A DNA stretch of 64,000 nucleotides from Scenedesmus sp. ARA3 (taxonomy: Eukaryota; Chlorophyta; Chlorophyceae; Sphaeropleales; Scenedesmaceae), in contig RWJK01001663.1 in assembly GCA_004335835.1 (NCBI GenBank), forward strand, positions 54,935-118,934, read 5' to 3'. Positions 1-64,000 of the stretch are shown piece by piece. Numbering within the stretch: position 1 is the stretch's first letter; the number at the start of each line of letters is the position of its first letter. The translations under genes and the position numbers were made by a program. Below the pieces are notes generated by a model that saw nothing but the letters and a program-made list of their open reading frames with translations, was not told the DNA's origin and ran no database searches.

Positions 1-240
1 CAACAGCAGCACAAGAGAGTGGGGATTGCGCCGTGAGATGAGAATCGGAGAGGGTGACACGTCGGCAACCACAGCGCCAAGTACAACTCTGTCTCATGAA
101 CTGGCCGACAGACGCAAATACCTGCCTGCCGGCAGCTGAAAATGTCACGTGTCCGTGATGCTCACGTGCGGCACACACACGCCATCAGCAGCGCATACAC
201 CATGCATTTACGACCCAACACAACTGGCCAGCACCCGCAC

Positions 241-2665
241 CTGCAGGCCTGCCAGCAGCTCCAGCTTGTCTGCTGCGCTGCGCAGCTTGGCAGCTGCCTG
301 GCGGCTGCGTGCCGGCTGCGGCGTGGCAGCCACCACAGCAGTCAGCTGCTCACGCCTGGCCAGCAGCGCGGCTGTCTCTGCATCCACCTCCCCGCAGCGC
401 GCCTGTCATGTTGGCAGGGATAACAGCACACAGTCAGTCCTGGTCAGCAGGCAAGCACTGAACATAATCACAGTTGACTACACGTACTGGAAGGTGCCTG
501 TGACAGTGCCACCGATTGTTGCTGCAAATGCCTGCTGGCTGCAATGCAGCTGCATCCTCACGCACCTTCAGCGCCTGCACCTGCTCCTGCACCTCCCCTG
601 TGCGCTGCCGCCTGTCTGCATTCAGCCCCTGCAGCTCCTCCAGCCGCGCCCGCAGTGACGCCAGCCGGCTGCGCGCTGCGGCAGCCTCCTGCTGCGCCGC
701 CTGCTCTGCTGCCAGCTTCTTGAGCACGTCTGCGTGGAAGGCCTTGGCATACTCGCGCTGCTGCTGCGCCTTCTGCAGCTTGGCCTGTGATTCGAGTGCA
801 GTAAGGCAGACATGCGTGAGCAAGCATTGCAGTAAAACGTACTACGTCTAACGGGCATTGCAAACGCCAACACATGCCGCAAAGATGCACAGCTGGACTG
901 ATGAGCCAAGGCTGCATGTGGCAGATATCCAGTCAGCAATAAGCAGCCTAAGGTATGTGCTTCCCACCTGCACAAAGGCAAGCTGTTCTGCCAGGTCAGC
1001 CTGCTGCTCTGCCAGGAGCTGTGCCAGCTCCTGCTCCATGGCCTGGCGCAGCTGCTTCCAGCTCACAGCCGTCTGCGCGCGGCAGGCCTTCTTCAGCAGC
1101 ACCAGGCAGTGCTTCGCCTGCTCAAGCTGCGTGTGGCGCACAGTCTGTGTGGCACGCAATGCAGAAGGTGTACGGCGGCAGCAAGTATCAGCAGGGTAGG
1201 GAAGACAGGTTGGCATGCATGGCAAAACGGTCTATGCAAGCCTGGTTGTGCATAGGTTGCTGTTGCCTGCCTTCAACAGCAGCGTGATATGGCAGTGCAC
1301 TTGATCAAGCTGCACAGGGCTGACAATCAGCATGGCTAGCAAAACAACAACGAGGTGCAGGACAGATCATTGCAGCAGCTGGTGCATGTGCGTTCCTGTG
1401 ACAGGACCAAGCTGACCTGCCTGCTGCTGCACCAAGTATCCCAGCTCTCTCAGCAAAAAGAGCGGTCCATGTCGTTCAATGCCCACCTGCACTGTGGCAA
1501 AGACTGGCGGGTTGTCCACCCCTGTCTGGTCCTCCAGCTTGTACGCCTCGCGGCGCTTCGCCTGCATGTCCGACTGCAGCTTGTGCATGGCGCCCTCAAA
1601 CACAGCAACCTCGCAGCCTGCGCACAACACGCGCATGGCACAGCACAACCAGATGAGGCACAGCAGTCTCCTTGTCGGAAGTATCAGCGGGTTGACTTAT
1701 GTCACTGCACGGTTGCTGCATCTGCAATGCTTCTGATGCAAGCAACAAGCTGAGCCAGTCCTGTATCAGATGCGATCCGCCCCCGCTGCATTAAACCCTG
1801 CGCATCAGCAGCTCACTTGTGACAGCCAGCAGCTGCAGCGCCTGGTTCAGGTCCTGCGGCACGCTTGAGGGCTGGAAGTCCATCACGCTGATGCTGGTGC
1901 CACGCCGGATGTGGGTCAGGAACTGCATGTCCACGATCTGGCAGAAGTCGCTGAACGCAATGGGCTGCGCTGTGCGCTGCTGCTGCGCGCTGCTGGCGCC
2001 AGCTCCCCTGGCAGTAGAGCTTGGTGTGAAGCCAGCCCCCGCACCACCCAGCGAGCCTAGTGGGCCTGCAGAGGCACATTGGCACAGCAGCAGACGGAGG
2101 ATCACACAGCATACAGCAGCATTAATTGATGTTCAGTGCATGCCTAGGGGCAGAGCATCTTCCCAGGTATCATGCATGAACTGCCTCGCCGCATCTGGCA
2201 GTATTGGTGGGACAACACAGTTTAGCTGGCCTTGACCGTATGCAGCCGCAGCACAATGGCCATCCAAACGCAGCCAGCAGACATTGACCCCGCATGTGAA
2301 GCAGGCCACAGCTCACACGCACCTGAGAAGGGCATGGTGATGGGCCGCTCCTCGCCAGCTGCCAGATCTGGCGGCAGCGCAAAGTCTTCCAGCGTAGCAT
2401 CTTCTAGCGCATTCGTCTGGCCACCCTGCGAAGCTGCACCTGCAAGCTCCAGCGTTGGCTCGCTGCCCTGCTCCGCAGCTGGGCCAGCGGGGCTGGCAGC
2501 AGCAGCAGCGTGCTGCTGTGGTTGTTTTGCGGCAGAGGGCGGCGTCAGCTGCTGCTGGCTCTGCCAGATGCCCAGGACAGGGCTGGAGTCATCTCCTGCG
2601 GCTGCTGCTAGTGCGGCAGTTGCGCCTGTAAGCTCCATAGACATGTCTGCATCGGCAGCTGCAGG

Positions 2666-2698
<33 letters not shown>

Positions 2699-5600
2699 AG
2701 GGTCAGCTGGGCCAGGGCCTGTCAGATCAGGCGAGCCGAAGGCACCACCTGCAGCCGCGCTGCAAATCTGTGGACTGCCAAATGCCGGCTGCTGCGGCTG
2801 CCCGAAGACGCGAGCAGCACCAGCAGAAGGAGGATCCACAACAGGCGCGCCGCCTGCAATGGTGCCGCCAAGCATGCCCGCACGTGGCAGTGGGAACAGG
2901 CCCATCACACCACATGCAGATGCTGCAGTGGAGTCTGCCAGCAGCTTCGTGGTGCACTCCTCGTAAGGCGGCGCCGCTGCTGCAGCACTGGTGCGCGTGG
3001 CTGCGCTGCTGCCAGCCGCAGCTGTCATGGCAGCGCCAAACACCCCCTGGGCCAGTGCGCGGCCACTGGGTGCTGCCATGCTGCTGCGCGGCATCAGCGG
3101 CTGGTGGCCACCTGTGCTGTCAGCCAGTAGCTGTGTGGTCTGGCCACCTCCCCTCTGTTTGTAGGCACCAACGCAGCAAAGCAGGTGATGCGGTATCGTC
3201 AAGCAGTGCACATTGCATGGCTGGGTGATGATTAGTAAGATGTGCGAAGTATGCATGGTGAGCTGGACCAGCAGGGAACCAAACAGGAGCTGCTAGATTT
3301 TTCAGGCACATACGCGACGCATGCACCGAGTGTGATATGCTGTCAGTTCAAGCACGGCAAAGGCTTCAGACGAGCACAGCTCTGCAGCAGCGTTGGGACT
3401 CTTCCCTGTCCGATGCCCAAACACAGCTCACCAGGTGCATGGTGGGCACGTTGCTGCCGACGCTGCCCCTGCCTGTCGTGCCACAAGCTGCATGCTGCGC
3501 AAGCGGCACATGGGCCCAGCCACCAAGGTTCCTGTCATCCAGCAGCAGGTTGGTGGTGAGGCCATCGCCATCTGCTGCTGCTGCTGCACCAGAGAAGCCA
3601 GGCACACCACCAGGAGTGTCCTCCTCCTGCTGCTGCTGCAGCCGCTGCTGCTGGCCTGTCAGCAGGCCTGGCGTACGGTCAGGGCTGATAGCCATGTCTT
3701 CTGTCACTTCTCCGTCTGCTGCCACGCCAGCAGGCGTAGCTGCCTCAGCAGCAGCGAACGCACCAACAGCGCCTGCAGCATCCTCTGGAACTGCTGCTGC
3801 TACTGGCTGTACTGGTGTAGCTACCTCCTCAGGGATCACCTCAGTGGCCAGGCTACTGCGGTGCTGCCCGCGCGCCACGCTAGACCTACACCTGCCTCCT
3901 GCCCTGCCTGCCGGCGGCCCCATGCCGCCTGCAGCTGCGCCAGCTGCTGCCGCTGCTGGAGCAGCCGTGACACCTGGCAGTGTGCGGTGCGGCAGCTGGC
4001 CCTGCCGCACTGCAAGCGTGAGCTCGCCAGTGCCGGAGCTCTCCGAGTACACGTGGTGCAGTGTGGCCTCGCCCAAGCCGCCAGCACCTGCAGCAAGGCA
4101 TACAGGCAGCAGCAGCACAAGAACATAAGAGCACCTTCAAGTGACCCAAAAGATACACCTCTATGCAGCACCTGGCGGAGCTGCAGGTATACAATGATAC
4201 CAGAACACAGCGCAATGCTCAGGTAGACAGAAGCGGGGATCTCCCTTCTGAGGCATTTGTACAGCGGCTCTGCCTTGCAGCATTGACGCATGCCTGAAAC
4301 CCACTGCGCTGCACAGCTGGCCCACGCACCTGGCATGTCCAGGTCCATCTGCATGGTGTCATCCTCGCCAGGCACAAAGCCCCACTTGTTCTGCTGGTCA
4401 GCAAAGCGGTTCATCGTGCTGCGGCGCGAGCGCCCGCCATCGCCACCTGCTGCAGCGGCAGCAGCAGCAGCAATGCCAGCCTCCAGTGCCTCTGTGAAGC
4501 CGCCTGTCAAAGGGCTGCCCAAAGGGCTTGCCATGCTGCGGGTGATGCGGCGCAGCGGCGAAGGTGTGGGGTCCATGCTGGGCGCCAAGTTGGGGCGGCC
4601 ACGCTGCTGCTCGCTGCCGGCTTGCGCCTCTCCAGGTGGCGTCTGCATGTCCATGACTGCTGTACCATCTGCAGGAACAGCAGGTGACATAGCACCGGCA
4701 CTGCTGCGGCGCTTGCTGCCGCTGCGCGTGCGCGGTGAAGTCAGCGGCTCTGAGGGAGCAGGGCTGGCAGCAGCTGCAGTGCCCTGTCTGCTAGACCTGC
4801 GCCCGCCGCTGCGTGTGGCTGTTGCAGGAGAGGGCTGCGCTGGGGAGGCAGCAGCAGCTGAGCCACGAGTGACTCTGCTGCTGCTGCGGGGGGCTGCAGC
4901 AGTGAAGTTATCACAGCGGAGGGCACCAATCAATTGCAAGCACTGCGCTGCAGTTGCATGTGCTTGCGGCAGTTGCAAAGCAGGGCTCTGGACCCTAACA
5001 TGTGCACTTGCACATCTACCATTGCAGATGTTGTTTGCGCAGCTGAGCCTGAGTGTCTGCAGCAGGTGACAGCTCTGCAGGCACTTACTCTGCGTCTGCA
5101 CTTCAGTGTTGCCTGTCAGCTCCATGGCAGAGCCATCAGCAGAGCTGTCATTGTAGACCTCCTCCTCATCCTCCTCCACGAGTGTGGACAGCCCAGGCAC
5201 GTTGTCTGTGATGTTGTGTGTGCTGTCTTTGAGCCCTGCTGCTCCGCCTGCGTATGGGTGCAGCGGGAAGCTGTCGTTCTCACTGGCCCCAAACGGCACC
5301 ATCCCAAGCGCTGCCTGCTGCTGCAGGGTATCATTAGTCAGCTCCATGGACATTGGAGACAGCCCAGGGCTCTGCAGCAGGTATGCCTGGTCAAACTGCT
5401 GCTCCAGCCCTGGCTTTGCAGGCCACAGATGGCCATCCATTGCATCTGCTGGCTGGTGCAGCTGCTGCAGCTGCTGGTGCTGCAGAATCTGGTTTTGGTT
5501 AGCGAGCTCTGCCAAGGGCTGCGTGTCCTGTGAGAGCGGAGACTGCTTGTCCTGCAGGGCGCAACAGCAGGTGTGCAGGAGCAGCACATCGCGTTTACAG

Positions 5601-6020
5601 CAGTACCACAGCTGCAGACATGGTGGTGCAGGGTCCATGTGCAATCGCGTTGCATATCCTTCGCTGCTGCATCATTGTGGCCTGGGGCAGGTGCACATTG
5701 ACTGAAGGTAGCACCAACATACTGCGCACCTTTTGAAACAAGTGCATTGTTTCCAGCTCATCATCTGGTGCAAAGCTGACACGCCTGCCGCCCTTAGCGC
5801 GCAGGCTTCTGCGCCTCTGGTTCTGCTCATCCGCAGCCCGCTTCCGCAGAATCTGCGATCAGAGAAGGTAGAGCAGATGGCTCAGCTTGGGGTATGAGTG
5901 AACAGTGCTCCAGAAGGAGACTGCCCTCTTGCTGCTGCCATATGCTGCTGCTGAGCCCAGCTCAACAAGCTGCGACCGACAACGACTCACCGAAGAAGGT
6001 GTGCGTCCTCCCGGCTGCAT
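241..6020 (-). CDS. KNL1: KNL1/Spc105-like kinetochore scaffold (3' end beyond window)
   Basis: Outer-kinetochore scaffold of the KMN network, which recruits PP1 and the Bub3-Bub1 checkpoint complex. Exons on the minus strand: 5991-6020, 5730-5852, 5089-5551, 4330-4947, 3432-4087, 2323-3154, 1817-2065, 1487-1617, 968-1144, 566-784, 241-402. All phases close, giving 1220 codons so far. The N-terminus has an SSILRKR sequence (residues 9-15; SILK-like) and GRRVSFAPDDE (RVSF PP1-docking motif, about residues 33-43). MELT motifs stand at about residues 120-123 (MSMELTND), 194-197 (AMELTGNT) and 803-806 (MSMELTGAT). A basic, Ser/Pro/Ala-rich disordered middle follows. From exon 7 the Spc7-like part begins (DMQFLTHIRRGTSIS), then long Gln/Glu/Ala coiled coils in exons 8-11. 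The C-terminal RWD domains would lie left of position 1. Identification rests on the ordered SILK/RVSF, MELT and coiled-coil layout; the exon model is mine and lacks transcript support. Confidence 0.87.
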
Positions 6021-7406
6021 GATGACCAGTTAAATGCGTTCTGCGAACAGCTCCGTCGAGCTTATTGCACAACAAGACTTGATGCCCAACTTGCTATCCT
6101 TGACGTGAGCTTACGCACGAAAGCAGAATTAACATCACATAGTTACGAAAATAAAGAGAGCTGTAATGCAGCAGCAGCGTTGTTGTGGCAGCATGTGTAT
6201 GCTGCATTTGCGGTGGATACGACGAACCAAACAAAGCCCTGACAAGCAAATACCAACATGTATTGCTAGATGATGAGGCCTCTTCCACCGAAACGGTGCG
6301 TCACAGACAAGAGCTAGTTCAAATGTTGTTAGTAGTTATCTTCCTCGCTGGAGCCGCACAAAGGCCATTGACTGATCCATACACCTTTGATATTGTTAAA
6401 AAGGCAGTCAAGGTATTCGGGCGCGTCTGTTGTTGTGCTTGAATTGTGCTGCCACTGCCCTGTGTCTTTCAAAGGCAAAGTTTGTGGTGCTGCAACGGCC
6501 ACTGCATTGCTGCAACAGGACACGGACATACATTGGCATCTGTAGTTGCCGGTTTTGGTCCTAAGTGTCTGGTCAAGTCGCCTAGCTGCGTGTACTAACC
6601 ACCGGCCTACGAAGCCAGCACTCCTGAGCAGTGTGATCATGCCTAGTAGTGTGCATCACAGATCACAATAAGCAGGTAATAGACTCTTGATATGTACATG
6701 CATACATTTTCTTATGCATGATGCTCGGTTCCTGTGGCCTCGAGATGCAGTTTCGGCGCGCATAATTTGACCGGTGCAGCACAGACATTTACGGGGTCCC
6801 GGCCGAGAATGTTTGTTGCTTGTACGGTGTATAATATTTTACCACTTTTGTATAATGTAGTTGCTGGTGGTGCTGAGTCTTGTCGAATGTACGCGGCCAA
6901 GACATTTGCCAGCGGTTGATGCCGTACTGGCATGAGCGTTTCTGGCAAGCTCAACAATCCAGCTTTGGTTGCGCAGCAACAAAATGGTACAAGAAAGTAT
7001 TGGTAGGTTCGCGGTTGTTTATGGCGACGTAACGAGTCATTCAACGTGGGATACGCCTCGCCACGTAGCTACGCCTGTAGTGAACGTCGCACGCCTTCAG
7101 GCCTCTCCAGCTTCGTCCTCCCCAGTAGAAAACTAGTATTGTAAAGGTATGCGGGATATTCGACAACGCAGCTGCAGAAACTAGCACTAGACCGCGCTCA
7201 TTGCACACTCCGCAAATGCCTGTGCACGTCAAGCAAGTTCCCTTCGTTCGCATGCGCGGCAACTCCGAACATTATGCTTGCCTAAGTCACACAGATGCAC
7301 GAGCCAAACTGCGCTACACGCCGTCTGCTGACGCAGGGCCCAGCAGCTGGTGCAGCCAGCAGCAGCGGTGGCAGAACTGGCAGGTCAGCAGCACTGAGCC
7401 TGCCAG
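6021..7406. promoter_or_regulatory. Divergent intergenic region between KNL1 and the large membrane protein gene
   Basis: About 1.39 kb separates the two start codons, which point away from each other, so both promoters must lie here. It is visibly more AT-rich than the coding DNA and free of CAG runs. A TATA-like stretch (tataatatttt) lies near 6830-6840 and another (tataatg) near 6852. No gene or RNA was recognised. Confidence 0.45.
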
Positions 7407-8287
7407 ATGTCTGGCCGCCCTCAGCAGCCGCAGCAGCTGCAGTCAAACAGGGTGCTGATATGCAGGCGCACAGAAGACCTGGGCATGGCAGGGCCTTACT
7501 CGCCAGAGGAGTCGCCTCGCTTTGCCACGCAGCGTAGCCCACGCGCTGTCTCACCACGCGCAGACCATTATGAGCGGCAGCAGCAGCAGCAGCAGCGTGC
7601 GCAGCGCATGCAGCAGCACAGTAGCAGCTCGCTGCACGCAGTCAACAGCGACTGGTCAATCGCTTCTTTCCCGCCAGAGCAGCAAGCTGCAGCCAGGTCA
7701 GCATCCCCTCCTGCAAGGGGACCTGCTGCCAGCAGCAGCAGCAGCGGCTATATGGGAGGCAGATCTACCTCACCTCCCATAACCAGCCCTTTTGCACAGC
7801 ACCAGCAGCAGCTCTCAGCGTACGCACAGCTGCTGCCGCATCCGCATCCGCACGCCGCCCCTCACTACCCGCAAGCGGCAGAGGAGGAAAGCAGCTACGA
7901 AGAGGAAGAGCAGCAGCCACACCAGCAACAGCAGCAGCAGCAGCAGCAGCAGAGCAGGCAGCTGCCGAAGGAAGCCAGATCAGCGCGGAAGACAGCTGCC
8001 AAAGCAATCCAAAGGTTTGCAGATGACCTGGATGCAGCAGGTCTGCCAGACTTTGAAGTAAAGCAGCTGGTGCACCGCTACGCATCCTCGCTCTCCTGCC
8101 CAGACTCCCCAGAGACACTCGCAACACTGGAGGCAGCTGCAGCAGCTGCAGCAGCCGCAGCAGCAGCAGCAGCTGCTGCTGCAAGCCGAGCGCCAGCCAA
8201 CACGCCTCATATGATGAGCGTGAATAACAGCGCAGCACGAGCCAGCATTAGGACAGCTCCAGTGGGCAGCCGTGCAGCAGCAAGCCT

Positions 8288-8326
<39 letters not shown>

Positions 8327-8743
8327 CGCCAGCTGCGGCAATGACAGGAGCGGGGCAGCAGGCGACGTACCCGAGACGCTCGCAGCGCTGCTGGCCATCG
8401 TAACAGATGAATGGGAGTGGACTCACAATGCATCCGGCCCGGCAGGCACGGCTGCAGCAGCTGCAGATGCTGCAGCACAGCATGCCAACGCATCAGCTGC
8501 TGCTGCTGCTGCTGGCGGAGCTACCCCTCGCGCGTACAAGCCTGCGACACAGGTGTTTGGCAGTCCAGTAGGGTACGGCGCAGGTATCAGCACCAGCAGC
8601 AGCAGCAATCTGCACGCTGCTGTAGCGCTCAATGACACGCCAGGTCAGCTTCGGCTGAGGTATAGCAAGAGCACCAGCATTGGAGAAGACAGGACTGACA
8701 GCCCTGCACGCCCGCTGCCGCAGTCACCAAGCAACAGCACACC

Positions 8744-8787
<44 letters not shown>

Positions 8788-9008
8788 ATGTATACCACCA
8801 AGCGCTGCGTGCTCAGCAGCAGGCCAGCAGCCGCCGCACACCCAGCCCTACGCGCAACACACAGCAGCTGCACAGCAGCAGCAGCAGCACGAGCCGCTAC
8901 GCCAGCCCCACGCGCACAACAGCTGCACAGCAGCAGAGCAGCAGCCGCACTGTCAGTCCTTCACGCAGCGGCGCTGCTAGCCGCTACGCAAGCCCTCCTA
9001 GAGGCACC

Positions 9009-9050
<42 letters not shown>

Positions 9051-9520
9051 CAGCACAGGTGCAGCTCGCGTGCAGTTTGCCCTCGCCCGGCTAGCCCTCA
9101 GAGGCCGCTAGCTCAAGTGGCAGTGTACAGTAGCCGCAACACAAGCTCTACTGGGCAAAGGGCCGCAAGCCCAACAAACAGGGCTTCAGTCGGGCAGCAG
9201 CAGCAGCAGCAGAAGCACGGGCGGCAGAGCAGCAGTCCACAGCGAGGTGTACCAGCTCCAAACACTGTAGCATCAAATGCCAGCTCAGCAGCTGCCAGGC
9301 AGAGCGGAAGGCAGAGTGGCGCGCCGCTTGCAGCCAGGATCAATGCAGCTGCCCAGGCGCTGACGATCGGCGCCAGCAATGGCGGCAGCAGCAGCAGCCT
9401 GGACGCGCGGGTGGCTGAGGTGTGCGCAAGCGCTTATGAACGGCTGCTGCCGCGCCTCATGCGCGCGAGCAGCAGCAAGGCAAAGGGCGGCAGCAGCAGC
9501 GGCCTCAACACCAGCACCAG

Positions 9521-9565
<45 letters not shown>

Positions 9566-12257
9566 AGGGGCAGCTCGGCCTGGGCTCACCGAGGTTCCTT
9601 GGAGGAGAAGTAACAACAGCTCAGCCCAGCAGAGTTCCGCTGGTTATGCAGGGTACCCAGCTGCTGCAGCGCCTCAAGAAACAGCAGCAGCAGCAGCAGC
9701 AGCAGCTACCGGCAGCAGCAGCAGCAGCAGCTACAGGTCACCGCAGGCGGCAGCAGCAGCATTGCCGCTAGGTGCGTGTGACGAAGGAGCAGCGGAGCCT
9801 TATGAGGATGTGTGTGCATCGGCCTCTGAGGCAGGAGACGATTCAAACTCAAATGCAGCACCAGCTGCTAATGACAACAGCGTGCTCTCTCCTCGCATGG
9901 CGGTTGCAGGCGCTGCTGCTGCTGCTGCTGCCAGGCAGCCAGATGCACAGGCAGATCCAGCCGCTGCTGCTGCTGCTGCCGCCGCAGCAGCAGCAGGATG
10001 CGGCTTTACCAACCAGCAGCGCAGCAGCAGCAGCGGCAGCGACAACTTCTCACTGAAACCCCACCTGCCTCACAACAGCAGCAACAGCAGCGACGGCAGC
10101 ACTGCTGCCGAGGACGCACCTGGAAGTTGCGATGCCAGTGTTGTGAACTTCCCATTGGCCCACCTGACCTCCAGCAGCAGCAGCAGCGGCGCGTATGGTG
10201 ATGGCGCAGACACGCCGCACCTCAGTCTGCCTTCCCCGCATGGCAGCTTCATGAGTTACCACCACCAGCAGCTGTCTGCGCATTATGGTAATGCGTCAAC
10301 GGATGATGACAATGACACAGATGACAGCCCATGCAGCTTTGCAGAGCAGCAGGCGCTGATCCAGCAGCAGCAGCAGCAGCAGCAGCAGGAGGATGATGCT
10401 TTCGGCAGCTTCCATTTCAGGCTTCCGCCCATCAGGACAAAGAGCAACGGCAATTCAGCACTCCACAGCGCATGCAACCCCAATGCAGCTGGGATTAGCA
10501 GCAACCAGGGGCCACATCTCGAGCCAGCTCAGCTGCTGCGAGGTAGCAACGGCGGCGCAGCTGCTGCTGCAGCAGCAGCAACAGAGTCCGATCGTCTTGC
10601 TGCTGCCGCTGCTGCCACTGTGCGGGCAAGCAAGCCCTTAAGCAGGGCCGGCAGCATTGTTGCAAGTGTGGCGAGCACTTTGAGCCGCATCACTTCTGGC
10701 CGAAGCGTTTCAGCCGGCGGTGCCTTGAAGTCTGGCGGCAGCAGCAGCATGTATGGCCTGCCTCAGCCACCTACTGAAGAGACGTCTTTGCTAAACCCGC
10801 TGTTTAGCCCAAGCTCGCATGGGAGCAACCAGTCTAGCCCAGGACAGCTCGGCAGCAACGCTGCTGCTGCTGCTGCTGGTGGTGGTGGCGGAGGGTTTGG
10901 CAGCTCCCGCTCTGATCATGCGCTGCGGCACAGGCTGAGTCAGTCTACTGCCTGGCTAGGCACTACAAACTCAGGCGGTACAGGCAGTACACATTTGAAC
11001 ACAGGCGGTACAGGCAGTACGCATTTGAACACAGGCAGTACAACAGCAGACGGCCAGCCTGGGGGATCAGCTGCAACCATCAAGGCGTCGAGGTCTGGGG
11101 CAGGAGTAAATGCAGGAGCACTGTGGATGGTCATGCCTGATGCTGGAAAAGAGAGCATTGCGTGCGGCATTATGCAGCAGCAGGAGAAGGCACACCTTGC
11201 CGGGGCTATTCCTGCAGCACCTGGCACGGCTGCCTACATGGCTGCTGCCTCTGCAGGTGGGTGGAATGCTGAATAATTTGCATGCAGTGTAATCTTGCTG
11301 GCGATATAATATAGAAAAAGGCATGCATGCAAAGTCGAATCATGCCAGCGATGCGACAGGAAAGTCAGCATACATGATGCATGTACGGCTGCCTATATGG
11401 CTGCTACCTCGCAGGTGAGCAGAACACTCGACACTGAACAACTGCATGCAGTTGTATCATTCAAGCAATGCAACAGGAAAGTCAGCATACATGATGCACA
11501 TACGGCTGCCTACATGGCTGCTGCCTCTGCAGGTGGGTGACATGTGAAAAGTGCATGCATGCAGCTGTACTTTTGCAGCAACGTGGCAGGGTCATTCGGC
11601 ATGCAGCCCGCCCATCAAGACTGGGTGCTGGAGTAAACCCTGACACCCCATACCTCTCTTCCTGTACTTCCTCCTCAGCATGCGTGTGTGCGTCCCTAGC
11701 TGCCTCTGCAGCTGTGTGCCTCCCTAGCTGCCTCTGCAGCTCCTTGCACTGCACCAAACCACACACGCTGTTTATCGCACTACGCACGCCTCGATCCTCC
11801 GCATGAACATAACTTGCCCAACGCTGCCGCCCCGCCTGCATATATATTATCTGCTTGTATTGCAGGTGCTCACAGGGCGCACGACATTGCCTTTTACAAG
11901 GCGCAGGGCAGCAGCGGCGGCGGAAAGTCCAGTGCAGCAGGCAGCATGCCAAAACCTCAGGAAGCTAGCTACAGCTGGGTTCAGCGGCTGGCACGCAGCG
12001 AGCCAGGCGCAGGCTTGGGTTTAGGTTTCAGTGCAGGGGCGGGTCAGGGTTCAGGGCTTAACAACGGCAGCATCAAAACCGCGAGGAACAGCGCGAGCAG
12101 CGGCGTGAGTGCGGCGACACACCACACACACAAGAGCTGCAGCAGCAAGCAGAGCATGCCATCCATCACTGGATCTGCAGCAGAACAGAGCACCACTCGC
12201 AGCGGCGTCTCCCGCAGTGGTAGTACAAACACGGCAGCAAGCAAGAAGTCTGCTGGC

Positions 12258-12289
<32 letters not shown>

Positions 12290-13370
12290 GGGCAAGAATA
12301 CAGGCCCTCGCCGCATGTTCACCAAGCACCTGCTGCTGATCCTGCCGCTGCTGCTGCTGGTGGCTGCACTAGGCACTGGGGCTTGGGCCTGGGCATATGT
12401 TGCCACCAACAAGCCTGAGAATGCACCAGCTGCTGCTGTTGTGCAAGGGCCGTCGCTGCTGTTTAGAGTTACTGTGGCAGTGCCGACGCTGGGGTCTGGG
12501 CAAGGCTGTTCAAGATGGTTTGGAAACAGCCAGGTGAGAAATGCAAAAGTTTGCCTTTGCTTGCAATCGCTGAACACTGCAATCATTGACACGCTGTTGT
12601 CTATGATGCGTGGTTCAACAACACAAGCATATGTGGATTGAATTGCAATAGATATCCTCTGTGCGCGCCTGAAATCATCCTCACCGCATTGTCATTGTCT
12701 AATATCTGCTGTTCTGCAGAGAGTGCTGAACTACCAGCAGCTGTTTGCAGCCGCTTACTCAGCATCCTTAGGCATCACCGTGCCTGAAAACTCAGTGAGA
12801 AGCATCGCCTGCAGCAACGCAACTGTGTTTGCGCACACACCAGCAGCCAACAGCAGCAGCGCTGTACCTTCTAGCCTGCAGCAAGCTTCACACACCTCAG
12901 TGCGACCGCAGTCTGCCCCAGCAGCAGCAGCAGCAGCAAGCCCGGCAGCTAAGAGGCCCGGAGCGGTGATGGCAGCAGCAGCAGCGGCAGCAGCAGCACC
13001 GGCTGAGCACATCATTGGGCAGCTGGCAACACGCCAAGCATCCAGGACGCTGCTTCAGCAATTCTTTTTGGAATACCCGGCATCAATGGACATTTCGACT
13101 GTGTTTGCGCTGCCAGATCTTTCCAACAGTGCAGCAGCACGCGCAGCGTTTGTGGAGGCAGTTGTATCCAAGACCGCACAAACCTTGGACAGTCCGTTGA
13201 GTCACTTCTTTGGCGTGTCTGAGGTTATGGTGAAGGCAGTGGAGCTGATCAGATCTGATGCAGCAGCAGCAGCAGTGGCCGCGCCAATCAGCGCATCCAA
13301 AGTGCAGGCAGCAGCGCCAGGGTCTGCTGCATCTGCTTCTACCGCCAGATCAACCACCGCACCTGGAGGC

Positions 13371-13403
<33 letters not shown>

Positions 13404-14332
13404 ACAGCTGGTGCTGGCAGCCGCCCTTGGAGTAATCCTGGCAAGCCGCACAGCTTTGCCAATTACAAATCAGCTCCCGCCTGCCCCTTCCCTCCCTCAA
13501 AATCCAACAGCATTGCAGACTCCCAGGGGAGGTTTTGGAGCTGGAGCTGGGGTTCTGAGTGTGTTTTTAGGGCTCCTGCAGCCGGTCAAAGTGACAAGCC
13601 TGTTACAGTTGACTGGGAGACGGCTGTGACGTGTGACGAGGCGCCGAACGAGCAGAACAGCGTAGTGGATGACTCGGGGCGCCTTTGGGGTTGGCAGAAC
13701 GATGCAAGCTGTGCATTCAAAAACTTTGGCAAGGGCAGCAGCAGCAGCAGCAGCAGCGTCAGCGCAACGGCAGCAGCACAAGCGCCACTGAGCGCGGCTT
13801 CTAATGCCCGCATGCCAATGAAGCAGCAGCAGCAGGCTCGCAAGAGTCCTGCGGCATCGTTCCAGGATATGCAGGATAACTTGCCCACGCAAGTCAGTGT
13901 GGTGTGGGAGTCGGCGCCTACATGCTCCTTTGCTCCGAGCGACGCCAACGCTGTGCCAGACACCTTTGGGCGGTTGTGGGGGTGGGAGAACAACAACAGC
14001 TGCGCATTTAGGGTGAGTTTGGTGGGTTTTGTGTGATTTCCGGTATGCTTTGTTTGCAAGTACTGCAAAAATGCTGTGCTTCACCGTTGCAAAGCTAGTC
14101 TCTGGTCATTGCTGTCAGTGCTTGCTCATGCTAGCATGGTTGCATTCTCTTGTTCAATGACTTATGTCATGCACTGCCGATTCTTCCTATGGCAAGCATG
14201 CCCAAACAGAACGTTGCTTGTGCCAAACAGCGATGCCATTTCTATCCATCCTCCTGAAGTTGTACTGCCGTCTGCCTGCTGCCCTCTTGCTGCCTGCTGC
14301 CTGCCTGCCTGCAGTGGCAGTCCCTGCCCTGA
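7407..14332 (+). CDS. Giant low-complexity single-pass membrane protein with three Cys/Trp repeats
   Basis: No known family recognised. Exons 7407-11256, 11866-12533 and 12720-14012, joined in phase (1, then 0), plus a tiny predicted last exon at 14315-14332; about 1.94k residues. Exon 1 (1283 aa) is almost wholly low complexity: runs of Gln, Ala and Ser from (CAG)n in different frames, plus Ser-Pro-Arg repeats of the RxxSPxR kind (about residues 480-560). Exon 2 holds a basic flank (GPRRMF) and one strong hydrophobic helix (about residues 1437-1461), suggesting a cytosolic N-terminus and lumenal or extracellular C-terminus. Exon 3 ends in three repeats of about 40 residues with the pattern APxCxxxP..N(S/A)xxD..GR.WGW....CAF. 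The last donor (AGG then GTGAGT at 14013) is strong, but the final exon is a guess; without splicing the frame stops at 14036. A secreted or cell-wall-binding role is possible but unproven. Confidence 0.7.
11371..11545 (+). repeat. Two extra copies of the exon 1 3' edge and donor in intron 1 of the large membrane protein gene
   Basis: The real exon end (11228-11262, ggctgcctacatggctgctg followed by ctctgcag and GTGGGT) recurs at about 11384-11416 (donor GTGAGC) and about 11502-11538 (donor GTGGGT), with the surrounding 'aaagtcagcatacatgatgc' also repeated. Spacing is about 155 and 118 bp. Confidence 0.85.
11696..11745 (+). repeat. Short direct repeat in intron 1 of the membrane protein gene
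   Basis: A 26-base unit, ctagctgcctctgcagctgt and its near-copy, appears twice in tandem at about 11695-11741. Nothing else is recognised between 11545 and 11865. Confidence 0.5.
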
Positions 14333-14845
14333 AGCTGACCCCACTGAAGCTGCAAGGCGTGACAAGGCCAGGCTGTGATGACAGATCCGCACCATCAGGT
14401 TTTACTTTTGCCAGGCAGTTGTTGGATGCTCTGCTGCTGGTGATGGTAGCAGCATCTGCTCCTGCTGCTGCCGCTGCTGTGGCGGCAACACCTGGGGTTA
14501 CAGCTGACGAAACTTAACGCATGAGATGGATGTTTTCGTAGCTTCTGATCATTTGTGGGCTAGTTTTGGAGGCAGTATCGCATTGGGATGCGCATGCAGC
14601 GTGGCCCAGATATTTAGGGCCATGAATACCGCCTGTCAAGAGGCTCAAATGCTGCTGGTTGGCTTGACTGTGCATTGCGGTATCATTTTCGCTTGCTGCT
14701 GGCTCAGCAAGCACCTGACTAGCAGGTTGGTTGCAGCAGCAACTGCCGGTGGTCAGTGTGCTGCAGGCCAGAGTGCAACAGCAGGGGTTGCACACTGTGC
14801 AGCAGGTGGCACAAAGCTACATGACTGGTGTAGATGCCCACGTGG
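14333..14845. other. Spacer 3' of the membrane protein gene
   Basis: No gene, RNA or repeat recognised. It should contain the 3' UTR of the preceding plus-strand gene. Confidence 0.3.
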
Positions 14846-15336
14846 CAGGCAGGGAGAGTCAGTGTGCGTTGACTGCACTGTGCACCATATCGCTGCATGC
14901 AAGGGGATCTGCAACAGAGTCTGCACGCAACGGGAGGCAGGGAGAGTCAGTGTGCAGTGACTGCACTGTGCACCATATCGCTGCATGCAAGCGGATCTGC
15001 AACAAAGTCTGCACACAATGGGAGGCAGGGAAGGCGTGCAGTGACTGCACCGTGCACCATATCGTTGCATGCGAGGGGTTGTTGCACCAGGGATCTGCAA
15101 TGTTGTGCTGTTTTCACTGGGGCACAGGAAGGGTGTGCGTTGAGCGCACTGTGCACCTCATCGCTGCATGCCTAAGGAATTGCAAGTCCTGCAATTGCGA
15201 CAGTGTTCTGTGGGCGATGCTGTTGTCACGGGGGCACAGAAAGGGTGTGCGTCGATTGCACTTTGCACCACATCGCTGCATGGCAGGGGATTTGCTGCTC
15301 GGTGTTCTGCAGGCAATGCTGTTGTTACTGGGGTGA
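14846..15336. repeat. Degenerate tandem satellite, five units of about 90-110 bp
   Basis: Each unit centres on gcactgtgcaccatatcgct followed by gcatgc; copies near 14870, 14960, 15045, 15145 and 15260. Divergence rises towards the right. No coding potential is conserved across units, and all frames give shadows only. Confidence 0.8.
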
Positions 15337-15484
15337 TTCGTTGGGTCAGTGTTTCAAGCACCGCATGTGCACCTACATGCAAGCAAACATAAGCTACTGA
15401 CCGTGCAGTGGCATATCTAGGTGAGGCTGTTTATGTTGCAAGTTGCAGTTGGCGTGCAAGTGGCATGCCTTTGAGCCAGCTGCT

Positions 15485-15945
15485 TCTGTTGACTGGTTGT
15501 GATCAACGCAGTGTGCTGCAGCAGCGCTGTTGCAACAGCTGTGCTGCCAGCAAAGAGTGTATGCGGCTCTACTTGATTGTGCTGGGTATGACATGAAGCT
15601 GTGATCGAGCATAGTGTCATCACTTGACTTGTGCAAACGTTGACTGGTTGTGATCAACGCAGGTGTGCAGCAGTGCTGTTACAACAGCTGTGCTGCCAGC
15701 AAAGGGTATACGCGGCTCTGCTTGATTGTGCTGGGTATGACATGAAGCTGTGATCGAGCATAGTATGATCACTTGGTACGTGCAAACGTGAACCGATTGT
15801 GATCATTGAAGTGCGCTGCGGCTGAGTTGATTCAACTGCTGTGCTGCCAGCGATAGACATGTGCGGCTTGAGTTGATTGTGCTGTATGGCATGCATGGCA
15901 TTCAGCTGTGATTAGTAATAAATTGATCACTTGCTGTCTGCAGAC
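15485..15945. repeat. Tandem repeat, three units of about 150 bp
   Basis: Units begin near 15489, 15640 and 15789 with gttgactggttgtgatcaac or variants, and share 'cagctgtgctgccagc' and 'gattgtgctg(g/t)(g/a)tatg(a/g)ca'. The first two are nearly identical; the third is more diverged. Confidence 0.85.
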
Positions 15946-15998
15946 GTGACCTTTTCACCTGGTCGCAACTGTGTGGAGAGAGAGTCTTCATGGCAGTT

Positions 15999-16132
15999 GC
16001 ATGGTTCATATGCAATGCACCACTGCTGCATGGTTCATATGCAATGCACCACCGCTGCACGGTGCGTTATGCAATGCACCACCGCTGCACGTTTTGATAA
16101 GCAATGCGCCACTGCTGCATGATTCATATGCA
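15999..16132. repeat. Minisatellite of about 30 bp, 4-5 units
   Basis: Unit gcatggttcatatgcaatgc followed by accactgct, with point differences between copies. More loosely related 'atgcatgatgcat' palindromic words continue to about 16300. Confidence 0.85.
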
Positions 16133-17053
16133 TACAGCAGGGCACCTAATGCAGGTGTGCTTGCACCTTGCATGCAATGCATCATGATGATGCAGAGTAC
16201 AGCACGGCACACGATTCCGCCATTGGTGCATGCACCACCAATGCATTTTCTGTTTGAATGCATGATGCATCAGATGCACTTAAATGCATCCTTCATGCTA
16301 GTGCTGCATGTCCATCCGGCAGATCTGAAGAGTGCTTGCAGCATCACACTGCATCACACTGCATGCAGCATACCTTACTTATGTTGCGTTCACTTTCACA
16401 CGTGGGGTTCTGCATCACGTGACAGATGCTGTACTCGCTGGGGATCAAGAGTGCGTAGATTATCATCAAGTGTACGATTACCAGTACAAGGAGCCACATC
16501 ATGTGCCGTTACAACCATTTTATGCATCCAATCCTTGGATAGAATTCAAAATATCCTGCTAGGTTAGGTGCACCTTTGACCAGAGCTTTGACCAGGGTTG
16601 ACCAGGGTACTGCTGCACTGCACATTGAGCACTGCGTGTTAGGCATTTGGAGGCTTCATTGTCAGTCCTGAGGTTACAAAATGGCATTGTTTGCATCGAG
16701 ATAGCCGCCATGCGGCTGCTGTCAGTGCACTGACCGTCAGTGCAGAAGTGACTTCTGCTCTATAGCAGGCATATAAATCGCAGGGGGTACCTTGACTGTC
16801 AGTGGAGTAAAGCATTGAAAGCATCGGCTTTGGCAAACGCCCTGAGCTTATGGCTCCAGCCATTGCGCATGCCATTTCTGAAAAAAAAGGAAGAACCTAT
16901 ACCTATAATATAGGTGCCTATGCCTACACAGTGAGGCCAGCAAGGCCTTCAAGCTGCATTCAAGTTCAAGTTGAAGTCAGGCCGCTGAAGGGGCTGGAGG
17001 AGAGCTTTCTGGAGGTTGCCGAACAGGGGCAGCTAAAGGGGCACTCAGACAAT
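16133..17053. other. Spacer without recognised genes
   Basis: Contains many short ATGCAT-type palindromic words (16170-16380) and a short repeat 'ttgaccagagctttgaccagggttgacc' split as three TTGACCAG words at 16577-16605. No conserved reading frame seen. Confidence 0.3.
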
Positions 17054-19040
17054 CTAGGTGTCGTGGACGTCACTAATGCACCCCTCCATAGCTGCGACAT
17101 CCTCCAGCAGCTGCTGCATAGCGCTGCCACCCTGCAGCCACAGCACAGCAGGAGCATGGCAAGTGTCAGCATGCCGGGCACACCGTGACTAGATGCCGGG
17201 CACACCGTGACTAGATGCCGGGCACACCGTGACTAGATGCCGGGCACACCGTGACTAGATGCCGGGCACACCGTGACTAGATGCCGGGCACACCGTGACT
17301 AGATGCACTGGGCGCATCAGCTGGTAAGAGCCAGGCTATCTTTGTTCAGTTCGCTCCAGCCAGAAATGCCGACGTTGACTTCAAGTCTTTGCAAGTTGCA
17401 AAACCCAGAAGTGTCCTGTCTGCGCAGTTGCAACTGAAGCAGACCATGCCACGTCACGGTGACGTAGTGCCGTCCGTGGTGGTACACACCGTGCATGGCT
17501 TGCAGCATGGAATGCTTCAGCAACAATGCTCAGCAAAGCTAGCTGCAGTTCCTCCTCAGGCACGCACCTCTGCCACCAGCCTCATGCCATCACAACCTGA
17601 TGCTCGAAGCCCGCAGCCACCGCGCTGCACGCCACATGCTGCAACAGACGTCTCGTCTGCATCATTAACGCCTGCTACTCCTGGCATCCGTGTACAGGTC
17701 TTTAGCTCCAGCTCCCTCAGCTGCGGCAGTGCATCAGGCCGCTTGTGGTGCAGCTGCCGCACCGTCAGCGCCAGATCCCGTGCATCCAACCCCTCTCCCT
17801 CGAGGCACAGATGCGTCAGCTGGCTGAGCCCAGCAAGCACAGTCAGTGCAGCAGCAGGCAGCTGCCAGCTGCCGTAGCCGCAGCTGAGCTGGCAGCGCTG
17901 CAGCTGCTGCAGCCGCGGCAGCTGCTGCAGCACTTCTGAGTGGCGGGCCATGACAGTATAGCTGCTGCTGGCACTGTCGCTGTTCAGACTCAGGTGCAGA
18001 CGTGTCAGTGTGCTGGGTGACACCAGCTGCAGCAACGCATCCGGAAGCATATCATCAAACCCTGACTGGATGTCTAGACGCCGCAGAGCCAGCAGCTGCT
18101 GTGGTTCTGATGTGTGTACTACCTGTGATGTGTGTGCAGTAGTTGCGCTCGGCATAGTGAAACCAGCTGTTTCACAGCTGTGCAGCTGCAGGCTCTGCAA
18201 ACTGGGGAGGCATGCCAGCATTGCAGCAAAGCTGGCCACCGGACCTGCAGGCACCTGGCCTCCTGCTATTGCTGCTGCTGCTGCTGCTGCTGATGTTCCT
18301 GTAGTGCCTGTTGCCCGAGTCATGGTGGTAAGGTTCTTGGGTGCTGCCCCTGCTTCTGCGCTGTGGTTGCTACTGACCTTGCAGCTGTCGAGTGCGAGTT
18401 CAGCCAGTGTGTTGCTGCTGCTGGCGAGGGCTGTGCTGAGCATATCTGCTGTACCTTGCCAGCCACCTAGCTGCAGCCGTCTCAGTCCCTGCAGTTTGAC
18501 CATCGTCATCTCTTGAAGGCTGCTTGGGCTGTTGATGAGCACTAGCTCTGTGATGCCTCTGATGTTGGCTCCACTGCTGCCAATATGTGGCTTCCCCTTG
18601 CAAGAAACAGCCGCTCCTGCAGCTACAGCTGCAGCTGCAGCTGCAGCACCGCTGATGCTGCCGAGCTCCTGCCAGCTGGTGTGAGGCATCTCCAATGCAT
18701 CTAATTGCAGGGACTTGAGCTTCGGCATGTCGGCAAAGGGAATGCTGATTTGCAGTGGCTTGGTAGAATTGCGTGCGTGCAGCTGCAGGGTAACCACGTG
18801 CTGACCGTGCTTGTGCAGCCACTGCTGGGTGTGATATGCACGGCTGAGGTACGACCAGGGGCTTCTGGGCTGCTGCACAAAGCAGGCTGCAACAGTGGTG
18901 CATGCTGAGCAGGCGGCAGCATTCCAAGCCTTACAGGCGAGAGCTGCATGCTGCAGGTGCTCGGAGTCTGTGCTGTTGTTCAGGCACCGCTGCAGCACCT
19001 CCTGTGGGAGCTCAGCCCAGCTTGCTTGTCGAGCTAAGCA
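17054..19040 (-). CDS. F-box / leucine-rich-repeat protein
   Basis: Probable substrate-recruiting subunit of an SCF ubiquitin ligase. The main exon runs about 19040-17568. An F-box-like start (LPQEVLQRC, then LQHAALACKAWNAAA) covers its first 35-40 residues. It is followed by degenerate leucine-rich repeats: MPKLKSLQLDAL, LQGLRRLQLGG, LAELALDSCKV, LPSLQSLQLHSC, LLALRRLDIQSG, LTRLHLSLNS, LSQLTHLCLEG and LPQLRELELKTC. The frame meets a stop at 17556, but a good donor (GAG then GTGCGT, at 17567) allows splicing to a 26-codon exon 17131-17054 ending in TAG. No in-frame ATG precedes the F-box and an upstream stop lies near 19100. The start therefore sits in an unidentified 5' exon, or the annotation begins later. 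LRR type and F-box are recognised by pattern only. Confidence 0.65.
17171..17306. repeat. 22-bp minisatellite, six perfect units
   Basis: Unit atgccgggcacaccgtgact followed by ag, starting at 17171, 17193, 17215, 17237, 17259 and 17281; a seventh decays at 17303. It lies just 3' of the F-box gene terminal exon. Confidence 0.97.
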
Positions 19041-20299
19041 CTGCAGGCACAGCGTGGAAAGCCACCAGATTGCACGTTTAGCACGAGCTCACTTCACTGT
19101 GCGCTACTAATTTCAGTCTAACTTGAGCTCTGCTGTGCTGCAGTACTTCTGTTCCCATGCCAACTCACCATAATGCCATCTTCTGACGTGTTACAGCGGT
19201 CTCTTGACTCGCGGCAGGCTAATTTGCAGCCCATATGACAATTCAAACCTAACAGACAACCTTCAATGCTCAAGCCGTCGAGAGCAAGAAGGTTCGAGCT
19301 GTTGATGGCGGGTTGGACCTCGTGCCCGAAACAGGGTCTGCCGCTGCTGCCTACGAAAATTTGCCGTGCGCTTAAGTAACAAATTTTAGTTAAAAAAAGC
19401 TTTATATTGTACAAAAAGCTCGACCAAGGAGCACTACAGCCTGTTACTGACATCTGAGCTGTAGCAAGAGTAACATGTTTGACCGTCCGGTGATCCACCA
19501 AGTCCACTGCGGACCTCTACTCGCCTGCAACTACGAAGGAGCAGTTGCTGCGAAGGCTTGAAGGCCTTACAAGTGCAGCTGGTGCCGCAGGAACAGCCCC
19601 CTGATCAGCCTGTAGGCATCATGCCTGCATCAATGTCGCGTCACGGTGACGACTTAGATGACAGGCAGTGTCAGCCAATGCAGGCAGCAGCAGCATTGGC
19701 TGGCAGGCACGCACAATGAGCACTTTCTCTTCATCGTCTGCTGATGCTGTGGGCAATCACAGGGTGCACTCGATGGCTTGCAGCGGCAGCATTTGCCTTC
19801 TAATGCACTTCATTTCACGGATCACAGCCTTGAAAAGCTTGGCTTTCAACAGAAGCACTGCTTCTGGCGCTGGCAGTGGCGCAGTCATGTTGTGTGTTAC
19901 AAACCTTGATATGGTGACAACTAAGGTATCCCTGCCACAACCCTTGGCACAGTGCTCCGTGCCTCACCAACCCCACCCGTCTAAAACCCTACCCACATCA
20001 ACCGCATCCACACCCGCACGCGCGTCCCCACCACCCGCCCTGCAATGTATACAGCAGCACCTTGGCTGCCCTCCTCAACACACTGCTCCACCAGCAGCAA
20101 CATCCACCAACAGCTTCCTGCTGCCTGCCTGCTTCTCCACCTTGCAGGACAACCAGCCATGCCAAGACAAAACTGCTTGTTGTCATGCTGCCGCAGCTGC
20201 CAGTGCCGCCTTGCCGCTGCCTTGCTCGCAGCAGCTGCTGCTGCCACACCCTCAACGCAGCTGCAGCACCCGCAGCTGCTCTGTTGGGACCTTGCGGTC
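19041..20299. other. Spacer between the F-box gene and PSRP-3
   Basis: Must hold the F-box gene's 5' exon and promoter and the 3' UTR of PSRP-3. No convincing exon found. A TTACA at 19897-19901 reads TGTAA on the minus strand, the green-algal polyadenylation signal, about 470 nt past the PSRP-3 stop. Confidence 0.35.
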
Positions 20300-20383
20300 G
20301 CCTACAGTCTTCCTGCAAGCCGCCTACAGAGTTCCTGCAAGCCGCCTACAGAGTTCCTGCAAGCCGCCTACAGAGTTCCTGCG
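20300..20383. repeat. 22-bp minisatellite overlapping the PSRP-3 stop codon
   Basis: Unit gttcctgcaagccgcctaca followed by ga, about 3.5-4 units. Read on the minus strand, the first unit supplies the last codons (Ala-Gly-Thr-Leu) and the TAG stop of PSRP-3; the rest repeat the stop downstream. Confidence 0.93.
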
Positions 20384-23300
20384 AAGGAGCAGTCGGGGAA
20401 CTGCGCGCGCGCCTCCTCGATTGACTTCTTTGCGAGCGGCGCGCCGTCTGGCCCTGCCTCACCCATCCAGAAGTTGATCACCTCTGTCAGCCTGTTCAGC
20501 AGGCGCACCTGCAGCAGCACAGCACGATCAATTCATCATGTCAAAGCTCGTGTTACCAATCAGGCCGTAGCCAATGACAGCAGCACATACAGAAGCAGAT
20601 AGCGGCAGCCGACTCTCTCGCTAAGTGCATGTGGCGCAATAAGGGACATCTGCCGGGCCAGCAAACATGCCAAAGGAACACGCACACTCTGTACACTTGT
20701 CAATAACAGCTGCCTATTTAAAACCTGTCATATCCTGTGTTATAACGTACCTTGTCCAGGTCGCTGATCCAGGAGCGCGCCTCCAGCGCCATCTTCAGCT
20801 CCTCCCATGCGTCCTTGCGAGGCCACACAAAGTACTCTGTGAGGGGGCTGCTGTTGCCGCGGGCATACACCTGCGATGCACCAAGGAGAGCGGCAGGCAC
20901 ACAGCAGCAGCGTCAGGGCCGCTTCAAGCAGTGCTCGGTCACCAGGCTGCTTGCCGCCAGCATACACCTGCAGGAAACGACGCAAAGACCACGGGCACAA
21001 TGAGAGCGGCACACGCAGCAGCGTAGTGCCTGAATCCGTGGCAGGTGCATGCAAGCAGCATCGCATCGCAACCCACCCGATAAACGCACCACCTACGAAC
21101 CCACCACCTACGAGGTGTGCTGCAGATGGCAGATTCAGCATTCTGCACCCCAAGATGACTCATACCAGCTGCATGGCTTGCACATTACCGCCTGTTATGA
21201 CGCCGCGCACCTGGTCCACGCCGACTGCGATGTTCTTGTCCATCCACAGGAAGACCAGCTTGTACTCAGGCAGAGGGGTGTCCTCCTCATCCTTGTTGGT
21301 GAACCAGTCAGTGGTGGTGGCATCCCAGTCCTGCAAGCAGTGAGATCCAGCAGCAGCAGGAGCAGCAGCAGCAGCGGTTCAGCAGCTACACAACGCCAGC
21401 CAGCAAACCACAGGGCACAAGAATGCTGGCATGCCGCAGTCCGACAACGGATACTAACGAGACATGATGTAAGCGCAGCACTTAACAGCGGCTAACAATA
21501 ACTACGACAACAGGCGTGACAACACACAACATTAGCGCACCTCTGGCAGCACATGCTCCGCCAGCTCCTGCTTGCTCAGCTTCAGCGCAGCCACCACCTG
21601 GCGCGCCTGCAGGGCCTCCTCGTTGGGCAGGCCCTCCAGCACGTCCCTCTCAACAGGGCCGGAAGCAACACCAAGGTCCTCGAGCACGGCTGCCTCAGGC
21701 ACGTCGCCTGCAAATACAAAGCAAAGACATGCGGCCAGACTGTGTTGGTCACATATTTTGCTTTGAACTTCTCAAGGGAAGCTCTCCAACACAGCTGCCT
21801 CCAGTATGAAGCCTGCAAGTGTGGGAAGCAACACACAGGCAAGTTATGCATGTGTCCTGCAGCGCCTCCTTGTTGGGCACGCCCTCCAGCACGTCCCTCT
21901 CGACAGGGCCGGAAGCAACGCCAAGGTCCTCAAGCACGGCTGCCTCAGGCACGTCGCCTGCAGGAAAATCCAACACACGCGCGGCCAGATTGTTAGATGT
22001 GTGAATGTCAACGGCAGCTACAATGGTAGGCCCTCCCGGCACATCCCTCGCAGCCACCAAAGCAACGCATTGTCAGGAAGCTGAGCACTGCCGGCAGCCT
22101 CCGCTGCTCCAGATGCATGCCGCACGCGCCAGTCCACATTCTGCCAGAGCAGAACTGATGAACATGCGATGTGCAGCACAGCGCATGCAGCCTGCCCATC
22201 CATACACCTACACCTATAACACGGAAAGAGGCAACCTTATGGAAGCTGTCTCAGTTGCTCCCTGCCTTCCACGCTGTCACAGCCTGAGGCAGTGGCAACA
22301 ACGGCTGGACGACACCACGCCATGCATGCATATGCACCATTCGACACATCGTCCAACACACACGGTGCCAAGTGATTGGCTTGCTGCCCATACACACGCA
22401 AGCTGTAGCCCTGGGTGCACCTGCTCCTGCTGTTCATCTCAGAGGTGCTGCCTGGAGAAAAGGCAGGCCAACTTGTGTGCCGGCACAGCCCAGCAGCACT
22501 GGCCATGCTTATGAAAGTCCCCGCTTCACTCCACCGCTATACTCCACCAAATACTACGTATTGGCCCAACAGGGATATGACTGACATGCAGTGCTATTGA
22601 TGGTCATCATCATCAGTCACCGCTGGAGCCATAGCAGTGACTGTGCTGTTGATGCTGATATTGTATGTTGAGAACATCTACATAGACAATGCAGTCGCTA
22701 CTATGGCTTGAGCCATCTGCCCTTGCTGCAAATCATGCATGAACATCATAAAACTAACGTTGCAGCGGTGCCTCACTCGACTCCAGCATCTCGCTGGCTG
22801 CCGGCACAGATATGTAGTGCTGCTGACGTACACACATTATGCACCAGTATCATTTTAAACTGCTGTTATAAAAGATCCTCACCTGACTCCAGCATCTCGC
22901 TGGCTGCTGCTGCCAGTGGCGTGAGTGCTGCGTCTGCTGCTGCGCCCTTGCCATTCAGCTGCAGCGCATCTGCCTCTGCCTGCAGCGCTGACAGGTAGCC
23001 AGACAGCTCCTCATCGCCAGTGCCTGCAGGAAAAAAATTCAAACAGTTTTGAACACTTCAAACAGCTGGTTGTGACGAAGCTCTTGCAATTGATGTTAAA
23101 GCATGCGGTGACATCAAGCGTAGGTGGGTGATCAGTATGCCCTACACCGCTGCACCGCTGCATGAAGGCTGTGCTGCCGCCTACTCTTCTGCAAAATTCT
23201 GCTGCAGCCATGTCGTGATGCGGATGTGGGCTGTGCAGGGGCCTTCTACTGCTGTCCACATCCCCTGTTCTGCATGCAACAGCAGCCCCAACTGTGGCTG

Positions 23301-24339
23301 AGCAGTGTGCCACACAAGCAGCACCGCCAAGCCACCAATCAGCTGACGTCTCCACAACTCCAGCAAGACTGGCGTTGCTGCTGCATCTGTGCACTGCTCG
23401 AATTCATCCTGCTGCTGCTGCTGCTGCTGTGTTTTGTGCATCAACTTCAGCCCAAAGATGCTCACCCTCCAGGAACGCTGCCTCGATGTCTGCCACTGCC
23501 AGGCTGCTGAGGTGAGTTGCCTCTGCTGCTGCTACCAGCTCCTCTGCACTAAGGTCCAGCTCCTCTGCTGGTGTGTCCACTGCTGACGAGGGGCCTGCCA
23601 GGGTCACCTGTGCCAGGTCAATGACCTCGTCCTGCAAGCAGATAACGATATAACACAACAGACATATACAGCATGAGATAGGCATGCGGCTGGGTATATG
23701 CAATTGACCAAGGATTCAGTTGAATGGGCACTGGCCGCAGTGCTGGACGTGCCAGCCTGGACTGCTGTTACAGGATGGGTGCTCTTTCTCGCCTTGCTGC
23801 AGACTGCAGCTGCTGAAATGGCTGATTTCCAGCCCCGAATAGCTGTTCAGCAACTGATGGCTGCGAATGCTGATGACTGGTGCCAATGAGCCACGGCCGT
23901 CTGGTGTCGGTGTTCGCTGCTGCTGTGGCAGTGCTGTTGCACAGCATGAAGCTGCCTAGGCGCACGATGCCTTATCAATAAGCATGGCTGGTTTGTCATG
24001 CACGCGACTGACGCAGGTACAAGGGTGTTTCCAGCTGCCTGCGGCCGGGTGGGCTCGTGACTGGCCACAAAACTCTGCTGCCACCACGGTCAGCCAGCGG
24101 GACCTGTAGGCATTTAATAATCACCTCTGCTGTTGCCTGCAACCGCAGCTGTTGCTGACGAGCTGTTGGCCTTGCAATGGCTGTGAAGGCCTTGCTGCAG
24201 CTTAAGCGGCGCACTGACCGGGCCTGCAATGATAGGCAGTGGGGTAAGCCATTGCATTGATTTAATACGGATTCCAGCATTAATGACGTACCTGGCATGC
24301 CCGGCCTGTGCTGCTGGATGCAAGAGCCTGCGACGCCAT
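20368..24339 (-). CDS. PSRP3: Plastid 30S ribosomal protein PSRP-3 (Ycf65, cS23)
   Basis: Nuclear-encoded subunit of the chloroplast 30S ribosome. Eight exons: 24292-24339, 24125-24223, 23466-23631, 22883-23023, 21541-21707, 21211-21330, 20751-20870, 20368-20508; 1002 nt, 333 aa, all phases closing. Exons 1-2 give a transit-peptide-like start ([16 protein letters not shown], then an Arg/Ser/Ala/Gln stretch with no acidic residue until its end). Exons 3-5 are an acidic, Ala/Glu-rich extension absent from the short cyanobacterial proteins. The Ycf65 core occupies exons 6-8: [44 protein letters not shown] and [12 protein letters not shown], followed by a short C-terminal tail. Joining exon 6 to 7 at CAG/GTGCGC restores the family spacing between DQ and SPLTEY. 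The acidic middle segment is unusual for the family and could be lineage-specific. Confidence 0.93.
20940..20975 (-). repeat. Copy of the PSRP-3 exon 7 5' edge with acceptor
   Basis: Reads CTGCAG then GTGTATGCTGGCGGCAAGCA on the minus strand, against the real exon 7 start at 20870 (GTGTATGCCCGCGGCAACAG). It lies in the upstream intron. Confidence 0.8.
21785..21965 (-). repeat. Two copies of the PSRP-3 exon 5 5' edge
   Basis: The copy at 21957-21850 repeats acceptor plus about 35 codons of exon 5 ([20 protein letters not shown] and onward) with few changes, but lacks the exon's 3' third and donor. A much more decayed copy lies at about 21812-21788 (acceptor, then ..LEAAVLES). Confidence 0.9.
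22770..22805 (-). repeat. Copy of the PSRP-3 exon 4 3' edge with donor
   Basis: gactccagcatctcgctggc followed by tgcc occurs at 22779-22802 and in the real exon at 22885-22908; the copy keeps a GTGAGG-like site on the minus strand. It lies in the downstream intron. Confidence 0.85.
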
Positions 24340-25560
24340 ACTGCTCTCTCTGGCTAATGAGCAGCTATGTGATATGCGTCCACGGCGAACAAATTTGATC
24401 GCAGGCAAAGGGCTGAATTGCGAGCAATGCTGTGACTTTCGGTGTCCAGCCCACCAAGAGTGCCAATACCACGAGTGTGTTGTTCCGGTTGCAGCTCGAC
24501 AGCTTTCAGTGATGCGTAAGCATTTAAGATGCAGCATGAGACCTTTTTTACATGAGCGATTTCCTGCTTTCGCCCAAAAATTACACGGCCTTTGACCCTA
24601 GCATGCTGTCCACTGCTTTCACGACATGTTGGCACATTGGCAGCCCACAGCGCTAAACATGTATGTCCCACTCAATTACAATCATGTCAACAATGCTACC
24701 TATCATCAGTGTCTACGGCACTGTGAACAGCCATGTTGAGGCTGCTGCTGCCAGGGCACGCGCCAGCAAACCGACTGCCAGAATAGCATGCAGCCAGCAT
24801 ACATGCAGCAGCTGCGACGCCAGCTTGATCCACAGTTGCTGATTCACAGCAGTACCTTGAACAGCTTGGTAGGCTGCTGGAAGTCAACAAGCCAATGCTG
24901 CAGCCAAAGGTGATGCAACAGCAACCGTTGCCACTGTGCGCTGGCCTGAGCTTCGTCCAATGATGAATCAAACTAAGCTGTTTTTGCGCCGACACACGCG
25001 CCACTGAATGCCAGCAGCCACCCATATGCCTGTGAACGAAAACACCAGCCTTTGAATATATATTTGACAGCAACTGCAATGGCGTGGACGCGCCGCGCGC
25101 AGTCACGCCCTACCTCAACCCAACACGAGTCCCTACGCACCCACAAACAAGCAGATCACAAAACCCCGACAAAAACCAAGAGGTTCAGCCGCGATATTAG
25201 GGAAAGAAGCCGGCAAGGAAAAGCGCCATTATGCATCATACTGTATGATAAGTAAACATGAGATAGTAAAGAGGGTGCTGGTATGACGGATCAAACACAA
25301 CTGGATCTCCACGGATCAACCTGCAGTATATTTGCAGTAAACGCAGAGCGGCGACTATACATCATAAAAGAAAGGGCCTGAACAGCTGCAGGCAAGGCAT
25401 GCATGCGCCGCAAAAGCTCAATGCTGCAGCAAAGGCCGATGCTGATACTGGTAGCCGATCAAAGGCACAGTTCCAACTGATTCAAAGCGCAGCCAGGGAC
25501 TGCAAACCAGGACCAACCCACAAGTGCAGGCACCGCTGCATGTTCTGCTGCTATACACTA
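24340..25560. promoter_or_regulatory. Upstream region of PSRP-3
   Basis: Must contain the PSRP-3 promoter, since the start codon at 24339 faces away from it. No specific element identified and no second gene recognised. Confidence 0.35.
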
Positions 25561-25745
25561 AGCGACATGCCGCTTGCCCGTGGCCGGGATAGCACTGCAA
25601 GGCGATGACTGTGCTGCGTACACTACGCAACATCCTGCTAGTCTGTGGCCAGGACAGCGCTGCAAAGCAATGACTGTGCTGCATACATCATGCAGCGTCC
25701 TGCTTGCCTGCAGCTGAGACACCACTGCACAGCACCTGCTGCCCA
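25561..25745. repeat. 66-bp tandem repeat, about three units
   Basis: Units near 25562, 25628 and 25694 share cttgcccgtggccgggatag or variants and gcaa(g/a)gc(g/a)atgactgtgctgc. It lies in the 3' flank of the ABCC gene. Confidence 0.8.
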
Positions 25746-26166
25746 TTCAGACGTCAGCCGGTGCCAACAACATCATAAGCACACATGCTCAGCCCACATC
25801 AGACACCAAACCTATCAACAGGCAACTTTGCCGGTCCGCTGCTGCTTCTGCTGCCTTGCTACGCCACAGCAAGCAGGGCTCTGGCTGCAGCAATAGCGCC
25901 TTGTCACACACCACCATGATGTGACAGTTATGCCTGCAAAGACATGTGCATGTGCCCGCATGCCGAGAGCAAGAGCAATCCCTTAACCTAGTGCTGGTGG
26001 CCGGCTGCTGCTGCCTTTGCTGCCCCCATGATAGCTGCAGCATAGCAAGCTGTCCCTAGCTACAGCCAGGGTGCCTCAACACCCACCGCCATCATATCAC
26101 AATTCTACCTGCACATACCTGTGTACGCCTGTGCATGTGCCTGCATGCCAGCAGCGCGCACACCGT
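25746..26166. other. 3' flank of the ABCC transporter gene
   Basis: Contains decayed echoes of the last ABCC exon ('gctgctgctgcctttgctg' at about 26008 against 26184) and a repeated 'cctgtg(c/t)a(t/c)(g/a)' word run at 26110-26150. No gene recognised. Confidence 0.4.
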
Positions 26167-29100
26167 CTAGTGGTGGTGTCCTGCTGCTGCTGCCTTTGCT
26201 GCTTCGACCATGCTCGAAAATATGCCAGGCTGCCCGCTGCCTGCCGCGCCTGTCTGAGCAGCAAGCTCCTTCGGCGGCCCCTGTTCCACCAGCTGGCCGT
26301 TGCTCAGCACCAGTAGGTGGTCGCAGTCCAGGATTGTGTCGATCCTGCAAGCACAATGTGAAGCAGCAGTGGAAAACAAGTCGAAAAGGCGCAATTCCTA
26401 CAAGCAAAACACGTACTACCAGCATCATGCAGCAATTACATCACCTGAGCACACTAGCGCAATGATGCACATGCGCATGCCGCCAAAAGATTGTATCACG
26501 GCTTGCCACACGCTATGCTCTCACCTGTGTGCAATCACGAGCAGCACGCGCCCGCTGTCCTTGCCTGCCTCAGCGCTGGTGAACTGCCGCAGGCTCTGCT
26601 GAATCAGCGCGTCGGTTGACCGGTCAACGTTAGCAGTCGCCTCATCTAGCGCAAGCACCTTTGCCTCCTGCAGCAACGCCCTGCGCAGCATTAACACGGC
26701 ACAGTAAGACATCAAGTTTTAGCGCCAAGGTAGGTAGGGACACCGCCCCGCAGGTCACATACCAAGCAACACGGCCAGCTGGTCCACACCGCACATGCGA
26801 AGAGACAAACAGCAGCAACTCACCTGGCCAGGCAGCACAGCTGCAGCTGCCCCACACTCAAGCTGTCCACGGCTTCCGCCATGCGCACAACAGTGAGTAA
26901 TGAGCAATCGCCACAGCAAGGGCGTGGCCACAAGAACTTAGCATCAGCAGCACAGCAACATCAGCAGCACCCCCTCACCTCGCAAGGCAGAACAGCTGCC
27001 GCTGTCCCACACTCAGATTGTCCCCAGCCTCCGCCATGCGCACAGCTAGCCCGCCTGCTGCGCGGATGGCGGACTTGAGCTGCACCGCTGCCAGCACGCG
27101 CCACAGCTCCGCGTCATCGTGCTGATTCCAGGGGTCCAGGTTACTGCGCAGCGTGCCACTGAACAGCACGGGGTCCTGCAACAGAGCAGCAGCAAGGAAA
27201 ACAGCCGATTCAGACTACATAGTAAAGATGAGAGCAAGGGATATTATGATTAATGTGTGTGCTGCTGACGAGTAAGCAACCAGAGATGAAACGTGCTTAT
27301 CATGTTGAAACCAACCTGGGGGATGATGGCCAGCTGCCGCCGCAGCGAGTCCAGCGCAATGCTTGCTGTGTCCACGCCATCCAGCAAGATGCGCCCAGCA
27401 TCCACATCAATCAGCCGGAACAGGCTCAGCATCAGGCTGCTCTTGCCGCTGCCGGTGCGGCCCACCACGCCGCACGAAGTGCCGGGTTTTAGGTGGAAGC
27501 TGAGGTTCTGCAGCACCGGCGGCAGGCCCGGGCGATAGCTGGCGGTGACGCTCTGGTAGGTGATGGAGCCGCTTGCGGGCCAGCCAGGCAGGGGCGGGGC
27601 GCCGCCCTCCGCAAGCCTGCAGTGCATAGTTTACAACACCGGCATGTCATATGTATTATACAATACGGTACGGTTGGTAGAAATGGGAGGCTTTGCAAGA
27701 GAGGGTGACGTGCTGGTGAGTGATGGAGCCGCTGGCCGGCGAGTACACCATTGGCGATTACACCATCTTGCATGCTTCATTACGATGTGTGGCTGGCTGG
27801 GCTGTGCATTGTCCTGCAGGCTTGGCGGGCCAGCCGGGTGGGGGTGGGGCGCCGCCCGCGGCAAGCCTGCAGGACAATGCACAGCCCAGCCAGCACACAT
27901 CGTAATGAAGCATGCGAGGTTGTGTTATCGCCAATGACAGACGTTGCATAAAGGGAAGCATGCAACCCTCTACACACATATTTTTGGGAGCCCTGCGCAC
28001 CTCGGCGGCTCCTGCGGCAGCTGCGTGTACTCGACCATGCGCTCCACGCAGGTCATGTTGTTCTCCACCTCTACTGTCTGGCGCGTCCACCACTGCAGCG
28101 TGCCCGTCAGCTGCAGCACGTGCGTGAGGGACAGGCCCAGGATCGCCGCCTTGACCTGTTGGCAGTTGAGTCAGCAGTTGCAGCAGCAACATGCGGCAGT
28201 TATGGATTGACGGCTGCCGCAGCTGCAGCACGTGCGTCAGACAGGCGTGATGGTAGCAATCAGGACCAGCCTGAAGCTGGCATCATGATCCAAGGTAAGT
28301 CTCAACTGTCCAACCCCTGGTAACGAACGGTGTGCTCGTACCATCTGCAGACGCAACCAGCACGTATATGAACTGTATATTTCTCACACATATTGTGCAG
28401 GATGTAATACCCTGCCTTACGGGATGCATTACCCTGCCTTATGAGATACGATACCCTGCCTCAGTGCCTCACCTCTGTGCGCACAGCCATGGCCAGCAGC
28501 ACCGCCATGGTCAGTGTGATGGTGGCGATCAGGTCCAGCCTGAAGCCTATCCACCGGGCAGTGGCCAGGTAGGCGTACCACCACTGGCCGTTGAGTGAGA
28601 GGTGTGAGATGAAGGACTCCTGGAAGTGTGACTCAGCGCCGTAGGCGCGGATCGTGGGCAGCCCCTGCAGGCAAAGTCAGCACGGACATGTCACAGGTGT
28701 GAGAGCCGCAGGACATACGACACTATGTGCGGGGTGTTTTGTAAGTTGCCATCACTACCTGTTGAATGGATATTCTCATTATCCAAGCGCAACGCATCAA
28801 TTTTAACGCTCTTTGAAGCTAATGAAGCTGTGACTGGGACATGCTGGTCGCGTCCCAGCGCCGGACGAGCTGGCGCTACAGATTCAGTGACAAACGTAAC
28901 ACCAACACTAACACTGACAATCACAACAAGATATAACATACCTTGAGGGTGGCGCTGAAGCTGGCGTAGACTGGGGACCTGCTGGTGGCGTCCCAGCGCT
29001 TGATCTCACGGCTGGTCGTGATGTAGCGCTGCCTGCAGGGACACAAAACATACGCAAAACGTGTGACACATGCAGGGCCGCAGGGCACGCTGAAACCGTG

Positions 29101-29762
29101 TGACGCATGCACGGCGGCAGGGCATACGCACAACGTGTATGACACGTGCAGGATCGCAGAGCATACGCAAAGCGCGTGACACATGCAGCAGCTGTCATGA
29201 GCGGCGATGCATGCACAACAAGCTGGTCAGGTCCAGGCCTTGTTCCGCGGGACACACGCCTGCAAGCAGGTATGACAGCAAGCTGTAGCGCAGCCCCTGT
29301 CCCTTCCTTCACTGTGTCAGGACCACTACTGCGCTGTCATGGACTGAAGATGAGCATCCACTGCTGCCCTCACCTGAAGTAGTAGAAGGCGATGAGCAGC
29401 GCAGCAAACACAGGCAGTACGAAGGGCACTACTGCTACAACTGGTATGTATAGCATAACAACGTCACGAGTGACATAACAGCACCTCACCTAAAGTGATA
29501 GAATGCGATGACCAGCGCCGCAAACACGGGCAGTATGAAGGGCACCACTGCTACAACTGGTATGTGTACAGTATGTCTAACATAACAACATGTCACATAA
29601 CAGCACCTCACCTGAAGTAGTAGAAGACGATGAGCAGCGCCGCAAACACGGGCAGGATGAAGGGCACCGCCACAGCCACCAGCACGAATGCGCCCAGGCA
29701 CACAAAGCCGGTCTGCAGCACGTCAAACAGCGCCATGGGCAGCATGTCGTCCACACGGCCCT

Positions 29763-29813
<51 letters not shown>

Positions 29814-29863
29814 NNNNNNNNNNNNNNNNNNNNNNNNNNNNNNNNNNNNNNNNNNNNNNNNNN

Positions 29864-29924
<61 letters not shown>

Positions 29925-30271
29925 TGGGTGAAAGGAACACTTTGATCTGGCACTGACCCGCCTGAACGCATCATAAAAGGCAAGTTATCAATCCAGGAGT
30001 TGACAGTGCCGAGGACGACCGTGCCGACAGCTGGCTACAGATCATGCAGATTGTCTGTCCCCGTTCACACCTGGTCATTGCTGAACCTGTTGAGCACGCG
30101 CCCCGCAGGGTTGGTATGGAAGAAGCTCAGCGGTGCGCGCAGCATGCGCAGCAGCATCGCGTTGTGCAGCCGCGTGGCGGCGCGCAGGCTGGCCCAGAAG
30201 AAGAGCGAGCTGCGCAGCAGGCTGACAGTGATCACGCCTGCTGTCAGTAGCCCATACACCAGAAGCCACCT

Positions 30272-30306
<35 letters not shown>

Positions 30307-33300
30307 CAACCTCAAACCTGCCAGTTGCACAGCCTCGGCACATCATCACCAGCACCCCACCTCAACCCCCTGCTCGCACCCAACGCCTTCCAACCCTCCC
30401 CTGTTGACTCACTTCATCTGCAGCTGCCGCCCGCTGGGGCTCACGCTCCACAAGGCTAGCCACCAATCAGCAGCAAGGGACACGCCCAACATGTTCCAAC
30501 AAATTCAAACAAATGGAACAAGCACAAACAAACACAAAAAAAACCCTGCGGCATACTCACTTCATCTGCAGCTGCTGCCCTGTTGGGCTGGCGCTCCACA
30601 TAGCCAGCCACCAATCAGCCGCCAAGTACACTCCCTGACCCAGCACCAGTGCCGACAGCATCAGCCAGCTCGTCACCAGCCCAATCTGCTGCGCATACGC
30701 GCCATACACCTTCCACGAAACACTGCCTGTCTCCCGCTTTTCTGCTGCTACCAGCTGGCCCACAGGCGCAGCAGCAGCAGCACTGTTGCTGCTGCCATCC
30801 TTGGCCGCAGCAGCAGCAGCGGCGGCGGCGTGCACGCTGACGCCTCGCGACAGCGATGAGGCTTGGTGAGACAGCATGACTAAGCTGCGAACTGGCGCCA
30901 GCAGCGCAAGACCTCTGCGGCTATCCTGCCGGCTGAAGCCTTTACTTGAGTCAGCTTTTTGCAGGGGCGCTGCTGCTGCTGCTGCTGGGCCTGCATACAG
31001 TGGGCCGCCAGGCAGGTATGCTGGCGGCACAAATAGGCTCGATATGCTGCTTGTGATTGCCAGCTGGGCATATGCAAATGAGCTTGCAAGGCCTCCGCGA
31101 GCCGCAACACCCTCACTGGGTTCACCACCAAACACATCTTCATCAGAAGACGCATCCGCTGCTGCTGCTGCTGCTGATTTGGTGGTGTCCCTGCCGCTGC
31201 CAAACCGCCTGCTGATGCTGCGCACAAACCTGCCCATGCTGCGGCTAGGGTTCAGGCTGCTGCCAAAGCCCCACCAGCTGCCGCCATTGCTGCTGCCGCT
31301 AGGCCTGCTGGAATCTGCCGGCCGCCTGTTGATATCTGGAGCCATGGTCCGCTCTCTACTCAGAGGGAACTTCTTCGACTTGTCACCATCGCTGCTGCTG
31401 CTGCTGCCGTCCTCTGCATTGCTGCTGCCGCTGCTGAGCTGCGCCGTGTCCCCAGCAGCAGCAGCAGCAGCAGCAGCTGAAGCAAACGGCTTTGCTGCTG
31501 CTGCCTGGAACACTGCCGGCAGCTCCTCGCCTATTGCAGGTGCTGCTGCCTGCTGCTCCTGGCTTTCCTGCTGCTTACCATTTGCTGCTGCTGCCTGGCT
31601 GTCATCCTCACCCTGCTGCTGCTGCTGCTGCTGTTCATCTTCCTCAGCAGCCTCCTCAGCTGCGTCCAAGCTCATGGTCACTGCCCCACCCACGAGCTCC
31701 GGCAGTTGCAGCGGCAGCAGCTGCTGCCAGCTGCCGCAGGCCAGTAGGCAGCCGTGGCGCAGCACTGCGATGCGGCCACATTTGGGCAGGAACTGCCGCT
31801 GGTGCGTCACCAGCACGCGCGTGCAGCCTGCAGCAGCAGCGGCAGCAGTGGCAGAGGTAGTGGAAGCGGCAGAAGCAGTGCTGGATGCACAGCTGGCTTG
31901 CGGTGTGATTGTCAGCTGCTGTTGACGCAGCTGCCAGACAGGCGTGCAAGGTGCAACACACTCACAAGGACCGCCTGCCTCCCAGAACCAAGCAAAAATG
32001 CCTCAAGCATTCAGCGTCAACAACGAGCCTAAACTGCAAATGTGTAAAGCAGGCAAAATGCCAGACTACAGTCAAAACCAGCAGCAACAGCAGCAGCAAC
32101 AGCAGCAGCAGCCCACCACCTGCCATCATGCCCGCAGCCTAACGCATGTGACTGAAACGCCAAGCAACAAACAGGATGTCTCAGCAGCAGGTGCAGCAGC
32201 AGCAGCAGCGGCAGCAGCGCGCTGGACCCACCTGCCAGCATGCCCTGGGGCCCGATGCACTTGTCAAACAGGATGCGGCCCACCCGGGGGTCAACTGCTG
32301 ACAGCGGGTCGTCCAGCAGCTGCACTGATGCAGCAGAGTAGGCAGCACGCGCCAGCGCAACGCGGGCCTTCTGACCACCTGCACATGTGCACAAAGGATA
32401 CAACAACTTTACGGCAATTATAAAGAGCACGCGATCTTGTCGGTTGTGTTTTGTCACTGCCTCACGTTGCTGGCTATAATAAGAAGCACCAGCAACTGCT
32501 CACTGTGCAGGTTAATTATTAACACACCGGATATCATCCACCCGTAGTGCTGTTCGTGCAACAGCGCCTTGCATTGTCACATACCACCAAATGTAACACA
32601 CCTGACAGATTGATGCCGCGCTCCCCCAGCTCTGTCATGTCTCCTGCAGGCAGCTCCGCCAGGTCCTGGTTCAGGGCGCAGGCGTTTATAACACTGTTAT
32701 AACGCTCCTTGTCGAAGGGCGCCTGGAACAGGATGTTGTCTTTCAGGGAGGCTGCCATGATCCACGGCACCTGGCTGCAGTACGCCACACGCCCCACAAC
32801 CACAGGGCCGCCTGGATGCAAAACATGTGCAGTAGAAGCCATGTTGGGTCAGTGTAGGTGTATGTGTTTGTGTTTTAAGGCACCTGGCTGCAGTACGCCC
32901 CGCCAACAATCACAGTGCTGCCTGCATGCGCAAGCCATGTCGTGTTGGGGGTTCTGTAAGTGTTTTCAAATGCGGTGGGTGTCTGTGTGTGCAAGGCCTT
33001 TTCACCAGTGAAACCAAATTGATAACTCTGTTTAAAACAACAGCAGCCTGACAGACTGCTGAGCTCACCATGTACTTTGCCATCAGGGCCCTGCATAGGC
33101 ATGAGCTCCCCAAGCAGAGCAGCAAGCAAGCTGCTCTTGCCAGCCCCCACCTCCCCGACAACAGCCAGCAGCTCCCCTGGCTGCACCTGCAGCGTCACCC
33201 CGGTCAACGTCCTGCGAGAAGTTTGACCGAGCGGCAGCTCCATGCTGCTGCGCGAGGTTGCTGCTGTTGCGGCCGACGCTGCACGCACCATATCTACGGC

Positions 33301-35291
33301 CACTGTATTGGTTGTGTTCGCTGCGTTAGGTGTGTTGAGTGTGTTGGGCGCTTGGAGGAAGCTGGGGCTTTGTCCCTGAGAGGTGTGCTGTGGCTGCCCT
33401 GATGCTGCTGATCCGGCAGGGCTTGCAGGAACTGTGCTGCTGTTGACCAGGCTTGTGGAGCGAGGGTGGTTGCTGGTGTCCTGCAAGGCATTCGCAAACA
33501 GTGCAGGTGTTGATGCAGCGCAGTCGAGCCCGGTAAGGCATCAGAAGCGGATGGCATGTGCCACACCAGGTGCGTTGTTGAGCTCAGCTGTCAAATTTAA
33601 CATAAAAATAACGTGTTAATAATATGCCATTCCTGCAAGTGCTTAGGACCCTTCAACTACTCTTCAAAGTTATTCTTGCTTTGAGGATTGCACGTCAACG
33701 TTATTCTTGCTTTGAGGATTGCACGTGCAATAAGAAGTCAGCAAGCAGGGTGTGCGCCATGCACAGACAGCACAGCCCACTGCCTTGCCCATGCCCCCAT
33801 ACCTTGCATGCCTCCAATCCAGCTTTCTAACAGCCAATAAGTGCTAAGAGCTTTGATGAAAAAGGCGCCTGCCCCACCTGTGCAGCCATTTCCTCCACAT
33901 TTGTGCTCCAGTCATAGTCAGCCCCCCCAAGCTCAACATAGCCATCAGGGTGGTCACTCAGTACCACATCAGCCGCTGCTGCTGCTGCTGCTGCTGCTGC
34001 AGGCGCCTTCAAACCCTGCTGCTGCAGCTCGAGGCTCCTGCGCACGACACGGCTCAGCAGCCCTGTGCCTCTGCTGCCGCCAGCCAGATCTACAGACACC
34101 CTGCCGCCTGCTGAGGTCTTGCTGTTGCTGGTTTGTGCTGCGTTTGCTGCTGCTGCTGCTGATTTTGCGCGCAGGTAGACTGGCGGCGGCGGCTCCGGCA
34201 TGGACAGGAACTTGTCGATGCGCTGCACTGCGATGAAGGTCTCCGTGAGGTACTGGAAGCCTGCAGAAGGCAGGAGCAGCGAAGATAGACAAGACGGACA
34301 CACAGAACGGCCAGGTGCTGTCATATGTCAGCAGGAGCATGCGATCCATTGCTGCAGCGCTACAGCTCATGCGGCAACCAGGTGTTGAATACCCTCCATC
34401 ACACTGCACATGCAACATGCATAGTTACACGTATGTACAAGCACAGGTGTCACCCCACTTCAGCAGGTGCTGTGCCGCACCTATCACTGCAAAGTAGACG
34501 AGGTACAGCTGCGGCAGGCGCAGCAGCGACAGCGCGTAGAACACGCTGGGGAGGTTGAGCTGCAGAGCAAAAAACAGCAGAACACACAGCAGCAGGCCAA
34601 GTACATTTAGTTAATGGTGTGAGACATGGACATGGATTGCAGTGTTCGGTCAACACAGGCACAAGGGATGTGCAGGAACAGTGGAATGGTACGAAAGTTG
34701 CAGCATCACAACAGCAGAGGCAGCACCCTTGCTTGGCTCAGTGTTCCTGCCTTAGCTGCATGCCGTGCTGGCACAGATATTATAAATAAATAAAGATTAC
34801 ATCTGTGCTGGCTTCAAGCTCCCTGGCCCAAATTCTACACCGGATGTATGTTGCATCACCGGATGTATGTTGCATCACTAGTGCACCTCAACAACAAACC
34901 TTGAAAAGTCAACAGCCCCACCTTATTCCCCATGGCGATGTACACGCTGAACGTCACAAACGCGACAACGGGCGTCATGCAGAACTGCAGCGACAGGTTG
35001 AGGCCTCTGATCTGCGCCATGCGCCCGCTGAACGATACTTCCTTGCGGCGGATGCCGCTGATGCTCTTTGTGAAGGGGTCCTCCCACGCAAGCATCTTCA
35101 TCGCGAGGCAGCCCTGCAGGCGAGCAGCGATCGTTTGAACCAAAAGTAACAGTGTTATGTGACAATGTAACATGTCGCAACGGCGCCATATAAGCTAGCA
35201 CCTTGCTTCATGGTGTGCTGATATGGCTGATGCTGCTGGTGCAGTTTTTGAACAAAGCACCAGGACCGTACACTTCCCTTTCAACTGCAAG

Positions 35292-35328
<37 letters not shown>

Positions 35329-37535
35329 GCTGCTAGTGCATGGCCCCACCTGGATGACCTCGCCTGTCAGGCGCACGCGCTCATCCGTGCGAGCTGCAGT
35401 GTTGCGCCGCAGCCCAGCAACTGTGCGCGCCAGCAGCGCCTGTTTGTTGCAGCAGCAGGGCAGCAGCAGCGGCATATGATGAGTCAACCCGCCAAGTGTC
35501 AAAAAAACACATCGCACTAGAGCATGTGCGCTATGCCAGTCTCACGTACAGCGCATAATTCACAGCATGCAGTTGCCATCATGATGCAGTTTCCTGCAGG
35601 CACTCCCCGCACCTGCAGCGGTATCACCGCCAGCATTGCAGCCATGCCGCAGATGGCCGGCACAAACCCCAGCTCCAGTGACACCATCAGCAGCACCAGC
35701 GCTGCCTCCAGCGGCCCCGCCCAGCAGAACAGCCAGAAGCTGAAACCTTCGTCAAAGCGCCGCACGTCATTACTGGCCAGGTTTATGATGGTGCCGCTGT
35801 TGGCGTGCGCCACTGCTGCTGAGTTGAGGCGCAGCACCTTGGCGTGGATGGCTGCCACGACTTGCTGCCGCATGGTGAAGCCCATGCGCATGCCGATCCA
35901 GCTGCGGGTGTCGACGATTGTAACAAAAGTAAAAGCAAACATGAAACGCGAGAGTGAGGAATAGAACATTAAGACTTGGGCGGCGCATGGGATTTCACCA
36001 TGCTCGTGCGCATGCCAATCCAGCTGCGTGGCCGGGAAAGCAGTAGTCCAGTCCTACATTGCTGCAACGTCACAGCGCTGGTGCACAAACGTCATGCCTA
36101 AAACACATTTGTGGTTTGCTGCAATTGGAAACAACTGAAGTGCACTGCGACTCACAAGAACTGGTGGTGCACCAGGGTCATGACCACCCCTCCAGAGGCC
36201 GCACACTCGAATCATCTGTGCACATGCCACAGTACAACGGATGCTGCCACACACGTGTCTACTCACAAGAACTGGTGGTGCACCAGGGTCATGCCCACGC
36301 CCCCACTTGCCACTGCAATGGCCCAGCACCAGCCCAGCCACACTGGGGTGCTGCCTGGTGCTGCTGAGTCAGCCTGCAGCCACTCCAGGAAGTGACGCAG
36401 CGCCAGCGGCGACAGCAGCCTGCAAACAAAGTGACAAAATAACAAGACGAGTGATACGCTTTGTGACGTATGTTCAGTGCTGCCTGGCGCTGCTGAATCA
36501 GTCTGCAACCATTCCAATAGCGACGCAGCGCCAGCGGCGACAGCAGCCTGCAAATTAAATGACAGAATAACATTATAAGTGACACGGTTTGTGGTAGTGA
36601 GTGTGATGGATGTTCAGTGCTGCCTGCTGCTGCTGGGTCAGCCTGCAGCCACTGCAGAAGTGACGCAGCGCCAGCAGCCTGCAGCGGGACAACCAACAAA
36701 GTAACGAGGTCTGTGACAATGTGTTACCAGACAGCTACAGTGAGGCCATGCCTTTCCCTGTCTCGTTTGCTGTGTCATATAACATGACATGTACCGCACC
36801 TGATGCCCACTTCACAGAGCACCCAGAAGGAGTGGTGCAACAGCACCGGCCAGTACAGCCGCAGCAGCGTCAGCGTTGTCAGGTTGGGGCGCTTGCGCCG
36901 CGCCGCATATTTGGCCTGTTCATGGATTGAAGTGCAAGGCAGCAAGGCAGCAACAGAAAGGGCCGGGGTTGCTGAAGCTAGTGCTGATGGGGTGGGTGCT
37001 GTGCATACTTGGCGCACAAGCCTAAGCGACGCCGCGCACAGCGTGAACTCTACGCGTCTTGTACTGCTAGCAAATAGGCAAAGAGGCTACTACTGCAGGC
37101 TGCAGCACATGCCTGGACTGGCCGCAAGGCACAGCTGCTGCGAGCTGCTCATGCACAACAGCGACAACACAAGTTATTGTACCACACAGCACAGCAGTAC
37201 CATAGCAGCAGGGGTGAGTGTATAGTGTACATCCTCATCGCCGCCGCTGCAACCACCGGCTACATAGCAGCAGCTATGTACACCGGCTACATAGCTGCTG
37301 CTGGAACCTCTCTCACTTTGAGCTTGCCGTACGCCGCTTCAAACTGGCGCGACAGCTGCGGCGCATCAGTGTCTTGTGGCAGCAGGAACTTTGCATCATC
37401 TCTGTCCAGCTGCAGGCTGTGCCAGCCTTTGTGGATGAGTGGGCCCACCCAGCTGAAGGAGATCCTGCTCCACAGCCCCGCGGCCTCCAGGGCCGAGCGC
37501 TGCTGCTGCTGCTGCTGCTGCTGCGAGTGCGGCAT
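26167..37535 (-). CDS. ABCC (MRP-type) full ABC transporter
   Basis: ATP-driven exporter with TMD1-NBD1-TMD2-NBD2, probably vacuolar. Exon starts-ends (minus): 37535-37317, 36915-36800, 36419-36267, 35901-35613, 35439-35350, 35113-34922, 34559-34481, 34260-33878, 33480-33069, 32811-32602, 32378-32232, 31827-30561, 30269-30071, 29760-29612, 29032-28942, 28664-28473, 28155-28001, 27616-27316, 27175-26979, 26680-26525, 26344-26167. These give 5175 nt and 1724 aa with every phase closed. The start is a short ABCC N-terminus ([17 protein letters not shown]) without TMD0. NBD1: Walker [10 protein letters not shown] (about 616-624), LSGGQ (about 713), Walker B VQLLDD with Asp in the catalytic-Glu position, as is usual in ABCC NBD1, and H-loop VTHQRQF. 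NBD2: GRTGSGKSS (about 1500), LSVGQ (about 1602), VLALDEAT (about 1620), H-loop VIAHR. Exon 12 adds an unusually long Ser/Ala/Gln-rich linker. It is divergent to phytochelatin synthase. Confidence 0.93.
26820..26895 (-). repeat. Copy of the ABCC exon 19 3' edge (signature motif) with donor
   Basis: Reads [20 protein letters not shown] then GTGAGT, against the real [20 protein letters not shown] then GTGAGG at 27038-26979. It lies in the downstream intron. Confidence 0.92.
27747..27937. repeat. Near-perfect inverted repeat of about 75-bp arms in ABCC intron 17
   Basis: The left arm (about 27747-27823) and right arm (about 27862-27937) are reverse complements with a few mismatches. The inner 50 bp of each arm differ by a single inserted G in the left arm. 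The GC-rich loop resembles the start of exon 18 ([11 protein letters not shown]), so exon-edge DNA was duplicated in both orientations. Confidence 0.93.
28236..28280 (-). repeat. Partial copy of ABCC exon 16 sequence
   Basis: gcaatcaggaccagcctgaa resembles gcgatcaggtccagcctgaa of exon 16 (28527-28546). Short and decayed; no donor conserved. Confidence 0.55.
28832..28866 (-). repeat. Partial copy of ABCC exon 15 sequence
   Basis: gggacatgctggtcgcgtcc followed by cagcgc matches ggggacctgctggtggcgtc and onward of exon 15 near 28975-29000. It lies in the downstream intron. Confidence 0.7.
29371..29570 (-). repeat. Two copies of the ABCC exon 14 3' edge with donor
   Basis: Copies at 29371-29445 and 29486-29560 each encode VAVVPF(V/I)LPVFAAL(L/V)IAFY(Y/H)FR and end in AG/GTGAGG; the real edge is 29612-29680. 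Spacing is about 118 bp, so three equivalent donors lie in tandem. Confidence 0.95.
29763..29920. repeat. (CAG)n tract, gapped, next to an acceptor in ABCC intron 13
   Basis: On the coding (minus) strand this is (CTG)n running straight into the CAG acceptor of exon 14. It is interrupted by 50 N, so true length is unknown. Confidence 0.97.
29814..29863. other. Assembly gap (50 N)
   Basis: Fifty N inside the (CAG)n tract; the round number suggests a scaffold gap of unknown size. Confidence 0.99.
30407..30478 (-). repeat. Copy of the ABCC exon 12 3' edge with donor
   Basis: The actcacttcatctgcagctg start and the following ccgcccgctggggctcacgc closely match 30555-30625, the real exon 12 end with its GTGAGT donor. 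It lies downstream, about 150 bp away. Confidence 0.9.
32876..32932 (-). repeat. Copy of the ABCC exon 10 5' edge with acceptor
   Basis: Reads CAG then [15 protein letters not shown] against the real [16 protein letters not shown] at 32811. It lies in the upstream intron. Confidence 0.92.
36005..36200 (-). repeat. Copies of the ABCC exon 4 5' edge and exon 3 3' edge within intron 3
   Basis: At 36005-36035 the exon 4 acceptor and first codons (CAG, CTGGATTGGCATGCGCA) recur. At 36151-36196 the exon 3 end (TLVHHQFL with GTGAGT) recurs, and a weaker third copy lies at about 36069-36097. One intron therefore carries duplicated edges from both of its exons. Confidence 0.88.
36470..36690 (-). repeat. 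Two copies of the ABCC exon 3 5' edge with acceptor
   Basis: Units at about 36476-36548 and 36612-36683 repeat acceptor plus LLSPLALRR / LLALRHF and the following Trp/Leu codons with frameshifts. The real exon 3 starts at 36419. Confidence 0.9.
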
Positions 37536-38444
37536 GCTGAGGGTATCACAGCAGGAGTGCAGAGGAGGTAAGGCTGTCAGCAAGTTGATTGCTTTCAGGG
37601 GGTGGAAGGAAGAGGCTATGACAGCTGCCCAGGTCACAAGGAGTGTGGACAGTGTATTTAATGGACTGGGCACAGAGCTGCATGACTTGGTAGCAGTTGC
37701 AGCAGTATGGCTGTGACGCTGATGAATGGGCCTGACGAATGTGCAACTAAAGATTGCCCTTGGACACCTGAAATGACAATCCAGTGGATTGCATGTGTGG
37801 TGTCGGACAGCTGCTGCTGCTGCCAAGGTTTCTGGATTAGAGCACTGTGTTGTAGACGGCCGCCGACAAACCTACTTAAAATGCCGCAAAAAGCCTCAAA
37901 CGAAGCTGGCTGGACACGTCCAGCGGCCGTAGCAGCAGGTACACCTTTTTTGCCCTCCTGTACAAGTCTGTGGTAAACCAATCTGCATTCAGAGGAATCT
38001 GATGACAACTCAATAGCGCTTTTGACACGACGAATGTCGTGGTGTGTCGGCAAGCAAGTTGAACGGAGGGATATTTGACAGCCTGACCTCCGGCAATGCA
38101 AGTTGACGGCCCTATTACCTTCATAATCACAGTTCGTAAACTCAAACTGCGATCAACCTTGTGAGCAGGTCGTCAATCCTTCCTTGTCATAATCTAACGT
38201 TAAACTTTGTCATGGTGGGCGAGAGCCTTCAGATGTTTGTTGCTGTTATCTCCTGATGTTTATCGGAAGTCTCAATCAAGTATGCTGATTGCTGAGGGTG
38301 TTATTGGGGTCACCATCACGTGAAGTTCAATCTCGACGAGCTTTTCTGTGCACATCACGCATCGCAAATCATTTAAACTGTGATTTATCTTGTGGATTGT
38401 TTATCAGCAGTTCTTACAGTCAGAGACGGGCGTGCGCGTGTCAC
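37536..38444. promoter_or_regulatory. Divergent promoter between the ABCC transporter and phytochelatin synthase
   Basis: 909 bp between the two start codons, which face away from each other, with no other gene. I found no confident metal-response element by eye. Confidence 0.6.
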
Positions 38445-39221
38445 ATGCTGCCCAGCACACTGTTCCTCGCGCTGCAGTCCTCGCAGAGCCTGCAGGCGCA
38501 GATACCCGGCGCCTTTCGGCTTCTTCAAGTCATTTCTAGCCAGCTTCGGCCCGTGCGGAGCATTGCCGAGGTCGCACGGCACATGGAGGAGCCACAGCAG
38601 GAGCAGCACGTGCAGCAGCAGCAGCTGCTGAGACAGCAACAGCAGCAACCGCAGCAGCACCAGCAACAGCCGCAGCAGCTACCTCAGGCTTCCAACACTT
38701 CTCCTGTGGCAGCCACAGCGCCGTATGCCCCTCCTACTGGAGTAAAGAAAACCTTCTACAAGCGCAAGTTGCCCTGCCCCCCTGCAACAGAGTTCAGCAG
38801 TGCCGAAGGTGCGTTCATAGTCAACAGCAGCAGCTGTGTGCATCAGCATGCAAAATATAGTCGCTTGTCCAGATATTCAAGCTGCAGCCAGTAGCCCATG
38901 CAGCCTGTGTTTACTGCTGCACTGCGTAGTAGAACTAGTTACACCCAGTGCTGGGAAGCAGCGCATGCAGCAGCTGGTGCAGTGACACAGCGCCTTCCTG
39001 CGGCTCTCAATTGTTGTTCGACCGTTGACTGCTTACCGTGCTGGTGCCGTGGCAAGTGGGATGTGCAGAGCATCTGTTTGACATATATGAGGGACAGGTC
39101 CCAGCAGCATGCAGCAGCAGCATGCCAGCACAGGTTGCACACAGCCCTTTGTACCTGTTATCAGCTGTGCCAATCTCGCAGCACCTTTTGCAGCATGCAC
39201 GCTAGTACTCAGCTGTGTAGC

Positions 39222-39262
<41 letters not shown>

Positions 39263-39509
39263 CTGCAGGGCGGTTGCTGTTTGCAGAGGCGCTGCAGCAG
39301 GGCACCATGACAGGCTTCTTCAAGCTCATAGAGCAGTACAGGTATTTTTTTAATTAAGCAGTACAGATGATAGTTTAGCACAGTTGATAGAGCAGTAGGG
39401 GCGCTGTCATACTCGAAGTTGCGCAGTACAGGTGCAGCGGCGCATGGGCTCAGCTATTAGGGCAGCTGGCCAGCAGTTGCTGCACACCTCCAAGCGCTAC
39501 TCACAGCAA

Positions 39510-39603
<94 letters not shown>

Positions 39604-39722
39604 ATGCCAACAGCACCCAAGAAGAGCCTGCATTATGTGGGCTTGCCAGCATCGCCATGTTGCTCGATGCTGTGTCAATTGACCTCAGGCAGCCTAGCAT
39701 GCACAATCTCTCACCCCGCCTA

Positions 39723-39753
<31 letters not shown>

Positions 39754-42700
39754 TGCTTTGCCTGCCCCACCCGCAGCACCCAAGATGAGCCCGCCTTTTG
39801 TGGGCTTGCCAGCATTGCCATGGTGCTCAATGCTCTGTCAATTGACCCCAAGCGGCCCTGGAAGGGCAGCTGGCGCTGGTTCCATGAGCAGCTGCTGGAC
39901 TGCTGCCTGCCGCTGGCAACAGTGGCAAAGGAGGGCGTGGTGCTGACACAGGTGCGCAGCGTGATGTGGATGGCGTGGAATGCCAGTTAGAGCGTGCAGT
40001 GCAGTGCAGTGTGACCGCTGGACCTGCCCGCTGGCCGCAGTTGCGGAAGGAGGCGTGGTGCTCACATAGCGCGCAGCATGGCGTGGATTGCAAGATACTC
40101 GATGCAGTGTAGAGCAGGCTTCAAGCAGCTGCTGGACTGCTGCCTGCCGCTGGCCACAGTCGCGAAAGAAGGGGTGGTGCTCACGGAGGCGCGCAGCAAA
40201 CAGAGCAGTGTAGCACGGTGCTGCAGCAGCAGCTGCTGCCAAAGTGGCGCCAGCAGCTGCCTCTTGCGGGCAGCACCTGCAAACGGTGTGCTGCCCTGTC
40301 TGCTGCTTGCGCTGCAGGCTGCCTGCTTGGCCAAGTGCAATGGTGCCAACGTCTCGCCGCCTCTTGCTGAGACCAATTCGTTGTGTGTGTTGCCCTTTCT
40401 CTCGCCGCAGGCTGCCTGCCTGGCCAAGTGCAACGGCGCCAACGTCTCGCTGCACCGCTTCGGCAGCTTCAGCCTGCAGGAGTTCAGGCATGCTGTAGCT
40501 GCTGTGGCTGCCAGTGGCGAGGAGCACCTGGTGGTCAGCTACAGCCGCAAGGCATTCAGCCAGACCGGCGACGGCCACTTCAGCCCTGTTGGGGGATACC
40601 ATGCTGCGCGGGACCTGGTGCTGATCCTAGACACGGTACGTAATGAGCAGACGTGTGTTGTGTGTAGCGTTGCCATGTTTGATGTCAAGGGGATGCCACT
40701 TCAGCCCTGTGGGGTCGGCAGGGCGCGTTGGAAGATATCTGAGGGTGTGCACATGGTAGCTGCCTTGCTGCTGTGTGCTGGCTGCCGGGCGTGTGCATTG
40801 TAGCACCATGCTCATTACTCTGCCCTTCCCTCATCCCTCCATCCCTTGTTGCTGCCCGGGTGTTGGCACAGCTGTTGCCTTCCCTTGCTCTTGTTTGCTT
40901 ATCAGGCGCGCTTCAAGTACCCGCCGCACTGGGTGCCTCTTCCAATGCTATGTGAGGCCATGTGGCGCGTCGACCCCACCATGGGGCAGCCCCATTGTGC
41001 TCATTGCCATACATCAACTCCACCCTTTGATAAATGATATTCCTCTCAGGATGTCCCTGTTCTGCACAGCTGCTGATGCCTTGCGTTGCTCTCGCTATTG
41101 CTGTTCATTGCTCATCAGGCGCGCTTCAAGTACCCGCCGCACTGGGTGCCGCTGCCAATGCTTTATGAGGCTATGTCACGCGTCGACCCCACCACTGGGC
41201 AGCCGCGCGGCTTCCTGCGGCTGTCAGCCAACACGCGGCCCGACAGCGTGCTGTTCACGCTGGATATACGGCCGGATGGCAGCTGGAGGGAGGCAGAGCA
41301 CTTCATCAAGGCCACCGCGCCTGAGCTGGTGCAGGTAGGTGGCTGCGGTTCCAAACACGGTGTTTGTTGTCTGTGGTTGTCGGGGGATCAGCTGGTGACA
41401 CAGTTGTGTCCAAGATTTGTGGTGAGTCTGCAAGCATCAAACATCAACATGCGTGCTGATTCCGCTGGACATCAGGCGAGATGGCAGCTGGCGTGAGGCG
41501 GAGCATTTTATCAAGGCCACTGCGCCTGAGCTGGTGCAGGTGGCAGCAGCTTTTTGTGGGTGTCTCAGCTGCGGCCTTGTTTTGTTAGGAGTTCTGCAAG
41601 TGTTGTGGAAGGCAACTGGCGTGCTGTTCACGCTAGATTTACGGCCAGATAGCAACTGGAGGGAGGCGGAGCACTTCATCAAGGCCACTGCGCCTGAGCT
41701 GGTGCAGGTGTGTGAACTTCAAGGCTTAAGTTTTGGGTGTATTTGTTTCAAGTTTTCAACTAGTGATGCCTTGCTTAAGCTATGCTATTTGAGGTAGGCC
41801 TGCAATCAATAATGGGGATGGTACCATCAAACATGGCCCTGACACTTCAAGACTCAACAGCGTGGTGCGGCTGGTGTCCATGGCCCCGCTAGTATCTGTG
41901 CGCAGCTTCATTGCAACCAAGGCGAAACATATGCTCAGAGCTGGTAATGGCTGCAATCAACTCAACCTTGCACTCTCAATAGCAAACATTCACTATGCCT
42001 TGCATGTGCAGGCAGCTGCTGCGTCGGGCAGCTGGCAGCGCCGGAGCCGGAGCCCGCCTGGTGTCAGTGGCCCCACTAGTGTCCGTGCGCACCTTCATTG
42101 CAAGAACTAGGCAATTTTGCGTAACAACCAACCAAAACTGAAGGGTCCAGAGCTGGTGCCACTGGATGCAAGCAACACGACCTCGTGTTGCGCTGACCAC
42201 GACAATGTCTTCTGCATGCCTTGCCCGTGCAGGCAGCTGCTGCGTCGGGGCAGCTGGCAGCGCCTGAGGCTGTGGTGGCCCGCCTGGTGTCAATGGCCCC
42301 GCTCGTGTCTGTGCGCAGCTTCATTGCGGTGCGCTACGCTGCTCAGATGTGTGCCAAGGACCGCTGCGTGCCGCACACCGTGAGGCAGCAGGTGCTACAA
42401 GAGCTGCGCGCGACGCCGCTGCACCAGGTGGGCTGCTGTGCTGCGTGTGTATATGTCTGCTGTAGGTTTCGATCACAGTTGTTCGCCTTGAAGGCGTGTC
42501 TGGGGTGTCGCTGACTAGCAACAGCTGCAGCATCAGCATCACCCAGGCGGCTAACTGATGCCCTGATCCGTGGTCTTGCTGGGATGCATGCAGATGACAC
42601 ATCACTGGTTGCATCCAATCAAGTTTTCACTTCAAGTCACCGCATGCATGCGATGCATCTGTTGCTTAAGCCACGGCATCTGTGGAAAAAAGTGTATTTG

Positions 42701-43422
42701 TTTGCTTTCCTGCTTGTGTGTCCCTGTAGGTAATTGAGCCGCTTGTGGAGCAGATGCGGCCCTACCTGCCAGCAGACCCGCAGCAGCAGCAGCAGCATGC
42801 AGCAGACGACCACCACCACCCCTGCCACGAGCAGCACCAGCAGGAGGCGCCGCCGCCGCAGCAGCAGCAGCAAGCTCAGATTGATCAGAAGCAGCAGCAG
42901 CAGCAGCAGCAGCCGGACTTCCTGTCGGAGAAGCTCACAATGCTACTGCTGCTGCAGGAGCCGTCTGCCTGGGGCGATGCAGCAGCATGGGCTGACCCGC
43001 AGCAGCTCAAGCAGTGGCAGCAGCTGCTGGATGCATCAGCGGTCAGCATTGTGGAAGGGGAGGTGCAGTACCTGCGGCAGCAGCTGATGCACATTGAAGA
43101 TGTGCTGCATGAGGGCCGCGATGCTGCTGCTGCTGATGATGATGGTAGTGGAGGTTTGTCTGACGGTGTAGATGCTGCTGCTGCTGCCGCCGCAGTGTGC
43201 AGCAGCTGTCCCTTCCAGCTTGATTGCACGATTAAGGGCTGCATTAAGGGCGAGCTGAGTGCAGTGCAGCACGGCTTGAAGCCTCCTCATGCAGCAGCAG
43301 CAGGGAGCAAGCAGGCAAGGCAGGAGCTGCTTGGCAGGAGCAGCAGCGGCGGCGGCGGCTGTTGTGGTGGTGGTGCTGGGGGTCAGGAGGCAGCTGGTGT
43401 CGGCCACGCATGCTGCTCATGA
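38445..43422 (+). CDS. PCS1: Phytochelatin synthase (glutathione gamma-glutamylcysteinyltransferase)
   Basis: Makes phytochelatins from glutathione for Cd, As, Cu and Zn detoxification; papain-like transpeptidase. Exons 38445-38808, 39269-39341, 39777-39951, 40411-40635, 41119-41334, 42233-42427, 42730-43422; 1941 nt, 646 aa, phases closed. The catalytic triad is intact: Cys154 (EPAFCGLAS), His260 (TGDGHFSPVGGYH) and Asp278 (LILDTARFKYPPHWVPL). Spacings of 106 and 18 residues equal those of Arabidopsis PCS1 (C56, H162, D180). An extension of about 100 residues precedes the core, starting hydrophobic/Arg-bearing (possible organelle targeting) and then Gln-rich. The C-terminal part (exon 7) is Gln-rich and ends Cys-rich (CSSCPFQLDC, GGCCGG, ACCS), as expected for the metal-sensing region. 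It is head to head with the ABCC gene. Confidence 0.96.
39222..39260 (+). repeat. (CTG)n tract before the PCS exon 2 acceptor
   Basis: About 12 CTG units run into ctggctgcag, the exon 2 acceptor at 39268. Repeat-derived sequence occupies the usual polypyrimidine-tract position. Confidence 0.9.
39511..39603 (+). repeat. Long (CTG)n tract in PCS intron 2
   Basis: About 31 uninterrupted CTG units, immediately upstream of the acceptor-like end of the duplicated exon 3 edge. A shorter (CTG)n at 39723-39760 precedes the real exon 3. Confidence 0.97.
39604..39692 (+). repeat. Copy of the PCS exon 3 5' edge, including the catalytic cysteine
   Basis: After AACAG it reads STQEEPALCGLASIAMLLDA and onward, against STQDEPAFCGLASIAMVLNA in the real exon (39777). 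The copy stops after about 26 codons. Confidence 0.95.
39995..40197 (+). repeat. Two copies of the PCS exon 3 3' edge
   Basis: Units at about 40005-40072 and 40110-40195 repeat LLDCCLPLATVAKEGVVLT (second unit) or a decayed form (first unit), followed by altered donors. The real edge ends at 39951; spacing about 120 bp. Confidence 0.95.
40300..40372 (+). repeat. Copy of the PCS exon 4 5' edge with acceptor
   Basis: ctgcag then AACLAKCNGANVS is repeated at 40318-40358; the real exon starts at 40411. Confidence 0.95.
40900..41002 (+). repeat. Copy of the PCS exon 5 5' edge with acceptor
   Basis: atcag then ARFKYPPHWVPLPMLCEAMW and onward at 40905-41000; the real exon starts at 41119. The copy lacks the exon's 3' half. 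Confidence 0.95.
41455..41712 (+). repeat. Two copies of the PCS exon 5 3' edge with donor
   Basis: Both units (41455-41540, 41620-41708) end in WREAEHFIKATAPELVQ then GTGGCA or GTGTGT; the real exon ends at 41334 with GTAGGT. Three equivalent exon ends therefore stand in a row. Confidence 0.95.
41858..42112 (+). repeat. Two copies of the PCS exon 6 5' edge
   Basis: The unit at 42010-42110 repeats the acceptor and the AAASGQLAAPEAVVARLVS region with small deletions. The unit at 41860-41922 repeats RLVSMAPLVSVRSFIA only. The real exon starts at 42233. Confidence 0.92.
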
Positions 43423-43625
43423 TGCTGCTCGTGGTGATGGGGCTTGCTGTGTGATGTGCTGTTCACGAGAGAAGTTACAAGCAGTTGCAGTTGCAAGCAT
43501 GCAGTAATTATCCCACCAAGTTGAACTTGGGTTAAACTTGAAGGCCTGCTAAGCCTGACCTGCTAGGCTTGCGCATCCATCCGTTGGGACGGGCTGTTCA
43601 GCGTACTGCATATGTTGGTATGAGT

Positions 43626-43630
43626 TGTAA
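43626..43630 (+). terminator. Candidate poly(A) signal TGTAA of PCS
   Basis: First TGTAA downstream of the PCS stop codon; green-algal polyadenylation signal by known preference. Confidence 0.4.
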
Positions 43631-45006
43631 GAGAAAGGGGCAGGAATGCATGCGACGCAAAGCAGTGCCCATGTCTCAACACAAATCGACGGTTGTGCCG
43701 ATGCTGGAAGGCCTTCCATCGTATATATAGCCAAGAGGAAAGGCCTGAGATTACACGAAGCGCACATGCCGTAGATTTTTTCCCAAGAGTAAGATCAGCC
43801 GCCAACAAACCCGATCCAATGAGTCAGCCAGCTAGCTGGGAACTACCGCCAGCTAACTGGGTAGCACGTGCTAGTGCACTAGCTCAGCATGCACTGCCAC
43901 ACTGGCCATGGAAGCAGCTGACACACCAGGCCAGGCAGCCACTGCCTGCAGGGCCAGCTGCAGTGGCACTGAAGCACTGCTGAAGTTGCGTTCTTTGACG
44001 CACACCACGTGAGCATTGTCGCAGCATGCACTAGATGTGGGCAAATCGAGTGGTCAGCCAAACCAATCCATGTCACTTCCTGGCCAGCCTTTCGGAAGTA
44101 TAAGTGACAGCATGCTGCCAGAGTGCACGCAGCGGCACCAAGCTGCACATGCAAAGGCTGACCATCTGCAAACAACAGCAGTTGACATGCTGCCTTGTCT
44201 TCCAAGAGCAGCAGCCATCATGCTGCGGCAACATCAGCAAAGACAAACCACAGCGTCTATCACAGCACCCATCGCCGAACACACGCCTCAGGTCTGCACA
44301 AAGCTGCCTATCGTGCAAAGAAAGCTGCCCTTGCTGTAGCTGCTGCTGCTGCCGCTGTATGAAAGTGCCACACAAAAAATCAAGACCCATGGCTGCAGCT
44401 TGAGCCCATCACTCTGTCAACACCTGCAGAATCACGATCTGTGCTTCCCAGCCCTACAACACACACTCCAAAGTGGCAGGGTTGAAACAAACCACCAGCA
44501 ATGCAAAACCCATACCCTTGTCAACCCACGGTGCGTGACGCTGTTCCAGCAACTGCTGCATAGTGGTTCACCTGTACAATCCAGCATAACGTCAAGCAGC
44601 CATTGCAGCTGCACAACTGCACAACCTCCAACCGCTACCCACAAGCACCTGCACACACTGTGCAATGACTGGTGGAATCAGCTGCATCGCCTTCAACCTG
44701 CATATGCCTGTAGCCGTGAGCTGACAGCCAGCGCCTGCCAAACCCCAGCCAACTGCAGTATCAACTGGCCCTATCTGCATCAAGTGTGTGCAATGCAAGC
44801 CCTGCCACTGAACCTTGATGCGCAGCTGCCAGCTGCACGCAGCACACACTGCTGCGCGCACCAGCAAAAAACCACACATAACAAACCCCGCCACCCACGC
44901 CAGCATTCGACAGTCCTAGCGCAACCACCTGACCTTCTGCCGTCAGCTGCGCCAAACTTCGAAACCTACTCCCTCCTCCTCTTCCATCGCAGTCCTCCCC
45001 TACTAT

Positions 45007-45011
45007 TTACA
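45007..45011 (-). terminator. Candidate poly(A) signal TGTAA of transportin
   Basis: TTACA on the plus strand. It lies just beyond the two downstream copies of the terminal exon. Confidence 0.4.
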
Positions 45012-45206
45012 GATGCCCTCCAGCTTTGAGCGCACTGCGGGCTTCAGCGAGCCAACCAGCCCACCCCAGGCCTCAGTGCCCACTCAGTGCCGGCTCAGTG
45101 CCTATCATCTGCACATGCCCTCCAGCTTTGAGCGTACCGCTGGCTCTAGGGAAGCCACCAGCCCACCCCAGGCCTCAGTGCTCACTCAGTGCCGGCTCAG
45201 TGCCCA
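45012..45206 (-). repeat. Two copies of the transportin terminal exon beyond the stop codon
   Basis: ccctccagctttgagcgcac and the following 80 bp recur with a 102-bp period at 45018, 45119 and 45220 (the last is the real exon). Each copy carries the end of the reading frame and a following stop. Confidence 0.95.
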
Positions 45207-48200
45207 TTATCTGCACATGCCCTCCAGCTTTGAGCGCACTGCTGGCTCAAGTGAAGCCACCAGCCTGCCCCAGGCCTCCGTGCCCACGCCATCATGCAGG
45301 TAGCGCAGCAGCTGCACCAGCGCCTGCGCCAGTGCCTCATCCTGAATGTGGCGCCAGCTGGTCACGGCGCCTGCAGCAGTTAGTGAGGCGCACACACCAA
45401 GTGACGTCAGGCCATGACGTGATATTGTAGGAGGGTATTGTAGATTAGCAGGCAAGCAAATAGTCGCAAAGTCAACTTCCTATTGGCCCTGGCAGGAAAT
45501 CGACCAGACTTTGCTAAGCAAGCACCAGGAGCAATGCCAAGACAACGTGAACTGAAGCAACCGCATCAACGCTGTGACTCACTAGCAAAAGCGGGGAAGG
45601 CTGTCACTGCTGGCCTCCGCGCCTTGTGAACTCGCACTCACCTAGTTGCTGGTAGCAAAGGCACCATATCATCACTTACTGGCTAAAGGCGGGAAGGCTA
45701 CAAGGCCTGTCCAAACTCGCCGACACAACAGCAGTAGTTACATGTAACTCACTGGCAAAGGCGGGGAAGGCTGTCACTGCAGGCTCTGGCGTTTTGTGCA
45801 CCACTGTCACCAGCCCCCGGAAGGCCTGCTCCTTCTCATAGTCATCCCTGATGTTGCACCCAACCCCACTAGCAAGAACACACCACTATCACTCACCAGC
45901 AAAGGATAACACTACCGCCCACTAGCAGATGCTACCACTGTAACTCACTAGGAAAGGCATACCACTATCAACAAAGGCGCGACGACGACACTCACTGGCA
46001 AAGGCGGGGAAGGCTGTGACTGCGGGCTCCGGTGTCTTATGCACCACTGCCACCAGCCCCCTGAAGGCCTGCTCCTTCTCATAGACATTGTGGATGTTGC
46101 ACTCAACCCCATTAGCAAAGGACACACCACTATCACTCACTAGCAAAGGAATAACACTATCGCCCACTAGCACATGCTACCACTGTAACTCACTAGCAAA
46201 GGCATACCACTATCAACAAAGGCGCGACGACGACACTCACTGGCAAAGGCGGGGAAGGCTGTGACTGCGGGCTCCGGTGTCTTATGCACCACTGCCACCA
46301 GCCCCCGGAAGGCCTGCTCCTTCTCATAGTCATCCCTGATGTTGCGCAGCGCGTTGCACCAGGGGCCCAAGAAGTGCGGCAGCAGCGGCGCCACCTGCGG
46401 GCACAATATACGTGCGGTGAAGCGGGGTTTTGTGACAATGACGTTGCCGCGCACATGTGCTGTTGTAGAGGCGCGACAGGAGGAGCAGGCGAGACCCAGG
46501 TGTTAGCAACAGGCAGGCTGCAGCTGCAGGGCAGGGCTTGCTGGCACACCTGTTTTTGTAACAGGCAGCCACATCATGAAATAATTCGGAACACCAGCAA
46601 AGCACCTGCCTGATCCGGGCACACCACGGCTGCTTAGTCAAGCCTGCTCGCGGCGTTCCCCTGCAAGCTGAAACGGCAAATCGCCAACAACACAGCGATG
46701 TCCACCACAGCCCACCTGATCCGGGCACACCATGGCTGCCCTGCCCAAGCTGATGGCGGCGTTCTCCTGCAAGCTGCGGCTCACGCGCACGCCGCCCATC
46801 AGCGGGGTGGCAGCTGCCTCGCAGACGCGCACGATGTACGGCGCCAGCGTGGCGGGGTTGGCCTGCAGGCAAGAAACGATGGTCGTATGTTGAGCTGGTT
46901 GCGGCTCACAGGGACATCAGAGAGAGCTAGCATGTGCAAGTAATGAGCTCCCTTGCTACTTGAAGTATCTGGGAAACCACAGCAGGCGCGGCTCGCCTGC
47001 AACCGAAAGAGAACACCAGAGCCAATGGAGGCACAGCGTGGCAAGGTTAGCCTGCAGGCAAGTGGTGGACAGCAGCACAGCCGCTGCATCGCACCTGATG
47101 CCGACACAGCAGAGCACACATGGAGCAAGCACACATGCACGTCAAGAACATAACATCAACATGAACAACAATGCAAGCATGTACATGAGCATGCACCTTG
47201 ATCATGAGCTCGCCCAGGCTCCAGATGGCGTTGTTTGCTGACGGCATGTTGGGCTCAGTGAGCGCGGGCACCTCCATACAGGCCAGGCTCAGCTTGACAA
47301 ATTCATCTAGGCGCGGCAGCACGTGGCTGCATTGCAGTGCAGCAGCAGCAGCAGCGGCAGCAAGCACGGCGTGTTGAACAAGTGCATGCGCGCCAGATTG
47401 GCCTAATCAGCAAGCCCTGTCCGCGTTCATTGAGCTTGCATTGGCTGCTGCAGTGCCAAGCTGCGCACTGCATGTAGGGTTTGTCGCCTTCCTGCTGCAT
47501 TTGCCACTTACAGGGCACAAGTCCTACACAACGGAAGCAGGCAAGCCTGCTTGAGCCTATGCACTTCCGCGCGTAGTTCAGAGAAGGACAAAGAAAAGGC
47601 CTGGGGCAGTTGCCACTCTCACCTGGGGCAAGATTCGGCCAGGTCTCCCACAAGCGCTGAACTGGCCTATAAACTGGCATGTAAACTGGCGTATAGTTCN
47701 NNNNNNNNNNNNNNNNNNNNNNNNNNNNNNNNNNNNNNNNNNNNNNNNNAGGTCTCCCACAAGCGCTAAACTGGCCTATAAACTGGCATGTAAACTGGCG
47801 TATAGTTCAGATGACGGCCGCCCTTCTGCTGCAGTTGCCACTCTCACCTGGGGCACGATTTGGCCAGGTCTCCCACAAGCGCTGAACTGGCCTATAAACT
47901 GGCATGTAAACTGGCGTATAGTTCAAATAACGGCCGCCCTTCTGCTGCAAATGCCACTCTCACCTGGGGCACGATTTGGCCAGGTCTCCCACAAGCGCTA
48001 AACTGGCCTATAAACTGGCATGTAAACTGGCGTATAGTTCTAATAGCGGCCGCCCTTCTGCTGCAAATGCCACTCTCACCTGGGGCATGATTTGGCCAGG
48101 TCTCCCACAAGCGCTAAACTGGCCTATAAACTGGCATGTAAACTGGCGTATAGTTCAGATAACGGCCGCCCTTCTGCTGCAGTTGCCACTCTCACCTGGG

Positions 48201-51200
48201 GCACGATTTGGCCAGGTCTCCCACAAGCGCAAAGGCGCTCTGCCTCACGTCGCTTGCGCTGTCTCCGCATGCAGCCAGCACCAGCGCCGGCAGCGCAGGG
48301 CTTGCAGCTGCAACCAGCGGCTCGACAGATGCCCGCAGGCCATCTGCGACTCCTGCAAGCATGTCTAGCGCTGCCATGTGCAGGTCGATGTCATATGAGC
48401 TGGCGCTTCCTGCAAGCTGCAGAGCAGAAGGTGACACAGAAGAAGAGGGAAGGGCAGCAGGCAAGTGGTCAGTCAGCATATCTGGAATGTTGTTATATAT
48501 GAGCTGGCACTTCCTGCAAGCTGCAGAGCAGAAGGTCACAGAGAAGAAGAAGAGGAAGTAACGGCAGCAGGCAAGCAGCGAGTCAGCACGACAGCAGCTC
48601 GACTGCAGCAGACCAACACATCAGCATCACCGCGCATGTTGCTGCTGGTAACAAGCACCGGTCACGCATTTCATACACAGGCTCTTTGCTGCAACTCATT
48701 AGCTCACTCTGCCGCCCCAAATCAGTTTGGTTGAACCAGGACTGCTTGCAGGAAGCCTCATTACAATAACAACCATCAACTCCCCACCCACCTGTGCTGC
48801 CCGCGCCTCCTGCTGCAGCTGCAGCAGCATCACGCCCTTCTCAAACACCGCCTGCGCGTACGGCTCAAACGCCGGCCCCATGTTAACTGACATGTTATTC
48901 AACGCCTCCATGATGGGTACCACGTCCCGCTCCACAAACCCGATGGCCTGCCAGCGGTTTAGCAGCGGCACCACCAGCTGCTGCACTGCTGCAGGGTGCT
49001 GACTCAGCACTCGGCTGCCCACTACGCTGCAGGTGGTGCTGACTGCTTCCAGCACAATGCGTAGGTTGCGGCGGCCGCAGCTGGCGGCTGCTTTAGACAG
49101 CGTGTCTGCGAGCGGCTGCAGAACCGCACACAGAACAGACACAGAAGAGGGCAAGGGTAAGGGTGAGAGTGCTATCACGAGCTGATGTGAGGAGCATCAG
49201 TTTCGTGCATTGTCATGCCTCTGTATGGTCACATCACTGTACATCTAGTGAAGCAGCGTGTGTCCGGAGGCAGGTGCTGCAGCCACACAGCAACCAGCAA
49301 GCGATGTTGCGACATGCAGCAGCAGCGCATGGGCCAACATGCAGGCCTAACCTACACATGGATGAGCCAGGCTTTCCATACGACTGCAGATGTGTTGCCA
49401 ACATGCATGCAACACCCTGCAAGATATGCAGCCAAACATCAGGAGTAGATCAACTGTTGTATCCAGGTAGGCCTGGCCACCTGACAGCAGCAGCAGCATG
49501 TCTTGATGCTGGTGAAAGGCAGGGATGGGCAGAGCTGCACCCCAACACACCTGCAGGCGTGGCACCAGCACAGCGCCATGTGTGCATGCGCCTGCATGCT
49601 CCAGCAGCTCCGCCAGCCCGCTGCATGCTGCTTCCTGCACCCGCCCGTTGCCATCTGCCACGCGAGACAGCAGCCCCGCCAGGATCTGCTCAAACAGCGC
49701 CTGCGTGGTTTGAATATATGAATCATCAGGCAGAGAAAAGAATCAGCGACAACAGCGATGCATGTGGGTTCAAAGTTAGTTACACTTAGGTGATCAGCAC
49801 ACATCTTGTCACTGCATCACAGTTGAACACACATCTTGCCACTTTACGTGTGCCAAGAGCGCTGCGCGTATGCCTTGATCGTGCACTCACCTCATTCCCT
49901 GGCCTAACACGCAGCAGGGGAGCGCCAACACAGTGCTGCAACAGAGTGCTTGAAGCATCTAAAGAAGGCGCCAACAGAAGTATGTCTACGTCTGTGTGTA
50001 TGTTTATGCGTGTGTCACGCACTCACCTCATTCTCAGGTGCTACTCGCGGCAGGGGCGCGCCAGGAGCAATCTCAGCGCTACCGGGTGGCATCAGCACCC
50101 ACTGCACGTAGCGCGAGAGGCACCAGCAGGTGATGATGCGCACCATGGGCCGCGGGTCCTACAAACATAATTGACACAGAGACAGTGACACGTTTGACAA
50201 GCTTTGGTACAACAGCGGGAAAGGAAGAGACAGGCGATGATGCGCACCATGGGCCGCGGGTCCTGCAAGCAGGAACGGGGAGACAGTTACACGTTATAAC
50301 AGAACCCGTTACAAACGTCAGTGCAACGTATGCAAATCACGGCAAGCTCCACGCACCAGCACGTGATGATGCGCACCATGGGCCGCGGCAAAAAAAGAGA
50401 GACAAATAAAAAGTGACAACCCACCTGCAGGACAGGTAGCAGCATCTTGACCATATCTGTCAGGTAGGGCGCCAGGCCCATATGGCACCCCTCACTGACC
50501 GCACCCAGCGCCAGAATAGCACTCAATTCAAACTCTCTTACAAACAAGAAGTGACAACTCACCTGCAGGACAGGTAGGAGCATCTTGACCATATCTGTCA
50601 GGTAGGGCGCCAGGCCCATATGGCACCCCTCACTGACCGCACCCAGCGCCAAGATTGCGCTCTCTCGCACACGCCAATCTGCCTCGCCAAGCCGCTGCTG
50701 CACGATGGGCAGCAGCAGCGGCAGCACGTGCTCATCGTTGAGGTGATTGGACAGCATGTCCAGCGCTGCTGCGCTGCACTTGCGCAGGTTCCACACCCGC
50801 ATGGCCTCGTCATCGTCATCGCCGTCATCTTCATCTGTGAAAGCAGCACCAGCAGCAGCAGCAGCAGCGAAGCGGCAGGGCAGCCAGCAAGTCGAACTCT
50901 GCCGGCGCCACGCAACAGCAGTGAAGCAACATGAGGCAAACAGCAAGCAAGGTGCTGTTTCAGCTCCTGTAGCTGCATGCAGCTGCTTGCAAGATACATG
51001 TGCAAATCACATGTACATGTGATTTGCACATGCGTAGCCCTCAACCTGCAAAACCGCCAGCGAGCACACAAAGCCTGCCTGCCTGCACAGCTAAGCACAG
51101 CTTGCAATAACAGCATCTACAACAACAAAACAGATTGCCGCAAACACCCTGCCACCCACCCTCGCCGTTTGCTGCGCCGTCCATCATGCCACCCTCTGCC

Positions 51201-54200
51201 CGTCCCTTGCCGTGCTTTGCGTGTGTGGGCCGTATGTCCTTTTCACTGTCTGGCTGGCCCTGCTGCAGCTCAGCCTCTTCCGCTGCTTGCACCTCCTCAT
51301 CGTACTCGTCAAAGACCTGTAGTTGCAAGATGAATTTTAGTCGCAATATGGGTTGTTGACTTGCAGGACGGCAGCAACAGGCATATCACATGCAACACAA
51401 ATGCACCTCCTCATCGTACTCGTCCAAGACCTGCATATGCAACAGAAACACAGATGCGATGGAAAGGTGATTTGCTGACTTCCTAGACCCTTTTTGCTGT
51501 CTGGCTGGCCCTGCTGCAGCTCAGCCGGTTCTGCTGCTGCTTGCACCTCCTCATCGTACTCGTCAAACACCTGTGGTTGCAAGAGGAGTTTTAGTCGCCC
51601 GCAAAAAGTTCGCGGGGCATGGTCCGTACGGAAGAGTATATGGGTTGTTGACTTGCAGGACGGCAGCAACAGGCATATCACACGCAGCACAAATGCACCT
51701 CCTCATCGTACTCGTCAAAGACCTCCAGTTGCGAAGGAAACCCAGATGCATATGCAATTCGACCTGCTGACTTGCAGGACGGAGCGCAGCACCAGGCACA
51801 TGCCATGCAACAGCGACACACACAGGTTCAATTCCATGCCCAGGTTACGTCACACATGTCACTTACTAGATTGTCCATTACGTGTCAATAACATGTCTTG
51901 TCTACAAGGCCGCATTGCTCACCATGTTTTTCATGAGCACGGGGATGAGGCGCGCCATCACCGGCACCAGCAGCTCCATGCCCAGATCACTCTCGCAGAA
52001 GGCCAGCCAGAACTCAGCCGCCTCCAGCGCCACCTCATCATCAGCATCCTGCAGATGGTTGCGCAAGCAATCATTATTGATTAGTTGATCATTGTAATGT
52101 GTTGGGTTGTTATGGCATTGATACAGCAAAGGCCAGCCAGAACTCAGCAGCCTCCAGCGCCACCTCATCGTCAGCGTCCTGCAAATGATTGCACAAGCAA
52201 TCAATACTGAAAACAGAACATTCAGAGTTATTATGGTGTGTTTCGATTGCAAACCAGCATTGACGCAGCAAAGGCCAGCCAGAACTCAGCAGCCCCCAGC
52301 GCCACCTCATCGTCAGCGCCCTGAACAGCACCTGAATGAGCCAGAAACGTGTGATGCAAGTGAAGAGACGCGTGGAAGCCAGCCAGAAATCCGCAGCTTC
52401 CAGTGCCACACCGTTAAGCATCCTGCAAAGAAATGTCTGTAAGGGGGCTGGTTGATGTTGTTGTATGACCTGCAGCACCTTCTTCGAGCCTTTTGGGCTT
52501 GCTCTCACACTTGATGACCAGCATGTACTCGACCAGCTGCGGCACCACCCCACACAAAATGAACCACACAGACCAGCTGCGGCACCACCCCACACAAAAT
52601 GAACCACACAAACCTGATCAACAAACAAAAGAGCAGGCTTGTGGCTCAGCTGGTTGCTGACCAGCATGCACTCTACTGATCAGCTGCGCCACCCGCGTGT
52701 ACAAAGGGATCCAAACACACCCAAGTACCAACCCGAGAAGGTGGCTCACCTGGTTGCTGACCAGCATGTACTCGACCAGCTGCGGCAGCTGCGCCTGCAG
52801 CAGCTCCGGGTGCACCGCGATGAGCTGGCAGAAGCCGATGCACACCTCGCGCCGCACGCCCGGGCTCTCATCAGTGGCCAGCTTGAACACAGCCTGCAGA
52901 AGTCATTGGGAGAGCAGACCAACCAACTCAGTATGATGTGTGGCAGACAACCTCGCAGCAGCAGAGGCCAGAGCACGCCGGTCACATGCAACACCAGCAC
53001 AGCCCATGATCTTCTTGCCCTTGCTAAGGAACACGTCGCCGCACAAGATGCGCTTGCTTCAGTGTACTGCGGCAGTGCTGTCTGGAAGCCGGCAGGCATC
53101 TGGCCAAACATCTCGTTGAGCACGGCCAGCGCAGCAAGCGCCACAACCTGATACTAACTAGCTATGATTTGTGGCCGACAACCTCGCAGCAGCAGCGGCC
53201 TCATCACGTGGAAGCACGCTTGCCACATGCAACACCAGCACAGCCCATGATCCTCTTGCCCTCGCAAACGAATGGAGAACACACCAGCAAAATCTATGCA
53301 CTTACCTCTGTGTATTGCGGCAGTGCTGCTTGGAAGCCAGCAGGCATCTGGCCAAACATCTCGTTGAGCACGGCCAGTGCACGCCGCCGCACCTCGGCTG
53401 CGGGGCTGCCCAGCAGAGCCAGCAGCGGCGGCACCAGCATGTTGCTGACCGGCGCGGGCGCGGGGCCCCAGCTGGCACCCACCAGGCGCGTGTCCATCTG
53501 CAGGTGGGTCAAAGATGCGGCACAAATCGATTTAAAACATGTATCAGGATTAGGCGGACGTGGTACATGTCGTTATTATGTTAAAACCACCGTCACAAGC
53601 GTCACTGCTGACCTCACGCGGGGTGGTCTCTCACAATGCTGGCCAAGCCGTCCAGTGCTCCATCAAGTGCACCGCTGTGGCCGCTGCCCCCGCAACCAGC
53701 AAAACCCCAGCTTAACTCATTGTAAATACACTGCTACTTGTCAGTGTGTTATAACAATGTTATTACTCCAACTGCTCACCTCATGTGGGTGGTCCTCCAC
53801 AATCTTAGCCAAGCTGTCCAGTGCTCCATCAAGGGCAGCGCTGTCGCCGCTGCCCTGCAAACTTGCTCCCAGCCACACCACCAGCTCAGGCCAGCCACTT
53901 AGCCCCAGTGTGCCCACTACTGTTGTGGTGATGCTGCCTGCGGTGTGGCGCAACACGCGCTCTGGGTGGCACAGCACGTGCAGCAGGTCACCCTGCGACA
54001 ACACGCCATCAGTGTCATAAGGTTGTCAGCATGTGGGCGCTGCTGGGCTATGTTGCAGCTGCATACATGCATGCACGCAAGCAAAACCGAAAAACTGCGA
54101 GTACAGGCACAACATCGCCCCCAAAAGCCTGCCGCTGCGCCTTCCAAGCATGAGCAACTCATGACGCAACAGCAGCGACAGCTGCCTGCCTCAGTGCATC

Positions 54201-54485
54201 ACAGCACAACTGCCAAACATGCCACCATGCTTGACGCTGTCCAAGGCTGCTGCGCTGCAGCTGCAGCCACGCTTTCTCCCTGCTGCTGATGCTGATGCTG
54301 GTGCTGCTGCTGTTGCTGCTGCTGTGCTGCAACTGCGCTTGCTGCTGCAGCAATGCTTGATCTTGCTGCTGCTGCTGCTGCTGCGCCCCACCTTGATGTA
54401 GTTCCTGAAGTCCTCCGAGAGCCCCGCGTACTGCTCCTTGAGGTTGTTCTTCAGCAGCAGCCCCGCACTCTGGCGCACCTGCAGC

Positions 54486-54524
<39 letters not shown>

Positions 54525-55443
54525 GCGGTTGCGGGCTGCAGCTTCAAACACACTGCGGACTGCTGCAGCTGCTGCTGCACATGACTTGCCAGCGCTGCTC
54601 TTTCAATTACATTGCAATTCTCACAGCAAGCTGCTGATGAAGGTCAGACGGTGATGTGGTGCATGCGCGTTCATGTCAGTGCTAGCAGCTTCAGTCTGCT
54701 CGCTGACCCCAAGCAGCTGCAAGGCCTGTGACCAGCAGTATGAAGTGTTGCTGCTGCTGCTGCTGCTGCCGCCGCTGCTGCTGCTGCTGCCGCACCTCCA
54801 TGGGCAGGTTGTCTCCCTTTGAGAATATGACGGAGAGGTAGTTGTTGAAGTCTGCAACATGCCTTGCCTGGTCCAGCTGCTGCAGGATCTGCGCAAGCAT
54901 TTGCGAAGCAACAAACAGAATGGTTTGTGATACAGCAGCAGCAAGCGATGGCAGAAGGCAGCAGCGCATCCTACAGCTCACAAAACAGCAAGAGCAACTG
55001 CAGTGGAGCTGCTGGGGTAAGCTGGAGCACACCAGCTGCTGCACTACGTGCATGCCGCACAGTGTGCTGTGCTGCTGCATGCTGCTGCATCCTGCTGCTG
55101 CTGCTCCGGCAGTTGATTACGCCTTACCAGTGCCAGCAACGGTATAGGCCAATGCAGAATAACGTGCATGATGCCAGCACCGTTTGTAATGCTGCTGCAT
55201 TGTGCTACTGCTGCTGCTGCTGCTGCTCACGCAACTGCTTTGCAACATCTCCAGCAATGCTACCGGTCCAAGCTACAGCCTTGCAGCATCACAGTCTGAC
55301 CAAATTCCATCAGGCAAGCATTCAGCTAATCATCCCCTTGGCAGTCTCACCAGTGCTTGGTTTGCTCCAGGCTTCTGAAAGTCTGACAGCAGCTGGCACA
55401 GCTGCAGGTAAGCAGCCTCTTGGGGCTGCCATACTAACGCCAT
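45207..55443 (-). CDS. TNPO1: Transportin-1 / karyopherin beta-2 nuclear import receptor
   Basis: HEAT-repeat importin for PY-NLS cargoes such as hnRNP-like and ribosomal proteins. Exons (minus): 55443-55351, 54888-54796, 54478-54392, 53992-53780, 53497-53306, 52893-52750, 52048-51923, 51316-51160, 50834-50563, 50158-50027, 49700-49551, 49115-48792, 48416-48196, 47326-47197, 46862-46716, 46394-46241, 45370-45207. These give 2799 nt and 932 aa, all phases closed; human TNPO1 is about 890-900 aa. Diagnostic segments: WQPQEAAYLQLCQLL at the start, DFNNYLSVIF, QSAGLLLKNNLK, VALEAAEFWLAF, the acidic H8-loop region (DSEKDIRPTHAKHG then EDDGDDDDE), WNLRKCSAAALDML, SEGCHMGLAPYL, RVQEAACSGLAEL, LDMLAGVADGL, VRQSAFALVGDLAK, NNAIWSLGELMIK, WCNALRNIRDDYEKEQAFRG, and a C-terminus near EAWGRLVASLEPAVRSKL. 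Confidence 0.95.
45575..46135 (-). repeat. Copies of the transportin exon 16 3' edge with donor
   Basis: Two good copies (about 45750-45860 and 45985-46100) repeat YEKEQAFRGLVAVVHKTPEP then AVTAFPAFA and GTGAGT; shorter fragments lie at 45575-45610 and 45680-45700. The real edge is 46241-46340, and the intron sequence between is repeated as well. Confidence 0.93.
46600..46675 (-). repeat. Copy of the transportin exon 15 3' edge
   Basis: ctgatccgggcacaccacgg and the following bases match 46715-46760 (ISLGRAAMVCPDQ edge). It lies in the downstream intron. Confidence 0.88.
47641..48213 (-). repeat. 116-bp tandem array seeded by the transportin exon 13 3' edge
   Basis: Units begin at 47641, 47750, 47866, 47982 and 48098; the next unit start, 48214, is inside the real exon. 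The last three intervals are exactly 116 bp. Each unit contains GDLAKSCPR codons and the GTGAGA donor followed by about 80 bp of intron with 'aactggcctataaactggca'. Confidence 0.98.
47700..47749. other. Assembly gap (50 N)
   Basis: Lies inside the 116-bp array, so the true copy number is unknown. Confidence 0.99.
48490..48562 (-). repeat. Copy of the transportin exon 13 5' edge with acceptor
   Basis: atatgagctggcacttcctg then caagctgcagagcagaaggt repeats 48394-48434; it lies in the upstream intron. Confidence 0.93.
49880..49935 (-). repeat. Copy of the transportin exon 10 3' edge with donor
   Basis: cactcacctcattccctggc then ctaacacgcagcaggggagc matches 50020-50065 with changes; in the downstream intron. 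Confidence 0.8.
50225..50395 (-). repeat. Two copies of the transportin exon 10 5' edge
   Basis: gatgatgcgcaccatgggcc followed by gcgg recurs at about 50237 and 50366, against the real 50131-50158 (DPRPMVRIIT). The nearer copy also keeps the acceptor. Confidence 0.93.
50420..50530 (-). repeat. Copy of the transportin exon 9 3' edge
   Basis: About 100 bp (HMGLAPYLTDMVKMLLPVLQ and adjacent codons) repeated almost without change from 50563-50665; in the downstream intron. Confidence 0.96.
51395..51740 (-). repeat. Three copies of the transportin exon 8 5' edge
   Basis: cacctcctcatcgtactcgt recurs at 51405, 51545 and 51696 (real exon 51290-51310). The middle copy extends through AELQQGQPDS. Confidence 0.95.
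52118..52425 (-). repeat. Three copies of the transportin exon 7 5' edge
   Basis: aaggccagccagaactcagc and the following DADDEVALEAAEFWLA codons recur near 52128 and 52270, and decayed near 52378; real exon 52000-52048. Each copy is preceded, on the minus strand, by an acceptor-like CAG. Confidence 0.95.
52490..52705 (-). repeat. Copies of the transportin exon 6 3' edge
   Basis: QLVEYMLVSNQ-type sequence recurs at 52507-52550 and about 52640-52690 (frame lost). A 42-bp direct repeat 'gaccagctgcggcaccaccc' lies at 52530-52614. Confidence 0.88.
53035..53150 (-). repeat. Copy of the transportin exon 5 3' edge
   Basis: About 80 bp (LAVLNEMFGQMPAGFQTALPQY) copied from 53306-53385. The flanking 'cctcgcagcagcag(a/c)ggcc' is repeated too. 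Confidence 0.95.
53610..53695 (-). repeat. Copy of the transportin exon 4 3' edge
   Basis: gccgtccagtgctccatcaa then gtgcaccgctgtggccgctg resembles 53812-53860; in the downstream intron. Confidence 0.88.
54360..54530. repeat. (CAG/CTG)n tracts hugging transportin exon 3
   Basis: On the coding strand (CTG)n precedes the exon 3 acceptor (54481-54530) and (CAG)n follows its donor (54364-54384). Confidence 0.9.
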
Positions 55444-56080
55444 TGCTGCACGCCCTGAGATCGTGCGGAGGTCTAGATTATGGGTATAAAGAACGACTGA
55501 ACATCACAGCTGGTGGGGAAACAGCAGCAGTTGAGCCAGACAGCCGGTTGCAGGAACCGTGCTGCTGTGGCCGTGCGAGGATCCCAGGCGCGGTAGCCGT
55601 GATACACGATAAAAATTACAGTAGATAAGTTTTCGAATCCAAACGGAAACAATCTGTGTCACTGCCTGCGATCACCAGCTCTTCAAGTGGAGGCTCTTAG
55701 TACTGCACATTTGCTTGCTGATATCCGGTTCGTGACTGCACTTGCAAAACGATCTGACCGCATCAAAGCAGCGTTACCACTTGGATCATGACAGACAGCA
55801 CATGTCCATGTGGGCATCAGGGTTTGCTGTGGGTGACAGTTACATTTTCAGTTTGCTGGACAGGCAGCAACAGCGCTGCTGCTCGTGCCAGCTTGAAATC
55901 CGACTGTCATCTCTCAGACCCTTCATATCAACTGCCAGACGTAAGAACACCATGCCTGCCCCTTGTGTGAGCCAGATTCACGAAGAGACGCAGCACACTG
56001 CACTGATGCAATTTCAAAACTTCAAGTTTGAGATGAGTGGCAGTAACAGCAATGCCGCCCGTCAACGCCGCAGCGCAACC
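55444..56080. promoter_or_regulatory. Transportin upstream region and uL4m 3' flank
   Basis: Holds the transportin promoter. TTACA at 55840-55844 (TGTAA on the minus strand) is a candidate poly(A) signal for uL4m. No gene recognised. Confidence 0.4.
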
Positions 56081-56714
56081 TGCCAGCTACCTAGCTGCTG
56101 CCAGGGCCTGCTGCTGCAGCAGCAGCTCCGAGCTGAGCGGAGTCCGTGCGCGCTCCGCTGCTAGGTTGCAAGCGAGGCAACCTGCTGGCGACTGCTGGCG
56201 CCTGCGCACCTGCAGCTTTCCACGGTGCTGCCAGCAGCTGCCGCTTAGTCTGCTTGCTACCCAACTGCTGCCAGCCGCCGCCGCCTGCTGCCGCAGCTCC
56301 GCTGCTAGCTGCTGCCGCCAAGCCGCCAACTTGGCCCGGGCGCCAGTCCCGCTGCACAGTCTGCTCGCTGCCTAGCTGCTGCCAGCTGCCACCGCCTGCT
56401 GCTGCTGCTACTGCTGCTGCAGCTGCCGCCGCTCCACTGCCAGCTGCTGCCTGCGCGCCTCCAGCTTTGCCCGGTACGCAAGCCCCTGCAACATGATCTG
56501 CTTGCTACCTAGCTACTGCCGACTGCCGCCACCTGCTGCTGCTGCCGCTCCGCCGCTGCTAAACTGCTGCCGCTGTGCCTCCAGCTTCACCCGATGCTGC
56601 CAGCCCCGCTGCAAAACCTGCTTGCTGCCTAGCTGCTGCCGCCTGCAGCTGAAGCCACCTGCTGCTGCTGCTGCTGCAGCGCCTGTGCCCACCACTGCAC
56701 CATCTGCTTGCCGC
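56081..56714 (-). repeat. Array of about six decayed copies of the uL4m terminal exon edge, beyond the stop
   Basis: Units of about 85-130 bp share 'tgcttgctgcctagctgctg' (near 56085, 56250, 56358, 56497, 56620, 56703) and 'cgcctccagctttgcccggt' (56457, 56577; real 56813). They repeat the [11 protein letters not shown] to stop part of the last exon. Confidence 0.9.
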
Positions 56715-59066
56715 CTAGCTGCTGCCGCCTGCATCCGAGGCCACCTGCTGCTGCTGCTGCTGCTGCTGCAGCCACTGCTGCCGCCGCTCCACTGCTGCCT
56801 GCTGCCGCCGCGCCTCCAGTTTTGCGCGGTACGCCAGCCCCGCTGCCCCCAGCCGATTAATCGGCGCGCGCAGCCGCTCCACCAGCTCATCAAGCGCTGG
56901 CTTTGTCATAACCAGCACATCTTTCCGCACGATGCTGTACACGTTTGCGCCGATCGAAGGCAGGATCTCGACTCCCGGCAGGTTGCGCGCCGCGCGGCGC
57001 AGCATGACGCCGCCATCATCGCCGTCTTTTGCTGAGTCTACCAGCAAGGCATTGAGGCGAGGATGCTCTTGCAGGAGGTGGGAGAGCTTTGCTGCTATGG
57101 CCTTGGTTTTGGGCGAGGTGGGGTGTAGGCTGTCCAGCAGCAGCAGGCGGCCCTCATTGGCCTTGGCTGACAGCGCACACTTGAGGCCCAGGCGGCGCAC
57201 CTGCGGGAGGGTTTAAAGTTTGAGTAAAAGAGGGTTTAGGGTTTGCATGCGGAAGGGTTTAGGGTCTGTGGGGGAGCAGCAGCAGGCGGCACTCATTGGC
57301 TTTGGCTGACAGCGCACACTTGAGGCCCAGGCGGCGCACCTGCGGTTTTAGGGTTTGGCCAGTACAGGAGGTTTCGGGGGAAAAAGTTTGAAGTTCAGCA
57401 GGAATATGTGAGGACAACAGCGACACAGAAGCGCGCAATTGCTGATGCAGCTTTCACTGTTTGCTGCAGACATCAAGCACGGCATGGTGCAGAAGCACAC
57501 AAACATGTAGTGCAAGTCAACACAGCAGCATGACTAGTACTGCTGCAAACGCACCTTCTTTGGCAGCGCGTATGCATACGAGCGAGGGACAGGCCCGTGC
57601 ACAATGCCGCCGCCGCGCCACTGCGGGGCGCGATTGGAGCCCTGCCGTGCCCTGCCGGTGCCCTTCTGAGGCCACGGCTTGCGGCCGCCACCCGAGACCT
57701 GTCCGAGATAGCGGCAGGTGTTAGTTTGCCGTTGGTTTGTTGTTGATGTTGTTGGCATGCAGGCGGACGTTGAGTAGATGTGTGGGAGCAGTGCTCAAGC
57801 ATTGGTGCCGCAGCCTGCCGGTGCCCTTCTGAGGCCACGGCTTGCGGCCGCCTCCTGAAACCTGTGGCCGGCAGGTGTTACATTGTTATGTTTTTAGTTT
57901 ATGACGTTTAGGTTTGTTGATAGTTTTGGTGGCAAGCAGCAGAGGTGCAAAGGGCGTGCAAGCAGGCGTTGAGCAGGAAGTGTGGGGGCAGTGTGCAAGC
58001 ATTGGTGCCGCGCCCTGTCGCTACCTTTCTGCGGACACGGCTTGCGCCCGCCTCCTGAGACCTGTGGCGGCAGGTGTTACAATGTTACATAGTTACAGTG
58101 TCCACTGTCTGATATAGCTTACTGCATCATCGTCCCCTTCTGTGGCCACGGCTTGAAGCGCCTCCCTCGCTGAGGTCCATGTCGCACACAGCACGGTGCA
58201 AGAGGATGCATCCAGATAAAAGCCAGCCACTGTTTCATTTTTGACATTATTCAATGCAGCACACAGCCACGCACCTCGCTGCGTTCCTTGGTCTTGTGTG
58301 TGCCCTGGCGCGCCTTGGCCCGCTGCCAGCGCACCACCTCGTGGATGATGTCCCCACGCACTGCGGCAGCAGCAACAGCAGCAGCAAACGGAAGTGATGT
58401 CAGCAGCAAACAACAGCAGCCAGGGCAGCACAACCTCGTTGATGATGTCACCACACACTGCGCCGGCAGCAGCAGCAGCAGCAGCAGATGACCTTTACAC
58501 AATCTGCAGCTCATCAAGCAAGCACCACCTCGTGGATGATGTCTACAACAAATCCCTGCATCACCCAACCTCTTTTCCCACAGGTGGCACATCGAAGATG
58601 ACTCCTGGCAGCTCCACTGCTGCCAGCTGCTGCTTGATTCAACTTTCATGCCACTACAGATCCAGTGCAACAATCAACATATCATCCAACCACGTCACCC
58701 ACCTGGCACATTGAAGATGTCTCCAGGCAGCTCCACTGCTGCCAGCTGCTGCTTGTCTAAGTTGTACAGTGTCACTCGCCGCGGGCTGTAATACTCTACA
58801 GGAAATGGGTACTGCACCACAAGCCCCGACTTGCCAGGGGCTGGACCTTTTAGCACTGAGGCATCAGACAGTATGGATGGCACTGCTGCTGCAAACCCCG
58901 CGTGCTGCTGCCAGTGGTGGTGCTGCGGCAGCCGCTGCAGCAGCTGCTGCTGTTGCTGAGGTGCTGCTGCTAGGACGCCGCTGCAGCAGCAGCTGCGCAG
59001 CAGGCTGCTGCAGCTTGCTGCCAGGAGCTTCGCGGCTTGTTGCCGCGCAAATACAACTGGTAGCAT
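56715..59066 (-). CDS. MRPL4: Mitochondrial ribosomal protein uL4m (MRPL4)
   Basis: Large-subunit ribosomal protein of the RplD family; organelle assigned from the N-terminal extension. Exons 59066-58703, 58360-58275, 57698-57555, 57200-56715; 1080 nt, 359 aa, phases closed. The N-terminal 60 or so residues are rich in Ala, Arg, Ser, Gln and His and lack acidic residues (presequence-like). The L4 core follows: [24 protein letters not shown], shown here in two exons, then [20 protein letters not shown], the very conserved [19 protein letters not shown] loop, [21 protein letters not shown] and [21 protein letters not shown] basic Gln-rich tail ends the protein. A plastid L4 is the alternative; targeting cannot be decided by eye. 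It is divergent to RRP8. Confidence 0.93.
57265..57345 (-). repeat. Copy of the uL4m exon 4 5' edge with acceptor
   Basis: [20 protein letters not shown] is repeated after a CCGCAG acceptor at 57341-57275; the real exon starts at 57200. Confidence 0.96.
57785..58165 (-). repeat. Three copies of the uL4m exon 3 5' edge
   Basis: cttctgaggccacggcttgc and flanks recur at about 57823, 58030 (decayed) and 58137 (more decayed), decreasing in identity with distance from the real exon (57555-57698). Confidence 0.92.
58425..58645 (-). repeat. Copies of the uL4m exon 2 5' edge and exon 1 3' edge in intron 1
   Basis: The exon 2 start recurs at 58434-58462 and 58527-58548 ('cctcgt(g/t)gatgatgtc'). The exon 1 end recurs at 58581-58640 ('ggcacatcgaagatg', 'ggcagctccactgctgccag'). 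Confidence 0.9.
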
Positions 59067-59415
59067 GACTAATGTGTGTGACCAACGGACGGTTTGAATG
59101 AGCTGTTGCTATCACTGACGGGCTGCAGCAGAGCAAGTTGTACAGCTGCTGCTGCCAGAGCAGCAGCCCAGGTGTAGTGCCTACAGTCCGAGTAGAATGA
59201 TGTGACTAACTAGATCTGAAGTTTAAAATGAATGTGATACTGCAGAGCGCGTCACAGGTCGGCCAGCGAGCAGACGTCTCTGACAAGCAGTGGCACTTGA
59301 TGTTTGCGTTGCAGCAAATCGCGTACGCAAAGTTCACAGAATTTTTGATAAACCTACCAGCAAATGAAATAATTGATAACGGATTTTCCACGAGGATGTT
59401 GCCGAGACTTTGGAC
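59067..59415. promoter_or_regulatory. Bidirectional promoter between uL4m and RRP8
   Basis: 349 bp between divergent start codons, with a less GC-rich centre (59190-59390). No specific element recognised. Confidence 0.6.
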
Positions 59416-60563
59416 ATGCCAGAACCTGCTGCTGGTGACTGCGTCACTTTGCACGGCCCATCAAAAGCCCAAGCAACGTCACCAATCACTTCATCAGACC
59501 TCAGCCAGCCGATTGAGATACGTGCACGGCGCCTGGCTAGTCAAACACCAGCAACACAGCTAGAAGCAGAAGTAACAGCAGCAGCAGCAGCAGCAGCAGC
59601 TCAGGCCAGCAGCATGAGTGACTGGGGCGATGCCTGGGAGCTCCCTGCCTACCCTCAGCTGCCCAAGCTCTTCACCAGCGCCAAGACGGCCAAGAAGCGC
59701 AAGCACAAGGAGTTCTTCACCACTGATGAGCTGCTGGAGCAGCCTGTCAGGCTGCCCAGGCAGCAGCAGCAGCAGCAACGGCAGCAGCATCTAGGTGTGT
59801 ATAACATGCTATGAATGCCCTCCAGATCATATTACCTTAGAACCTTAGATGTTGGCATCAATGGTAATGCCTTGCTGTGTAAGCGTTGTGTCCTGAGCCG
59901 TGTGTTTGCTGCTGTGTGGGGTGTGCATCTTTGCTGTTTGCTTTGCAGGAAAGTCAGACGAGCAGCACGGAGCTGCGAATGGCTCAGCAGCTGCTGCGGA
60001 TGCAGCGCCAGTGCAGCAGCAGAAGGAGAAGAAGCAGAAAAGGAAACATCAGCAGGAGGTTGCAGCGGGGGATGATGCGGTGCCTGCAGCAGCAGTAGCT
60101 CAGCCAGCAGCAGGCAAGCAAGTCAAAAGGCAGCAGCAGCAGCAGCAGCAGCAGGACAAAGTGCCGGCAGAAACACAGAAGGAAAAGAAACGAAGGAAGA
60201 AGGAGCAGCAGCAGCAGCTGGATGCTGCAGGAGCCCTAGCAACAGGCAAGGGACCTGCAGCAGAGGGCATGGCAGCAGCAGCAGCAGCAGCTGACGAGCC
60301 CAGCAAAAAGAGGTCAAAGAACAAGTTCAAGCAGCCAGATTTCCTCCTACAACAGCAGCAGCAGCAGCAGCAGCAAATCAACAAGGAGGCTGGCAGAACC
60401 AAGCAGAAGCAGCTCGAGCATGGTCAGCAACAGCAGCAGCAGCAGCAGCCGCAGGCTGCAGATGGCCATGCTACCCCCAAATCAACAGGGAAGAAGGCTA
60501 AGAAAGCAGTAGCAGCAGCAGCTGCTGCTGATGCCACCCCAAGCAGCAGCAAGCCTCCAGCGC

Positions 60564-60601
<38 letters not shown>

Positions 60602-60664
60602 ACCGGCAAGCAGAAGCAGAAGCCAGCAGCAGCTGGCGCTGCCACTCCCAGCACTGCTGCCAAG

Positions 60665-60701
<37 letters not shown>

Positions 60702-62809
60702 TGCCTGCCGGCAAGCAGCAGCAGAAACCTCCTCCTACCAACCAGCAGCAGCAGCAGCCGAAGGCCCCTGCGGCAGCAGCAGCAGGCGGCAGCAAGCTGC
60801 TGCAGCAGTTCAAGGACCGTCTTGCAGGCAGCCGCTTCAGGCAGCTGAATGAGGCGCTGTACACGCAGCCTGGCGATGACTCGTTTGAGATGCTGCAGCA
60901 GCAGCCGGAGCTGTTTACTCAGTACCATGAGGGCTTTCAGCAGCAGGTGGGGCGTTGTCTACTGTTTGCAAGAAACATTACTTTTGTTTGTATGGGTAAT
61001 GGCAATGCACTGGGTCGCTATGTGTCAGATCATACTGTTCACGCAGTACCATGAGGGCTTCCAGCAGCAGGTGGGGCGTTGTCCATTGTCTTTATGTAAC
61101 GTCATTTGTATGTGCACGGTTATTGCGTCACACTTCAAAGTCTGCTGCCTGTTAGCTGTTTGTCCGGTGCCTCTCTGCCTCCTGTCGGCTGCTTTCTGCT
61201 GCCTCTCTGCCTCCTGTAGGCTACCTTGCCAGATCAAGCGTCTTCACAGTGCTTCTGTATTCAACAGTCTGCTGCTGGTGCTGCACTTGCAGGTCAAGTC
61301 GTGGCCCACGCAGCCGCTGGACGCTGCCATTGCCTGGCTCAGCAGCAAGCCTGAGGCAATGACCGTGGCTGACTTTGGCTGCGGAGACGCACGGCTGGCG
61401 GCCACAGTGAAGCAGGTGAGGCTGCAGCTTATACTAGTAACAGAACCCCAAAACCCTAGATCCTGAACACGACGACAGCAGCAAGCCGGAGTCGATGGTC
61501 GCGGCTTTCTTTGGCTGCGGAGATGCTCGGCTGGCGGCCACAGTGAAGCAGGTGAGGCTGCAACCTAAAATGAAACACAACCCTACTCCCAGGTGTAACA
61601 GAGCATCAAGCTGTTGGCTGGTGTGGCTGACGTCGGCTGCGGAGATGCTCGGCTGGCGGCCAGAGCAAAGCAGGTGAGGCCCAACCCTAGACCATCAACA
61701 AAAACCCTACACGACAAACTGAACAGCAGCAGCAAGCTCGAGTCTGTGCCATCACCTGCACCTGCAGGTGGTGCATTCTTTGGACCTGGTTGCAACCGCC
61801 CCCGGCGTCATTGCCTGCAACACGGCGGCTGCATTTAAGTTGAACATCCCTAAACGACTAACATCTCTGTGCCGTTTGTTGCACCTGCAGACAGTGCACT
61901 CACTGGACTTAGTTGCAACCGCGCCCGGCGTCATCGCCTGCAACATGGCCGCCACCCCCCTGAGCAGCGGCAGCGTCGATGCAGCGGTGTTCAGCCTGGC
62001 GCTGATGGGCCTGGACTATGGGGCATTTTTGGTGGAGGCTGCGCGCGTGCTGAAGCAAAACGGCTGGCTGTGGATTGCAGAGGTGGGATGCTGCTGCTGT
62101 GGTGGTGCTGCTGCTTCTGCTGCCTCCTCCTCCTGCTGCTGTCGCTTTTGTTGCGCGTGCTGTCCTCCTTTGCTTGTGGCCTCGTTGCACGAGCAACGGC
62201 TGTGTGCGCTTACCGGTGCGTGTCTGCGCCGCTGCTGGCGGCAGCTGCAGCGGCGAAGTTTCTCGGCCGTTGCCATGCTTGCATACCTGTTCAGCGCATA
62301 TCTTGATCAACAAACGTGCATGCATGGTAGCCCTGCAGGTGCGCAGCCTTTCGGCGGCAGCATGGGCAGTGGCGAGGACGCCGGGCCCCTTGCAATTGCG
62401 TGCAACCTCTAAGATTGCAGCTCGTAACATTGCAATGCATGCGTGGTTATGTCCTTCAGGTGCGCAGCCGCTTTGGCAGCAGCAGCGGCGAGGACGTCCG
62501 GCCCTTTTTGCGCTGCCTGCAATCTATAATTCGAGCATACTTGTGACTTTGTACAACATTGTTTGTATACTGCGTGCAAATGGCTCTGCCTTGCAGGTGC
62601 GCAGCCGCTTTGGCGGCAGCAGCGGCGAGGACTTCAAGCCGTTCCTGCGCTGCCTGCAGCAGCTAGGCTTCAAGCTGGTGCAGCAGGACGCCTCCAACCG
62701 CATGTTTGTGGTGTTCGTGCTGAAGAAGCAGCAGGCGGCTGCAGGCGCTGCTGCTGCTGCTGGGCTCAAGTGGCCGCTGCTGAAGGCCTGTGTGTACAAG
62801 AAGCGCTGA
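59416..62809 (+). CDS. RRP8: RRP8-type nucleolar rRNA methyltransferase
   Basis: SAM-dependent methyltransferase, by family an N1-methyladenosine enzyme of 25S/28S rRNA in the nucleolus. Exons 59416-59794, 59949-60946, 61293-61415, 61891-62082, 62597-62809; 1905 nt, 634 aa, phases closed. The first 430 or so residues are disordered, rich in Lys, Gln and Ala (KKRKHKEFF, KEKKQKRKH, KKRSKNKFKQPDFLL; likely nucleolar signals). The catalytic domain is textbook: SRFRQLNEALYTQ, LFTQYHEGFQQQVKSWPTQPL, MTVADFGCGDARLA (SAM motif I), VHSLDLVATAPGVIACNMA, PLSSGSVDAAVFSLALMG, FLVEAARVLKQNGWLWIAEV, SRFGG, LGFKLVQQDASNRMFVVF and K-K. The chosen ATG is the first in frame after an upstream stop. Confidence 0.94.
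61028..61078 (+). repeat. Copy of the RRP8 exon 2 3' edge with donor
   Basis: TQYHEGFQQQ then GTGGGGCGTTGTC is repeated 122 bp downstream of the real edge at 60946. Confidence 0.96.
61475..61682 (+). repeat. Two copies of the RRP8 exon 3 3' edge (SAM motif I) with donor
   Basis: Units ending near 61551 and 61670 repeat FGCGDARLAATVKQ / VGCGDARLAARAKQ then GTGAGG; the real exon ends at 61415. Spacing about 118-136 bp. Confidence 0.96.
61752..61848 (+). repeat. Copy of the RRP8 exon 4 5' edge with acceptor
   Basis: ctgcag then VVHSLDLVATAPGVIACNTA at 61768-61830; the real exon starts at 61891. Confidence 0.96.
62328..62528 (+). repeat. Two copies of the RRP8 exon 5 5' edge with acceptor
   Basis: CAG/GTGCGCAGCC followed by FGGSSGEDF-like codons at 62340 and 62461; the real exon starts at 62597. 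Confidence 0.96.
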
Positions 62810-62884
62810 TCAGCGGCAGCGACTCAGGGCCTCAACAGCCTTCTTGGCAACCATCATCGCGACTGCTGTTGCAGTTGGTGTGCG

Positions 62885-63060
62885 ACAACAGGCGCTGGGC
62901 TTCAAGCTGGTGCAGCAGGATGTATGCCGGAGCTCCAACCGCATGTTTGTGGTGTTCGTGCTGAAGAAGCAGCAGCAGGCGGCTGCAGGCGCTGCTGCTG
63001 CGCTCATGAGCCTTGATCAAGTGGCCGCCGCTGAAGGCCTGTGTGTACAAGAAGGGCTGA
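62885..63060 (+). repeat. Copy of the RRP8 terminal exon, with stop, beyond the real stop
   Basis: Repeats LGFKLVQQD..NRMFVVFVLKK through the final CVYKK codons and a TGA at 63058-63060, with small insertions that shift frame internally. Confidence 0.95.
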
Positions 63061-64000
63061 TTGGTCATGGCCAGGGGCCCTGACTTGAAACAGTCTACCT
63101 GGCAATTGTCGTCAATAATTGTTACTGGTGGCGTTGGCAGCACAGTGTGACGTCAGGCACTAGGCCTTCCTTGGTGTCAGCTGTTGGGGTGCACCGTGTG
63201 ACTGTGGGGTGTTTGCGCAGGACGCAGCAGACACAGCTGCCGTGGCAGTAACGTACACGTAACAAACATGCAGTTGGAACTTCACACATGAAGTGAGCCG
63301 ATTTGGCGTGTACACTTGCCAACGTTGGTTACCAACTCGAAACATCTGCAAGGCACTGCCACAACTGCCGCCAGCCACGATGACATGCCGCATGGCGGCA
63401 CCCCTCAGACAGAGACATGGCAGCGCCCCCAGTACTAGTGGGCAGTGCAGCCACAGAAATAGTGTGATTGATCAATCAAGCCGGCATACACACCAGGCCC
63501 ACTGGTCAACGTACGGTCAACACCCTCTTTGAACGAGTCAACGCCTCACTCATGATTCGACCCCCTACCGCCCAGCAGCTGACGTGTTGACCTATGCAGC
63601 TGTACAGGCCATCAAGCACACAACAAGGGCCACGCTGGGACCCCTGACACCCCACATGTACACAAACTGGTTAGATATAACTACACACAGTGGCTGGGGG
63701 CGCGCGTGTATGTATGTGTACCACTCACTGCCACCCCGCGGCAAACGCTTTGCTTCTGTGCAAACTGTGACCAAACTATCATTAACCTGGGGACCCTTGA
63801 ATAGGAAGATGACTAGGCCCCTCTGTACAGTCTCATTGGGCTGGCTCATACCATCCAAGATGGTGCCAGGACCCACATGTAACTATCCTCTCTCATTATT
63901 CCAGCACACCAAGCCCTCCCCAGGTGCAGGATGCCACAATGTAGTCTGTGATTTGCAGCGCTCTGCTGTTGCTGTGCACTGCTCTGTGGTTGCAGAACCC
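63061..64000. other. Right-edge region without a recognised gene
   Basis: No conserved coding segment, RNA gene or tandem repeat found; short frames on both strands show no family resemblance. It may be a promoter or intron of a gene outside the window. Confidence 0.3.

What the first reader, a model, noticed from the sequence alone, without database searches (positions are those of the whole stretch)
11228..63060. Exon-edge tandem duplication is a window-wide rule: splice junctions and stop codons shelter short tandem repeats
In at least six genes I find about 40 extra copies of exon edges. 5' edges plus acceptor lie only in the upstream intron; 3' edges plus donor lie only in the downstream intron; terminal-exon copies lie only beyond the stop. 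None carries a whole internal exon. Spacing is mostly 100-130 bp and identity falls with distance from the real edge. Inference: an intense short tandem-duplication process hits everywhere, and selection keeps only events whose extra copy is spliced out or left untranslated. It would explain intron growth here and supply ready-made alternative splice sites. I know of tandem duplication proposed for intron gain, but not of a genome in which nearly every intron shows edge copies.
Basis: partly seen in the sequence, partly recalled or inferred. Interest (0 to 1): 0.92.

Follow-up and report, generated by a model that had tools for sequence, protein, structure and literature searches.

The report
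Exon-edge copies fill alga's introns
In this green alga (Tetradesmus obliquus or a close strain) many introns carry decayed duplicate pieces of the neighbouring exon together with its splice site, which go with longer introns and leave decoy splice sites in them.

Summary
The core observation is real. With curated models for six genes (55 exons), 24 copies of exon 5' edges all lie upstream and 29 copies of 3' edges all lie downstream, with no strict whole-exon copy; the same search against unrelated windows gave 1 hit in 295 tests. 28 of 49 introns carry one. Twenty other stretches, with predicted exons, repeat it: 92 copies on the expected side, 23 not, 21 of these in three array-rich stretches.

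Best explanation: direct tandem duplications of about 100-250 bp. The side rule follows from geometry; selection shows in the missing exon-internal duplications of the curated genes. The copies decay like dead sequence: 36 of 38 exon-part indels break the frame.

Not confirmed: "nearly every intron" and "identity falls with distance".

Against the simplest version: no intron-only duplication was found in the curated genes, in 20 of 37 nearest copies similarity stops by the splice site, and copies differ from exons mostly at synonymous sites (N/S 0.23-0.28; neutral simulation 0.41-0.54). The synonymous excess is unexplained. Novelty: a genome-wide variant of a known mutation type.

The parts
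45577..55443 (-). Transportin-like gene (TNPO), 16 exons modelled (last coding exon(s) not modelled); 3'-edge copies at 53604-53689, 52985-53133, 52641-52697, 50402-50524, 49883-49927, 48000-48117, 47885-48001, 47768-47882, 47606-47657, 46609-46670, 45916-46100, 45747-45857, 45577-45619; interior-type 50353-50388, 52511-52544
   Evidence: Open frame over 16 exons; homologous to T. obliquus OEZ85_004416 and a Raphidocelis transportin-like protein; 15 of 15 junctions match OEZ85_004416, with one 8-residue insertion at junction 7; two exons had no Pfam match; copies
47034..52427 (-). TNPO 5'-edge copies: 52378-52427, 52264-52323, 52129-52210, 51694-51811, 51489-51686, 51402-51442, 50231-50295, 48497-48588, 47034-47062
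   Evidence: the 24-nt exon-8 edge copy matches the microexon VFDEYDEE in P0121
26525..37535 (-). ABC transporter gene (subfamily C by recall), 20 exons modelled; 3'-edge copies 36150-36194, 30407-30487, 29416-29546, 29368-29429, 26810-26889; 5'-edge copies 36477-36635, 36007-36028, 32879-32929, 27820-27872; interior-type 36617-36678
   Evidence: Open frame over 20 GT-AG exons; Pfam ABC_tran and ABC_membrane
38592..43422 (+). Phytochelatin synthase gene (PCS), 7 exons (start not fixed); 5'-edge copies 39611-39694, 40286-40360, 40885-40991, 41995-42101; 3'-edge copies 40013-40091, 40124-40197, 41451-41541, 41619-41709; interior-type 41862-41914
   Evidence: Pfam Phytochelatin on exons 3-5; 6 of 6 junctions match OEZ86_008492
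56460..59066 (-). Ribosomal protein L4 gene, 4 exons (56715-59066); 5'-edge copies 57275-57345, 57806-57865, 58006-58079, 58428-58462; 3'-edge copy 58560-58636; interior-type hits 56460-56486 (beyond the stop), 58132-58155, 58522-58543
   Evidence: Pfam Ribosomal_L4; 3 of 3 junctions match P0001 and are without insertion in P0002, P0006, P0007
59416..63061 (+). RRP8-like methyltransferase gene, 5 exons; 3'-edge copies 61035-61089, 61476-61583, 61623-61744; 5'-edge copies 61743-61829, 62330-62362, 62453-62521; copies of the last exon beyond the stop 62894-62975, 63034-63061
   Evidence: Pfam Methyltransf_8 on exon 4
7407..14012 (+). Poly-Q/A/S-rich gene (G7), 3 exons modelled; 3'-edge copies 11385-11417 and 11502-11576
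27704..28861 (-). Degraded interior-type copies in ABCC introns: 27704-27743, 28220-28246, 28247-28277, 28832-28861 (the last covers exon 15 positions 18-77 of 91 when aligned with gaps)
14843..45287 (.). Tandem duplications outside the modelled gene bodies at 9 places: 14843-15333, 15488-15949, 16005-16132, 17171-17306, 21606-21993, 22771-22907, 25546-25734, 25830-26202, 44999-45287
   Evidence: 15 of the 20 pairs listed as 'elsewhere'; the other 5 lie in TNPO intron 16. Some of the 9 may lie in genes that I did not model

Best explanation
Short direct tandem duplications, mostly of about 100-250 bp, occur in this alga's genome, including outside the modelled genes. When the duplicated stretch spans a splice site, the exon body stays joined to one copy of the edge and the spare edge with its splice site ends up inside the intron (upstream for an acceptor, downstream for a donor) or beyond the stop for a last exon. 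Splicing keeps using the edge joined to the exon body, so the protein is unchanged and the spare is free to decay. Duplications inside exons are removed by selection. Repeated events build small arrays and lengthen introns. Shown here: the copies, their sides, their frame-breaking decay, the association with intron length. Inferred: the mutational mechanism (for instance fill-in repair of breaks with long overhangs), that the edge joined to the exon is the one used in RNA, and that the rate is similar across the genome.
For: Direct, almost never inverted, local pairs (78 vs 0 in the window; 154 vs 1 in 196.9 kb elsewhere). Side rule 53 of 53 with curated exons (control 1 hit in 295 tests), and 92 vs 23, or 67 vs 2 without array-rich loci, with predicted exons. 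Some edges carry 2-4 copies with the same inner junction, read by eye, as arrays do. Outside the copies 14 of 45 introns are more self-similar than all 20 shuffles; of the 10 with z>5, by my reading 9 lie at or near an edge-copy offset, so the unit included intron, and one is a minisatellite. Introns with copies are longer (median 382 vs 317, p=0.009; longer introns also have more room for copies), and an estimated 43% of intron bp lies within duplicated spans. Copies decay as dead sequence: 36 of 38 exon-part indels are not multiples of 3, 96 of 120 pairs have a stop in the read-through, and in three genes, where copy and exon differ in amino acid, Scenedesmus sp. NREL 46B-D3 agrees with the exon in 62 of 63 cases; in six further relatives it is 88 exon, 30 neither, 5 copy (repeated copies of one exon counted apart). 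Edges of three genes match public T. obliquus proteins at 15/15, 6/6 and 3/3 junctions, with one 8-residue insertion. About 10% divergence between copies and exons speaks against an assembly artefact for most of them.
Against: A uniform-duplication simulation with neutral decay predicts 0.93 detectable intron-only pairs per edge event at the age given by amino-acid changes and indels, and 0.78 at the age given by synonymous changes. None independent of an edge was seen in the gene bodies: the 9 intron-only pairs of 58 are, by coordinates, two copies of one edge each; a minisatellite in ABCC intron 14 shows up only. In 20 of 37 nearest copies similarity stops within 14 bp of the splice site, against 5-8% simulated at those ages. 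Synonymous differences are too many: N/S 0.23 (95% 0.18-0.29, 65 pairs) and 0.28 (0.20-0.40) against 0.41-0.54 simulated. In random loci 17 of 161 hits lie inside a predicted exon and 24 of 93 local pairs are coding-coding. No offset under 96 bp among the 37 nearest copies of the curated genes is not explained.
Confidence: 0.72

Rival explanations
1. Copies were templated by, or exchanged with, a diverged allele of the same gene: unequal exchange between homologous chromosomes in a very diverse population puts an edge of allele B next to an edge of allele A. Introns of the alleles differ too much to align, and the exon edge differs mainly at synonymous sites from birth.
For: Low N/S in two separate samples although copies break frame and mostly cannot be read through; similarity that often stops at the splice consensus; copy-copy pairs also have N/S 0.27; the 24 pairs with no amino-acid change still differ at 14.8% of synonymous sites, though Poisson noise alone can give such a class.
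Against: No second locus of TNPO exon 12 or PCS exon 5 was reported in the assembly (two queries only). The 21 pairs with at least 20 aligned intron bases show 12.5% intron difference but 20.5% synonymous difference (14.1% at fourfold sites), whereas diverged alleles should differ in introns too. Allele diversity of this strain was not measurable here.
Confidence: 0.2
2. The copies are functional: alternative edges that are spliced into some transcripts and kept by selection.
For: Low N/S; conservation up to the splice consensus; a 24-nt copy is a microexon in the public T. obliquus transportin model; seven pairs leave an open in-frame read-through with N/S 0.12; of 54 surplus exons that my gene finder called in the annotated spans, 34 overlap a copy.
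Against: 36 of 38 indels break frame; 96 of 120 pairs have stops, with about the same N/S of 0.25; offsets are not enriched for multiples of 3 (35 of 120); amino-acid changes in copies fall on residues that a relative shares with the exon (62 of 63, three genes).
Confidence: 0.07
3. Copying is directed to exon edges (for example by a splicing- or transcription-linked break), not random tandem duplication.
For: No independent intron-only duplication in the curated gene bodies at the scan's threshold; 20 of 37 nearest copies lack intron flank.
Against: Tandem duplications occur at 9 places outside the modelled gene bodies, and 26 of 93 local pairs outside array-rich random loci are noncoding, 14 of these from two arrays; residual intron similarity at or near the same offset in several introns.
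Confidence: 0.15
4. Assembly artefact.
For: Two 50-N gaps lie inside repeats.
Against: Copies differ from exons by about 10% and carry private changes; artefacts would be near-identical. Copy number in the 116-bp array at 47606-48230 is in doubt.
Confidence: 0.02

Closest known systems
[quoted passage not shown] review PMC3443670, passages; potato RdRp case PMC4974935, passages; Drosophila near intron pairs PMC2891723, abstract and passages)
   Same: Short direct tandem duplication creating extra splice sites next to an exon. In the potato case the duplicated segment is an intron-exon structure with a putative branch site, polypyrimidine tract and 3' splice site.
   Different: There one event makes a new intron or inserted exon. 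Here existing introns are lengthened, the extra edge is left in the intron, and it is found in 28 of 49 curated introns and in 14 of 20 other stretches (counted).
Small tandem duplications from repair of nearby nicks or breaks with overhangs (CST and DNA polymerase alpha-primase, PMC8355091, passages; Schiml 2016 and Vaughn and Bennetzen 2014 seen only as references there)
   Same: Direct tandem copies of short local stretches; a plausible source mechanism.
   Different: That paper speaks of insertions under 100 bp; here the nearest copies in the curated genes start at 96 bp. Junction microhomology was not tested.
Tandem exon duplication and mutually exclusive exons (recalled)
   Same: Extra coding pieces inside introns.
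   Different: Exon edges, no strict whole-exon copy with curated exons; most copies carry stops or frameshifts on read-through.
Introners (recalled)
   Same: Repeated intron-associated sequence across a genome.
   Different: Each copy is private to its own exon; the one sequence searched, PCS exon 5, matched only its own locus.

Membership tests
Short tandem duplication | Copies direct, not inverted, and local | tested here: met
   78 direct vs 0 inverted local pairs in the window; 154 vs 1 in random loci
Short tandem duplication | Whole unit duplicated, including the intron part | tested here: inconclusive
   Clear in several arrays (offsets 116, 245, 122, 140); residual flank similarity p<0.05 in 33 of 53 pairs, but 12 of 28 where the alignment ends within 15 bp; 20 of 37 nearest copies align <=14 bp into the intron
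Short tandem duplication | Copies identical at birth, then neutral decay of the spare | tested here: not met
   N/S 0.23-0.28 against 0.41-0.54 simulated for a neutral spare; indels and side of amino-acid changes do fit decay. This lowers the simple form of the claim, not tandem duplication as such
[quoted passage not shown]
   The edge copies span existing acceptors or donors. AGGT inside the edge was seen for TNPO exon 8 by eye; it was not counted over all copies
Tandem or mutually exclusive exon duplication | Whole exon copied with both splice sites | tested here: not met
   0 of 66 hits with curated exons, 0 of 161 in random loci; 2 of 73 in the window with predicted exons, where copies are called exons
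Introner | Near-identical element at many unrelated introns | tested here: not met
   PCS exon 5 query: only its own locus, 4 matches. One query only
Repair of adjacent nicks | Microhomology or filler at junctions | not tested
   Junctions looked too diverged to read; no test was run

The most novel reading that the evidence does not exclude
Introns of this alga are an archive of former alleles: spare exon edges were laid down by unequal exchange between homologous chromosomes of a very diverse population, so dead copies preserve synonymous variants of exons that no longer exist in the assembly. That would account for the coding-type divergence of sequences that are plainly not coding, and would let allele history and duplication rate be read from one genome.
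Probability: 0.18. Interest if true: 0.8.

Novelty: new variant of a known kind. Interest (0 to 1): 0.6.

Why it matters
If the sample is typical, short tandem duplication is a main source of intron length in this lineage: an estimated 43% of intron bases in the curated genes lie in duplicated spans, and T. obliquus has the longest mean introns (462 bp) and the lowest coding share of the five algae tabulated in PMC5966456 (passages). It makes intron growth, decoy splice-site formation and the removal of harmful duplications countable in one genome. It also warns annotators: my gene finder called copies exons (34 of 54 surplus exons), and a public transportin model holds one as a microexon. The synonymous excess in dead copies is an open question that strain resequencing would settle.

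Tried and rejected
Rejected: assembly artefact (copies about 10% diverged); a second gene copy in the assembly as template (none reported for two exons searched); translated read-through as the cause of low N/S (96 of 120 pairs have stops, N/S 0.25); mutation context as the cause (position-3 mismatches expected from position-1/2 context rates 61.7 for one branch, observed 181; context is also in the simulation); conversion between exon and copy (by reasoning it cannot push N/S below 0.5; not simulated).

Led nowhere: correlation of exon part and gap as a test for a fixed unit (Spearman -0.07, n=37; -0.33, p=0.08, n=29 for offsets under 170). Splice-like motifs at the inner end of copies: GT near 6 of 24, AG near 14 of 29, no control run. 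My gene finder first had an indexing error in the acceptor model and was rerun; it was trained on the curated window genes, over-predicts (113 exons in the annotated spans, 54 of them beside no curated exon), and its exons in random loci are unverified. The null (541 hits in 295 tests at E<=0.005, no complexity filter) was too high, I think from CAG repeats, so I tightened to E<=1e-5 with a complexity filter (null then 1 in 295). My note says 16 of 20 loci; recounted it is 14 of 20 with a right-side edge copy.

In print? Nine searches of the open-access library listed no paper whose title or abstract start describes exon-edge copies as a genome-wide feature; only the listed rows were seen, and most subscription papers are not held.
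Full report
What it is. The window lies on contig C1267 of an 87.27-Mb, 1567-contig genome. Three proteins predicted from it are 99% identical to Tetradesmus obliquus proteins over 79-100% of their length, so it is that green alga or a close strain. I modelled six genes with 55 exons: an ABC transporter, a transportin, phytochelatin synthase, an RRP8-like methyltransferase, ribosomal protein L4 and a poly-Q/A-rich gene. All frames are open. For transportin, phytochelatin synthase and L4 the junctions match public T. obliquus proteins at 15/15, 6/6 and 3/3 places, with one 8-residue insertion at transportin junction 7; L4 proteins of relatives, two of them named as transcript ORFs, show no insertion at the junctions. 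The other three gene models rest on open frames, splice sites and Pfam matches alone.

The observation. A self-scan finds 78 direct and no inverted pair within 1 kb, against none in one shuffle. Probing each exon with 80 bp of flank gives, after filtering, 29 copies of 3' edges, all downstream, and 24 copies of 5' edges, all upstream; 12 interior hits outside the exon, 1 inside an exon, 0 whole. The same filtered search against unrelated windows gives 1 hit in 295 tests. 28 of 49 introns have a strict edge copy. Nearest copies lie 96-251 bp away, median 136. Identity does not fall with distance.

Genome-wide. In 20 other stretches, 196.9 kb, with exons predicted by a small gene finder (48 of 55 edges exact on each side in the window, its training set), 92 edge copies lie on the expected side and 23 on the other, with 46 interior and 0 whole hits. 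21 of the 23 lie in three array-rich loci; without these it is 67 against 2. 17 of the 161 hits lie inside a predicted exon, 15 of these in the same three loci. 14 of 20 stretches have at least one right-side edge copy (counted). As a caution, in the window the predicted exons give 9 wrong-side and 2 whole hits beside 50 right ones, where curated exons give none wrong, because copies are called exons. So this is not peculiar to the window, but it is uneven.

What the side rule means. A tandem duplication across an acceptor gives tail, edge, tail, edge, body: the edge joined to the body is always the second. Across a donor it is the first. The side rule is therefore geometry. Selection shows elsewhere: given the exon-intron map, 19% of random duplications would fall inside exons, about 17 for the 37 edge events here, and in the curated genes the only inside-exon matches lie in the repetitive exon 2 of RRP8. 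In the random loci 24 of 93 local pairs are coding-coding by predicted exons, which I could not resolve. Whole-exon events would be rare anyway (2.6 expected).

What happens to the copies. Indels in their exon part break the frame in 36 of 38 cases. Reading through from exon to copy meets a stop in 96 of 120 pairs. Where copy and exon differ in amino acid in three genes, Scenedesmus sp. NREL 46B-D3 agrees with the exon in 62 of 63 cases; six further relatives give 88 for the exon, 30 for neither and 5 for the copy. They behave as dead sequence. Introns with copies are longer, though longer introns also have more room, and an estimated 43% of intron bases lie within duplicated spans.

What does not fit. 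First, differences between copy and exon are concentrated at synonymous sites: N/S is 0.23 in the window (95% 0.18-0.29), 0.28 in random loci (0.20-0.40) and 0.27 between copies. A simulated neutral spare next to a constrained exon gives 0.41-0.54. Amino-acid changes and indels agree on one age, synonymous changes on about twice that. Second, similarity often stops at the splice consensus: 20 of 37 nearest copies align 14 bp or less into the intron, although residual similarity of the flanks is detectable in 33 of 53 pairs. Third, no intron-only duplication independent of an edge was detected in the gene bodies, where uniform duplication predicts 0.8-0.9 per edge event at the inferred ages. 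A high age would fit the flanks but not the low amino-acid divergence. In the random loci noncoding pairs do occur (26 of 93 outside array-rich loci, 14 of them from two arrays), and outside the modelled gene bodies of the window there are nine tandem places, so duplication is not confined to edges.

Reading. I take ordinary short tandem duplication with removal of coding-disruptive events as the core (0.72). The synonymous excess suggests that at least part of the copies began from a diverged allele, or that exon edges were later replaced by other alleles through recombination; this cannot be tested with one assembly. Functional use of the copies is unlikely as a rule, but one 24-nt copy is a microexon (VFDEYDEE) in the public transportin model.

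Comparison with what is known. Tandem genomic duplication is an accepted source of new introns (PMC3443670, passages), and a potato gene shows duplication of an intron-exon structure with its 3' splice site (PMC4974935, passages). Repair of breaks with overhangs makes short tandem duplications (PMC8355091, passages). T. obliquus has the longest mean introns of the five algae tabulated in PMC5966456 (passages). None of the rows listed by nine literature searches describes exon-edge copies as a general feature of a genome, but the library is partial and only titles and abstract starts were seen.

Noticed in passing
window 2222-5671 (-): ORFs with several MELT-like motifs (MELTG, MELTN) suggest a KNL1/Spc105-type kinetochore scaffold gene; name recalled, not tested.
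   Followed up: no
window 50402-50662 (-): TNPO exon 9 and its copy stay in one open frame (offset 138 = 46 codons; ORF 50287-51006), so intron retention would add a HEAT-repeat fragment.
   Followed up: partly
window 51402-51442, 51694-51722 (-): A 24-nt exon-8 edge copy flanked by an acceptor and GTGCAT appears as microexon VFDEYDEE in public T. obliquus protein OEZ85_004416.
   Followed up: partly
window 61743-62082 (+): The RRP8 exon 4 copy reads in frame into the exon (offset 123, by eye no stop), with 9 synonymous and 3 amino-acid differences.
   Followed up: partly
curated genes: No nearest-copy offset below 96 bp (37 edges) although shorter tandem repeats (22-88 bp) exist elsewhere in the window; cause unknown.
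   Followed up: no
window 17171-17306: Perfect 22-bp unit repeated 6.2 times.
   Followed up: no
window 29814-29863 and 47700-47749: Two 50-N gaps inside a CTG tract and a 116-bp edge array: copy number there is uncertain.
   Followed up: no
L014:1-1029: Satellite-like array with a unit of about 103 bp at the start of the stretch.
   Followed up: no
window 28220-28277 (-): In ABCC intron 16 a piece like exon 16 and a piece like exon 17 lie directly side by side without an intron between them.
   Followed up: no
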